64,000 bases of DNA from Dysidea avara (Eukaryota > Porifera > Demospongiae > Dictyoceratida > Dysideidae), in contig NC_089276.1 of the NCBI RefSeq assembly GCF_963678975.1, positions 27,299,555 through 27,363,554 on the forward strand, in the 5' to 3' direction. The number at the start of each line of letters is the position of its first letter. Position 1 is the stretch's first letter. Of the stretch, positions 1 through 64,000 are shown piece after piece. Both the position numbers and the translations under genes were made by a program. The notes beneath the pieces were generated by a model that did no database searches, was not told the origin of the DNA, and was given only the letters and a program-made list of their open reading frames with translations.

Positions 1-2
1 AT

Positions 3-315
3 TTATTGATGCTTGAAGAAGCGGGTGTTGGGAAGGGAGTAACACAAGAGTTTCTGTATGAGCTGGTTAAAGAATCCTTTGATCCAGAAAAAGGATTGTT
101 TCATAGTAGTGACCGGAAGGAGTTGTTCCCTAACTCACAGGTAAGTCAATAGCTTGTTGTCATGGTAACAAGGTGGTGTTTCAGGCTCACATGATCATGC
201 AAGATTATCCACAACATTATCACTTTATTGGTCGGCTGATAGGAAAAGCATTGTATGAGAATTTGTTAGTAGAGCTACCATTGGCTGGTTTCTTCCTATG
301 TAAAATCATTGGAGG

Positions 316-361
<46 letters not shown>

Positions 362-768
362 TGTAGTGTAGTGTAGTGTAGTGTAGCAGTAAGTGAATTA
401 ATTGGTATGTAATTATATGTTAGATGACAAAAGGAAAATTTTACCCTTCCTAAAAACATTCACATACATTGAATGTAACATAGAATTTTGATTTAACACC
501 ATCTTGGATTTGACCCTAAGTCATTGAGCTGTAGCAGACAAAATAAGTGAAGTAGACTTACTTTAGTTAATATCACAAGCTTAATGAAAGTTTCCTTGAA
601 TCATCCCCAGTGTAGCTTAGCTATACAATAGACTATACATAGACTTCATGAGGGAACCTTGTACACTTTTTGCGTACAAAATGATTCATGTTGTAAAAGT
701 GTATAGCATCCAAGGGGAGCTACAAAGAGGCTAGTTGTCAGTCTACTAGTCATGTGTATGTGTGTATA

Positions 769-822
<54 letters not shown>

Positions 823-3800
823 CGTGCGCTGGTTCACTCAGTAGCAATTATTGTGTTTTGCACAGCTGCAGTGTGTGTGTAGTGTGTGTAGTTTGTGTGT
901 GTGTATGTGCATGCGTGCGTGTGTTGGTGTTTGTATGTGTGTGTGCGTGCGCAGTTTGTGTGTGTATATGTGCATGCGTGCGTGTGTTGGTGTTTGTGTG
1001 TGTGTGTGTATGTGTGTGTAGGTCTGTGTCAGATATGCCAGCATAGTATAGAGCATATAGTTATGCTGGAATATTATGTGGAAGTGTAATAGGTTTTTTC
1101 ATTTAACTAACCAAAATATGCCATTAGTATTAATTACTTTCTTCACTTCTCCAGAGTGCAATATTGCTAACCACAACTTGTGATTCCCATTGACTGCCTG
1201 TACAAAAATACTTTTTTAAAAACTAAAACTTGTTCATACTACCATATATGCAGCCAAAATTTCTTTAGATGTTAGATTTGGTCTTCCTCTCTCAGGAAAT
1301 CTTTGTCTCATTGCATTTCAAAAACCTGTCTTTGAGTTACAGAAGTTTTATAAATAGCTTTTCATGTATTTAATCACTTTGTTTGGCACTGTAATTAACA
1401 AAGCTACTGGTGATAATTTTAGTGCTAATGATAGTTCACCACCATACCGTTCTTGCCACTAGCAGCCTTTCAAGCCAAGCAAAGAATAGCAACAACAGAA
1501 AACAGTGGTCTTATAGTGAATTAAATACCTGGAGCAATGGTGAAGGTGCTGTTTGACCAGTGTACTGTTCCCAAACTTTGATGGTAGTTATTATATAGAG
1601 AAACCAGCAGGCTAACGAAGGTAAAAATAACTGGTAGTGACGCTAGGAATCTACACACTGCTGGAAATTTATCTGACGCTATATAGCTCTTGGATAGCTT
1701 GTGAGTGCCACGCTGTTGATCTAGGCTGCATCGCTGGGCTACCTGTATACAGTACTCTCCTTTCATGCTGTTTCAGTGAATGATACAGGATAGCATTCAC
1801 CTAACATGGCAACAAAGCTAAGATGGCTTCAACTTGATAATCTCACTAATTACTTGTGAATTAGCACTGCAAGTACCGCCAATATCAATGGTAATGTAGT
1901 AGTGATTGAAGAAAATATTGTACTCCAGAAGTCAATTCATAGACCAATTATTAGGGCTGTACCGATACTGATATTGTATCGGTATCGGTACAGATATTAC
2001 TAGTATTGGTATCGGTCAATTGCAGTCTACAATACAGATATTTCACTTGAGTTATATGCACTATTTAACATAGTATTATTACAATGAAAAGCACACTATT
2101 GGCCTAGTGACTTAGTGTTAACTGGTTAATTTCTTAGCCTAGCAGTCCTTACCTAGCATGGGTTGGCCTAGGTTCATCCGGTTCAAATCCCAGGTTGGGT
2201 AAGTTTTTCTTTTCTGAGGGTTTTTGCACCATCTTTTAATGTTGTTTAGTGTTTGATTTTTGTATTGTTTTGACTGAAAAAATAAAGATAAAAACCTTTT
2301 GTAGACAGTCATAAGTACCAACAAATAAAAAGATTAAAAGCATAATTATGAATTGTAGTAATTTAACACAGCCATAGTCATCATCCTACATACTCTTTAT
2401 ATTGTAATGCATATCAGTTTGACTTTTAAGTATTGGCTGTGTATATGGTATCAGTTCATTAGAAAACCTGTATCGGAAATAGACAATAAATATCAGATAT
2501 CAGTATTGGATGTAAAATATGGTATCAGTACAGCCCTACCAATTATGTTGTCACAGTGTTACCACAACATTCCACTGCCTTAAACGAAAAGGCCTGAAAT
2601 ATATCGATACTCCCTAATAGAGCAGTCAGTAGAAACTGCAAACTGCAATTAGGCATTGTACGTAGCTCCTTAGATTGATACTCTCTAATAGAAGAGTCAC
2701 TTTGCAGTGAAATACTCTAATAGAGCATTCACTAATAATAATGTTCCAAGATAATTATAAGAAATGTTGTTCACCTAGGAGGATAATGCAAACATAATGG
2801 GAACACTGAAGAGCATAATAGGTGAATTTTTTGGAAAATTCCTGAAAGAATTTTGAGCAGGCCTATGTGTTGATAATACTTGTGGAAACAGTAGTGTGAA
2901 TAAATAGTTCTTGGTATAAGACAATATGCTAGCTCCACTTTAGTTTACATAATTATATGTTTTATTGTGGTCATGTTTGCTGCAGGTAGTGTGGACATTC
3001 ATCATTTACAAACACTGGATCCACAACTGTATCGGTAAATTGTCTGTTTGTACATACATGGTTTCATAAGTCGCCATTAACAGACTTATTTCAGTAAACA
3101 CTTGAAAGTTCTTGCCACAACAACACATAGACTTCCAGTTTGATCATTAATAGAGCATTCTTTGGTCTCCTTTGGTACCTGCTGTAACTTATTCCAATTA
3201 ACATTATGTTTGGAGTGAAGTCATGTAATATATATATATATATATATATATGTAAGACTTTGACACCTCAGATCAAAGGAATTCCAGAGGATGTATTAGT
3301 ATGTATACCTCTTTACAGGGAGACATCAAAATGTACACCGGTGTACATTGAAATGTATCCCGGGAAAGTGGTTGCACTTCTAAAAGAGCAAGCCACTTTC
3401 ATCAAAGCAAGCATGGCCTTGATGTGGATGAGGTAGTGGTACCACCCTCTGTTTGTTTTATACAAGCTTAGGCCGAAACCAATTGGGGGAATAAATTAAT
3501 GCTCACATGATGACTACCACAAACTAACAAGAAGTACTGAAATGAAGGAATTTCAGTATCCTTGCATGCCATTCTACAAGTTGGGAAATGTTACTGAAAG
3601 GTGTGAACTAGTCTTGCAGTGCATTCACAAGTGTTTCAGCATGTTTTTGAATGCAGACATGTCCACATTATGGACAACACAATTTAATCACTCTATAATG
3701 GGGCTTACCCCTCTAGGTCGTTAGTATACACTGTGATTAGTCTTTACATAATGCAAAAGCATCATAACACTAATTCCCCAAAATTTTCCCCACTTGACAT

Positions 3801-6800
3801 TTTCATAATATCTGTACGACTCGTCCGTTTATTATAGTGACCGTAACTACAGCGTTATTTGCTGCCTAACCATAATTGAATCTTTCAGGCATGCATATAA
3901 AATGAATCCAGTGGTTACACTCGTATTGGCATCAAGGCTATCAGCCTGAACAGAAGTGTTACATATTAGCTGTAACATGGGCATTCGTGATTTGCCTGAT
4001 ATGTATGCCCGCAGCCCTCGGGCTTTGGGCATACATATCAGGCAAATCACTCATTCCCATGTTACAACTATAAAATATGTAATATATAAACCATGGCTAC
4101 AAGATTCACTGAGGCATTTATCACCAGTAAACTTCTGATGACTGAGGAGGAGGGGTGTATATAAGTGCAATACACCAAAGATTCATATAATATATACCAT
4201 GTTTCTAAATTAATCCGCACTACAATACTTACTAACAACTCATATGCACACAAACCAACTTAAAGTATATACTCACACTATAGTTTGGCATAGTAGACAC
4301 ACTGGAAGCGTTCCTCTCGCAATTCAGCTTGCTCACAATGAAGAATCAAATTGATTGTGGGACTTAGTAAACATATCTGTACATCCCCAGGACTTGTCTG
4401 ATCTATCAACAAACATAGGAGCAACGTTACTTGCTGCTACCCATCATCAAAGTCGCGAGGTATGGTTATAAAATGAATCCAGTGGTTGGACTCTTACTGG
4501 CTGGAGTGATTGATCGCCTAGCATGACAAGGACTATTAGCCGAGTTATCTGGGTGATTAGTCATGCTAGCATGGGCGTCGTTCACCTGCCCACGTCGGGC
4601 TATTAGCCCGTAATCGTGACACAGTAATGTGTCATGTAACCTCCCAGGTAAGTATATAAATACTCACCTGTGGGTTTGAGGTGTACAAATGATTGCGGAA
4701 TCTATGCAACACAGGAAGTCACTGGAAACATGAGCTTGTTACATAATTCATCACATTATCAAAGTAGTTGCATCACATGTTTCGGTTTTCGCTTGGCGGT
4801 CTTGTGTTGCAAAGATCACGCAAATGTCTGTATATGCCCTATATTAGGGTTTCCAATGTAAAAATTTGACATCTTCAAAATAATTTGCTAACTGCTGTTA
4901 CATGTTGAACTAACTCTCACTTGAATACAGCTGCAGTGACAATAAATTCCATTACCTTCTTGGGGTAGAAATCGATCAAAATATCTGCAAAATCCGACAT
5001 TACAAGCTGTAACGCTCAGAAGCCTTGATCCTTTATCGCAATACTGGAGTTCAACCTTCTTCTGTGAGTAAACCTTCACCTAAAAGCATTGGTAGTTTCA
5101 TTGGTGGGGTAGGTTTCCTGTCGTTGCATCATTTGAGCATGATTTTGGGCTCCAAAAATGGGTTTTTGTCTACGGACACCAAACGATTGAAAGCTCAAAC
5201 TTCCTCACACCACAGTAGTAATTATCCTTTGACAAAGAAGTCACATACAAACTTTGGTTAAGTTGTGACATCTCTAACCATCTGGGTGAGCGTGATATAG
5301 GGCAAAATTAGCCAAAAATCACACCTTCACTACTTAACTTGTCTGCTCAACTGTTTAAAAATAGATATCTCGGTGTAAAACAACTGTATGATCCATAAAG
5401 TATAACTAATGGTGAAGTTATCGTCACTGCAATTCAGCTACAAATGCACTTAGCCTAGTTCAGTCAGGCTCATGTGACTAGGCTTGGGTGTGGTCAGTAA
5501 TGATATACACTGCCTACTAGGGCTAAAACGAATATTCTAAATGAAAGAGAATGAATATCTTTGGTCAAGAACGAATAATAGAATATTCTATATATAGTGT
5601 AATGCTCTTATACAGTGTACATGTGTTATTTCTTATTATTTGTATTCAATTGTAAAACATCATTAAAATTTGATACAGTAGGCAGCTTTTGAAATGAAGT
5701 AAAAGTGTCTGATGATGTAGCTACTAGAGGTGTACCGATAAGGATTTTTCAGTTGTATTGATATCTGATTAATTTGTACCTAAAAGAGCTGATACTGATT
5801 ATATACCGATTAAATTATTGTATATTCGTAAATCAAATAGAACTACAGGTGTAGCTACTGCATGATGTATATTCTAATGATTTGTAGCATTGAGAAAAGA
5901 GAAGTGATGTAACTTTACTATATTGCACAACTCCCTATGGTGGTGTGGCCTCTATTACACAATCCAGACAATTAGGCACCACAAATATTTTAATACATGT
6001 TCCTTTGTCCGGATTACTCCGTGTTTTGATTAGTTACCAAGATGGCTGTTGTACACAGGTGATCACTTTAGTTTTCCTGTAGTGCAGTTTTTTATTCTTA
6101 AAGTGCAGCTAACAGCTACTGTTCTGGGTAAGAATATTTTAACACTAATAGCAGTACTCTCACACGTCGTCATATGGCTTCTCGTAATTTAGCGTTTTAT
6201 AGAATAGTGTAGAGAGGCTTTCTGTTTGTTTGTAGTGAGCAAAAAGGCTTTTCATAGCTGGCCATGCAAACTAATTGATTCATAGAGCGTTTGTGCCCAT
6301 TATTACTGAATATGGAAGGCATATCGGCAACCGATCTGATCACCCTCGTGATCACCAATCCGATTATTGGTACATCTCTAGTCCAGTGTCTGATGTTGTT
6401 GAAGTTGTAGAGACTGACAAAGATTCCTCATTACTAGTGTCTGCCATCTTTACTGTAATTTCGATGTTTCGAATTCAATAATTCCTTCGAACGAAGTCGA
6501 ATCGAATACGAATTCGAATATTCGGTATATTCGTTTTAGCCCTACTGCCTACATTTATTTGTTTGTTATTACTGGGCAGGCAATATTTGTAATGAGGGAC
6601 AGTTGTCGTGGCACTGCATAAGATATCAAGTGTTTAGATGGCAGAAATCACACGAGCTTAATTGCATTTTCGTTAGCTGCATTAAATTTTATTTTACAAT
6701 TCTTGATGACGATAACCTCACTTCTAGCCATACTTTAGGGATCATACAGTTGTTTTACGTTAAGATTTCTATTTTTAAGCAGTTGAGCAGACAAGTTATG

Positions 6801-9800
6801 TAGTGAAGGTGTGATTTCCGGCTAATTTTGCCCTATATCACACTCACCCAGATGGTTAGAGATGTCACAACTTGACCAAAGTTCATATGTGGCTTCTTTG
6901 TTTGATGGATAATGGTGTGAGGAAGTTTTGGCTATCAATCGTTTGGTGTCCATAGACGAAAACCCATTTTTGGAGCCCAAAATCATGCTCAAATGATGCA
7001 ACGACAGGAAACTTACCTCACCAATCAAACTACCAATGCTTTTAGGTGAAGGTTTACTCACAGAGGAAGGTTGAACTCCAGTATTGCGATAAAGGATCAA
7101 GGCTTATGAGAGTTACAGCTTGTAATGTCGGATTTTGCAGATATTTCAATCATTTCTACCCCAAGAAGGTAATGGAATTTATTGCCACTGCAACTGTAAT
7201 CAAGTGAGAGTTAGTCCAACATGTAACAGCAGTTAGCAAATTATTTTGAAGAAGTCGAATTTTTACATTGGAAACCCTACCTATATGCAACCAGCGGCGC
7301 CTTTGAAGTTTCACGTGATCATGGTATTTGTAATGGTTATACCACAGGCACGTGTGGCCCTCAGGCACGTGCATATATATCAGGCAAAGCACGAGTGACT
7401 ATGGTATAATTAATATGTTCTATTTTGACACACTCAGGTGTTATCTCTTCTCTTATATATGAAACCAAGTAAGCTGTGATTTTGGGATTGAATTTTACCA
7501 AACAAGATGTGATTGTGGGATGGAAGTTTAAGGCAACAACAGTATTTTACGGGTTTTTATTGTTAATACAGTAATAAAAGAAACATGATTTACAGTGTAA
7601 TTAATTAAAACCTCTACATTCTTTTTGATGCAACAACAGTAGTTTATTTTAATGCAACAGCAGTAGTTTATGGTTTTTATTGTTAATACAGTAATAAAAA
7701 GAATGTAGAGGTGTTAATTAATTACACTGTAAATCATGTTTCTTTTATTACTGTATTAACAATAAAAACCGTAAAATACTGTTGTTGCCTTAAACTTCCA
7801 TCCCACAATCACATCTTGTTTGGTAAAATGCAATCCCACAATCACAGCTTACTTGGTTTCCCATATAAGAGCCGGAAGAGACATCAAAACATAACAGATT
7901 TCTGGATAAGATACTACAAACCTATTAGGTATGCAATGTCTTGAGTTAACGAGATATACACACTGCTTTAGCTGCTTTAGTGAGATATACACACTGGTTA
8001 CAGTGAGTATATCTCGTTAAAGCAGTGTTTAACCCACTGACCCGGATAGCAAACCGGGTCAGACCCCAGATTTGACCCGGATGTGACCCAGATTAATTAA
8101 AGCCGAGGCGTGCGATAAGAGCTATATTTTGGCTAGTCTCGAGCGAGTGAGACTACGTTTTGAGCGTTCGATTCGTGTTGAGTAAATATTGCAACTTCAG
8201 CCTAGCAGTAGGTTGAAGACCAAAAAAACAAAAAAAAAAAAAAGGTCATCACCTACTGACAATAGCTACCCCTCACCATAGATACCCTCAGTTTCGTGCT
8301 ACATACTGCATTTACTAATAAATGGGTGTAGCTGAGCGTATGTTGGTAATGCGATAAGTGGGCATGGCTCACGAAAGAGCTACGCGATAGCGTTTATAAG
8401 TTTCCACGTCGTCAAACGAACAATTTCATTTCTCACGTGATCCAATCCGGGTCAGACCTGGATAATTTGTAAACCGGGTCAGACCCAGATGACCCGGAGA
8501 AAATGTGACCTGGTTGACCCGGATGACCCGACCCAGTTTCAACATTGGTTCACTCTCAATGGTTTTGTACAGGAACAAGCATGTTTTCATGTTATAAACA
8601 TGTTTGCATGCCTGAATCATCCATACTAGGGATATTTTTAAAGCCTCATAACTCACTTGTTCTTGCCCGTATCAAAGCACTTTTTTGATAAAAAGTTCCG
8701 GCGTTTAAAGGGCTTCGCAGCACTACAAAATGTTTGAGCAGCTTACCCTTGTAACAAGAATTATTAACAAGAGAAGAGGGCTCAGGTGAACGTGAACAGA
8801 TTATAGTGTTGAACAATAGTGTTATAAATAGTAAATAACAGTGTATGTTTGCTAATCTACCACTCCCTGGAAACTTATGCTACTATCACCTCAAAATTCT
8901 GTAGGATATCCAGCTACTAGATAACTTTACATGTAATACAGAAACTCCACAGATATTGATTATGCTGTTCACTCATCATGTATGTCAGACTGATAACCAT
9001 TTGTGTACTTGTAAAGTACAGTCACTGTACAAATAAAGTTTTTGCTCTTCCTACTGCATGTCTATGCACAGCACTACAATTCCAAAACCAATCACCACAT
9101 AGGCTGAAACTTTGTTAATAAAAGAATGCTCCTACTAGAGCCTTAGTAATAAAAGAAACTGTTGCTAAAACATTTATATTTTGTTGGCTATTGTCGTTCA
9201 CTGGACCACATGCATGTAGGTTTACACTAAGCTTGACAATGGATACTGTTTGATGATTGATTACTTTTATATATATATACTATGCATTTTCTCAATTGTC
9301 CTATTAAGTTACGTGTATTAACTTAGACTTGGTTTATAATCAGTATGCTCCAACTGTTATCATCAATCAATGTATGTATGCATTGAGGAGTATTAGATAC
9401 AGTAGGCTGCAAAAAAAGTTTATGTTTTGTAATTGTAATTATGCTGTAGTAGCGTAATTACGAATTATGCTCTATTGGTAACTATGATTATATTGTAAAT
9501 ATGGCTGGTGAAAAACCACTTTTTTTGCATAATTATGGATTACGGTCAAAATGAAATTACAGTACAAACATGGTAATTACTTAGTAATCACACCGTAATT
9601 ACAATTACGAAACGTAAACTTTTTTTTACAACCTACCGTATGTTATTGAGTATAGCATGCCACATAATAATAGCAAAGTGTGACAGTGATTGTACTTTTA
9701 ATATATAGCAGTCTACTATCACTGAAGGAAACAAGTGTTGCTGAATTAGACCTTGTATTTTCTATTAACATTGATGATATGGGAGAACTGCAGGTAAGTA

Positions 9801-11945
9801 CAGGCCATGTGTCTGTCAGTACCTTTGTATAACCAAATATATTAGGAGATCGATTTGAAACCAAATGGCAATGCCATGCCTGTTACTGATGAGAACAAAT
9901 TTGAGTTCATTCATCTTGTCGCTAATTATAAATTAAACAGAGAGGTATGTGATACAGGTTGAGATGGTAATCCTGGTAGTTAACTTTTGTTTTATTACTA
10001 GCTAAATCGACAGTGTGCATCGTTTAGAGAAGGACTGGCTAGTGTCATACCTGATAAATGGTTCCAGCTGTTTAATCATCATGAACTACAAGTATGTTAA
10101 AGTTTATAGAAGTGCAGCTATGCAACAGCATAATATAATAGACTTTATGACATGTTGTTAAGTAATGCTGTAAGTTAAACATTCCAGCAGTATAAGGTAC
10201 TACTGGAAACTTTACATTAAATCTTGCAATTTTTTCATTATTTAAAAAATGCATCTGCACTGCCATAGAGGTAGGAATTCACTTACTATAAAGGTTATGT
10301 CTGAATTATTAACTGAGGTTCAACCTCTGGAGGTACAATCCCATGAAAATATTTCCTTGAGAATCCATCTGGCATTATCATACAGTAGGGTGTACTGGAT
10401 TACGAAGATTTGTGCTTAAAAATCACTCAGATACCAACCTCACCTTATGATGACAATGACTTGGCAGTATTAGTTGGGTATAATTAAGCTTTCAAAGCAA
10501 CTAAAGGTACTTCTGGTGAGTTATTACAGAATACAAAAATGTTTAACTGAATTTTCTAAGAAATAATTGACAAGAATAACTTGGCTATGGTAATAGGTAA
10601 TACTATGGGCTTTATTTCTTCACTTTTCAACATTGCTTAGACTTGATATATTTTTTATTTTATTTTATTTATTAATGCTTTACAGCACAAGTGCTGAAGG
10701 TCTGTAGGACACCTGGTCCTACAGCCTGCTCAAAGACTTTAGCTACTTAGACTTTAACTACTTAAGGTGTGTTTGAAAAGTTGGAGAAAGGAGAAAAAAT
10801 CCATGCCATATTGCAGCTACTGTATGCATCATGGACTAACCTTTATCCTCCTTTGTACAAAACCAAAATGGGAAAAACTAGCTGAAAGGGCATGCACCTG
10901 TGTAGTTCTTTATAAACTCAAATGTGCACTACAGTGACTGTGTGTAGGAAAATTAATCTTATTGCTTATTGCTAAGTGTTTCCTTCATGTACAGTGCTTT
11001 GTGCTAACTATATATTGTGCGTATAATTGAAATTGAGGTGGATACAAGCCACCATATTTATCATCATCTTCCCCTGACTAGCTAGACTATCTTCTGGAAT
11101 TTCCCTATTACTTGTAATGACCTACTTAATAGCTGAGACGTACTGAATTGTTATAAGTTTTGTTACTGGATTTTTAAAACTGTTACTGTACAAATCAGTT
11201 AGTTATGTTGTTAATACATACTGTATTTTAATGTTAGTTACATTAACTGTTTTACAAGGTGCTGATGTCTGGAGAAGCTACTATCGATTTGACAGACCTA
11301 AGGAAAAACACTACATACTCAGATGGATACAGTGATGGACATGAATGTATAAAAATATTCTGGAAAGTTGTGGGCACAATGACTGAGGAAGAGAAACAGC
11401 ATCTACTCAAGTTTGTCACCTGCAGCACAAGAGCTCCATTGTTTGGGTTTAAGGTTGGTAGTGCACGCAGCTCTCTTGTGCTGTGTCTGTGTAAGTGTGT
11501 ATTAAGAATAATATTTTGGTGAATTGATCAAAATTTATGCATTTATGTACTCACAGTATATAGGTATTTTTTGTGTATTCTCTTAATTTAATACTTTGGA
11601 TGCTTGACGCCAACTAGTATCTTGGTAAGCTTTTACCCTTTCGACATGAATTGAATTCTCAGAGATTGTGCTAGTGCAGTGTATACAATTAACCTGTGCT
11701 CAATGCTAATTAATAGTTGGTTCTCTGCTGTGGACAGTGTGTTACTACATTGTTTCTAGTTTTACTTTCCATAGAATTTGTTTCCACAATTTGGAATCCA
11801 GTATGTGAGTGGAGAGGAAGGCAAACTGCCTACTGCAGCCACTTGTATGAATTTACTGAAGTTACCAGACATCAAAGATGAGGCACAAATGAAAGAGAAA
11901 CTACTTTATGCTATAACATCTGACTCTGGGTTTGAATTTGCTTAA
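3..11945 (+). CDS. UBE3C: UBE3C-like HECT E3 ubiquitin ligase, 3' half (copy 1)
   Basis: The final part of a HECT-type E3, which accepts ubiquitin from an E2 on a cysteine and passes it to substrates. Exons read by eye: 3-140, 185-317, 2986-3034, 9709-9793, 9846-9944, 10002-10091, 11259-11453, 11775-11945 (TAA), giving 319 residues, all with GT-AG borders and consistent phases. Recognisable HECT segments in order are FIGR-type [32 protein letters not shown]-type [19 protein letters not shown] and the C-lobe [15 protein letters not shown]. The catalytic Cys is TGT at 11844-11846, and the protein ends GFEFA, close to the GFELS end of animal UBE3B/UBE3C. The CMNLLKLP spelling and absence of a long insert before it favour UBE3C over UBE3B. 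Every exon matches the paralogue at 23994-34582. The 5' part lies outside the window. The catalytic residue is intact, so this copy looks functional; the family call is firm and the exact orthology slightly less so. Confidence 0.9.
318..386 (+). repeat. (GT)21 microsatellite plus (GTGTA)n starting at a splice donor
   Basis: A pure GT tract (318-359) starts with the GT of the UBE3C copy 1 splice donor after the GGAGGAG codons, then turns into about five GTGTA units. It lies inside the intron. Confidence 0.95.
752..1030 (+). repeat. GT/TG-rich microsatellite cluster in UBE3C copy 1 intron
   Basis: Two GT-rich blocks (about 752-830 and 865-1022). The second has a repeated unit of about 62 bp containing GCATGCGTGCGTGTGTTGG, seen around 908 and 972. 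Intronic and not coding. Confidence 0.85.
1952..2538. mobile_element. hAT-like nonautonomous element, 587 bp, 8-bp target duplication
   Basis: Terminal inverted repeats begin TAGGGCTGTACCGATA and are followed by degenerate copies of a GGTATCGGTA unit. The element is flanked by a perfect 8-bp direct repeat CCAATTAT at 1944-1951 and 2539-2546. An 8-bp duplication with a TAGGGCTG end is the hAT signature. It contains a tRNA-like segment (2100-2290) and no transposase frame. It sits in the long intron of UBE3C copy 1. Confidence 0.9.
2100..2290 (+). mobile_element. tRNA-derived SINE-like segment inside the hAT-like element
   Basis: A B-box-like GGTTCAAATCCCAGG at about 2179-2194 lies about 50 bp after TAGTGTTAACTGG (A-box-like). 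No clean cloverleaf is seen and T-rich sequence follows, so a SINE head is more likely than a tRNA gene. Confidence 0.5.
2595..2735 (+). repeat. Three degenerate copies of the CTCTAATAGAG module
   Basis: Copies at about 2602-2628, 2674-2702 and 2709-2731, each of the form GATACTC(T)CTAATAGAGCAGTCAC with small changes. This is the same short motif seen in many other elements of the window (14734, 35089, 46612, 54739, 57173, 58944, 63257). Confidence 0.8.
3970..4075. repeat. Short foldback palindrome
   Basis: Arms GTAACATGGG ... TTTGCCTGATATGTATGCCC pair with GGGCATACATATCAGGCAAATC ... CCCATGTTAC around a loop near 4012-4025, forming a roughly 100-bp near-perfect hairpin. The flanking sequence TATAAAATGAATCCAGTGGTT recurs near 4466, so it is part of a dispersed repeat. 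Confidence 0.85.
4847..7279. repeat. Large inverted repeat (arms about 600 bp) split by a hAT-like element
   Basis: The left arm 4847-5457 and right arm 6640-7279 are reverse complements with scattered differences. Matching blocks include GGTTTCCAATGTAAAAATT near 4850 with its complement near 7262, GTTCAACCTTC near 5049 with its complement near 7070, and CTTGTCTGCTCAACTG near 5338 with its complement near 6785. Each arm has a frame of 78-92 codons that reads alike ([13 protein letters not shown]...), but it shifts frame at the far end and resembles no domain I know. The hAT-like element at 5518-6544 sits in the loop; removing it leaves a foldback of about 1.4 kb. Located in the long UBE3C copy 1 intron. 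Confidence 0.85.
5518..6544. mobile_element. hAT-like element, 1027 bp, perfect 8-bp target duplication
   Basis: Ends TAGGGCTAAAACGAATATTC and its complement at 6524-6544. The target duplication CTGCCTAC is perfect (5510-5517 and 6545-6552). Inside is a second pair of ends near 5728 (AGAGGTGTACCGAT) and 6380 (complement), suggesting a nested related element. No transposase frame is visible. Confidence 0.9.
7449..7873. mobile_element. Foldback MITE of about 425 bp
   Basis: Nearly the whole interval is palindromic. CTTATATATGAAACCAAGTA at 7454 pairs with TACTTGGTTTCCCATATAAG at 7852, and the central arm TTTTTATTGTTAATACAG occurs in both orientations (7554, 7675 and complement near 7755). No frame of interest and no clear target duplication. 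Confidence 0.8.
7950..8030. repeat. Short inverted repeat GTTAACGAGATATAC / GTATATCTCGTTAA
   Basis: A small foldback with ends near 7955 and 8010-8025 and an internal partial copy of the GAGATATACACACTG unit at 7980. Confidence 0.6.
8035..8560. mobile_element. Dispersed repeat with ACCCGGATGACCCG motifs and a GACC-A(n)-GGTC hairpin
   Basis: The ends are rich in CCGGGTCAGACC-type units in both orientations (8040-8095 and 8447-8545). The centre holds GACC (8218-8221), an A-rich loop and GGTC (8244-8247), followed by a stretch also found in the elements at 34899, 46411 and 57108. Related ACCCAGTTTC ends recur near 53260-53360 and 57545-57605. Confidence 0.65.
9408..9638. mobile_element. MITE with AAAGTTTA-type inverted ends
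   Basis: GGCTGCAAAAAAAGTTTA at the left pairs with TAAACTTTTTTTTACAACC at the right. The interior repeats GTAATTACGAATTA words. A possible 7-bp target duplication TACAGTA/TACCGTA has one mismatch. Confidence 0.6.
10650..10815 (+). repeat. Dispersed repeat around GCACAAGTGCTGAAGGTCTGTAGG
   Basis: The same roughly 160-bp sequence occurs in reverse at 28600-28770, and its core again at 29875-29930. The core contains a small inverted repeat (TGTAGGACAC-TGGTCCTACA). It looks like the 3' part of a SINE or LINE. Intronic in UBE3C copy 1. Confidence 0.7.
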
Positions 11946-12435
11946 AAGTTTCCACAAATATTTTATACTGTTTGTAACTACTTTTAAAATGCAAAATACA
12001 ATGTAAAGGATCCGCAGGATGTAGATGTCTTTATAGCTTTATAATGTTTGTACGTGAGTCATGGTACCGCTAATAAGCTGTAAACCATGTTCATTATACA
12101 GTATCAGGAGCTTATATAAACTCCTGACGGTACTATCAAGTAGCTGTGTGTTGCTTTAATTTTCTGTGGCTTTCCCACTAGTCAGTCTGATCCAACAACA
12201 TTCTAGTCCTCCTATATATTAGAACTTTATATACAAGTGGTATGTTATAATTATTTTAGTGTAATAAGTGTGAGTTTATTTATGTGATATGGTAAAAATG
12301 TTTCTCCTTTAAGCATGGATTTGAGTTTGATCATTGATGGTGCTAATGGTCAAATTCATTGTCTCACCTTAAAATTTCCCAAGTTGTGTGTGTGGTATTG
12401 GTGTTAAACTCTATAGCGGAGATATCTGTACAACA

Positions 12436-12939
12436 CAGGGGCGGATCCAGGAGCTGGCTAGGGGAGGGGCACAAATAGGGTAGGTGGTTGCATGAATGGG
12501 GAGAACCATATTCTCTATAGTTCAGTGCTGCTTTTTTAAAGCAGCAAATAATCACCTCTTAGTGGTGTCTCACTGTTGATATTTGCCATTTTGGCCTTTT
12601 CAGATGGTTGTGAAGTCTTAAAACTGTTTAAAAGGTTCTGAATGTCTTAAATAACAGCAACACCATAACACGATAATTATTTTTAGAGGCGCTTAGTACG
12701 CACGAAGGTGCTGAGTGACTATTTTACAGTTAGTTTGACTTCGGTTCGCTTTGGTCTCAGGTGGATTTGTAATAAATGCTAGTAAAATGTGCATATTTTC
12801 ATAAGTTTTAAACTGATCTCGGTTGGCCTGACATAAAATTTACTATCTGTTTTAATCAGAAGCATGGCTGGCTCCTCCACAAGGTGGAGAGGGGGGGGGG
12901 GGAATTTGCCCCAAATGCCCCATCCTGGATCCGCCATTG
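12436..12939. mobile_element. MITE with CAGGGGCGGATCCAGG ends
   Basis: The left end CAGGGGCGGATCCAGGA and right end TCCTGGATCCGCCATTG are inverted repeats. CAACA lies directly outside both ends (12431-12435, 12940-12944) and may be a short target duplication. A 12-base G run lies near the right end. The same ends occur at 57108-57413. Confidence 0.75.
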
Positions 12940-13187
12940 CAACATGCTATTGAAATTCCATGCCTTGTTACAGTTATTGCTAGTTTTTTCTCTATATTGA
13001 CCTACAATGCTATCATGTCTACAAACAACTGAAAGATGTGCTAAAAAATCAATAGCTGTTGTTATGTAGTTTACCATGGCAAGATATGGATATCATCTAA
13101 TAACTACATTTAGAGTCCATCTTTGTGTGGTATACATGGGATCATGATATAACTACTATCTTTTAGTTAATCCAGTTCTGCATACCA

Positions 13188-13262
13188 AAAATGGCCCACT
13201 AGCCAGCATTCTGTGTTTCACTTCAAGTCGGACTTCTTAGCATGTAGTATGGGCCATTTTTG
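13188..13262. repeat. Mini-MITE with AAAAATGGCCCA inverted ends
   Basis: CAAAAATGGCCCACTA and TAGTATGGGCCATTTTTG flank about 40 bp. No coding content. Confidence 0.65.
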
Positions 13263-13689
13263 ATTTCTTTGTTCTTACTTTATATCTGCAATAAAATATA
13301 GATCATGGCATTATGCAGAAGTATAACGTAGCTCTATCAAGTCCATCCCTTATCAGATAAAAGCCTAAATGGCAAGTCCTTTGTTATACCCACCCATACT
13401 CAAATGTACTGGATTCCTCACGTATACAGTATTATGACGTGGTGGACAGAATAGCCGTTTAATGTTAATGTAGTGCTGCAAGGTATGCAATGATTGATTA
13501 CTCGTGGATTAGTGTTACCTCCGGCATGCTCACGTCACTAGAATTATTACCTATTTTCTGTAAGCTAATCATGTTATATACACAATCTATTTCTGTATCA
13601 TCAATGTTATCAATTGAGGTCACTCTCAATATTCTAGAGTTCTGCAAATTAGAACAAACTCTTACTTATTTTTCTTCTTGCCATCTATA

Positions 13690-13934
13690 ATAATTGTATT
13701 ATGAAATACCTCTGACGCCTTTCTTAACCTTTACAAAACATTAGTTCGCTCTCAATTAGAATACAGAAATACAATCTGGGGCCCATTTTACACCACAGAT
13801 CAAATCAAAGTAGAAAATGTCCAAAGAGCAGCCACAATATTAATACCATCTATTAGACACCTATCATATGAACAAAGACTTCGTACTCTTGACTTACCAT
13901 CTCTCAAGTACAGACGTCTACGTGGAGATATGAT
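13690..13934 (+). pseudogene. LINE ORF2 3' part, left fragment (split by insertion)
   Basis: From about 13715 the translation reads AFLNLYKTLVRSQLEY, then IWGPFYTTDQIKVENVQRAA and SLKYRRLRGDMI. This is the region after the reverse-transcriptase core that is typical of CR1/Jockey-like non-LTR retrotransposons (VRSxLEYxxxxW, ENVQRRAT, RRxRGDMI). It stops abruptly at 13934 and the same frame resumes at 19307 with NVYRLLHNIFNLD. The 5' part of the element is absent, as expected for a 5'-truncated LINE. Confidence 0.85.
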
Positions 13935-14765
13935 CAAGACACACGGTAGTGTGTCGTGCGGCCCAAGAAGCCGGCGCGTAACACCCGTGAGTATATTGAC
14001 AGGAAGAAAGAAAACGCAATTTTCGCACCTCCGTAGCTCTGTGCTTCCTTGATGAAACAAGACGATTTTTGCTGTGGACATGCCCCCCAACTGCAGCACT
14101 CCACATTCCAAATTTGAGCGAAATCGCTTCGCGCGTTCCCGAGATATGCGACTTCAAAAATTGGCTCAGTTTCTTCGTTTTTTTTCTTCTTCTTCTTCTT
14201 CTTATTTTTCTTTTTCTTGTCGCACACTTACAAAAACTGCTATAAAACTCGCACGCCATATCCGATTGCCTTGAAATTTGGCACACAGAAGGGGGATATA
14301 AAGGCGCATCTCGGTACCAACTTTGGCTGGAATACGATAAACAGGCAAAGAGTTATGAGCGATTATTCACGAAAATTAACACCAATATGTTGTCACGCCT
14401 ACAGGGTAAACCGCGTATGGGAAGAAGCTGAAAATCGGTGGGTGAATAGGTTAACTATTGAACCTCAAACCTTTTGTGGTTTGAAAGAAATCGAGCTAAA
14501 AACCAGGAAGATACAACGAAAAAACCAACAGTGTGTAACAATTACGCAATCGAGATTAGCTAATAAAAAACGACTGCTTGCCACGCCTACCAGGTAAACC
14601 GCTTGGGGTAATGCTTTGAAAATCGCTGTACAGATGGAGTTATCATCTTAGAAAGGCTCTTCAATGGTGTAGAAGAATCAGACTTAAAACCACGGAGTTA
14701 TAACACGAAATCCAACTTAGTGTAGCAAGTGTGAGATCGAGATACTCTAATAGAGCAGTCATCCT
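13935..14765 (-). mobile_element. Hairpin-ended repeat element (copy A)
   Basis: Begins CAAGACACACGGTAGTGTGTC, an 18-nt hairpin (13938-13955), then CGTGCGGCCCAAGAAGC. About 780 bp of body shared with 54120-54770 and, in reverse, 58945-59576 follows, and it ends with three tandem CTCTAATAGAG modules (14734-14807). On the opposite strand the hairpin is the 3' terminus. A polypyrimidine tract lies at 14186-14215. The overlapping reading frames here are not shared with other copies and I treat them as chance. The tRNA-like head seen in the other two copies is missing; satellite DNA begins in its place. Confidence 0.75.
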
Positions 14766-14807
14766 AATAGAGCAGTCATCCTAATAGAGCAGTCACCCGA
14801 AGAGAAT
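14734..14807 (+). repeat. Tandem CTCTAATAGAG modules (three copies)
   Basis: GATCGAGATACTCTAATAGAG followed by CAGTCATC-CTAATAGAG twice more, spaced 20-21 bp, directly before the satellite array. Confidence 0.9.
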
Positions 14808-17800
14808 TCAAGAGATCAGCTAGAAACAAGTAACCTGTATAGAGATCAGCTACAAACAAGCCACCCTGTAGAGAGATCAGCCACAAACAATTCACCCTGT
14901 AGAGAAATCAGCTAGAAGAAGTTACCTTGTAGGGAATTCATGCAACTATAGAAAGAGATAATTCAGCTAGAAGAAATCACCTTGTAGAGTTCAGCTACAA
15001 AGAAACCACAATGTAGAGAGTTCAGATACAAAGAAACCACCATGTAGAGAATTCGTTTACAAACAAGTCACCCTATAGAAAGATCAGCTAGAAGAAGTTA
15101 CCTCGTAGAGAGTTCAGTTACAAAGAAACCACCATGTAGAGAATTCATTTACAAACTAGTGACCCTGTAGAGACATCAGCTAGAAGAAGTTACCTTGTAA
15201 AGAGTTCAGCTACATAGAAACCATTCTGTAAAGAGCTCAGCTACAAACAAATCACCCTGTAGAGAGATCAGCTAGAAGAAGTTACCTTGTTGATAGTTCA
15301 GCTACAAAGAAACCATCATGTAGAGAGTTCAGCTACAAACAAATCTCCCTGTAGAGAGATCAGCTAGAAGAAGTTACCTTGTAGAGAGTTCAGCTTCAAA
15401 CAAATCACCCTGTAGAAAGATCAGCTACAAACAAATCTCCCTGTAGAGAGATTAGCTAGAAGTTATCTTGTAGAGAGTTCAGCTACAAAGAAACCATCAT
15501 GTAGAGAGTTCAGCTACAAACAAATCTCCCTGTAGAGAGATCAGCTAGAAGAAGTTACCTTGTAGAGAGTTCAGCTTCAAACAAATCACCCTGTAGAAAG
15601 ATCAGCTAGAAGAGGTCACCTTGTAGAGAGTTCAGTTACAAAAAAACCACCATGTAGAGAGCTCAGCTACAAACCAGTGACCTTGTAGAGACTTCAGCTA
15701 GAAGAAGTTACCTTGTAGATAGTTCAGCTACAAAGAAACCATTCTTTAAAGAGCTCAGCTGCAAACAAATCACCTGTAAAGAATTCAGCTACAAATAAAT
15801 CACCCTGTAGAAAGATGAGCTAGAAAAAGTTACCTTGTAGAGAGTTCAGTTACAAAGAAACCACCATGTAGAGAATTCAGCTACAAACTAGTGACCCTGT
15901 AAAGACATCAGCTAGAAGAAGTTACCTTGAGAGAGTTCAGCTACAAAGAAACCATTATTTAAAGAGCTCAGCTGCAAACAAATCACCTATATAGAATTCA
16001 GCTACAAACAAATCACCATGTAGAGAGATCAGCTAGAAGAAGTTAACTTGTAGAGAGTTCAGCTACAAACAAATCACCCTGTATAGAGATCAGCTAGAAG
16101 AAGTTACCTTGTAGAGAGTTCAGCTACAAAGAAACCACCATGTAGAGAGTTCAGCTACAAAGAAATCACCCTGTATAAAATTCTGCCACGAACAAATTGC
16201 CCTGTAGAAAGATCAGTTAGAAGAAGTTACCTTGTAGAGAGTTCAGCTACAAAGAAACCATTCTGTAAACAGCTCAGCTGCAAACAAATCACCTGTACAG
16301 AATTCAGCTACAAACAAATCACCCTGTAGAGAGATCAACTAGAAGAAATTACTTTGTAGAGAGTTCAGCTACAAAGAAACCACCATGTAGAGAGTTCAGC
16401 TGCAAACAAATCACCCTGTAGAAAATACAGCCACAAACAAATTGCCCTGTAGAAAGATCAGTTAGATGAAGTTACCTTTTAGAGAGTTCAGCTACAAAGA
16501 AACCACCCTGTAGAGAGATCAGCTAGAAGAAGTTACCTTGTAGATCGTTCAGCTACAAACAAATCACCCTGTAGAGAGATCAGCTAGAAGAAGTTACCTT
16601 GTAGAGAGTTCAGCTACAAAGAAACCACCATGTAGAGAGTTCAGCTGCAAAGAAATCACCCTGTAGAAAATTCTGCCACAAACAAATTGCCCTGTATAGA
16701 GAGATCAGTTAGAAGAAGTTACCTTTTAGAGAGTTCAGCTACAAAGAAACCATTCTGTAAAGAGCTCAGCTGCAAACAAATCACCTGTACAGAATTCAGC
16801 TACAAACAAATCACCCTGTAGAGAGATCAGCTAGAAGAAATTACCTTGTAGAGAGTGAAGCTACAAACAAATCACCCTATTGAAAAATCAGCTTGTAGAA
16901 GTCACCTTGTAGAAAGTTCAGTTACAAAGAAACCATTCTGTAAAGAGCTCAGCTGCAAACAAATCACCCTGTATGAGAGATCAGCTAGAAGAAGTTAACT
17001 TGTAGAGAGTTCAGCTACAAAGAAACTATCATTTAGAAAGTTCAGCTTCAAACAAATCACCTGTAGAGAGTTCAGCTACAAACAAATCTCCCTGTAGAGA
17101 GATCAGCTAGAAGAAGTTACCTTGTAGAGAGTGAAGCTACAAACAAATCACCCTATTGAAAAATCAGCTAGAAGAAGTCACCTTGTAGAAAGTTCAGTTA
17201 CAAAGAAACCACCATGTAGAGAGTTCAGCTACAAACTAGCCACCTTGTAGAGACATCAGCTAGAAAAGTTACCTTGTAGAGAGTTCAGCTACAAAGAAAC
17301 CATTCTGTAAAGAGCTCAGCTGCAAACAAATCACCTGTACAGAATTCAGCTACAAACAAATCACCCTGTAGAGAGATCAGCTAGAAGAAGTTAACTTGTA
17401 GAGAGTTCAGCTACAAAGAAACCATCATTTAGAAAGTTCAGCTTCAAACAAATCACCTGTAGAGAGTTCAGCTACAAACAAATCTCCCTGTAGAGAGATC
17501 AGCTAGAAGAAGTTACCTTGTAGAGAGTGAAGCTACAAACAAATCACCCTATTGAAAAATCAGCTAGAAGAAGTCACCTTGTAGAAAGTTCAGTTACAAA
17601 GAAACCACCATGTAGAGAGTTCAGCTACAAACTAGCCACCTTGTAGAGACATCAGCTAGAAAAGTTACCTTGTAGAGAGTTCAGCTACAAAGAAACCACC
17701 CTGTAGAGAGATCAGCTAGAAGAAGTTACCTTGTAGATCGTTCAGCTACAAACAAATCACCCTGTAGAGAGATCAGCTAGAAGAAGTTACCTTGTAGAGA

Positions 17801-18712
17801 GTTCAGCTACAAAGAAACCACCATGTAGAGAGTTCAGCTGCAAAGAAATCACCCTGTAGAAAATTCTGCCACAAACAAATTGCCCTGTATAGAGAGATCA
17901 GTTAGAAGAAGTTACCTTTTAGAGAGTTCAGCTACAAAGAAACCATTCTGTAAAGAGCTCAGCTGCAAACAAATCACCTGTACAGAATTCAGCTACAAAC
18001 AAATCACCCTGTAGAGAGATCAGCTAGAAGAAATTACCTTGTAGATAGTTCAGCTACAAACAAATCACGCTGTAGAAAGATCAGTTAGAAGAAGTTACTT
18101 TGTAGAGAGTTCAGCTACAAAGAAACCATTCTGTAAAGAGCTCAGCTGCAAACAAATCACCTGTACAGAATTCAGCTACAAACAAATCACCCTGTAGAGA
18201 GATCAGCTAGAAGAAATTACATTGTAGATAGTTCAGCTACAAACAAATCACGCTGTAGAAAGATCAGTTAGAAGAAGTTACTTTGTAGAGAGTTCAGCTA
18301 CAAAGAAACCATTCTGTAAAGAGCTCAGCTGCAAACAAATCACCTGTACAGAATTCAGCTACAAACAAATCACCCTGTAGAGAGATCAGCTAGAAGAAAT
18401 TACATTGTAGATAGTTCAGCTACAAACAAATCACGCTGTAGAAAGATCAGTTAGAAGAAGTTACTTTGTAGAGAGTTCAGCTACAAAGAAACCATTTTGT
18501 AAAGAGCTCAGCTGCAAACAAATCACCTGTACAGAATTCAGCTACGAACAAATCACCCTGTAGAGAGATCAGCTAGAAGAAGTTACCTTGTAGATAGTTC
18601 AGCTACAAACAAATCTCCCTGTAGAGAGATCAGCTAGAAGAAATTATCTTGTAGAGAGTTCAGCTACAAAGAAATCATCATGTGGAGAGTTCAGCTGCAA
18701 AGAAATCACCAC
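14808..18712 (+). repeat. Satellite array, about 3.9 kb, monomer about 30-31 bp
   Basis: Two alternating monomer types: GTAGAGAGTTCAGCTACAAA-type and GTAGAGAGATCAGCTAGAAG-type, each about 30 bp. Higher-order structure is visible. A six-monomer unit of 183 bp repeats with CACCTGTACAG at 17975, 18158, 18341 and 18524; a block near 16997 recurs 396 bp later; a block at 16501 recurs 1193 bp later at 17694. The same satellite occurs in reverse at 61610-62370. Confidence 0.97.
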
Positions 18713-18926
18713 TGCCCAAATTTCAAGGCAATAGCTCTTTCCATTCTGAAGTTATCAATTGTCAAAGTTGGCAAATTGGATGTGTATGGAAGGCCCCTTT
18801 TCGCAAATCCGGTCCCATATGTATTATATATATAATTTGTACATTTACTGATAAAATATTTAAAGTACATCTACTTCATCTTTTCTTCTTCCTGTAGTAA
18901 AGAAAAAAAACATAGGTTAAAAAAGT

Positions 18927-19306
18927 CCCAAAGCTGGCCATAGGCCGGCTTTGGGGTATACAAATACAAAAAGAAATGAAATCTAATCCAAAACAGCCAA
19001 GCTGTAAAAACAGTGTGCGGCCCTCAGAAAGGCTATGGTGAAAAAAGATGTGAAATCCAAGGTGGCGGCCAAGAAATGGCTGTGATGGTAGGTTAATGGT
19101 AAAAATTTTAATAACGACAATTCAGGTGAATTTTTGTGCCGCTTCACAAAATTTACCTGAATTGTCATTATTAAAATTTTTACCATTAACCTACCATCAC
19201 AGCCATTTCTTGGCCGCCACCTTGGATTTCATTTCACATCTTTTTTCACCATAGCCTTTCTGAGGGCCGCACACTGTTTTTACAGCTTGGCTGTTTTGGA
19301 TTAGAT
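18927..19306. mobile_element. Foldback element, AACAGCCAAGCTGT family, copy 1
   Basis: A palindrome at 18981-19306 with arms starting ATCTAATCCAAAACAGCC and ending in its exact complement. It is preceded, after a conserved 24-bp linker (TATACAAATACAAAAAGAAA), by a hairpin at 18927-18956 (CCAAAGCTGGCC, loop, GGCCGGCTTTGG). Other copies lie at 55275-55562, 58545-58765 (partial) and 61068-61453. Sequence within the arms, such as GGTGGCGGCCAAGAAATGGC, is conserved across copies. Confidence 0.9.
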
Positions 19307-19680
19307 AAATGTTTACAGGCTCTTACACAACATCTTCAACTTGGATCAATCTCAGTTTTCACAATAGATGTTTTATCAAGAACTAGGTGTCATCGTTTCA
19401 AACTTTATAAACAGCAAATACTTAATGATGTCAGGGCAAATGTTTCTAGTCAAAGGGTGATAAACTGTTGGAACCACCTACCAAAGGAAGTTGTTACAGC
19501 ACCAACTTTATCATTATTTAAGACGAGATGCGACACTTTTACCAAAACATTAAATATGATACCTAAGTTTTATTTTCTGTTGTATATAGAATCTTAGGAT
19601 CAGGACTATTACAGGCCTAGTGCCTTTTATACTATTCCTGTACTATAATAATAACAATAAATAATAATAATTATTATTTA
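19307..19680 (+). pseudogene. LINE ORF2 3' part, right fragment and tail
   Basis: Continues the frame broken at 13934: NVYRLLHNIFNLDQSQF, then a stop and a frameshift, then TRCHRFKLYKQQ and VINCWNHLPKEVVTAPTLSLFKTRCD, the WNxLPxxVVxAxSxxxFK motif found at the end of many LINE ORF2 proteins. The tail ends in an ATAATAATA-type microsatellite (19645-19680), which fits a LINE 3' end. Confidence 0.85.
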
Positions 19681-19732
19681 GTCAATCAGCTATCTATAAA
19701 CTGTTTTAAGGATGCATTATTAAATCATTCAG

Positions 19733-20367
19733 TGCACTGTTAAAAATAGGGTGTAATCCAATCACCTTTGGGGGAGTTCTAACTGCTGTTTAAATTAAAC
19801 TCCTTTGAAGGGAGTTGTAGTACTCCCCAGGGGTGCTCTAGGAGCAACTAAAAGGTGTTACAAGGGCATTGCAACACTCCCTAAGGGTGTTCTAGGAATA
19901 GCTATAAAGGTGTCACGGTACACTTTAAAGATGTTCTAGTGCTCTCCATGGTGGCATTTTGTTGAAAAGAAATGTAGGCTTGCTATAGCATTCCAGTAAC
20001 CTTCATGTTGATTTCAATTTATACTCAATGACTACCAACAACAAAGCACATTAGCAGTACGCAATAATATATTTGCAACACCTTATACTTACCACATAGT
20101 TGTTTCCAAGTCACTCTTATAGAAGTTAGCAAACTGTACTTATAACCTAATTTTCAATAGAAGCATCCAATTGTGGGTTTCAATATACCTAGGTGTAGGC
20201 AAACACCCTTACAGTGGCTTAGCTATTATTGGGGAGTAAAATGACATTTGTGGTGTTCAACAACACCCTAAGTGCTACAATACTCCCTTAGGGTGTTGTA
20301 AATACCATGGGTGTACGTGAACACCTTTACGATGGGTGTACCTGTAACACCTCGTTTTAACAGTGTG
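19733..20367. mobile_element. Terminal-inverted-repeat element, CACTGTTAAAA ends, 0.64 kb
   Basis: ACTGTTAAAAATAGGGTGTAA at the left and AACACCTCGTTTTAACAGTG at the right. Internal GGGTGTTCTAGGA / ACTCCCTTAGGGTGTT words repeat in both orientations. No frame of note. Confidence 0.7.
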
Positions 20368-20369
20368 TC

Positions 20370-22500
20370 ATTTTGATTAGCTGATTTTATATTTTGTGCT
20401 CTTATATACATTTGTGTGTTATACTCTTTGATTGAGAAATAAAATAATCAAACAGTACATGAAATAATACTGAGTTATTTTGGTATCATACATAGCTATA
20501 ACTCAACCAAGGATATACTGACCCCCAGGTATTCCTACACTGGTGTTAACTAATATAACTATTAACACATAATGTGACTAAGTTACTTAGTTTTGAGTGG
20601 AATTCCTTTACTTAAACTTCTGTGTATACTGCATAGCTATTTTTGTACTATGTGTAAAACCTTGATTTTATACTATACTGTATGTGTAATTAGCTTTGTT
20701 CATGTTCATGTAATTGTTTTTGCTGTGTCTGTATATGTGTAGTTGTAACTTTGTTGTATGTATGTTGTGGTTTTGTTTCCTCTGCCAGGGAAGAGCAACA
20801 TTGCTGAAGCTAAATTTAAAATCAAATCAAAATCTATATAAAGATTAAGCATATTAGTTGCTCATGATGATCCATTACTGTAATGCACAACAGCAATGCA
20901 GGTACTAAGCTTATTTTTACCACTGGAGCCAGTTTCCCCGCAATAATTCAATGTGTTCTTACATCATATGCACACTAACAGTTGTTACCAGTTGTAACTT
21001 ACATTACATGGGATCTTACGTGATCAAAATTATGTAGCTACTCTATAATATAAGTTAATTGCTGCAGTATGAATTGTACATTATATCCTGCCATTCTATT
21101 GGAGAATGAAGAGACTGCATGAGTTTCTATGCAGGTAGCTATCTATGTATGCTTTATTATCATCCATTAATGTGTGAAAACTTTGATAGGAATTTTAAGA
21201 TATATTAAGCTATTCATTAACTATAAATCAAACTATGACTGTGTACTTTGTATAGAAGGTTCTTGATTCATGGGTAAGTTGTTTCATAATTCAATTGCTT
21301 CATGGAAATATGAATACTCAGTTACATATCAGTTCCTTCAGCATGTATATATATGCATATATAGTGGTGGGTAAAACTAGATCCTTTGATTGATTAATTC
21401 ATAAATTGTAATAGGGCTGAGTACTCCATTCTTGGGTATAGGGGTTAGTATCACTACAACACTGTTATTTCTTCTATTCTCATATAATAAAGTACATGTT
21501 TAATCCCCTAACTCTTAATTTCTATTACTTACGGTATAATAGTTTGTTAGTAGTTTCTTAACACAAATCTTGTACCTCTAGTTATGCTGTAATCCTTCCA
21601 GCCTTGTAATGTCCCTGAAGAAGCAATGGTGACCATGCAGGCAGAGGATGTATATTCAACTTTGGCCTGGGAACAAACAAGTATACAATAAGTCAGCTCC
21701 ATGTAGGAGCTGTCTTGAAGTTCCTTCTCAAGTATATGTGACTTAATTGCTTTTGAAATAGTTGCATGCAGACACATGTACATGTTTGCTTTTGATTGAT
21801 TGAATGATTAGTTATCTACTTAAGAATATTAAACGTACTTAAGTTTGATTCTGACAACCCTTGTACCTATCATTTGTCCAATGGCATGCACTAATTGTCG
21901 CAACCTTGGTCCAATAATTAATTTTGATAAATCTTATTTACATGCATACAAAATAAATTAATTGTACCCAAGCTATTGGCACTGGTTGCCAGTAGACCTT
22001 CAATACATGCACACGTAATTTTGTCATCTGTATACCAATGCTGTTGTATATTTTGTATTGTAAAGTAATAATAATAATAAAATAATAAACTACTTCATTA
22101 TACAGCTGGAGTATAGCTAGTCCATGCATCACCTTAACTCAAATATACAGAAGCTCTGACTTTAGGCTTGAAACTTAATAATAGCCAACTTCATGCTTGA
22201 TTTATTACCTTCCTATTATGCCATAAAATTATATTGGCATATACATATAGCTGACGTAATAGACTCAAGCTACTTACATTTAGTTGTGGTGTGGGAATGT
22301 CATGGCATTAATTCCACAATGCAAACCAAATAGCTAATTACTTAGCTTTAAAGATTATCCCTTAAAGCTACATAATACTAGCGGGAATAGCTGCGCATGA
22401 TGGATCTAGATATACAAGATTGAAACATATAGCCATTTCAGCAGCTTTATGTAGTAGCTCACAGTCAGTACCCTAAAAGTATAATCAATGCATGGCTAGT
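20370..22500. other. Intergenic AT-rich stretch
   Basis: No supported gene. A 5'-truncated LINE tail lies at 21950-22095 (GTTGCCAGTAGACCTTCAATAC, then an ATAATAATA tract). The remainder shows no structure I can name. Confidence 0.5.
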
Positions 22501-22510
22501 AGTATAGTGT

Positions 22511-22769
22511 TGAGAGGTCAGCAACAAGCTTAAAGTCTTGTAGGCTGATTCTAAAAATCTTTATGAAAATTCCTGAATCTTGAAATCACTCATTCCAGAA
22601 ATATGTTGGATATTTCCAGAAAAATTGTGCAGTTTTAACATAATTTCTTCTATGGCCATTTGAAGGCAGAATCTTTCTATGGAAATCTCTGTGAAACTTT
22701 TCAGAAATCTTGAATCTCGTAGGTAATATTGGGTGCTAGCTAATTGGTTGGTTGCTGACCCCTCATAGC
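22511..22769. mobile_element. MITE with TGAGAGGTCAGCAAC ends
   Basis: TGAGAGGTCAGCAACAAGC and GGTTGCTGACCCCTCA are inverted ends. TATAGTGT occurs just outside both sides (22503-22510 and 22770-22777), consistent with an 8-bp target duplication if the right end carries four extra bases. Confidence 0.65.
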
Positions 22770-22956
22770 TATAGTGTCATTCACAATCAGATTCTACTTA
22801 ATTATTTGATGTTAGCAACCACACTGAAATTCGAAAGTATGAATCTCATACTGAAGGGATGACAACTGAGTATGACCCTCATACCATCAAGGTGCCGCAC
22901 ATGAGGAGCCATCGATCCCTTTGCTATATGAATTTCATGTTTTCAAATATACAGTG

Positions 22957-23078
22957 CACAGTAAAAAATAAGTAGTAAATACACTGGCCATGGCTATTTT
23001 AGTAACTGTCACTAAGAATTTCCAGTGACATTCACTATTTTCCACAGTATTTACACTTATTTTTACTGTGTGCAGCTA
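22957..23078. repeat. Mini-MITE, CACAGTAAAAA inverted ends
   Basis: GCACAGTAAAAAATAAGT and ACTTATTTTTACTGTGTGC bracket about 90 bp with further internal symmetry around CCAGTG. Confidence 0.7.
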
Positions 23079-23285
23079 TAGCTAACTCCTTAATTATTTC
23101 CTCAAAACTAGTTACAACACATCACTGTTTTTACTCTCAAGTGTCAAAAAAGCTACCATTATTATTTTTGTGGCGCTTAATTACTGCATATGGTTTGGGA
23201 AGAGGGTATAGCTATAGCTTTGAGTGGTTTGCATTAATTTTGCTATGAAAAGTATGGTAGCTACGCGGCTCTGGCCGCTCCGGCT

Positions 23286-23651
23286 TAGTCTCGTGCCCAG
23301 ACCGCTTTTTTTCTTTTTGTGTGGGGGCGGAGAAAAAAAGGGTCTGGTGGATCTGCAGCCGGATCTACAACTTTTGGGGATCGTTGATTAGTGGTGATGA
23401 ATAGCAAAGGCCTGTTAACGAAGCAACAATAGGAATACGGCGCGCGTTTGCTTGGCAAGGTTACATCCTTGGCTACGCGCGCCGTATTTCCTATTGTTGC
23501 TTCGTTAACAAGCCTTTGCTATTCATCACCACTAATCAACGATCCCCAAAAGTTGTAGATCCGGCTGCACAAAAAATGTATTGGAGATCCACCAGACCCT
23601 TTTTTCTCCGCCCCCACACAAAAAGAAAAAAACGGTCTGGGCACGAGACTA
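23286..23651. mobile_element. Foldback element, 366 bp, perfect 9-bp target duplication
   Basis: Arms TAGTCTCGTGCCCAGACCG and complement; the palindrome spans nearly the whole element, with one asymmetric 20-bp stretch (AAAAATGTATTGGAGATCC) on the right. The flanking repeat GCTCCGGCT at 23277-23285 and 23652-23660 is perfect. A 9-bp duplication with long inverted ends suggests a Mutator-like (MULE) mobiliser. The arms are GC-rich, unlike their surroundings. It lies about 340 bp upstream of the UBE3C copy 2 start codon. Confidence 0.85.
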
Positions 23652-23993
23652 GCTCCGGCTACTGAGTAATCGTACAGTCGTACGACCGAGTCAGTGTAGG
23701 TGAAACCTTCTCCTTATAAGGCTACCGTTGTCACAGTCTCACTTGGCTTCCGTGACTATATTGGCTTCCGGGAATATATTGGGAAATCCCCAAACATTCT
23801 GGTGTGTTCCAAAACAATCAGATTCACAACGAAGCTACAAAATAAAGGGACTTGGAGGTCAGCCGTCAGTTTAGTTTGCGGTGAACCAAAGTTTACACCA
23901 CCGAGCTGCTGGATCAGTAGTAAATTTATCTGATCTTGCCGGAATCATAGATATTATATACTACGTACCTGCCGGAATTGATCAGATCGTTCC

Positions 23994-26900
23994 ATGGCTA
24001 CTCACATTCTGTTTGACCAAACCAATGAGAAAAGCTTTCTAGCTGATCATGAAAATGGAGAAGTTGACAAGATATGTGGTGAGTTGATAACAGTATGTTA
24101 GGAAATGACACTCTGATCTTTTGCACTCGAAAGAGCCAACTGAAATACATGGATTTGTAACAGTACAATCAGTTTAGGGTGTATGCTCCAGGGTCAAAAA
24201 GGGACTAGTTTTGGCTTGACTTTTGGCTGGTTGTAAAGTGTGATAGGGCTATACTAATGTCGGACTAAAATTATAGCAAGCTGCACCATGTGTGTATATG
24301 CTATATTAAAATTTTTTTTTTACAGTGTACTACATGTGCTTGACTGAAAATGCTTCAAGACCAATCTATAGTTCAAAAATGTGGTCCACTCAGTGTGTGA
24401 TAGCTAAATTTTGCTTAAAACATATTCTACAAATCACAAACTTCTACTACTACTAGTACATAATTATGTTTGTTTTTTTTTAATTTTGTCCACTTAAATT
24501 CACTATTTCCATAAAAACTATTTCTCTCAGCCTTCCTCACCAAAAATAACCACTTTGTCGCACTTTACTACATGAACAGTACTAATCATAACAATATAGA
24601 GCACAGAATATGCACAGTGAATGAAAATGGATATTTCAACTACGTGTAACAAATACTTTCTTCTGTCCACCCCACCTCCCATTGTCATGATCACTATTCT
24701 GCTCTGTAAGCAGTGGCTATACATTCTAGAGAGTGATATTTTTGCAACATACCCCAGGAGAAGGAGGAAGTGTTGCCATAGGTGAGGATGCTTATGTTAA
24801 AACTACTTATGCATTCATGGTCTTACGTTGGTCTTACGTACATGGCACATGGTCTCACATACCCAGAGCATAGAATTTCCATTCCTCCACACTATTAATG
24901 AACCCAATTTCATACAAGACAACAACATGCATCTAATTATCTTCTTGGAGGCTCTGCCATTGTAAAGTACTTAAAATTCCAAATGCACTTATACAAATCT
25001 GGTCTATTACTCAGCGAAATAATTATAAACATTATTTACAAAACTAGATAGCTGATTAATTTACTTTAAATGAGCCTCTAGTATTTTACAAGTAGCACGA
25101 CATCAACTTGTCATCCACTATGATTGTTTGTTTCACAGAAAACCTAGCTATGGTTACTATGCTAAGAGATAGTAAGGATTTCTTACAGCATACATTTACT
25201 GGTGAATATTGTAGCAAACCTACCCTGTCATTTCGTGGTAACAGTCATCAGGTACAGTGTCCAGTGTCATAGGTTAGTGATGATTGTTACACTGTGTAGG
25301 AGAAGAGATCTGAGCTGTTATCACGTGTACACATTGATCGTTATGAACGAGAGGTGAGTTTCATAATGCTCATGCATGACTGTTAATTCTTATGATACTT
25401 ACAAATTCATGCAATGCATAATACAGAAAGCAATGACTCTGCTGAGCTTGCAAACGTATTACTGAATAGACATGTTGTTGTTGTAGCTAGAAGTTTGCGT
25501 AATTGTTTATGTATTTAAAAATTACAACTTAAAAGTGAAGTAGGGATTCAATCGATAAAAAGTAGTGTAACAAGATATGAATGATGGCATTACAGCATAA
25601 CTTGGTGGGAAAATCCCTACTTTGGCATGTTATTTTGTTCAATGCCAAAGTAGGGATTTTCCCACCTGTAATACCATCATTCATCTCTTGTTTTACTGTT
25701 TCTTATTGCTAGGTTTTAAACATACGTACTAGTCAGCCTTCACCTACCACAGGGCATGTCACTATCAACATGAACTATTGGCTTGCTACCACAAATTGAT
25801 AGCATATTACTTTGTTCAGACATTAAATTGTTTCTTTATTAACAGGTTCACAAACAACAGCAAAATGCTGCTTTAATTATCCAGTCACACTACAGAAGTT
25901 ATGTCTGCCGCAAGTTGCTGGTAAGCTGGGTTGATAATTGTTGTGCATTCATTCACAAATTATGCTTGTATAATATAGTTTGCTGAAATGTCACTGGAAT
26001 ATGAAACACTACTTTCACAATTTGGTGGTAAAGATATCACATTACTTCACAGTTTTACCAGGCAACTGTTGTTCATGTCCACAGTCAAATTAGAGATGGA
26101 CAAATTTGTAAGTGCTGTGGTTTTTGGCTACACTGGTTGCAACATTAATTTTATATACAGGTATCACTATGTCAACAGTGGCTAAAGATGAAGCATGAAA
26201 TCATTAGAACATCAGACAAATGTGTTTGGGTTGCTCAGCTAAAATAGTTGCTTGCAATTTGTTGCAGGTATGTAGTGGGTGGAGCTAAAAGGTTATGTGA
26301 TCATGTCATTGGATCATTTAGGATACTACAAGATAACATATACAGTTCTGTTGCTATCCCATTGAGGATGATTGAAGTGTTTACTGATCCCAGAACAGTA
26401 ACAGTCAAAAGCACGAGCATTGCTATCCTAGAATGTTTGTCCAAATGTGGTACGTTACTATGGGTGGTTGTAGAATAGCACATGGGCCTAACTAGAACAG
26501 TAAGAGAAACACCTACTGCAGTAGAGGGATGTACTGATTAACAGGCGCAATGGTGAATTTTTACAAGATGGCGAGTTCCAAGACTTTTGAATAGTATAAC
26601 CCATGCATGTTGTTTACTTCGGTGCCCATTGCTTTGCTCTACTGTATAATAGACATAGTACTCAAAGAGTGCTTGGTGTGTAGACAGAATACAGTATATG
26701 GTACATGGCTCTATAGTTGCCAATTGTCTGCCATATGTTTTGCATAGGACTTGTGGCAATGTTTTATTCAACTAATGACAGGCGCTCCTTGAGCATAACA
26801 GATTTGGCTGGATGGTTACCTGTAATCTGTACCTTCTTTGATTAAGAAAAACAAACAAGGAAAGATGAACAAAATTACAACCATATTTATACAAGTGCTT

Positions 26901-27710
26901 GCATGCAAAACTAGAAATCATCAAAAGGAGATACACAGATGGTTGTATTGTAAAGGAATGTGGGAGTTTTGATCATGTTCCTTCCTATACACTCAAAGTT
27001 GGTAACGTACTAATAATATGACTATGACCTCTATATGTAAGTATCTTGCATTAAAATTCATGCAATGCAACTCTGCTAGCTTGTATTAATTGTAAGCAAG
27101 TTGAAAACTACTGCAACAATTAATAATTAGCATTACGCTGCTTAAAGTGTTTTGCAAGTGTAGGGAGATACTTGTTTGATTAAATTTAAATATTTGATTG
27201 TTAGCTGTTTTATTAGAGTGTGCCACTTATTAATCTTTGAGTATAACTGTTGCAGTAGAAGGAGTGGATTTTCTTAATAAGACATTGTACAATATGATAG
27301 TTGTGTACCTTATTTATTGCTATGGTTACAGGAGCGTTTGCATCACTTGTCAGTGTACTGGAGAGGTCAATACCGCTTCCTGATAGTACCTCCATTCGGT
27401 CGTCCCTGGCTACAACTTTATTGCCGGTTATTTCAACGCTCCTATCTCAAGGCAATGAAATGTAATATATGTAATTTTTTTTCAATGAATTAATTGTTTA
27501 CAGCTGTGCTTTGCTGTAGTGTGTTGCAATCATTTGTTGCTACAGTGATGGCACGTCCGCTGACAGCTCATATGATCCACTTAGTTATTCCAGGTGTAAA
27601 GGAGTATATCCCTCTTAGCAGTATCATTTCAGCTGTCAAAACAACCAGCAGTCAGAATATGTTTATCCAGGATACTCTTTACTGTCTGTTATCCATTGTA
27701 GAGGGAAGAA

Positions 27711-27750
<40 letters not shown>

Positions 27751-30700
27751 TTTGTGTGTGGTACATATACAGTAGGTAATTTAATTTTGCAGTCCTATCA
27801 TACAGTACAGTGATATTGTATATTAGGGTGCTTATACTTTCTCATAAAAGAATTTACCACAAACCAGCCTCACAATGCCTTCATGATACTGTTATACGTA
27901 GTAATGGTTACATATGAAGTCCAGTAATGCATTCAGTATGATCTGAAACACTTCCAGTATGTTGTTACATTTTATTTTTAAAAGTGGAATTTTCTACTGA
28001 CTGACTGATGGATGGGCAGACCAACCAACCAACTGACCAACTGACCGACCAACCTACCCAGCTGATTGACTGACAGACCAACTGAGTTACTTCGCTTCAC
28101 CATCTTACTTCACTTACTGACTTACTTTGTGATACTTATATTTTACTCACTTTGTATTGCTAGATGTCTCTTTAGCCCAACAGGTGCCTTTTGGCATACT
28201 GCAGTATATACAATGCATGCACAATTGCAATTGTCTATGTCCTCCGGATTCTTTGTGTCTGATTTCTCTTTGCTGGCAGTGCAAGGTGTTGATTCACAGA
28301 AGCATGTGATTGCTTCCTGTATTTGTAATGGTCATCATCCATATTTTTCATAGTGACTGGATTGATTGCAGAAGCACTTCTTGTACTGTTCTTTGTTTGT
28401 AAAGCTGTGTAGCAGGTTGAGTATAACTAATTGAAGCATAATAGCCACTTCACTTTCTGTAATTATTCGTTGGAGTCAGCATTACATTAATATTTTTGAT
28501 GCGGTAGATTGAGATAATAATAAGTCACTCTCTAGAGTTCCTATGGATACATATGCTTGAAACTGACAAGGAGACAATGACCGCCTGGCAGACTCCCGTA
28601 TAAGCATTCAAGCATTAATCGAATGGCTGCATGTTTGAGGCTGCCCAGATCCAGTCATGGATTTTTCTCCTTTCTCCACCTTTTCAAACATGCTTTATCT
28701 AACAACTTTAAACAGGCTGTAGGACCAGGTGTCCTACAGACCTTCAGCACTTGTGCTGTAAAGTCTTAATAAAGGAATAAATTGCGTGGGTTCACTAGTC
28801 ATAATTACATTACAAAAAAGTAAACAAGCAAACATGTACAAGTATAAGCATTTTAAGTTTATAGGGATCATAGAAGTGAAACAAGGAAGGTTGTCTACTA
28901 ACACCTTTAGATATATTGGTGGACAATCTATCCCTAATTCAGTCATGGGTATAGACTGATCATGAAGTAGGGATAGGTGATCTTTAGGTATAGGTGATCT
29001 CCCTTGTTTTACTGGTGATCTCCCTTGTTTTACTATGTCTTTTATCAATTCTTAATTATTCCTTGTACTTGTACCATGAAATTTTCGTAGCACAACTTTT
29101 GTAATTTCAATTAAGGTACAAATGAAAATTCATAAAAAATAATTTTGTGAAAGAGATAATGTCACTACTTTATTGAATACATATCATCTAAATGGAAAAA
29201 TCATGCTGCTGAAACTAGTCGATAACATTGCTACCCTATTTGTAGTGCTGATTGTAATTGATTGAAGTTTACAGAGGGCCATCTACTATTGCACAGCTAG
29301 ACCCCTTGTTCTCTACCGTGGCACTTATCTGTTACTATGTAAGTGCCATATTAGAGCTAATGTGGTGGAAATAAAACAGTCTCATCGTGTAAGACACTGC
29401 AAAACTATTGGCTGACTATTATTGACATGGGAAGGTAGTGTAACATTTTTGGTGATGATGAAGTCACCTTAAGAAGATAAAATACTTGAACAAATGAGCT
29501 GATCCAAGCAGCAGAGAACACTCATACAGGCACAAAATTAAGGCTCAATTGAACATACTTTACTGTCTTGCTTACTAAACCGTAAATATTTGCAGAACAA
29601 AATCATAATTGTTTGGCTATTATGGAACCTACGAAAAATTATATCCACTAAAATAATGTGCTAGTTACATGGTATAGGTGTAGCCAATGCTTGTCCTGTT
29701 GTTGTTATACTGAATGGTACATGGTGCATGTCATGAAACTTGTGTGAGTGTTCTCTCTACTTGTAAAATCTCTAGCTAACTGTATTGCAATTGGTGATCC
29801 ACTTTTGTGTGTATGTGTTTTTGTGCTATGTACATGTTAGATAAATGATCTGAAATTTGTATTATTAAGGCTTTATATAGCACAAGTGCTGAAGGTCTGT
29901 AGGACACTTGGTCCTACAGTCTGTTTAAAGTGGTTACATGTTTTCCATGATATCTCTCAGTGTAATGCTGTAAGCAATGTCTAATGTAAATTTTAATTCT
30001 GTTTAATGTTGTTATTTTGCTTTATCCAAGAGTTGCAGATGTGATGTGATGTGATGTATGTGTTTCTTAATATAATCAGCTGCTATGAAACCTCCTGAGG
30101 TGATCCAGTTAGTGGACACAATTGGATTATTATTAGAACAGTGTGGCCCAGATGACTTTGTCATTGATGAAGACAATGAACTTTTTGGTCAACCCTACTT
30201 GATGTATGAACTCTGTGACCCTCTGAAATCCAGAGAGCAGTTGCAGTCATGTTGTCTATGTAAGGTGTCCAGTTGGGAACTGGCCACTGCTATAGTGAAG
30301 ATCATGTAAGCAATAAAGTGGTTGTGCATTGCTATTCATAGAACATTTTCTGTAGTAACCATGGTGATATACTCAAACCACTAAGCAGGCTGTGTTATCA
30401 GCTTTTAAAGAAGCCATATTCTTATCACACTAGCTGGTGAGTTGGGTGAAGACATGGTGACTTTATAATATTGTTATATATATATATATAGTTTATTTCA
30501 ACTGCTGTCACTTCACCCAGTTATATTGAAGCATCTTTGGAGGAGCATTACATCAATGCAGTCAGTTGGCATATTGTAAGCAAACCAATTGTAATTTTTC
30601 ACGTTACACTGTCCGAATCATCATGTATAATAACTATGTTGTTCATTCATATATTTTTAACATTAATAGTGGTTCAGCAAGTGTGTTGAAGCAGCTGGCT

Positions 30701-32530
30701 GGGGGTGTTCTCATCTCATCCACCAGCTCACATGATCTCATCCCTCAGCTAGTCACATTCAGTGCAATATTCCAATTAATGTTATTCACGCTCCATGACG
30801 CTGAATTTTATGGAGACATTACTGGTCAGTAATTTTTATTCTATTTCAACTGTACATGTTTTTAAGGTTATTCACATCTCAGTAAAGTCACCCCTGCCAT
30901 TCACTCTGTCAGAGATATGCAGCCTATCTGGTATTCTCAGGGATGTTATGGTTACCATATCATTGGGTAAACACCTTCCCAACCCCATGATTCACAGGTC
31001 AACAATGTGGGATGCAGTTACACCACCATCATCAGCAGCAGACTGGAACTGTCTCTTTACTGTAAGCCTTCATTATAGTATTCAACATACACCCATACAA
31101 GTAATGGAACCTTAATAACTTAATTGTCTCTTAGACAGCTAAAAAGTTGACAGTGTTTATGCATTCTGTTTCTTTAAACATTGTGCTATGCATACTTATA
31201 CATAATTTTTGGTGCCANNNNNNNNNNNNNNNNNNNNNNNNNNNNNNNNNNNNNNNNNNNNNNNNNNNNNNNNNNNNNNNNNNNNNNNNNNNNNNNNNNN
31301 NNNNNNNNNNNNNNNNNNNNNNNNNNNNNNNNNNNNNNNNNNNNNNNNNNNNNNNNNNNNNNNNNNNNNNNNNNNNNNNNNNNNNNNNNNNNNNNNNNNN
31401 NNNNNNNNNNNNNNNNNTAACTCGTCCTCTCAGACAGTCAGTAATTCAAACAAGAGATCTTTTACAGTGAAGCCCTTATGTATTTTCATTTACTGACAGA
31501 GTCAACGTAAGTCATTTCATGAACTGTCTGTATTTGTTGTATATCCATGCACATTGCCAGCTGTTCTGGAGGCTTGTGAAGAAGAGCAAAACTGCAAGGA
31601 AATCCACTGCTTGTATTATTTGCTAAGAACCACACATAAGTCTTGAGATACGAAGAAACAAACTTTACTCTGATTCATTTACTGAACTAGCATCACCGGA
31701 TATTGGTGAGTATGACTCTAAATTACTCACATATGATTACTTACTATTGTTATGTTCACCAGATATCCGAAAGAATCTACGGGTTACCATGGTGAATGCA
31801 CTGCGAATAAAAGAACCTGGTTTTGGACCAGGAGTTTTACGGGAGTTTTTATCTGAGTTGATCAAAGAATCGTTTGATCCAAATGGGGGATTGTTTTGTA
31901 GTACTGATCAAGAAGAATTATTTCCTAATCCACAGGTGAGCCATATGAGTTGTTGTCATGGTAACATGGTGGTGTTGCAGGCTCACATGATCATGAAAGA
32001 TTATCAATTGCATTATTTCTTCATTGGTAGACTGATAGGGAAGGCACTTTATGAGAATTTAGTATTAGAACTGCCCTTGGCTAGTTTCTTCTTGCGTAAG
32101 ATACTTAGTGGAGGTGTGTGTTTGTGTGTGTGTTTGTTTATTTGTGTGCATTATTATGTGTGTGCGAGTATGTGTGCACATGCACATGTGTGTGTTAGTG
32201 CAAGGCAGTAATAGATTTGTTGGAGCATTATCCTGGCTATTGCAAGGCTCCAGGTATATAGTTGTATATACTGATGTTGTTGTTTTTGTGGTGTTGCAGT
32301 TGATGTGTTGCAAGCTTAAATTACTGTGTTTTAAAGAATACTGTGTTAACTGGAAAGCAAGGAAATCTCATAATGGTAGTAGTATGTACGTATGCTTCCA
32401 GCTTCCACCCATAAAGCGGTATGGCTTTCTACAAGTTGTTTATCATTAGGTGGTGTGCCTTCAATTGACTAAAGGAGCAAAGCATGCTACGCACAGATAT
32501 CCCAACTGCTTTACTGTATGTGTTTGTGTT

Positions 32531-32615
<85 letters not shown>

Positions 32616-34582
32616 ATGCTTGCATATGGTGACATTGTGCATGCAACTACGTTGAATTCACTGTTTCAAATATATTATTATTATGTAAGTGGTTATTATC
32701 TACCACAGGCAGTGTGGATATACATCACTTAGCATCACTGGATCCACAACTATATCGGTAAGTGTCGTGCAAAGTGTTAGGCTTTATTGATAGGTAGATA
32801 ATTCCATTGTAACATGTAGCAATCTGCTGTCACTGAAGGAAACTAGTGTTGCTGATTTATACCTCACATTCTCTAATACTAGCAATAGTATGGGAAATGT
32901 TCAGGTAATTGTTAAAATACATATACCCCTTAACATCTTAAACAATATACAGACAATTGATTTGAAACCAAATGGCAGTGCTTTACCTGTTACTGATGAC
33001 AACAAGTTTGAGTACATTCATCTTGTTGCTAATTATAGACTAAACAGACAGGTACACCCTTTATGTGAAACAGGTTTAACAGATTTTATCATGTAGCTTA
33101 GTCGTCAGTGTGAATCATTCAGAGAAGGACTGGCTAATGTTATTCCATGTAAATGGTTCCAGTTCTTCAGCCATTATGAACTGCAAGTATGTGGTGTACC
33201 AGTTTGTGTACATAATTATATTGTGACAGATACGTAAATGTATATAACGATATAAGAAAAAGTTTATCATTAAGTTTGTTATTAAGTATGTACATATACC
33301 AAGGCATCCAAGTTGTGGGGAAAGGTTTGCTGTCTTAAAATAGCTAGAGTTAAAAATGAAAGGTGGCAGCTAAGAAATAATGGTCTTCCAATGCACTCCA
33401 CAGATATGTATAGTTTAGCCCATCAATCCCTCAGACTACCTGTGCAGCTCACCACAGGTCTGTAGATATTTAAGTTGGCGAAATTCAACAGCATAATAGT
33501 ATTATGTATTTTTTGAAAATATTGATCTCTCTGAATTATATACATGTGTGTATGCAGTTGAAAGCACTCCATGTATGAAGTGCTGTGCATGCATTATGCC
33601 ACATTCTTGCAGTGTTTAAGGCAGTGGCAAGTCATTAGCATGCTACCTTCCTGGGACATCTCTGCACAAAATTTTATTATTGCTTGGACTTTATTTTGCT
33701 AAGCTACATACGTAATTAATCCATTGTACTGTAGTCATCTGAAATATAGATGTACCTAATCCTCTGTAAATTTAAACTACACATCCCTACTACTGTTAGT
33801 ATTATCACTTGAGGTTGTAATCATGTTAAATGTTTCTCTTACAAGCTGCTAATATCTGGAGGAGATGTTGTTATTGATGTAACTGACTTAAGGGCAAGCA
33901 CCCGCTACACTGGAGGCTATGATGACAAACATGAGTGTATCAAAATATTCTGGAAGGTTGTGGACATGATGACTAATGAAGAGAAGCAACTTCTACTCAA
34001 GTTTGTTACATGCTGCCCAAGACCTCCATTATTTGGGTTCAAGGTTAGTAATCAGACATGTTTGTGTATATGCTGCAGTCAACTTTACTGCTCTGTTAAA
34101 ATATTTATTTATATTTAGTAGATGTGCATGTGACTATGTAACTGCATGATTATGTTATATCTACTACAAGAAGCATAAAAGTTTAGTAATTTTTTTCTGC
34201 TAAATACATTTTAGGAATTCACGTATGCATTGTCTGTTGGACTAACAACTAGTCCAAAGCTTTTAACTATTGTAAATTGATTCACCCAAGCATACATATA
34301 ATTAATACATCTCATGACCGTGGTTTTCATTGTTGATTTCTTCAAGTTAGAACAATAACATAATACAACACACAGTATTGTTGTAAAAGTGCTTCATTTT
34401 ACTCACCATAGAAACTGTTACCACCATTTGGCATCCAGTTTGTGAGTGGAGAGGAAGGCAGACTACCTACTGCTAGTACTTGTATGAATCTACTGAAGTT
34501 ACCAGACATCAGAGATGTATCACTGATGAAAGAGAAGCTATTTTATGCAATAAATTCTGGGGCAGGGTTTGAATTCAGCTAA
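23994..34582 (+). CDS. UBE3C: UBE3C-like HECT E3 ubiquitin ligase (copy 2, near complete)
   Basis: ATG at 23994 in a CCATGG context. Exons: 23994-24078, 25139-25251, 25300-25353, 25846-25920, 25979-26107, 26161-26221, 26276-26449, 27332-27461, 27520-27713, 30080-30305, 30356-30436, 30521-30575, 30670-30824, 30883-31061, 31135 into the gap, 31500-31705, 31763-31935, 31981-32113, 32709-32757, 32820-32904, 32953-33051, 33097-33186, 33846-34043, 34412-34582. The N-terminus has an IQ motif ([18 protein letters not shown]), then the helical region, then HECT with the catalytic Cys TGT at 34481-34483 and end GFEFS. Domain order matches animal UBE3C (about 1,080 residues), a proteasome-associated chain-extending E3. 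Irregularities: the 30575/30670 junction is out of phase by one, and TGA at 31644 interrupts the 31500 exon before [13 protein letters not shown] resumes in another frame. Both lie near the assembly gap and may be sequence errors. Confidence 0.88.
25565..25705. repeat. Foldback MITE in UBE3C copy 2 intron
   Basis: AACAAGATATGAATGATGG ... GGGAAAATCCCTACTTTGGCA pairs with TGCCAAAGTAGGGATTTTCCC ... CCATCATTCATCTCTTGTT; the loop is about 18 bp. Confidence 0.85.
27714..27760 (+). repeat. (GT)n tract starting at a splice donor
   Basis: The donor GT after AGAATAG (exon end 27713) is the first unit of a GT tract of about 30 bp followed by GTATGTGTGTTTGTGTG. Confidence 0.9.
28005..28080 (+). repeat. 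Degenerate CCAA/TGAC tetranucleotide repeat
   Basis: ACCAACCAACCAACTGACCAACTGACCGACCAACC and similar words; intronic in UBE3C copy 2. Confidence 0.7.
28600..28770 (-). repeat. Dispersed repeat, reverse copy of 10650-10815
   Basis: CCTACAGACCTTCAGCACTTGTGC core, flanked by TTTCTCCTTTCTCCACC as in the 10.7-kb copy. A third core copy lies at 29875-29930 in the opposite direction, so the intron between exons 27713 and 30080 has an inverted pair about 1.1 kb apart. Confidence 0.75.
31218..31417. other. Assembly gap of 200 N
   Basis: 200 undetermined bases inside UBE3C copy 2. They fall in or next to the region that should encode the segment between the helical domain and the HECT N-lobe. Confidence 1.
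32114..32200 (+). repeat. GT-rich tract starting at a splice donor (homologous to 318)
   Basis: The donor after AGTGGAG (exon end 32113) begins GTGTGTGTTTGTGTGTGTG. It is the same intron position as the (GT)21 tract in copy 1, but shorter and interrupted. Confidence 0.9.
32519..32613 (+). repeat. Long (GT)n microsatellite, about 95 bp
   Basis: GTTTGTGTTTGTGTTT followed by about 38 pure GT units; mid-intron in UBE3C copy 2. Confidence 0.97.
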
Positions 34583-34898
34583 CATAATTATATAATACAT
34601 GCAGTGTAAAATAAAGTATATCTGTTGCTATACAAGAAACACACATTTTGCAATTGTCTGTTTCCCTCCATGCCTATTTTAGACGACTGTTGTATAGTTT
34701 TCTTTGTTCTAATTAAGTTTTATATGTAATTTAGTGTGTTGTATCTGTATGTATTTCTTTTCTTTTTGTACTTGTGTTTGTAGGTGTAGGTGGTACCCCT
34801 ATAGGCCTTGTTGCCTTGTGTACTCACCTTACCCTTACCTAAACTAAGAAAAAATAAATAACAACAAGAAACCTTTTGTTTGTAGTGGTAATTGTGAC

Positions 34899-35258
34899 CA
34901 GGGCCGCCCAGAGAAATTAAGGGGCCCAGGGCAAAGAGTTGAAGTGGGGCCCTTGACCCAAGTTGTAAGGTGAAGACCAAAAAAAAAAAAAAAAAAAAAA
35001 AAAAGGTCACAACGTGCTGGCAATGACAATAACTACCCATCACCAACCATATCTCCTTATCTATAAGCTTGCTACACTGCTCCTCTGAAGAATACTGTGA
35101 CTGCTCTATTAGAGTATTTAGATCTGACTGCTCTATTAGAGTATATCGATCTTTTAAACAGGTATTCAGGAGGCCCTTCATGAGGCCTCCTGGGGCCCCT
35201 TTCAGGCTGGGGCCCCGGGGCAAAATTCCCCAGTTCCCCCCCCCTGTGGGCGGCCCTG
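34899..35258. mobile_element. hAT-like MITE, 360 bp, CAGGGCCGCCC ends, perfect 8-bp target duplication
   Basis: Ends CAGGGCCGCCC and complement; ATTGTGAC flanks both sides (34891-34898 and 35259-35266). The interior has a GACC-A26-GGTC hairpin (34975-35008), then two CTCTAATAGAG modules (35089-35154). The same interior, with different ends, occurs at 46411-46755 and 57108-57413. Confidence 0.9.
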
Positions 35259-36339
35259 ATTGTGACACACAGTGGGAATGACTTGTGTATATATATTCCA
35301 GATATGTGAATGAAGGCCATGTACTTCCCTATATTATACATGTGGTATGGTAGCCAAATGGATGGGCTTAGTTATAGCCAGTGGTTTTCAGGTGACGATG
35401 ACCCTTGTAGCATATTAGAAAGGATAATATTATGTAAAACTAAGAAGGGAATGAAAAGCATTTTAGGAGAGGAGCAATAATTATATGGACTTCAGGGTTG
35501 TGTACCAGTAAACAAATTAACAATAAAGTTGTTATTAATTTTTAGGTGTGTACACACAAATGAGCTACTGAGAGATAAACATAATGCCGGTAATCACACT
35601 TCCTGCAATAATATTCTGGGAGATACCGCTGGCAGTTATCAAAACTGAGTTGATTTACTGTAAGGACTGCACTGGGAAGGACTGCCACCTTTGATTTTCC
35701 AACCTTCTCAACTCTATAAGAGTAACTTTTAAATGAAGTTACATCATGTGATAGACAGTAGGCCAATGGGCTTTATATAGAATTATACAAACCTTTCCAG
35801 TCAGCTCTATAGAAACACTGCCTTCTTCAGGATATCACTTTAACACTGCGTACGTGAGTGTCGATGATTCCTCCAATAGGCTGCTTATTGAAGTCATGTG
35901 TGAAATGTGGGAGATGGGAAGCTAAAGAATTAACTAAACTAACTACGTATAAGTAATATTACAGTAGCTAGCTATGTAGCTATACGTAGGTGTCTTATGA
36001 TGTAGTGTATTTGCATATAACTGCATGCATGCATGTATGTACGAGTATAATGAGATATAGCAGGTATATTCCCTGAGGCCATCTTTTGCTATAATATTAG
36101 CAATCGATTTTGCCGGTTAACTTGACAAAATGAGTGTTGCATTGAATTTATATGTACATATGTATGCACTATATACGTAGCTGGTTCAAGATTGACATTA
36201 TACTGTCTAATTCAGTATATGGAACATATTATTTCACTAATTTAAACTCTCAGTAAAATATCAGTGAATGTGGGTTTACTGAAAAACTACTAAAAGAGTA
36301 AACTATGAACTGTTCCTTACAATAGGGATATACCATTCG

Positions 36340-36950
36340 AGTATAAACTAAGAAACTTCAAGTAGTGTTAAGAAGAAGCAGCATATCCCAATTGCATGGT
36401 TTATGCCATCCACACAAAACATCATCTTAACCATATTCACTCTTTAAGAAACCCTCTATAATCCGCAAGCTCTGATTGTAGTGACTATGAATCAAAATTA
36501 ATCAACAACTACAGGTGTGCTAGTTCCTACAATAATCTCAACTACATTATTATAGACATATCCTGTCTTGCAACATATATACTACAACAGATGCATGTTT
36601 TTAGGCACTGCCTTCTTCTGTCAGTGTTTTTAATGATAGCTAAAGGCAACCAATGATTCCTCAACTACCATATACACCAACAACATTTCTGGTATATCCC
36701 AAGGAAGTATCCTAATTCTTTGTTCTATTTATATCTAACTATACAGTTTTTAATACATTTATATGTGCTGACAATACCAAATGTCTGAGACACAGAATAC
36801 AACACTCCTGCAAAGGATCTTGCTCTTCTAGTGGTGCATAACATCTGATTAACAATTTCAGCTAAATTTGTACACTTGCAATTCTGGCTAAAGAGTTACA
36901 CTATACTATAATTATAGCTGCTACTATACCTATTTCATATTATGATCATT
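36340..36950 (+). pseudogene. Decayed LINE reverse-transcriptase relic
   Basis: Around 36665-36790 the three frames still give SGISQGSI (the (I/P)QGS motif before the catalytic core), followed by YTVFNTFICADNTKC in the place of the FADD(T)K box; one catalytic Asp is now Asn. Stops and shifts are frequent, so the copy is dead. Confidence 0.6.
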
Positions 36951-37365
36951 CTGTAGTTTCCATTACCACTACAATAAAATGTACATTAATAGTTTTGTAC
37001 ATAATTATGTGATGAACTCTAAATGTGATGAACTCTAAATGTGATGAACATAAAAATTAATGCACTTCAGTGGGGTATATAATGTGTAGGAAATGATAGT
37101 TCACATTTGCTAGTTAATGAGGTAAATCTGAACTACATCTACTACACATCACATGACTGGAGTGCATGTTATAATTATTACATTTGTATATACAAATACA
37201 CATTTTATTGTAGTCCCTTGCTGTTCAACAGCATTACTATCACCAATTAACAAGTATTATATATTATTTTTATTGTTTATTGTAATTAACTTTATTTATC
37301 ACTGGTAGCAGGCACTTGCCAGTGGCTCTCAATATATTTGTGTACTGAAAAACAGCAATAAAAAT

Positions 37366-38299
37366 GGGCAATTGGAAACAGTGGAAATGGAAACCGGAAA
37401 TGGAAATTGGAAATGGAAAACGGAAATGGTCAAATTGTCATATAAATGTACCCTAGAGTGAAACCCTTGTATAGTGACCACCTCTTAAAGACAACCTTCT
37501 TATAAAGACCACCTCTGTACAAAGACCACTTTGTAATTACTGTAGATCTCCAAGATGGCTAAGGCATACTGACCCACTTCATGGTCACCTGACCACTCTC
37601 TTTACATAGACCACCTCTCCATATTGTAATAATACCTAGGTTCCAAACATCTATTTCATAACTTATCAAAACAGCTAGATCAGCTAAAAAATAATATACT
37701 CGTAAGGCCATCATCTCTTTATGAGACCTCATTTTTTGTTGATAACTATAGCCACATTTCAGTTGCATGGACTAAGGAGTTGACATATTCTGGTACAAAC
37801 TAAGCGATAGTGGTAGATGACTTGAGTGAAGTGTGGACCAAAATATGGGAGATGACATTGACCTCTTTCTATGAGTCATGAAATGCATGTTTGAAGCTTA
37901 TCAAATATTACCATGGTCTTTATAAAACATGACCATGAAGTGGCCTTACCTATCTTTAGTACCTAATTACAATGTAGTTTTTGTATAGAAGCAGTCTTCA
38001 TACAGAGGTGGTCTTTAAAAGTTGAGGTTTTACCCTAGGACCGTAAGAGCCTAGCTGTCTTGATAATGTCATGGAATAGATGCTTGGAATCTTAGTTATT
38101 ATTACGTGAGAGGTGCATGGTCTTTGTAAAGAGGGTGGTCTGAAATGAAATGGTCTTTTAAGTCAGCTATCTTTGAAATTTAATTACAATGTGGTCTTTG
38201 TAAGGAGGTCTTTAAGAGGTGGCCACTAAACAAGGGTTTCACTCCAGGGTACGTTTGTATGATGATTTGACAATTTCCACTTTCCGTTTCCAGTTGCCC
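37366..38299. mobile_element. MULE-like nonautonomous element, 934 bp, perfect 9-bp target duplication
   Basis: Long inverted ends: GGGCAATTGGAAAC ... GTGAAACCCTTGTATAGTGACC at the left, complements at 38222-38299 at the right. The target duplication AATAAAAAT is perfect (37357-37365 and 38300-38308). Inner subterminal copies of GTCTTTGTAAAGAGGTGG-like words repeat in both orientations. No transposase frame. A 9-bp duplication with ends over 100 bp long points to the Mutator superfamily. Confidence 0.88.
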
Positions 38300-38575
38300 A
38301 ATAAAAATAAACAGATAAGTTGGTACTAATGGATGACGGGCACTTAGTTTTTGGATCTTGCAAACCTGAAGCAATTTCTGACAAAGCATTGTATCTATGA
38401 AACAATGCAAACAGACAGGACAGACGATCTTTCAGTTTTATATTATACTACATTAGTGGTCTTCTCCAATATGAAATTAAAGACAAAATAAATGTTATAA
38501 AATGCAAGAACAGCATAAAATACAAAAATTAGTTCATAAGTTACACATAATAGATACAATATAATATCAGAAAAC

Positions 38576-40036
38576 TTACACCAACAATATCTGAAACACA
38601 CCCCAAGGCATACCAAACACACCAATCACTAATACTATAGCTACACTACTACCTAATGCAACACCCACTAATCTACAAATAGTACAATAAAGTTCTTTAT
38701 TGTTATATCCTTTCTCGGCCACTAAATTACCCACATGCTCACCCAACAGGTAACCTAGAAACATTATCACAAAACGGATTACACCACCTAATACACTGCC
38801 AATCATGATAGTTCCAGACACAATAGTATAGAATAGGATAAATTGTTCTAATTTGTGTCCTGTCAATTTATACTTTGTTCCTAACTGTTTTATCACTGCA
38901 TACCCTACCACATCTATCACAAAGAAAATAGGTATCTTTACAAAATTGAAGAGTAGATTGTTTTGTCTATTATTGTGGTAAATAATAATGACTACAGCTA
39001 AAAATGAAGGAAACACAACAACGATGAAAAATATAAAGAATAAAGCCAAATGTAGTCGCACCCTTGACCTTTGCAGGTAAACGGATTTCATCAGATTCAC
39101 GCCCACCTTTTCTTTTACACCATTACCTTTTGCAATTTCATTGATATCTTCATTCGGTATGACACCATGTTCTAAAACACCATGTTCTAAAACACCATGT
39201 TCTAAGACATCATGTTCTATAATATCATGTTCTATAGTATCGTCTTCTATAATATCATCTTCTATAATAATATCTTGTTCATGGTCTACATATACATTGC
39301 CTTGTTTGACATGATCTTTTTGAGCTCCTTGTAGCATCTTGATTTCAGCATAAGTACGTTGCAAATGTATGAATGCATAATCAAAATCATGTTGTTTTTT
39401 GTCTTTACGAGCCACATACATATCCACTTCACAAAGCCCACAACGGATTATCTCAAGTGGACACACTATCCTGTGTACACTCAGGTCACATTGTGGAATA
39501 TTCAGTCCACACTTGTTCGGACAAGGTATGGAGTACTTGCGACATTTCTTTTTGTGTTGTGCACCGGCCACTTCACTCCCAATACCACAGTTACAATAAG
39601 ATGGCGGGCACTCCATAGTATGCCTAGCCATTGCTGTGTGATGAATCAGCTGTTTACATGTGCTACACATGATTTCACATCCCCGGCTATCTCTGTTAAG
39701 GTGGTCATTAATGCTGGATAGTTCACCCGTCCATTTGCAGCCATCAATTCTGTTCAAACAGTGAATTTTGAGCTTCAAAATTTCACGACTTATCGCAGAG
39801 TTCCGGTAGGTTATCAGGGGCTTTGCACAAGTGGGGCATACATTACTGTGACGACCTGAAGCATTTCGAAGCTCATCTAGGTGGACTTCACAAAATACAT
39901 GGCCACAACATTCACTCACATGTGCCAGGCGACATGGTAACTGACAAATCTTGCATACTAACCTATCAGGAGGGGGCTGAACAAAATCGTAATTATAACC
40001 CCCTCTCTTGTTATGGTCAGCCACGCCCTGAGACAT
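38576..40036 (-). CDS. RING / TRAF-type zinc-finger protein with C-terminal membrane domain
   Basis: A single uninterrupted 486-residue frame. An N-terminal RING finger is complete: C28-x2-C31, C43/C44, H46, C49, H52 and C67-x2-C70. Cys/His-rich TRAF-type zinc fingers follow (about 90-215: HCLNRIDGCKWTG, CSTCKQLIHHTAMARHTMEC, CPNKCG, CPLEIIRC). An acidic pentapeptide repeat of IIEDD/VLEHG type (about 255-290) leads to four or so hydrophobic segments (about 328-350, 366-385, 400-435, 455-485). The layout resembles RNF/TRAF-like E3 ligases, which bind an E2 through the RING; the hydrophobic C-terminus would anchor it in a membrane, with no signal peptide seen. It lacks a MATH domain, so it is not a classical TRAF. 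Intron absence contrasts with its neighbours and could reflect retroposition. Substrate unknown. Confidence 0.85.
   Translation of the reverse strand: MSQGVADHNKRGGYNYDFVQPPPDRLVCKICQLPCRLAHVSECCGHVFCEVHLDELRNASGRHSNVCPTCAKPLITYRNSAISREILKLKIHCLNRIDGCKWTGELSSINDHLNRDSRGCEIMCSTCKQLIHHTAMARHTMECPPSYCNCGIGSEVAGAQHKKKCRKYSIPCPNKCGLNIPQCDLSVHRIVCPLEIIRCGLCEVDMYVARKDKKQHDFDYAFIHLQRTYAEIKMLQGAQKDHVKQGNVYVDHEQDIIIEDDIIEDDTIEHDIIEHDVLEHGVLEHGVLEHGVIPNEDINEIAKGNGVKEKVGVNLMKSVYLQRSRVRLHLALFFIFFIVVVFPSFLAVVIIIYHNNRQNNLLFNFVKIPIFFVIDVVGYAVIKQLGTKYKLTGHKLEQFILFYTIVSGTIMIGSVLGGVIRFVIMFLGYLLGEHVGNLVAEKGYNNKELYCTICRLVGVALGSSVAIVLVIGVFGMPWGVFQILLV
39165..39290 (-). repeat. 15-bp coding minisatellite in the RING protein gene
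   Basis: About seven tandem 15-bp units (AACACCATGTTCTAA-type on the + strand) encode the pentapeptide repeat. The three nearest 39165-39210 are almost identical and so recent. Confidence 0.9.
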
Positions 40037-40459
40037 TTTACATGTGTCCCACGTACAGTCACTTACTCCTGAATGTCACTCTCGATCAAGGGGGTGGCAC
40101 TGTATTATCTGCTGCGGGGGTAGCGCCTGCGCTATATGTTTAAACTTAAGAACGTCGACTGAACCGCTGACAAGACCGCTGAACAAAAGCCTGAACAAAA
40201 TCGTTACTGGAAGCCAATAATATTGATGACAGCTGCAAGATCATGGAATTCAAAGGTGAGGTTTACGTGTGTTTCCTTCGAATATTCTTCCATGGGTCAG
40301 AGCTGAACTGTAGAGAATTCGAAAATGTTCAGGCCTAGTATGAGTAGACAAGCTTGATGGATTAAAAGCATGTTGCTAGGGATCAAGTCACCACTGGGCC
40401 TGGGATTTTTTCACGTTTTAGGCCACTCCAAATGAGAATGTATTTTTTTTTTTTGAAAA

Positions 40460-40745
40460 GGCAGTGGATATCTATCCGGAAGTCACGTGAATAAAAAAAA
40501 CTTAGACAAAAAGGGTCCTCAAATGAAAAAAAACAACAAAAATCATGCCCTGTCCTGGAATCGAACCTGGTACTTCCGGTGTGTGGGCCAAGGGTCGTCG
40601 CTCACTGTCAAACCTAGCTTGCCTCGAACTCACCCAAAAACTTACCTTCATACAACTAGTGTGTTTGATACTCGAGTCATGGGTGACATTGCCGGACGGA
40701 TATCAAACAGAATAGCATCTGGCTGCCGGACAAATATCCACTGTG
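40460..40745. mobile_element. MITE of 286 bp with tRNA-like insert and 9-bp flanking repeat
   Basis: CAGTGGATATCTATCCGG and CCGGACAAATATCCACTG are inverted ends. TTTTGAAAA flanks both sides (40451-40459, 40746-40754). On the minus strand an exact B box GGTTCGATTCC lies at about 40559-40569. The T stem has a mismatch and no full cloverleaf is evident, so I call it tRNA-derived, not a tRNA gene. Confidence 0.7.
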
Positions 40746-41157
40746 TTTTGAAAATTTGGTAAGGGAGAGAGGCTTATTAGGCCATTCCAAACAAATTCTC
40801 TGTTTCCTATCCTGGACTCAGGCATATTTGCAAGGGGTGACACACAGGCACTGTAGGTAGATTTGCAACCAAAGTCAAAGGTCAAGGCCACCAAAATCGT
40901 GCCAAGTCAAGGGTAAAAAATTCCAACCCACAATAAAAAAGTACTGAAATATTGTTGCTAAGTCACCGGTCCAAGATCAAAAAAAGGCTCTTAGTCATAA
41001 ATTTGACTTTGACCATGGTCGCAGATCTACCTACAGTGAGTGCCTGTGTGTCACCCCCTTGTATTTTCATACAGGTGGGTGGTCCATTTCCATATTATAA
41101 GATTGGCAGCTTTTTCAAGCCATTATTTGCATGACACAACCATATAGAGCTGCATAA

Positions 41158-41528
41158 ACATGCTTAGCTTGTACCCTTTTTTTTGAATTACACAAATGTG
41201 AATCTTGATAGCACTGCTGACACATGAGCTGACACTGTTACAAGATCAAGACTCACAGTAGTGAGTCGCGAGGCCAAGAAGCACAAAGCGCACACCCACA
41301 ATAATAATAAACATGCGACCACTACTGTGAGTCATTTACATGAGGGATCGATTACGCAATCTTAAAATCCGCATGGCGAAATCTCAGCCTTACTAAAAGA
41401 TTCTGCCTCGAAACCAGGGGCATGTAACATGCTTATATATTATATATCATAATGCTTTTTTTTTAAATTACACAAACGTGAATCTTGATAGCACTGCTGA
41501 CACATGAGCTGACACTGTAACAAGATCA
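41158..41528. mobile_element. Hairpin-ended repeat (short variant) between two direct copies of its flank
   Basis: A 63-bp stretch (AATTACACAAATGTGAATCT...) at 41186-41248 recurs with two or three changes at 41466-41528, with weaker similarity extending upstream of both. Between them is a segment starting AAGACTCACAGTAGTGAGTC, which has the same layout as the ends at 13935 and 54120: an 18-nt hairpin at 41250-41267 followed by GGCCAAGAAGC and GCGCACACCC. An inverted partner of the hairpin lies at 41321-41333. Confidence 0.7.
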
Positions 41529-41929
41529 CTTTTACTGAGCCTGTACAGTATATAAGAATAACCAGAAAATAATGGAAGATTGTGGAGTAATGGAATATTT
41601 AGAGCTGGCAGTAACCAGATGCGGGCGGTGGATGGGAAACAGAGAATTTATTTGGAGTGTTATTCATTATTACATCAATGGTTTTTGAGCCACAAAACTA
41701 ACTATAAAATGAAGTCAAAAAACCTACTACAGCTCAGTTTTACATGCACAGTACTGTTATTCATAATTTAGTGTTAAGGTTCACATACCCTAGTTGCACT
41801 ATGCTATCATTCTATGAATGTACTGGACCAGAGCAGCTCCACATAATGCTTCAAACTTAGCAGTGGTGTAGCTATACTGCCAGGTCTACACAGACCAATT
41901 ACATACAAATACAATCTTTACAACTTCTT

Positions 41930-42245
41930 AAATGAAAACGACATTTATCTTGACCAAGAGAGCTTTTCCAGGTTTCCAAAAAGAGTCAGATCAAAAATGA
42001 GATATCACAGAGACATTGGCTAGCTCACTTCTTGATTTTGTGACTTTTTGCTTATTATACTCCTCGAACAAATACTCCTTCCTCCCTCGAACAATTATTC
42101 AATGGAACTCCCTTCAAATTCCTAACATCGACACAATAGATCTTGAAACATTTAAGAACGCTGTAAGTAATATAATATAATATGTGATTGTAATGCTCAT
42201 TAGCGTGTTGCCCCTAGTGGGCTTTGCTAATTAACAATAATAATA
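41930..42245 (+). pseudogene. LINE 3' end fragment
   Basis: Around 42075-42180 the reading SFLPRTIIQWNSLQIPNIDT, then DLETFKNAV, matches the WNxLP...FK motif at the end of LINE ORF2; the tail has GTTGCCCCTAGTGGGC and ends in an ATAATAATA tract. Upstream frame is broken. Confidence 0.7.
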
Positions 42246-43163
42246 ATATACTCAGTTAAGCTTCGTTGTTTTCTGTGTCATTCCTTCTTTCAACATATAT
42301 CAAAAAGGGCTTTGAGGTACTTGCCTATAACAGCATTCCACTATAAATAAATTCCACTGCTTTATAATGCTGAGCTCCAAGTAATCAATTATGGTACCAG
42401 TTATGAAATATTACATACGTATTCACACGAAATGCACAGTAGGGATACAACACTTCTTATTGTTTTACTGTGATTTAATATCATGCACTACTCCAGCTTG
42501 TTTCAGTACTTTTTATCGATGTTCTATGGTCCCTACTCTAGTGGAAAATTCCAATTTTTTTTGTGTACTTGTACTTGTAGGTTTATAGTTTCTGTATGCA
42601 CCATAAACAGTAGTGTGTAGGTATTAGCTAGTTAGATGCACAAATGGCACCTTTTAATGTTACTGGCTAAGGGTACATTTTGTGTATGCATTATCGTTCA
42701 AACATGGTTTAGGGGGAAGAACCCAGGTCCTCCCCTAAAGACATTCCACTTCATATCCGAACTCCTTTCAAGGAAATCCTGGCTACACCCCTGGTATTCT
42801 GATTTCTATATCATCTCATCAAAGGATGACTTCTCCAAGGAACCGATGAACCATGGCTGCACATGCAGTATTACCACAATAGTGACGTTTGGAGCATCCA
42901 AATCTCCTTCCCACAGAGCATTATTATAATAAGGAAATGCCTCCAATATTATGATTTTGAAAGCATTTGCTAAAGCTTTTGCCAGTTTTTGTTGATGATG
43001 ATTACGTGTTCTCGGGTATACTCACAGATTGAAAACTACAATCACAACAATAGTTTGTGATTGAATTTCATCAGTGGTGGGTAAATAATCTGTTGCTAGC
43101 TATGAAAGCAGTATTTAATGCTTGTTTTATCTGGCTAATATAAAACTGAGGCTTAAAATACTA

Positions 43164-43871
43164 CCATATAGCGGGAAATTTTCGAAAGGTTAAATTTTCG
43201 AAAAATTCGAAAATAACAATGTGTTTTCGAAAATAGTTTTTCGAAAATAGTACATCCCGGCTTTGAAGTGACGATCAAAGAAAGTATAGCTAGGTATATA
43301 TAAATGATTTTTGTGAGTGCACGCATGCATAGGTTCTGCTAATATCAGTTAGCTATAGGCCTAATGTATTACAGCTAGGCACTGGGCCACACACAAGTAG
43401 CTTGCCATATAGCTATAGCTACCAAGCGCGCGCGCATATGCATGAGCGAGCACGAATGACACCACGAGTCTTGAAGCCTATAAGAGCTCGAGAGACCAGA
43501 AATTACTAGGAAAGACTATAATTATCAACAAACATCTATATGGGCTGAAAAACGCCATGTACTTAGCTATGGCTCTATCCGCAGGCCACTGAAGCGAAGT
43601 CCGCCAAACAACATGGTTCAACGTACGAAGGATGACCCTAGGATAACTATACGAGATTCTATCAAAGCCAGATTGAACGTTTATCTAGCTGTACTGAACA
43701 ATTAAAGCAGCTATGTATGTGATCAATGCAACCACTGTTAGCCTCCTCCGTGAATTAATTATCTACGGTGCGGCACAGTAAAGAGACATTGTTTCAAAAA
43801 TATTTTTTCGAATTTCCAATCAAGCAGTCTTTTTCGAAAATTTAACCTTTCAAAAATTTCCCGCTATACGG
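43164..43871. mobile_element. Tc1/mariner-type or other TA-flanked MITE, 708 bp
   Basis: Ends CCATATAGCGGGAAATTTTC ... AGGTTAAATTTTCG and complement at 43820-43871, with TA directly outside both ends. Extra TTTTCGAAAA palindromes lie just inside the left end. No transposase frame in the 0.6-kb interior. Confidence 0.8.
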
Positions 43872-43874
43872 TAT

Positions 43875-45815
43875 ATTATTTCTATTGTCATTTGAGCACT
43901 TACTTACTGTATCTAATGTGGGTGCATGCGAAGATCGATATTCCATCATCTAGCTCAGTACTTACTTAGAAACTCCTCAACTTTCCACAAGTGACCAATT
44001 AGTTACAAGGCCTCTTAGAGTCATTCTTTCAGAGTTTCAGTATGTAACAGAAGAACAGAAGACTTTACACACATCTATACATGTAGCAGTACTGCCATGA
44101 AATAATTATCTCATATTTAGAAAATAATGATAATGATATGGTAATCATGACTAATTAATATGGGTGCTCAGGCGTGATGCGGGCGGAGGAGGGGAAACTA
44201 CATCCTCATTTGGAGTGGTCTTAGCTACATGTCTTCTGACTCCCTGTATTCACAGGCTTTAAGCCTTCTCACAGGTCCCTAATAGGATAGCACGAATTCA
44301 CAGAATAAAAGACTTTACCTGTCAACATAAACCCTTGGTTCTATGAACATGTAGGTGGCTTCCCTGCGATGTTTCACTATGGCAGATTGTTTCATATGAT
44401 AAACACCCAATAATATAACTTGCAAGTATTCATTAGCTAAAAGAATTAATGGAAATAGATACCTTGCAATCTATAATATGTTGTTATGGAACCTTCAAGG
44501 GTTACCAAAATGTTTTGCGAAACTGTACAAGGATGTAATTTCCCCTTACTCAACTTTTTGGTCTCATTCTATGAGTCATAGTGTACTGATTAAGAATCCA
44601 TCCAAACTACTGCACTGGCCATTTTACAAAGATATATTACAAAACATGCAAGTTTTTCACTGAAATATTTTTCACCTGGATATGTAAATTCACTGTACGA
44701 GGGTCTTTCCCTTGGTCGTTACAGTAAAAGTTGTATATCATACAACTCAGATTTTATTACTTATTTTTGTAAATTGAAGTATGTGGAAGCTATGGTGCCT
44801 TGTTTGAAAGGTAGTGTTATTTTTCCAGAAATTTAATTCGTAGAAATTTATTACTATGTTAAAGTTTGCAGTTGACATAACACTGCTGCCAGTTGTAACA
44901 GTTAATAGTTATTACTAGCTAAACTGCGAGATACACATACAGTATTGTAGTTTAGTGTTTTGGTCCATGTTGAGCTCAACTTGCAGTTAAAAATTGGTAC
45001 AGCACTATCACCCATCTCTGCTTGTATTATCCTCCAAACTGGATAATATGTGCCCTGTTATACTAGTTATTTGAATGGTACAATTCATGATCTAAAGTTC
45101 CAAACGCTGGGAAGGTCAATGAATGAAACCAACCAAAGATGGTTGAATGGATATACTGTAATTAGCTTGATGATCCCGCTAGAGGTGATCACAGTTATAA
45201 TGCTTGTATTGGTAGCTACAAGTGGTATGGTCATCACCAGTACTTCAGTACTGGTAAAGAATATAAAGTATCTTACTGCTTCTACTTGGATCACTATAAG
45301 CTTGCTAAATTCATTTTAAATATCTTTAGCTAATCCAGTTGGTTTTCGTGTGGTTGGAGGGCAGTGAGCATGCATCAATTTACTTGATGTCCAGAAACTG
45401 AATATAGCGGGATTACAAGCAACTCCCACACTCTTAGTACTGCATGCATGCTTGGAGTGTAGTAGTAGTACAAGCAAGGATGGGTGTTTCATAATGTAAA
45501 AATTGTGTAAAGATTCATTGTTTTTTAGGTACCATGAGTGGCTGTCCAAATCATTAATTCATTTATCTGAAAAAAATTGGTGGTCAAATACTTGTCACTA
45601 ATACAACTAAACAGTTCAGGTGAAATTTTAACTTCATATTGAACACTGTATGGTACATCTTCAGTGCAAAAAATCAGATATGTGCACATTGTTGTTTAGT
45701 ATCTGTATATACGTAAAGGATACATCTGACAATTATCAATTGCCTGTACCTCAGCTTGAACCTTGTGTACATATCTGAATTGACAATTGGAATACTGTAT
45801 GTTGCCTGTTTGTAG
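43875..45815. other. Region upstream of the recognised POMGNT1 exons
   Basis: The first POMGNT1 exon(s) and promoter must lie here or further upstream. A hydrophobic stretch (VISLMIPLEVITVIMLVLVA) at 45158-45217 is seen, but nothing links it by splice phase to the gene, so it stays unassigned. No other gene is supported. Confidence 0.4.
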
Positions 45816-48800
45816 GTGTGTCTAATATCATGGATACTCATCAATACCATAACTGTTCATATCACAAGAGGGGACCAAGATAGTAACATCAATCAAAGTG
45901 AGAATGGAGCATTATCACTAAATATTTCACAATTCTCTTGTAACATTAGTTGTTGGACGACACCTTACAAGTGTATCTCAACCAGATCAAGAATATTTAC
46001 ATGTGGAGTTGTTGTCCAGTAAACAGCGAGCTACAGTGATTATTGATGGGAGCAGTGTATGTTATATGTTGTGTCATGTTACAACTGTTGGTTTCCTCCC
46101 ATCCCCCTCAGAGTCGTCAAAGTGTCATACATTGTGCCTTACTACTATGGCCTAATATGGTTACATAATTCGTCTGCTCAAATAGTTATTCTTTATTAGT
46201 ACTATTGCTGCTGCTGCTCCAGCTCTTGCCTGTGAAAACAGCAGTTCTAGATGAGGCAGTCTTGGGCAACTAGAAGTTGTGTAATGGTTTGGCTAATAGT
46301 GAGGGGCTATTCTTTTAGAATGAAGTGTTGCTTATATCTTGTTTATAACTGTTCTCTCAATGTGAAGTGTTAGGGGAGATCACTTATAGCATAGGGTGAT
46401 CACCTGTGGTCAGCGGCGGAGGAAGTAGTTGATATGAGGGGGGGCTGGGCTAACCCAGACTTATTTCTATAGTTTGGTAAGGTGAGACCAAAAAAAAAAA
46501 GAAAAAAAAAAAAGGTCACAACCAACTGACAAGAGCTTTCCACCTCACCAGCTACCATTTCTAGCTGATAAACTACATAAAAATTCTTACATAGCTCGCT
46601 ACACACTGACTACTTTATTAGAGTGACTGCTCTATTAGAGTATCTCGATCTTTATCACGGTTTTCAGCCCCACTCCAAGAAAGATAATTTCGTTGTGATA
46701 TCATTCTGAGGGGGGGGGCTTTAGCCCCCTAGCCCCCCCCTTTCCGCCGCCTATGCCTGTGGTAATTAAAACCGCTTAGCCTGAACCACTTGCAATGGGG
46801 GTGGGGGGACACCTATGGCATAGCAGTTTGCGTGATGCTATATTTCTACCATTACTGTAGGTCTTTCATATTACTGGTGGAGATGAGGCTCGTGGTATGT
46901 ATGTGGTAGTAGTGAACCAAGCTACTGTAAGTGTTTAATATTTGTGATTAAAAAATTGTATTGAGTTTAGTGTTTGCAAAAATATAAGCTGAGTTTTAAT
47001 ATTTCATGTTACTACACGTATTTGGCTGCCTAAATGTTCTATTTAAGTGTAATTTTTTGAGGTTTACATACCTACGTGTGCTGAATCAAGTGTGCCTGCT
47101 ATCTCACAAAGTAAGTTACTACTCACTTAGGGAATTGTAATGGCAAAAAGAAGATTTGATACTTACACCCCTGGAGGCTCTGAGGAGTTAGATGTATTTC
47201 TGAAATCTATTGCAGTTGGACGATACATGTTCTTTGTTATCAAGGTACACTCATGTATATTTCATTTGCTTGCAATTGATTTGTATTTCAAGGATGAGGC
47301 AACACTGTCACTCACAGACACTGTCAGATCCACACTACATTCACTAGGTAGTCAGTTAGCAGGTTAGTATATGGTAATATGATGGAATGTATTGTAATTG
47401 GTTGTTGTTATTGTAGAGTCACTTCGATGGCGTGACATGTGGGTGTTTGCAACTAAGAAACAAGGTTGGTATATGATTCATATATATTGTGCAATACTTA
47501 GCGTTATCAGTTACCCAATGGAGATGTGCGTGTAGCTTTAATGCATACGTTTAGGGACTTAATGATGTGGTAGTTTTAGTAGTTGGAAAATACTTGAGAA
47601 TGAAATGAGTACTGCTTGGTTGGTATGTAACTTGGTGATTAATTTCTTTCCAGTAACTTTTCACTATGGCTACTAAACAAAGGCTGATGACTATGGTGAT
47701 CAGCATTTGCACATTTCTTGGAGTCAGTTTCTGTGCTACATCCTCCTTGCTTAGCATTTCACACACAAATTTAAGTAAGGTTATAGGACTATCGTTTCAT
47801 CACCATTGCACTACATAGGATGGTTGGAATTGTGGATGAACTATAGTTGTGTATTTGTGACATGGCCTATACCAGCCATGAGGGATCAGGTAGTTTTATG
47901 AAACTGGTCATACATAATTTAATGTGTATGTTGACTTTTTCAGAGGGTGAACTAACTGACAAACCACCAAGTCAGTGTCAGAGTGGTGACAAACAATTTG
48001 AACTAAACAAGTAGCTAACTAACACTAAATCAAGAAGAAATTATTTACTAGTAGAATATAATGTTTTCAATTTTACCATCAATGATGTCCTGCGCATACT
48101 ACTTATAATATACTGTGGGGATTGTTGTTCTATACTTGTATATACCGTAGGAGCAGTACTTGGAGAAGATCATTCCAAATCCCCAGGCTTGTCAGAATGG
48201 GGAGAAGACACTTCACTCACTATCACTATTCCACTGGATGTTATCCAACCTGTTTGTAACTGGCCTAACACAAATGAGAATAAACTGAGGCAGAAATTTT
48301 GCTCACAGTATGAGGGATACAAAGAACTCTGTGACTGTAAGTGCATGGTGTGCATTAATTTTATTGTGTAAGTGACTGGATTTTAAGAAAACAATCCAAA
48401 AACATATTCAAAGTTGGCCTGTACATAAGGTTGCATAGTATCTACTTAGAAAAGGGTTCACTTTGTTATTGTTTGCTCACATGATCTCTTTACAGGTTCT
48501 GATCCCATTCCGATCACCATAAAGAGTGACTCAGTATGTTACCATAGTAACAGTGTTTACATGATGTACCATCATGACCACTAGTTACCGAACAACAACA
48601 TTCATGATGTACCTGTAGGGATTATTGCTAGTAACCGCCCACAGTATTTATTCAAGTAAGTGCATAAATGCGTGAAGACATGTAGTTTGTATAATTTAAT
48701 TTTGTAGGAGTTTACGTATACTATTATCAACAGCTGGTGGTGAGTGATCACAGAGTTAATTTATTTGAAAACATGTTAATGTGATTATAATGTCTAAAAA

Positions 48801-50973
48801 ATGGCAGTAAATATGTATTAAGTAGATACCAATAAAACAAAAGGTGGTACTTTCGTGGAGTCTTGACCTAAATTAGGCGAATACTAAGGAAGAACTAATT
48901 TTAAAATCTGAAAGCAGCTACAACATAGAGTATTTGTATGCAATTCAAAATATTTAAATATATTTTTGTTTGTCATTACATACAGTTACTGATATTCTTT
49001 TTGTACATGGTCGTTTATGGAATGACTATTTCATTGCAGCCAATTCTTCTCTTGTAACTGTCTTCATTGATGGTTTCTATGAGGTGATTGGTGACTGTGT
49101 CATGTGGTCAGGTGTTATGTGTTGTATACCAACAGGAGCCAGTTGCTGTGGCAACATTGTATAATGTCAGGGCTGTACAACATGAACCATCTAGTCAGAG
49201 AAATGGACGCATCACTCAACATTATGGGGCTAGCCTAACGAAGATATTTGACCTTTATCCGGTAATTTGAAATACATTTTTCAGATTTAATGTGTGTTTA
49301 TAGGATGCAGAATATGCAATTATTTTGGAGGAAGACCTCGAAGTATCACCAGATTTTTTCAGGTTGTTATTGTTTACTGCTACTACATTACTTGTATATC
49401 ACTTGCTGTTACCATAGTTATTTTAGTCAGACAATCGGTTTAATGGGTAAAGATGATTCAATATATTGTATATCAGCTTGGAATGATCTGGTGAGTGTGT
49501 GCATGTGTGTGTTGTGTGTGTGATATGTCTTTGGTCATTTTTGTATTAATTGTTTTGGTGTTCACTTATGCGTATGTGATGTGTTCCTCTGGACAAGGAA
49601 GAACGGCTGTAGCCAATTGCCTGGAGGTTGTTGTGTGTGTGTGTGTGTGTGTGTGTTGTGTGCATGTACATTTGTGTGAGTGTATGTGTATGCATGTGTG
49701 TGTGTGCGTGCGTGCGTGCGTGCGTGCGTGCATGCATGTGCAGTGTTTGAGTGTGCTTGTGTGTGCATGCATGTGTGTTGTGTTCATGTGTGTCACTGTC
49801 ACTCTCAATGTTACCATAGGGATATGAACACTCCTGTAAGGATAGTCAGTTACTGTACAGAGTAGAGACAATGCCAGGACTGGGATGGCTATTGAAGCGT
49901 AAAATGTTCAAAGAAGAACTAGAGCCAATATGGCCAACTCCAGACAAACTATGGGACTGGGACATGTGGATGAGAATGGATGGAGTGAGAAAGGAAAGGT
50001 AAACTATATGTTTTTATAGTTTTCACGGACTATTTCTGTTTGTGATGTCAGGTTTTATTTTCTATACTTGCTTAAAACGTTTCATGTGTAAACATGATGC
50101 TAAGAACTGCATTGTAGTCCTTGTAGCCAGCTAGCACAAAGCTGAAGTGTGTATGAAGAGCTTTGGAATTTAGTAAATAATTATTCTGAAATGCCAATGT
50201 AGAGATGTTCCCACAGGGCTGTGTTGTAATACCTTTGTTCATATCTCTTGTTTCACTAGTTTTTCATCACTTGGATCTTTAATTCATTTTTAACATGATG
50301 ACATTTAATTATATTTGTTTTACATGTCATAGAGAGTGCATCATACCTGATGTATCACGGACATATCACTTTGGCAACTCTGGTACTAATGTCAACCCAT
50401 ACTTCCAAGAGGTATATTTTAAGCGACACAAACTCAACACACAACCAATGGTGGAACTGAAGGATATAGACAGGTACCTCAACCTCTACCAAGAGCATGA
50501 CACAATTACTACTGTATGTTAATACAGGATGACACAGGATAAATATGAAGACCTCCTTCATCAGTTAATACAGTGAGGGTATATTGTTGTTGTTAGTGAC
50601 TATATTAGATGGTAACAGAGGAACATCGAAGCACTTAGAGGGTGATCCGTGTAGTGGTCATTTTGTGCCAGAAACTATGGTAGTGTTTTTGTTAAAATTT
50701 TTGTATGTTAATTTTATATTATGTCAGGGTGAGACATACACAGTATACATCAGTAAAAATGGTGCTTTGGATTATGGTACATGGTTGAGAGTGGCCAAGT
50801 GCTTAAGGCTGTGGGACCTTGATGCTCGTGGATTCCATAAGGTAAATACATGTGGTTATACATATTTTCAAAGTAATTACTGTTGTTTTATCTCATAGAG
50901 CTTGTGGAGGTTTTGGTTCAATAGTAATCACATCATTGTGATAGGCTGTCCTGATTCTCCATACTGCATGTGA
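45816..50973 (+). CDS. POMGNT1: Protein O-linked-mannose beta-1,2-N-acetylglucosaminyltransferase 1 (5' end missing)
   Basis: A Golgi type II glycosyltransferase that adds GlcNAc to O-mannose on alpha-dystroglycan-like proteins. Exons: 45816-45939, 45986-46056, 46861-46926, 47131-47244, 47293-47362, 47417-47464, 48151-48336, 48496-48533, 48585-48655, 48708-48739, 49040-49083, 49136-49261, 49304-49362, 49418-49490, 49820-49998, 50333-50473, 50528-50572, 50597-50679, 50728-50841, 50899-50973 (TGA). The first shows part of a membrane anchor ([15 protein letters not shown]). Exons 2-6 form the FAM3/ILEI-type stem domain ([32 protein letters not shown]). The GT13-type catalytic domain follows: [26 protein letters not shown] (metal-binding acidic motif), [40 protein letters not shown]. 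All phases agree except the 50572/50597 junction, off by one. The catalytic motifs are intact. The closest alternative, MGAT1, lacks the stem domain. Confidence 0.93.
46411..46755. mobile_element. hAT-like MITE, 345 bp, in POMGNT1 intron
   Basis: Inverted ends CAGCGGCGGAGGAAG and CTTTCCGCCGCCTATG. A perfect 8-bp target duplication CCTGTGGT lies at 46403-46410 and 46756-46763. It contains the GACC-A(n)-GGTC hairpin (46486-46517) and two TATTAGAG modules (46612-46650). A G run and a C run lie near the right end. Confidence 0.88.
49491..49805 (+). repeat. GT-rich microsatellite starting at the POMGNT1 donor
   Basis: The donor GTGAGTGTGTGCATGTGTGTG directly after exon 49418-49490 begins a broken GT repeat. 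Purer (GT)n and (GTGC)n blocks lie at 49628-49655 and 49700-49800, filling most of this 329-bp intron. Confidence 0.9.
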
Positions 50974-52240
50974 GCCAGAGTATATCGTTGCGTATGTTTG
51001 TCCCATGTTTTTATGTTATTGTAGACACAAGCCAGAAAATTTATCACTCATTTTCTGATTGGGATGTGTACGGAGAGTTGACACTCCACAAAATGAAGTA
51101 CATGAATGAATTTGGTGACTGTTCTTGCCCAGAAAACTGTAGTCACCTGATTCATTGTGTTGTAATGAAGTGTGTTGGTAATGAGTACATGAATTTAAGT
51201 GAATGTTTCAGTCCAATATGTGCACATGGCTTATAATTAGGTTTTAACCTGCAACCCCAAGTTCGCTATTAATGTTATCAACTTATCATATCTAGCTTGT
51301 CTGTACACAGTATGTACTACACACCCAGAACTTTTATACATACTTATTGTACTACAACAAGATATTTTACTGTATTTGAAATCTGTCTATGTATCTATAA
51401 ATTACATCTTTACCATGATGATGTGAAAATTGCATACACAGCAGTAAAGCTGAATAGAAATGAGCTGGCTTTTTCTGGCATTTCTTTTTTCTCACCTACT
51501 ACGTTCAATATTTTACTAAAAGTTTATTTATGTCAATATAATGTTGATTATTGCAGTATCTCAAGTTCAAAAGCATGTGTGGCTGTTCAGTTAGGATATT
51601 AGAGGCTATTGTAGTAGAGTATCTAGGTGCTCTGGTATAACAAGGAACTGTTGTTACTTTCTATTATGCTCTTCACTTTTATCTGAAAAGCAATACAGCT
51701 CATGAATACATAATTCACAATTAGCTATACACTACTAATCGAGCTACTAACATGTGTTATAGCTAGTCTGTATAGCTAACAGTAACTAGTTATAATTCAA
51801 GCACAGTCACTACCAAATGGCTAATTGAAATAAGCTAAAAACTGATGCAGGAGGACACCAGACATTGGCAGACAACAACGGTACCAGTTGGAATGACTTT
51901 TCAAAAGTTTTTTAGCTAGGTTATTTTAATACCGGTAGCTATACATATTATATATAATGAGACATAATAAAGATTAGGCCAAATATAAGTTTACTCATCC
52001 TCCAATACTCAAAATAGCAATGTGGGAGCTCTTTAATTATTATTATTATTAACTGGATAGTTGTATTTATTTAGCTAGCTACAAGATACTCAAAATGCAA
52101 TTTCCTTAGTCTGCTCATCCTAGTTAGCTAGCTAACAACTTAGGTGCTGTATGGTTGCACTCAACCACCAGTCTCTCACACCAGTCAGAGATACAAAAAA
52201 ATCCTTAAGAAAAATGGCAACGCGGGCGGGGAAGAGAAAA
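50974..52240. other. Region downstream of POMGNT1
   Basis: Frames of about 88-100 codons at 50970-51236 and 51297-51602 are Cys-containing but show no domain I recognise and no conserved splice context. They could be 3' UTR. The rest is AT-rich DNA. Confidence 0.4.
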
Positions 52241-52590
52241 TTTCAGTATTAATGACTTGTCTCAATCTTTAGAAGTAATCAAAGTATAAAGCTGAAGAAA
52301 TTTCTATGGAACCATTTTCTAGTCAATTTTGACAACACACCCTGTAGATTTCATTACTTGTGCCTTTGTTCTCGATGCCCGCTCCAAGACTCCTGCACCA
52401 AGCAATTACGTATAGTTATTTTAGATAATTGTAAGTAGATAACTATAGTTAGTTAACTACATAGGCTACCAGAGCTGGTGTCTGGTAGACCCTCAGAATT
52501 GTATGTCCCCTTGCAAGCCAAAGTTTTCTGTATGTGTAGTTGTACCACAATTCTGTAAAGCAATACTATATTATTATTATTATTAATCAG
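52240..52590 (+). pseudogene. LINE 3' end fragment, same family as 62375-63229
   Basis: SIKLKKFLWNHFLVNFDN, then CRFHYLCLCSRC, corresponds to RIKSFLWNHFITNFNS, then HKYHYLCPCGNC in the LINE at 62458-63033. The tail has CTGGTAGACCCTCAG and ends in an ATTATTATT tract. Confidence 0.8.
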
Positions 52591-54119
52591 TGGTCATAAG
52601 AACAAAATCATGATCACGAACAACCGATTGTGGGTTTCACCATAATGATTAAGGACGTAGTTATATTGTTCCAAGTCTCTGAGAGTTTTTTTGTTCAAGC
52701 ATAAGTTTATTCGTCGACTGTACAACTGTATCCATTTTTTTGTGCGGTGACTCGCGCGGATGGCTGATTCCAAGAGGCCAGAGCTCGGGCCAGAGGGCTT
52801 CTCGTCTGGCTTGACTGACCACCAGCATCAAACAACACTGAAACAATCGTCAAGTGAGATATCTAACTAGCTAGCTATAGCTATTCATTTTAGCTATGTT
52901 TGTTTTATTATCATTATGATTAAAGTACTTGGTAAAGGCAGACTCGGAGCCTGTATACCAGAAGGCCTTATAAAGGCCTGTGGAACTGGGACACATGGTC
53001 CCACTAAAGATATTATATAGCTTATAAGTATCAAATCCTTAGCTATTGCACCTGTCAATATTTTGCCTCGCCTCTCCTGAGGGAATTAGACTGCACAGAT
53101 GTACTATACTGAGTCAGTCTGAGTGGTATTAGCTAAAAGCTTGTCAAATACCCTACCACAAGTAAGGGATTTTGCAGAAACAGTTGTAGTTAATGTATTG
53201 TACATTTGCAGGTAGTTAATTATAATGCACGTATGTGTGAACTGGATTTCTTTGGTGGACTGGCCCCCTTGGACAAACTCACCCTGGCTGTCCAGTAGCA
53301 TTGAAACTGGGTCAGTATACTGCTGACTTGGATGACCCACTGACCCAGATGGCAATCCAGTGTATTTCACCCAGATATGACGTGGAAAGTTGAGATGTAT
53401 GGCAAGAACTGCACTTGACTAGAATTTCAAGTTATCAGTGTAACTGAACAGTTATATTATAACTAAACAGGCGAACTTTATAATTAATGCTCAGTCAATG
53501 GGTGTGGTTCCACATATGTATTAAGTTTAACAGACAGCTATTGTAGATCCTATACACACCTACATGGGATAAGAATTCGCACCCTTGCTTTACTTTGATG
53601 TTAACTAGGTGGTGAAAAGTCTGAACCATTGTTTTGCTACAGTAATCTTGTTGTCTACTGCAAATAGAGCAGAAAGGTAATAGTTGAGGAAAATGATATA
53701 ACAGTAACAAAATTTGCTAAGAGGCCCGAGCGACTAATACTTTGGCTAACTGTAAGTCTTAAATTGTTCGCTGTATGAATTTCAAATTCAGTACGTAATT
53801 GTAGTACTGTATAAGCAATCAAACTCTTTCTCCATTGATAGTGCATGTTCTAGTCTTGCTGCTTGAATGATGAGACATTACAAATTTTGGCTAGCTTAAA
53901 TGAAGCCTTCTTAGTTTACAATTTACTTTGTGTATCTTTGTTTATTGAACTGAGGTCAACTCATCGTCCCTAATTTCCCCTTGAATAATGAAATTATACC
54001 TTAAAGATCAGTTACTTATGCATTAATGAATGTAGAGAAGTGTTGATGGAGGTGTGAAAGTGTTATAATGTAGTGTTGGGGCAATTGCTTTTTACTTTTT
54101 AAAAGTAACTCATTACATA

Positions 54120-54905
54120 TCAAGACACACGGTAGTGTGTCGTGCGGCCCAAGAAGCTGGCGCGCCACACCGTGAGTATATTTACAGGAAGAAAGAAAAT
54201 GTAATTTTCACACCTTTGTAGCTCCATGATCCCTTATCCAATTGGAACTAGTTTCACTACAGAGGTGCCCGCCAGGTAGGCCACACTACATACCAAATTT
54301 GAAGGAAATCACCCCAGCCGTTTCTGAGATATGAGTGGCTAAAGTTTCATTTTAATTTCTTCATTTTTTATCTTTGCCATAGGGGGCTACAGGGGCTTTG
54401 ATTTCTTTTCGCACACTTTGAAAAAATTGCTATAAAACACAAACTTGTACCTCCATTGTATCGATATTTGGCAGAAGTAAAGAGCGTATAAAGGTGCATC
54501 CGCGTACCAAGTTTGCTATGAATCTGATAAATATCCAAGGAGTTATGAGCGTTTATTCACGTAAAGAAAGATGAAACGTTTGTCATGGCTACGGAGTAAA
54601 CTGAGTAGAGGAATAACTTGAAAATTCATGTGTACATATAGGCTGATCATCTTAGGAGTGCCTTTTGGTGGTTAGAACAGCAACAGACTTACAGCTACAA
54701 AGTTATAAAGCAAACACCGAGCAAGTGTAAAATCGCGGGATCGAGATACTCTAATAGAGTAGTCACTGGGGGAAAAAAGGTGCAAAAAAAATGTTGAAAA
54801 AAACCCAACTGATCATGACCAGAGTTCGAACCAAGGACCTCCATACTTAACACTTGCATCCTTAACCACTGAACCACTGCTATCTCGGCTGATCACTTCA
54901 CTTAA
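54120..54905 (-). mobile_element. Hairpin-ended, tRNA-headed repeat element (copy B)
   Basis: Read on the minus strand: a tRNA-like head (A-box-like AGTGGTTCAGTGGTTAAGG near 54893-54875 and B box GGTTCGAACTC near 54833-54823), a T-rich stretch, one CTCTAATAGAG module (54739-54766), about 600 bp of body, and a 3' terminal hairpin GACACAC-loop-GTGTGTC (54124-54141) ending CTTG. The architecture fits a SINE with an unusually long body. No frame is conserved between copies. Confidence 0.75.
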
Positions 54906-55274
54906 TTTCTACCTTATAAATGAATATTCTAGCTTAATAAGTAAAACTGATCTACCAATAGAAACTAGAACATTCTATGTGTGTTCTATTAGATGATTTC
55001 AGCGAAAGCAAAAATGTGCGCTCTATTAGAGCATTAGCACCATACTATTGTTGCAACACTTTGAGGCTCAGTCTAGTAGCTATTTCATCAAATCAGAGCC
55101 ATTTTCGTATTGATCAGTGGTATATTTGTAGTATTAACTTAGTTTCGCCCCCAGGCGGTCTGCGAGCAGACTAGTATGACCGACTCATGCCAATCATCAT
55201 AATCATCACAATAAGTGCTATGCTAGCAAAACTTGTGATACAACAGCCTGGAAATCATATCCCAGTAAAAACAT

Positions 55275-55562
55275 CAAAACCTTGGTTTTGAAAATACAAA
55301 AAGAAGTGAAATCCACTCAAAAACAGCCAAACTATAAAAAAAAGAGTGCGACCCTTAAAAGCTTGGGTGAAAAAAGTTGTGAAATCAAAGGTGGCGGCCA
55401 AGAAATGGCTGCAATGATGTTGATGCTAATAATGACTGTGATTTATTAGCATTAACATCATTGCAGCCATTTCTTGGCTGTCACCTTTGATTTCACAACT
55501 TTTTTCACCCAGGGTTTTGAGGGCCGCACTCTTTTTTACAGCTTGGCTGTTTTTGAGTGGAT
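55275..55562. mobile_element. Foldback element, AACAGCC family, copy 2
   Basis: A palindrome at 55311-55562 with ends ATCCACTCAAAAACAGCC and complement; internal arm GCAATGATGTTGATGCTAAT and complement. A hairpin CAAAACC-TT-GGTTTTG (55275-55290) lies across a 20-bp linker, as in copy 1. Confidence 0.88.
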
Positions 55563-55909
55563 TACTATTACTTGCAACTGAAACTATTTAGTTACAGTTA
55601 CATGTTACCCATGAAATAAAGTAACTATATTACATAATTATTATATGTGACTGGATTTTGGAAAAACAATCCAAATTGCACATTAGAAGTTTCGAGATAA
55701 ATGGTTTTAAAGAATTCAAGTCAGCATAACTCTCCAAGGATAACAAGCACACGTATGAAACTTACACCAAAGATGCATCAATCTGTTACCTTTCAGACCA
55801 CTTCCAGTACTTGTAGCTGCTGGTAGAGTTTCCCACCAAATAAGATAGAAACTCTGAGCTGTTGGATGAGCGAAGTAGTATCGCGAGTGCTCACAAAGGG
55901 GTGGAGGGT

Positions 55910-55933
55910 GGGGGGGGGGGGGGGGGGGGGGGG
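55910..55933 (+). repeat. Run of 24 G
   Basis: An uninterrupted G run within a G-rich stretch (55898-55946); likely to form a quadruplex and to be length-unstable. Confidence 0.95.
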
Positions 55934-57107
55934 TGGTGGGCTGGGCAAGGGCTAGACCTCAAAATGGAGGCAGACCACGATTGGAGTCCAGAGACGAGAT
56001 TACAGGGCTGCGCTGGCTCCTTAGTGGCTGATATGTAGCAAAATCCAAAGAAAGATGTCTGGCCAACATTATCAGGCTGTCCACCAGTAAACCACTGATT
56101 CTTGCCAAGCCAGGTCCTTCACAAGGCCTAAAACTGCCACTCGAGCTCTACACACCATCCAGAAAAGACGCCTGTTGAAACCAGCCTTGAGTAGTTTGAG
56201 TGGTACTGAGGGTCAAAACTAGTAGTACAATAGTGTAGCTATCCACTGGTGGTGTTAGTTTGATTTTGCCTGATGTGCGATTTGGATCGGTTTTGTAAAA
56301 TCTTGTCACATATTACTTTGTGTCCACAGCCTTAAGCTGTCACGTGTGCAACTACCACCATATCATGTGACATGATTGCATTGTTAGACAATGGTTAAAT
56401 TTGTATTCAAGAGAAAGAAACAAGCTACACTCATGTTACTTCATTGTGGCTGGACGTTAGCTACTCAGTGGATTGGTAACGAGAGTAGTAACCTTGTAAC
56501 TTACAGCAAGGGTAAATAATGGAATTCACTCTTGCTTGCAGTAATAAAATTACTTACTATTAGATTCATTACAGTAACTGCATTACTTATGTAATGCGTT
56601 ACATTTGTAAGTAAAGAAACTTGAGTTATATTACCTGTTTTTATAGCATATTTCGTTATACGTAATTACTTAGTTACCACAAAAGTAATAATATTATGTA
56701 ACTGGTTACATAAGTAACGCGTTATCCCCCAACACCGTTAAAACTTCAAATTTCTATCCCAGGTGTGTAAAAAATATGTAGCCAATGCATTTCCAGTGGG
56801 TGTGGTTTGTGCATATCTTCAAGTAGAAACACACCATACTAATGAATTGGTGTGGCTACATGCATGTATGCTACAAACAGCACCACACATTCCTGAGGCT
56901 GTAAGTGGGCATGGCTCACAAATGAAGCTGACCTCAAGAGTATATCAGTCAATTAGTGGGTGTTGCTCCATGTAAGCCTGCAGACAGCCTATAGATTTGT
57001 GCATGTGCATATACCTACAGACTGCACTACTTCTATACCAATAAATTGGTGTGCTTCTACATTTACTTACAAACAGTAATCTCAATAAGTGGGTTTGGCC
57101 ATAGCTA

Positions 57108-57413
57108 CAGGGGCGGATCCAGGGGGGGTTCAAAGGGTTCCATGGAACCCCCCTTTTGAAAGAACCTCTCTTACTCGAGATACTCTAATAGAGCAGTCAA
57201 GATCGAGATACTCTATTAATAGAGCAGTCACAGTATTCTTAAGAGGAGCAGTGTAGCAGGCTACGTGTGGAGTTATAAATAAGAAAATATAGTTGGTGAG
57301 GGACAGCTATTGTCAGCAGGTGATGACCTTTTTTTTGGTCTTCGACTCATAGCTAGGCTGAAGTTGCAATTCCAGAGTGTAACCCCCCTTTTAAAAGTCT
57401 GGATCTGCCCCTG
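57108..57413. mobile_element. MITE with CAGGGGCGGATCCAG ends
   Basis: CAGGGGCGGATCCAG and CTGGATCTGCCCCTG form the ends. The interior has two CTCTAATAGAG modules (57173-57230) and, in reverse, the GACC-T8-GGTC hairpin (57325-57340). The flanks share no clear duplication. Confidence 0.8.
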
Positions 57414-58544
57414 TATTATTCTATATACTATCTATGGTTTAGCTCATGAAAGAAGCTGGGTTGCAGCAGTACTAGCATTAATGCACTTCCACTTTGTCAA
57501 ACTAATTCATTTCACAAACAATTCAATCAGCCAGATGATCTGTAAAGTGGGTCAGACCAGGACACAATATGATCCGGTTGACCTAGGTGACCTGACCCAG
57601 TTTCCACTCTGTGCCAGTACAATAAATAAACGAGAATAAACGAGAAGTATATAATCAACACACTGTGTAACAGCCAGCTGTGTAATTTTTACAACCATTG
57701 ACTGAATTTGAAATTCAACAGTTTGTAATACCCAAGGGGTGTGACAAGACATGAATATAAATCCCATTTAGCATAATAGTTGGGGTGTGGCATTGTGCCT
57801 TATTGAGCACATTTCCATGTTCTACAACTAGTTTCTTCCTGGATGCCACAGTCTATCTATAGCCTACACTAGCTAGCAATGAAATCACTCCACAACATTG
57901 TTTCATAGTTGGATCTTACTAATCTAGGCCTTCACAGAAAGTTTAAACAAGACAGCACTTGCACTATTTAAACGATAATTATTTTTAGAGCAGCTTAACA
58001 CACTTAAATGCCATAATGGCATTTTCAGTGATTTCAAAGGCAAAAGTATGAAGTTTGGCCAGTAGGAAAGGTCACAATGTAATACACTTCATATAATTGT
58101 CGGTGATTTTATCACACACACGAATTGTAAATAAATTTGGGGTGTGCGCACTATTTTCAGAGGGGATTTCAGCTGAAACCATTGTAACCCCTCTGTATCC
58201 GCCACTGATTACGCAGTAGCTATCTATGTAGCTATAGGCCACTGACTGAGCTATCAAAAAGCTGGACTATATACACTTCTCAGTCTGGGATCACATTTAT
58301 TGAAAACTTCCTGAACCTGAAACCACCTCTGGATCTGCCACTGGTAAATAACCTCATGTGGCTCAGTTTTCATTTTTGGGGGAATTCCCTAGTTGCTGAA
58401 AGGGTAAACTGTCTAACTATGCAAAAGTAACTTCACTAGTGAGGATTTATATACAACCAAGGTTTTATGGTTAGCTGCTAACGAGAAACCAACTTTCATA
58501 TCCTTGGGTCCTAACTCACCGCATGAATCAAGTATGAAAAAAAA

Positions 58545-58765
58545 TTTTAATAACGGCTATTCAGGTGAATTTGGTGCCAAACTCTAGTGAAAGTTGGATA
58601 AGGCAACACAAATTCACCTGAACTGTTGTTATTAATTTTTTTTGCCATTAACCTACTGTCACAGTTATTTCTTGGCCGCCACCTTTCATTTCACATCTTT
58701 TTTCACCCCGGATTTTTGGGGGCTGTACCCTTTTTTTTGCAGTTGGCTGTTTTGTATAGATAGAA
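58545..58765. mobile_element. Foldback element, AACAGCC family, copy 4 (damaged)
   Basis: The right arm is complete (CATTAACCTACTGTCACAG ... GCAGTTGGCTGTTTTG); only the inner part of the left arm remains (TTTTAATAACGGCTATTCAGG). Confidence 0.75.
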
Positions 58766-58824
58766 TGTTCTAGAACAATCCAGTACTTCTCTATGAAATC
58801 ACAAACGTTTATTTATAAGCAGAA

Positions 58825-59576
58825 TTAAGCGAGGTGGTCAGCCAAGTGGTTCAGTGGTTAAGGATGCTGGTGCTAGGTATGGAGGTCCCTGGCTTGAACT
58901 CTGGTAAGCTATTTTAGACATTTTTGTGCACCTTTTTACCCCACGATGAATGCTCTATTAGAGTATTTCTATCCCGTGATTTTTAACTTTGCTTTATAAC
59001 TTTGTAGCTGTAACTCTATTGCTAATTAAACTATCAAAAAGCACTGCTATGGTGATCAGCCTATGTACACACCAATTTTCAAGTTATTCCCATATTTGGT
59101 TTACCCTGTAGCCTTGACAAAAGTTAGATCTTTTTTTATATGAATAAACGCTCATAACTCCTTGGATGTTTATCAAATTCACAGCAAAGTTGGTATGTGA
59201 ATTCACCTTTATGTGCTCTTCATTTGTGCCAAAGATCAATGCAACCAAATTACGCATTTACATTTTATAGAAATTTTTGCAAGGTGTCTCGAAGCCCTGG
59301 TAGCCCCCTATGGCATAAGATGAAAAAATTGAAGAAACTAATTGAAACTTTATGGCTAAATAAAAGAATATAAAACACTGAATGCCCATGGCTGTTGTGA
59401 ATTTAATCAAATTTGCTGTGTGGCCTATCCTACCTGGTGGACAATTATAATGGGCTTTGGAGAAGGGGCCATGAAGCATGCATGCGTGAAAAAACTGTTT
59501 TCTTTCATCTTGTATACTCATGATGTGGCGTGCTGGCTTTCATGGCCCACCGCACAATGCACTATTGTGTGTCTTG
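58825..59576 (+). mobile_element. Hairpin-ended, tRNA-headed repeat element (copy C)
   Basis: A tRNA-like head 58828-58905 (GTGGTTCAGTGGTTAAGG and GGCTTGAACTCTGG), one CTCTATTAGAG module (58949-58960), the same body as copies A and B, and a decayed terminal hairpin at 59556-59573 followed by TTGAT. Confidence 0.8.
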
Positions 59577-59749
59577 ATGTACATGCCCTTTAAAACTTCA
59601 TTGTACATGTATAGACCATACCTTACTTGTGGGCAACTTGTATGCTTTATTTGGGTTATGTGATTGGGAGCTTAAATTCAATGTTTTATCCATTACATAC
59701 TATTCTGTTGACTGATTTACTGTACATGCAATAAATTGTATATACATAG

Positions 59750-60051
59750 GTACAACTAGACCAACTCTAAAGAAGCTTCAAAATGCTTGGGTTATTACTA
59801 ATGTGGGCTCCAAGTGGTATCAATTGGGAATACAGTTGTTGGATGAGGATCAAGCACCACAGTTGAAAGTTATTAGAGCAAATAATGATGATGTGACAGG
59901 ATGTTGCACTGCAATGTTTGACTATTGGTTACAAACTCATCCCAATGCCAGTTGGTATGAGCTAGTGGCAGCACTGAGGGCACCAGGTGTTGAACTGAAT
60001 GGAGTAGCTGCATCTGTGGAAAGAACATTTCATGGTTTGTCAACACAATAA
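59750..60051 (+). CDS. Death-domain-containing protein, terminal exon
   Basis: After a TACATAG acceptor, a frame of 100 residues runs to TAA. It begins TTRPTLKKLQNAW and contains WYQLGIQLLDEDQAPQLKVIRANN, a central MFDYWLQTHPNASWYELVAALRAPGVELNGVAASVERTF and a short tail. The spacing of W, LG..L, FxxWL and SWxxLVxAL matches the six-helix Death domain, a homotypic adaptor fold of apoptosis and innate signalling. No upstream exon is recognisable in the preceding 3 kb, which are filled by the repeat at 58825-59576 and AT-rich DNA, so partner domains are unknown. AATAAA follows at about 60119-60124 (TAATAAAAC). It may be the last exon of a gene whose other exons lie further upstream, or an orphan. 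Confidence 0.7.
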
Positions 60052-60406
60052 TTGTACCTGAACACATAAATATGCATTATAGAAGTATCAAAGTATATAC
60101 GCATCAAATGTAGATCTGTAATAAAACTATGTGAATGGCTGAACAAAAAATGACATTTCAATTATTTTATCATTAATTTTATTCAAAATCTTAGTTACAT
60201 TTATGCACCTACATGCGTATTTTGCAATCCCTGGTTGTAAAAAATAATGTCCTTATACTGCTTGAAGGTTCTTAGTTTACTAATTTGTTAAGCTGCTTTA
60301 CTGTAGTTGTGCCCAGTTATACTGAGAGTAAAATGTTTAAGTATATGGAACATAATTGTTTTACTAAGTTTTAAACTCTCAGTAAAACATCAGCGAGTGT
60401 AGGTTT

Positions 60407-60839
60407 TAGGGCTGAGCGATATTGCCATTTTAGTATCACGATCAATACTGAAGCCACTATTCACGATACTGAATAGTTCACGATACTTATGAATAAGTCA
60501 ATCATAGCTGCTGCTACATACTGTATTGCTCAGCATTCCTGCAGGAAATCCTTATAGGTGATAGTAAACTAGCCACTATCATTCTTGTTTACAGTAACAG
60601 TTATTGTAACACATGCTTTGAGGTTATGTTGTGGTGTTCACACCTCTCTGCAGGGGAAACCAGGTGGGTGGACTTTACCACTTACAAGGATTCTTAGCCT
60701 AGTACTGCATAACAAATGGATTTTTAATGACAGTAATGTACAGGCCTGGTATCACGATAGTTAATAACAAAATATCGCGATATTGATACTGTCAAAATAT
60801 CGCAATATATCGTTAAAACGGTAGTATCGCTCAGCCCTA
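60407..60839. mobile_element. hAT-like MITE, 433 bp, perfect 8-bp target duplication
   Basis: Ends TAGGGCTGAGCGATA and complement; GTAGGTTT flanks at 60399-60406 and 60840-60847. The surrounding repeat also exists without this insertion at 36228-36370, which shows the empty site. Confidence 0.93.
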
Positions 60840-61067
60840 GTAGGTTTACTGAAAAACTACTAAAATAACAAACAATTAACTGTTCCATATACTGAGGATA
60901 TACCACTCTAGTAAACAAAGAAATTTCAAGCAGTGTTATTGGTTGTATCCATAGTAATGATTTGGTAATTTTGCATTTTTTTGTTTGTTTATTGTTTATT
61001 AACATGCACAATCAACCTTTTCATTTTATACCCCTTATTGTTCAGGTGACATCACATGCTAAATACC

Positions 61068-61453
61068 ATCTAAACCAAAACAGCCAAGCTGTAAAAAAAG
61101 AGTGCGGCCCCCAAAAAGGCTAGGATGAAAAAGATATGAAATCCAAGGTGGCGGCCAAGAAATGGCTGTGATGGTAGGTTAATGGCAAAAATTTTAATTA
61201 CGACAATTCAGGTGAATTTGCATTGCCTCCTCCACTAGGATTCGGCACTAAATTCACCGAATTGTTGTAATTAAATTGTTTGCTATTAACCTACCATCAC
61301 AGCCATTTCTTGGCCGCCACCTTGGATTTCACATCTTTTTTCATCCTGGCCTTTTTTGGGACTGCACTCTTTTTTTACAGCTTGGCTGTTTTGGTTTAGA
61401 TATCACTTCTCTTTGTATTGCAAGCCGCAAAGCCAGCCATTAACTGGCTTTGG
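61068..61453. mobile_element. Foldback element, AACAGCC family, copy 3
   Basis: A palindrome at 61068-61401 with ends ATCTAAACCAAAACAGCC and complement. The external hairpin is on the right here: CAAAGCCAG ... CTGGCTTTG (61428-61453), across a 26-bp linker that matches copies 1 and 2 in reverse. Confidence 0.9.
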
Positions 61454-61609
61454 TGCTTCCTTTTGACTTGTTTATTTTTTCTTTTCTGCAGGAATATTGG
61501 AACAAAGGAAGAAATGTTGTTAACAGTTTTTTGTCTGATTAATAATATTTGTATATTTAACAATGAAAGATGATTTTGTTTCCAGCACATATTTCTACAG
61601 AGTGATTTG

Positions 61610-62370
61610 TTTGTAGCTGATCCCTATAAGGTAACTTGTATCCAGCTGATATCTCTACAGGGTGATGTAGTTGTAGCTGAACTCTCTAAAGGGTGATTTG
61701 TTTGTAGCTGAACTCTCTACTGGATGGTTTCTTTGTAGCTGAACTCTCTACAATGTAACTTCTTCTAGCTGAACTCTCTACAATGTAACTTATTGTAGCT
61801 GATCTCTCTACAAGGTGATTTCTTCTAGCTGATCTCTCTACAATGTAACTTCTTGTAGCTGATCTCTCTACAAGGTGATCCTTCTAGCTGATCTCTCTAC
61901 AGGATGACTGGAACTCTCTACAGGGTGATTTGTTTGCAGCTGAAATCTCTACATGGTAGTTTCTTTGTAACTGACTTGTCTGTAAGGTGATGTCTTGTAG
62001 CTGATCTCTCTACTGGATGACTTGTTTCTAGCTGATCTCTCTATAGAGTTATAACTTTCTCTATAGAGTTATAACATGTTTGTATAGCTGAACTCTTTAC
62101 AGAGTGGCTTGTCTGATTGATTGCTGAACTCTCCAGCTACACGGTGACTTGTTTGTACTACAGAGTGACTTGTTTGTAGCTGAACTCTCTACAGAGTGAC
62201 TTATACTCGTAGCTGAACATTGTATAAAGTAACTTGTTTGTAGCTGATCCAGATGAACTCTCTACTGGATAGCATTTTTGTAGCTGAATCCTCTACGCAG
62301 TGACTTGTTTGTAGCTGAATTCTCTACAGAGTGACTTGTTGTAGCTGAACTCTCTACAGAATAACTTGCA
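61610..62370 (-). repeat. Second satellite array, inverted relative to 14808-18712
   Basis: Units of GTAGCTGAACTCTCTACAG and CTAGCTGATCTCTCTACAA type with GGTGATTTGTTT or GTAACTTCTT spacers, about 30 bp each. It is the reverse complement of the 15-18 kb satellite, but shorter and more diverged. The LINE fragment starts directly after it. Confidence 0.95.
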
Positions 62371-62374
62371 ATGT

Positions 62375-63229
62375 AATGGAATGAGCATCATGACTACATT
62401 CTAAAGAAAGCCTATAAGACTCTGGGACTTGTACGTAGAACCTTTTGTAAAGCCATTGTGCCTTCGGTTACGCTCAAACTATATATATCCTTAGTAAGAT
62501 CGCAGCTCCTATACTGTGCACCAGTGCGGCGACCTCATCTCTTAAAAGACATCTCCAAAATTGAACAACTTCAACGTAGGGCAACTAAATATATTTTACA
62601 AGACTTCTCCTCAGACTACAAAACACGGCTGAAAAAACTCAATTTGCTTCCATTAATGTACATCTTTGAAATATCAGACATAATCTTTTTTGTCAACTCT
62701 CTGAAACATCCCACTCCAAGCTTCAATATCAACCTCTACATTTCATTCTCCCATAGTACTACAAGATCCAATTCAGTCAAGCTACACCACAACATATCCT
62801 TTACTAATAAAGAGCGTCATTTTTATTTCAACCGAATCTGTCGCCTTTGGAATTCCCTACCAATCATTGATATAAGTTTGCCTATAGAAACCATCAAAAG
62901 ACGCATCAAATCTTTTCTCTGGAATCATTTTATCACAAACTTCAATTCTACTGACCCACACAAATATCACTATCTCTGTCCGTGTGGTAACTGTGTCAGC
63001 AATCATCTTGTCATGAACTTTGATCTCTTGTAGTTACATACAAATTGATTTATAATTAAATAAATAAGTAACTTACTGTAGTTAAGTAATTAATTTTTGT
63101 AACATACTCAGGCCACTAGCACAGGTTGCTAGTGGACCCTCAGCATGGACTAATATTGTTTTCATGAATGTATAACCACTGTATCTGTATGTAGTTGTGC
63201 CCATGCTGAAAAGCCTTATAAATAAATAA
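62375..63229 (+). pseudogene. LINE ORF2 3' part and tail
   Basis: From about 62385 the frame reads DYILKKAYKTLGLVRRTF, then SLVRSQLLYCAPVRRP, IEQLQRRATKYIL, FLWNHFITNF and CPCGNC to a stop at 63031-63033. This is the post-RT region of a non-LTR retrotransposon ORF2, open for over 200 codons, so a young 5'-truncated copy. The 3' tail has GCTAGTGGACCCTCAGC and ends in AATAAATAAT. No polymerase catalytic motif is present, so it cannot move on its own. Confidence 0.9.
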
Positions 63230-63244
63230 TCGAGTAAGTTATAA

Positions 63245-63300
63245 ACGTAGCTGAATGCTCTATTAGGGTGACTGTTCTATTAGAGTATCTCGATCTCCCA
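63245..63300 (-). repeat. Two CTCTATTAGAG modules
   Basis: GCTCTATTAGGGTGACTGTTCTATTAGAGTATCTCGATC: two units in tandem, reverse orientation, just past the LINE tail. Confidence 0.85.
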
Positions 63301-63301
63301 T

Positions 63302-63600
63302 ATGCTACACGTAGTTGGCTTTGGAATCATAACTCAGTGGTTTGTACTCCGATTCTTCTGTACTACTGCAAGGACTTTCTATGATAATTATAGACGCTTT
63401 GCAAAACCACGCCCACTTTTTAAAAACTATGGTAACCGACCGGCCACCATTTTCATTGGGGCCGGTACGAATAATTGCGATTGCGCAGCATTGAAATTGG
63501 ATGTTGACAGCACCTCAAGCAGAGCAGTATTGTTAAACAACAGACTATGGGAGTGTTCAGAGTTTTAAAATTAGTGTTTCTGATTAGATGCAGCTGGTTA
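63302..63600 (+). other. Unassigned stretch, GC-richer than its surroundings
   Basis: An 88-codon frame (63302-63568) with no recognised domain. It includes CGACCGGCCACC and GGGGCCGGTACG, richer in CpG than the surrounding DNA. It could be the 5' region of a gene continuing to the right; not supported as coding. Confidence 0.3.
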
Positions 63601-63710
63601 TCAGGGTTGAACAGGGCGCAAAACGCGACTGCTAAGCTAGTCAGTACAAGCCGGCAGTGCTGGTATATACTGTGTTCTCAGCTGCTGCAGACATCACTGA
63701 AGAATAGTTA

Positions 63711-64000
63711 GACGGTATCTTCAGTAGGTAAGTAAATACATAAAAGCACTCACTGCTCTGCAAGGAGTGTGAATTTTCAATTGCAGAAATGAGAGGGTAT
63801 TGCCATGCAAGCTGCAATGTGGCTCACCAAGACCTCAGTTCCACATACTTGAAGACGGTATCCTCAGTAGGTGAATGAATACATAAAAGTGCTGCTCTGC
63901 AAGGTGTGTGTGCCATACACATTGAGTATTTTCTATTGCAGAAACAAGAGAACTCATTGCCATGCAAGCAATGTGACTCACTAAGACCTCTGTTCTACCT
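63711..64000 (+). repeat. 143-bp tandem duplication at the right edge
   Basis: GACGGTATC-TCAGTAGGT at 63711 and 63854, followed in both by ATACATAAAAG, GCTCTGCAAGG, a pyrimidine-rich ATTGCAG and GCCATGCAAG ... AGACCTC. Each unit carries a splice-donor-like (CAGTAGGTAAGT / CAGTAGGTGAAT) and acceptor-like (ATTGCAG) sequence. Confidence 0.8.

Follow-up and report, generated by a model that had tools for sequence, protein, structure and literature searches.

A short sequence module is reused throughout this 550.8-Mb genome in unrelated contexts, has a sharp right edge, and stands in arrays with a characteristic direction and geometry. We interpret it as a putative DNA recognition site that, in arrays, would form an internal part of many unrelated and mostly non-autonomous elements; judged from sequence, this reading has a probability of about one half. 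If it is correct, the success of mobile elements across the whole genome may depend on a single factor, and the module would provide a direct test in the long debate on why certain domains resist change in mobile elements that otherwise evolve fast.

Structure and abundance of the module

The module consists of an optional leader, GATCGAGATA, followed by one or more 17-bp units on the same strand; the unit is written CTCTAATAGARCAGTCA. The 17-mer CTCTAATAGAGCAGTCA has 32,707 exact copies in the genome (16,301 and 16,406 on the two strands), and its backward control has 0 on either strand. With up to two mismatches, the 21-mer has 23,503 and 23,534 matches genome-wide, against 1 and 6 for the backward control. 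In the window (the whole 64-kb stretch of DNA that was analysed), the 21-mer is matched 8 times when up to three mismatches are allowed, where 0 are expected, and the 11-mer CTCTAATAGAG has 24 with up to one mismatch, the palindrome being counted on both strands, where 1.2 are expected. An unbiased sample of 261 kb, composed of the window and 20 stretches of 10 kb picked regardless of the module, holds 79 units with up to three mismatches; shuffled cores gave 0 to 3 (30 shuffles) and the reversed core 1. These counts against controls bear out the recurrent module described in the initial annotation and make it stronger than first described. All the loci listed there were recovered, but two of them are weak: a doubtful forward-strand unit at 3145..3161, with 4 mismatches to the 17-mer, and a reverse-strand palindrome at 55015..55031, with 3 mismatches and without CAGTCA. 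In collections outside animals, the exact 17-mer occurs 7 times in prokaryotes and 2 times in viruses, while about 30 prokaryotic occurrences are expected by chance on our own estimate. Four module strings occur in 5 published papers whose titles point to unrelated subjects; these are presumably primers.

The unit is asymmetric. The palindrome, which had been taken as the core, is indeed present, but it is a mere part of the conserved unit and is frequently imperfect. CAGTCA belongs to the unit, and in the unbiased set it directly follows CTCTAATAGA[G/A] in 40 of 47 cases (up to one mismatch). Two exact forms are commonest: in one the palindrome ends in AGAG (19 cases), and in the other it ends in AGAA, which breaks the symmetry (11 cases). 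The leader motif GATCGAG, with up to two mismatches, precedes 32 of the 75 units that stand first or alone and 1 of the 31 that follow another unit. The leader resembles a pol III B box, but the usual final C is a T here. Searches of the window with Rfam and ARAGORN returned no matches.

Copies in the window and their carriers

On the forward strand, a decayed leader with one unit lies at 2602..2628 (17-mer at 2612-2628, 1 mismatch) and a decayed unit at 2673..2699 (17-mer at 2683-2699, 2 mismatches), with a leaderless unit 32 bp after the latter 17-mer (2712..2731, 17-mer at 2715-2731, 1 mismatch). Family F1 carries a leader and three units at a 17-bp step (14735..14795, forward strand) directly before its satellite array, for which the tandem repeat finder gives a period of 31 bp (14811..18710, forward strand). 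The 17-bp step of F1, with one to five units, looks like plain tandem duplication. Self-alignment also revealed an internal F1 duplication of about 187 bp, in which 14496-14565 (unit A, forward strand) matches 14683-14752 at 70% identity (E 0.001); ATCGAGATTAGCTAATA, at 14549-14565, occupies the position in unit A that corresponds to the module in unit B. A further F1 copy has a leader and two units at a 17-bp step (63252..63295, reverse strand). What had been called a LINE border at 63.25 kb looks rather like LINE sequence separating this module from its satellite, its LINE nature being judged by eye with no Pfam hit. A VDE-like lipocalin domain and Ig domains, which point to an animal, were also found.

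Family F12 is represented by two copies, each with a leader and one unit (54739..54765, forward strand; 58947..58973, reverse strand). Near its module, on the other strand, lies a tRNA-like stretch recognized by eye and not called by ARAGORN. Left of the module, F1 and F12 are similar by BLAST (two alignments at 72% identity, one of 225 bp with E 1e-24 and one of 137 bp that extends to the module with E 5e-11); right of it no likeness was found, 46 of 77 positions agreeing, which is the background level. Family F9, with ends GGGGCGGATCC...GGATCTGCCCC, holds two leader-plus-unit copies 31 bp apart (57173..57230, forward strand).

Two further carriers in the window are hAT-like MITEs on the reverse strand. 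F8 is 360 bp long (34899..35258; reverse-strand coordinates 28743-29102), is bounded by 8-bp duplications, ATTGTGAC, and contains two tandem 27-bp leader-plus-unit copies (35098..35151), compared with a single copy in its paralogue in L026. F3 is 345 bp long (46411..46755; reverse-strand coordinates 17246-17590), with 8-bp duplications CCTGTGGT and a leader plus two units at a 17-bp step (46607..46650). The analysis that placed these MITEs excluded one F2 hit lying beyond the known ends. A transposase subterminal site had been suggested at first, and these hAT-like carriers, together with a palindromic element (L020) that bears the module in both arms, would suit a subterminal repeat bound by the transposase of a single transposon superfamily. 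For most carriers, however, this is highly improbable. The module is internal in F3 and F8, and it also occurs in F1, F12, F17 and F18, where no such ends were seen; in F17 and F18 the element extends at least 140 bp to its left. The module thus differs from transposon terminal and subterminal sites in not lying at or just inside element ends. It was absent from the 400 bp downstream of the dimerisation domain at five of five hAT loci (best matches 5-7 mismatches), a survey that covered the downstream side and loci that may not be partners of F3 or F8. In three families sampled by their flanks alone, the 17-mer (up to four mismatches) was found in 19 of 20, 13 of 20 and 9 of 10 copies; here the module is for the most part an inherent component, a family trait.

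Unrelated sequence contexts

The carriers had been described as different from one another, and three kinds of comparison agree with this. Among the matches listed, the left flanks of 68 exact copies sort into 18 clusters. These copies are numbers 1-48 and 54-73 of 100 listed places, all on the forward strand of contig 1, so that family shares among them do not stand for the whole genome, and too few families with diverged modules are represented. In the unbiased sample, 54 arrays with their units masked group into 32 clusters by left flank, 24 by right flank and 21 by both flanks jointly. Flank similarity is absent in 106 of 152 copy pairs of the module, as against 7 of 300 pairs for other shared 19-mers. 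The copies therefore do not align as parts of one ancestral element over hundreds of bases. Finally, 22 of the 556 15-mers that occur at five or more dispersed places in the 261 kb stand in mostly unrelated contexts, and all 22 are pieces of the module (words that passed a complexity filter, with no more than 10 places used for each). Under four settings, 21-29 of 548 words did so, again all of them module pieces. When the threshold was lowered to four places, the next best word, CAGGGGCGGATCCAG, and two other word groups also stood in mostly unrelated contexts; CAGGGGCGGATCCAG is a transposon end, and hence a known kind of recognised site. The module is common to elements beyond any shared ancestor element.

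Such sharing could also arise from a patch of homology with no function: an ancient short repeat, possibly originating in F1 or F12, that spread by nesting and filler-type replacement and then, as the sole homology available for recombination between unrelated repeats, produced mosaics hinged at the module. One-sided sharing is indeed common, with 99 left-only and 325 right-only pairs next to 416 that share both sides (119 arrays). The right side switches at the module in 2 of 10 F18 copies (within the leader in L146, after CAGTCA in L147), 1 of 20 F17 copies diverges in the leader (L132), and the internal duplication of F1 is in register with the module. Against this, homology comes within 20 bp of the module in just 54 of 251 clear right-only and 46 of 96 clear left-only pairs. 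A breakpoint hot spot at the module was considered and rejected: 21 breakpoints fall inside and 94 outside, where the expected share is 12% (P = 0.06), and the events are not independent. A homology patch would also leave the constant 21-bp geometry with its changing spacers and the sharp edge of the unit unexplained, and we regard it as unlikely. For a recognition site, passage among elements would proceed by ordinary repeat exchange, that is, by internal replacement, nested insertion or recombination at the module.

Array geometry and module edges

Modules had been reported in tandem at about 20 or 30 bp. The tandem arrangement holds, but the spacing is sharper, the commonest distance being exactly 21 bp. 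Among 30 neighbour pairs retained as non-redundant from 110, the spacing is 21 bp in 12, 17 bp in six, 25 bp in four and 31-32 bp in four, and 20, 27, 28 and 29 bp occur once each. The 12 pairs at the 21-bp step carry 10 different 4-bp spacers, which argues against wholesale copying of arrays. Neighbouring units lie on the same strand in 30 cases and on opposite strands in 7; four neighbours are offset by 6 bp, the shift at which the palindrome overlaps itself.

The right edge is sharp. With only ATACTCTAATAG selected, the unselected AGCAGTCA retains 0.74-1.95 bits, and beyond it the signal drops to 0.35, 0.18 and 0.07 bits (25 non-redundant contexts of 55 hits). When only the palindrome is selected, CAGTCA retains just 0.34-0.84 bits. 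The left edge is gradual. All edge analyses were limited to non-redundant contexts (25 of 55, 39 of 88 and 48 of 91). A sharp motif edge, here on the right, and a constrained geometry are what is expected of an element-borne binding array.

On the recognition-site reading, the units would be occupied side by side by a DNA-binding protein, encoded either by the host or by an element. The 21-bp step, which corresponds to two helix turns, and the free sequence of the spacers fit such binding. The 17- and 25-bp steps do not fit helical phasing and count against it, and a phasing test did not single out 10.5 bp, since periods from 9.5 to 11.5 all gave R of about 0.5. Retaining or acquiring the site would help a lineage to amplify or make it better tolerated. 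In a stronger version, which is possible but rather doubtful, a single host factor, either a protein or a small RNA, would read the sequence of about 27 bp as a passport that licenses amplification or tolerance. Most of the successful non-autonomous lineages of this genome would then have to carry the site, which transposons, satellite-bearing elements and other repeats would have reached through convergence or mutual borrowing.

Mobility of the module itself

A module spread by its own mechanism, as the initial annotation had also proposed, would be an independently mobile mini-element, a 27-bp unit that inserts itself through an enzyme or templated repair. Its sharp right edge, a leader with an A-rich left side in many contexts, and a pair of paralogues in L011, one with and one without the module array, are all in keeping with this. 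However, no duplicated target sequence was found at the module edges in a set of 57 copies, thinned from 115 so that each left context was represented once, where the longest match averaged 6.53 against 6.65 in controls. The member of the L011 pair that lacks the module, the sole such paralogue in the sample, is old and imprecise. L036 and L088, which appeared to be single contexts, are members of families with at least 40 scored matches, their own place included. With the module mostly built in as well, independent mobility has little support and is quite improbable.

The same edges bear on a fixed retroelement end read in reverse, in which a LINE or SINE would terminate in the leader at its 3' side, and 5' truncation to varying extents would leave the arrays. 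Confinement of the leader to the leftmost unit and unrelated left flanks would agree with this. Yet the 57 of 115 copies show no fixed end with target-site duplications and no excess of matches, and in F12, F17, F18 and F1 the leader is not at the element end, because the adjoining left flank is the same element. We consider such an origin very improbable.

Conservation and folding of the module

The expectation that the core is more conserved than its flanks holds in F12 and is not general. In F12, 10 of 484 module positions are changed as against 234 of 4566 in flanks outside the query (P = 0.0016), a low module rate that may partly reflect nearness to the sampling query. In F17 the module is not distinctive: the two 20-bp bins of the module change at 0.036 and 0.105, bins to the left at 0.007-0.176 (inside the query) and those to the right at 0.089-0.136. 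This family also includes a subfamily with a changed core. The array bins of F18 change at 0.034-0.209, and the module does not stand out. In masked BLAST comparisons of paralogues, the module falls below flank identity, 0.88 versus 0.948 for 57 pairs obtained with exact-copy queries and 0.775 versus 0.853 for 4 pairs, which may reflect mis-registered tandem units. The few fully unbiased pairs show the opposite trend (1.000 versus 0.954, 6 pairs; 0.900 versus 0.838, 2 pairs), and the comparison, given its small number of pairs, was set aside. Family consensuses agree at 27 of 27 module positions, in part because most members used to build the families were exact copies, so that module identity is inflated. 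Several inner-core identities, 0.54-0.73 for pairs involving F2 or F2b (except F2-F2b) are near background, which reaches 0.67 when shuffled, so that family likeness rests on BLAST instead. Since conservation of the module in these families does not regularly exceed that of the adjoining sequence, any constraint would act on active lineages and not on every dead copy.

The module could instead work in RNA, through a reverse-strand hairpin, UGCUCU-AUU-AGAGUA, in carrier transcripts or through a small-RNA target of about 28 nt. Stem changes mostly preserve reverse-strand G-U pairs (56 against 14 of the forward type in 99 non-anchored units), although these counts are not independent between families, and pair-restoring double changes are so few that covariation support is too thin. 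With F12-type flanks the folding beats shuffles (z -2.75; two-unit form, z -3.12), but the bare module is unremarkable on both strands (z -0.86 and -0.03). The MITE carriers require no transcript of their own, and a role in RNA is improbable.

Relation to known systems

The Su(Hw) site array of gypsy and the CTCF sites in rodent B2 SINEs are zinc-finger protein sites inside elements. They resemble the module as arrays or single long sites within elements, and they differ in belonging to single families and in having proven binding, which for the module is inferred.

The V domain, one of the highly conserved domains (HCDs) of SINEs, is common to SINEs that arose separately and is described as about 120 bp long, widespread in animals and carried into the MER6 MITE; in the available text, the function of HCDs is debated between module or tail exchange and a regulatory role (PMC6887750). 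Like the HCDs, the module is shared by otherwise unrelated element families. Unlike the V domain, it is an 18-27-bp unit in tandem arrays, seen in one genome, and is found in MITEs, in a satellite-bearing element and in several other repeat families. Its location is not that of a pol III-type SINE, F3 and F8 being MITEs.

The ISX element of Drosophila, a transposable element, is reported to have dispersed dosage-compensation sites (PMC4384637). As far as that account goes, a short recognised site was multiplied and transported by an element there, as would hold here for a putatively recognised one; ISX is a single family, whereas here one site with a putative reader occurs across many unrelated families. 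Sponge mitochondrial DNA contains repetitive hairpin-forming elements, which, in the part of the account available, are likewise short repeats with inverted symmetry at many places (PMC2800124). Those elements are mitochondrial and hairpin-based, whereas the units described here are nuclear, asymmetric and arranged in direct arrays.

Abundance and organization of the module

Motif matching confirmed the occurrences of the module that the initial annotation had reported in the window (C5:27299555-27363554, within a 550.8-Mb eukaryote assembly). The exact 17-mer unit has 32,707 copies genome-wide, as against 0 for its letters read backwards, and 21-mers at up to 2 mismatches number 47,037 vs 7 backwards. 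A 261-kb unbiased sample (the window and 20 stretches of 10 kb, chosen without regard to the module) contains 79 units at up to 3 mismatches, compared with 0-3 for 30 shuffled cores; they group into 54 arrays, which comprise 85 units once weaker neighbours are added.

When units were selected by their left half only, the unselected AGCAGTCA was kept in 25 non-redundant contexts, and the conservation signal dropped immediately past GTCA. To the left the signal fades gradually, because downstream units are without the leader: GATCGAG precedes 32 of the 75 units that come first or stand alone but 1 of 31 downstream units. Of the exact units, 19 close the palindrome with G and 11 with A, and perfect symmetry is therefore not what is kept. 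Neighbours within 60 bp lie on the same strand in 30 cases and on opposite strands in 7; four neighbours are separated by 6 bp, a shift that lets the palindrome overlap with itself. At L012:8666-8750, in a sampled stretch, the module is paired with its inverted copy in a tight palindrome extending into the flanks (AGAAAA...TTTTCT).

The spacing of units is quantised, with steps of 21 bp (12), 17 bp (6), 25 bp (4) and 31-32 bp (4) among 30 non-redundant neighbours. The twelve 4-bp spacers at the 21-bp step comprise ten different sequences, with a final A in 11. A constant distance with a free spacer would be expected of a binding array, and not of block copying. Since a period of 10.5 bp scores no better than 9.5-11.5 bp and so is not singled out, helical phasing stays a suggestion.

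One site in unrelated contexts

Descent of all copies from one old element is contradicted by their division into many flank clusters. Grouped by left flank, the 68 exact copies give 18 clusters when 60 bp are compared and 13 when 200 bp are; the 54 unbiased arrays, with all units masked, give 32 clusters on the left side, 24 on the right and 21 jointly, with 20 and 8 arrays in the two largest of the joint set. The strongest control against a single old element is the comparison of pairs sharing a 19-mer. Pairs with an ordinary exact 19-mer in common have alike flanks in 293/300 cases, and on both sides in 258/300, whereas for module 19-mers (18 places) the figures are 46/152 and 13/152, with adjacent units left unmasked, a bias against the difference found.

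Complexity-filtered 15-mers at five or more dispersed places in the 261-kb sample were also compared by context. Mostly unrelated contexts were found for 22 of 556 words, all 22 being pieces of the module; repetition under four settings gave 21-29 of 548 words, every one from the module. In the sample, no word outside the module shows this pattern at five or more places. When words at four places are admitted, three further word groups (six words) show up; the best non-module word, CAGGGGCGGATCCAG, is a transposon end, which is how a recognised site should appear in this test.

The best single account, to which we give roughly even odds (about 0.5), is that the module would be a recognised, arrayed DNA site common to unrelated elements. 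It resembles the conserved domains of SINEs (PMC6887750) and element-borne binding sites (PMC4384637) but spans element types. No description of it was found in the literature searched, mostly at listing level.

Conservation and movement

Copies of three carrier families (F12, F17, F18) were sampled by left flank alone. F17 and F18 had seemed single contexts (L036 and L088), yet each has at least 40 scored matches, its own place counted. The 17-mer (up to 4 mismatches) is present in 19/20 copies of F12, 13/20 of F17, where one subfamily has a changed core, and 9/10 of F18. Better conservation of the core than of its flanks, for which a test was proposed initially, is not general. In F12, at non-CpG, non-homopolymer sites, 10/484 letters of the 27-bp module are changed vs 234/4,566 in flanks outside the query (P = 0.0016), a module rate that sampling by the adjoining stretch may lower; F17 module rates fall inside the range of neighbouring sequence, and F18 rates per bin are 0.034-0.209 in the array and 0.095-0.204 in the right flank. 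As not every copy is protected, constraint, if any, works between families, on active lineages.

Spread of the module by its own mechanism, proposed initially, is disfavoured in the form of free insertion and very improbable: target duplications at the module were not found, and module-less paralogues are nearly absent. Mosaics hinged at the module were seen between F1 and F12 and in 2/10 F18 copies. Many pairs are alike on one side only; among the clear cases, fewer than half show homology as far as the module. Enrichment of breakpoints at the module is not significant. A patch of homology without function, at which such exchanges would join, is an unlikely reading. A function at the RNA level is rather improbable for the module.

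Carrier families

F1 carries a 31-bp satellite immediately after the module; in F12 a stretch on the opposite strand is tRNA-like, as judged by eye, and not called by ARAGORN. The two families are similar left of the module, and to its right match at 46/77 positions, the background level. F1 contains an internal tandem duplication of ~187 bp (window:14496-14752; 70% identity, E 0.001), in which ATCGAGATTAGCTAATA of unit A aligns with the module of unit B; because of this alignment F1/F12 may be the module's birthplace. A near-perfect 326-bp hairpin element (window:18981-19306, 94% inverted repeat) adjoins the F1 satellite and has relatives in several sampled stretches.

In the F1 copy at 63.25 kb, a 218-codon frame (62377-63030) lies between the module (63252-63295) and an F1-type satellite (61594-62368). 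The "LINE border" named here by the initial annotation is a possible reading, in that the frame was read by eye as a LINE reverse-transcriptase end; Pfam gave it no match. That the module itself is a retroelement end is less probable still than an RNA-level role.

The inner cores of F2, F3, F8, F9 and F10 are related and end in a GACC-T(n)-GGTC piece; at L075 little survives beyond the units and this piece. Followed by TTCAAC or similar, it is a second shared piece, found in several families of MITEs and also where the module is absent (L075:350-385, L002:2600-2640, window:8200-8250). F3 and F8 are MITEs resembling hAT derivatives. Duplications of 8 bp lie outside CATAGGCGGCGG...CCGCCGCTG in 6/8 contig-1 copies of F3, two of which have the same duplication and so probably stem from a single insertion that was duplicated, and also at the window copy and L027. 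For F8 they occur at the window copy and are absent from L026; random joins gave a match in 7/473. The same test gave 0/10 for F2 (one match outside known ends dropped), 0/6 for the F2b/F10 group, and none for the F9 window copy or L075. A role as a transposase site is the least probable of the readings given here.

Four matches to the hAT dimerisation domain (C3:39863382, C2:19683156, C4:47772601, C11:8982287) have the same score, and each lies within an open frame of 678 codons, a pattern suggestive of recent activity; many more long hAT frames are among the genome-wide matches listed for this domain. A palindromic element in L020 has the module in both arms.

Among other features of the sampled stretches, a single 3,333-codon frame, open at both ends, spans all of L016:2-10000 and has no Pfam match at E 0.001. 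An animal source is suggested by two kinds of Pfam match in sampled stretches: Ig domains, and a VDE lipocalin domain within a reading frame at L020:4454-5329 (E 5.5e-31).
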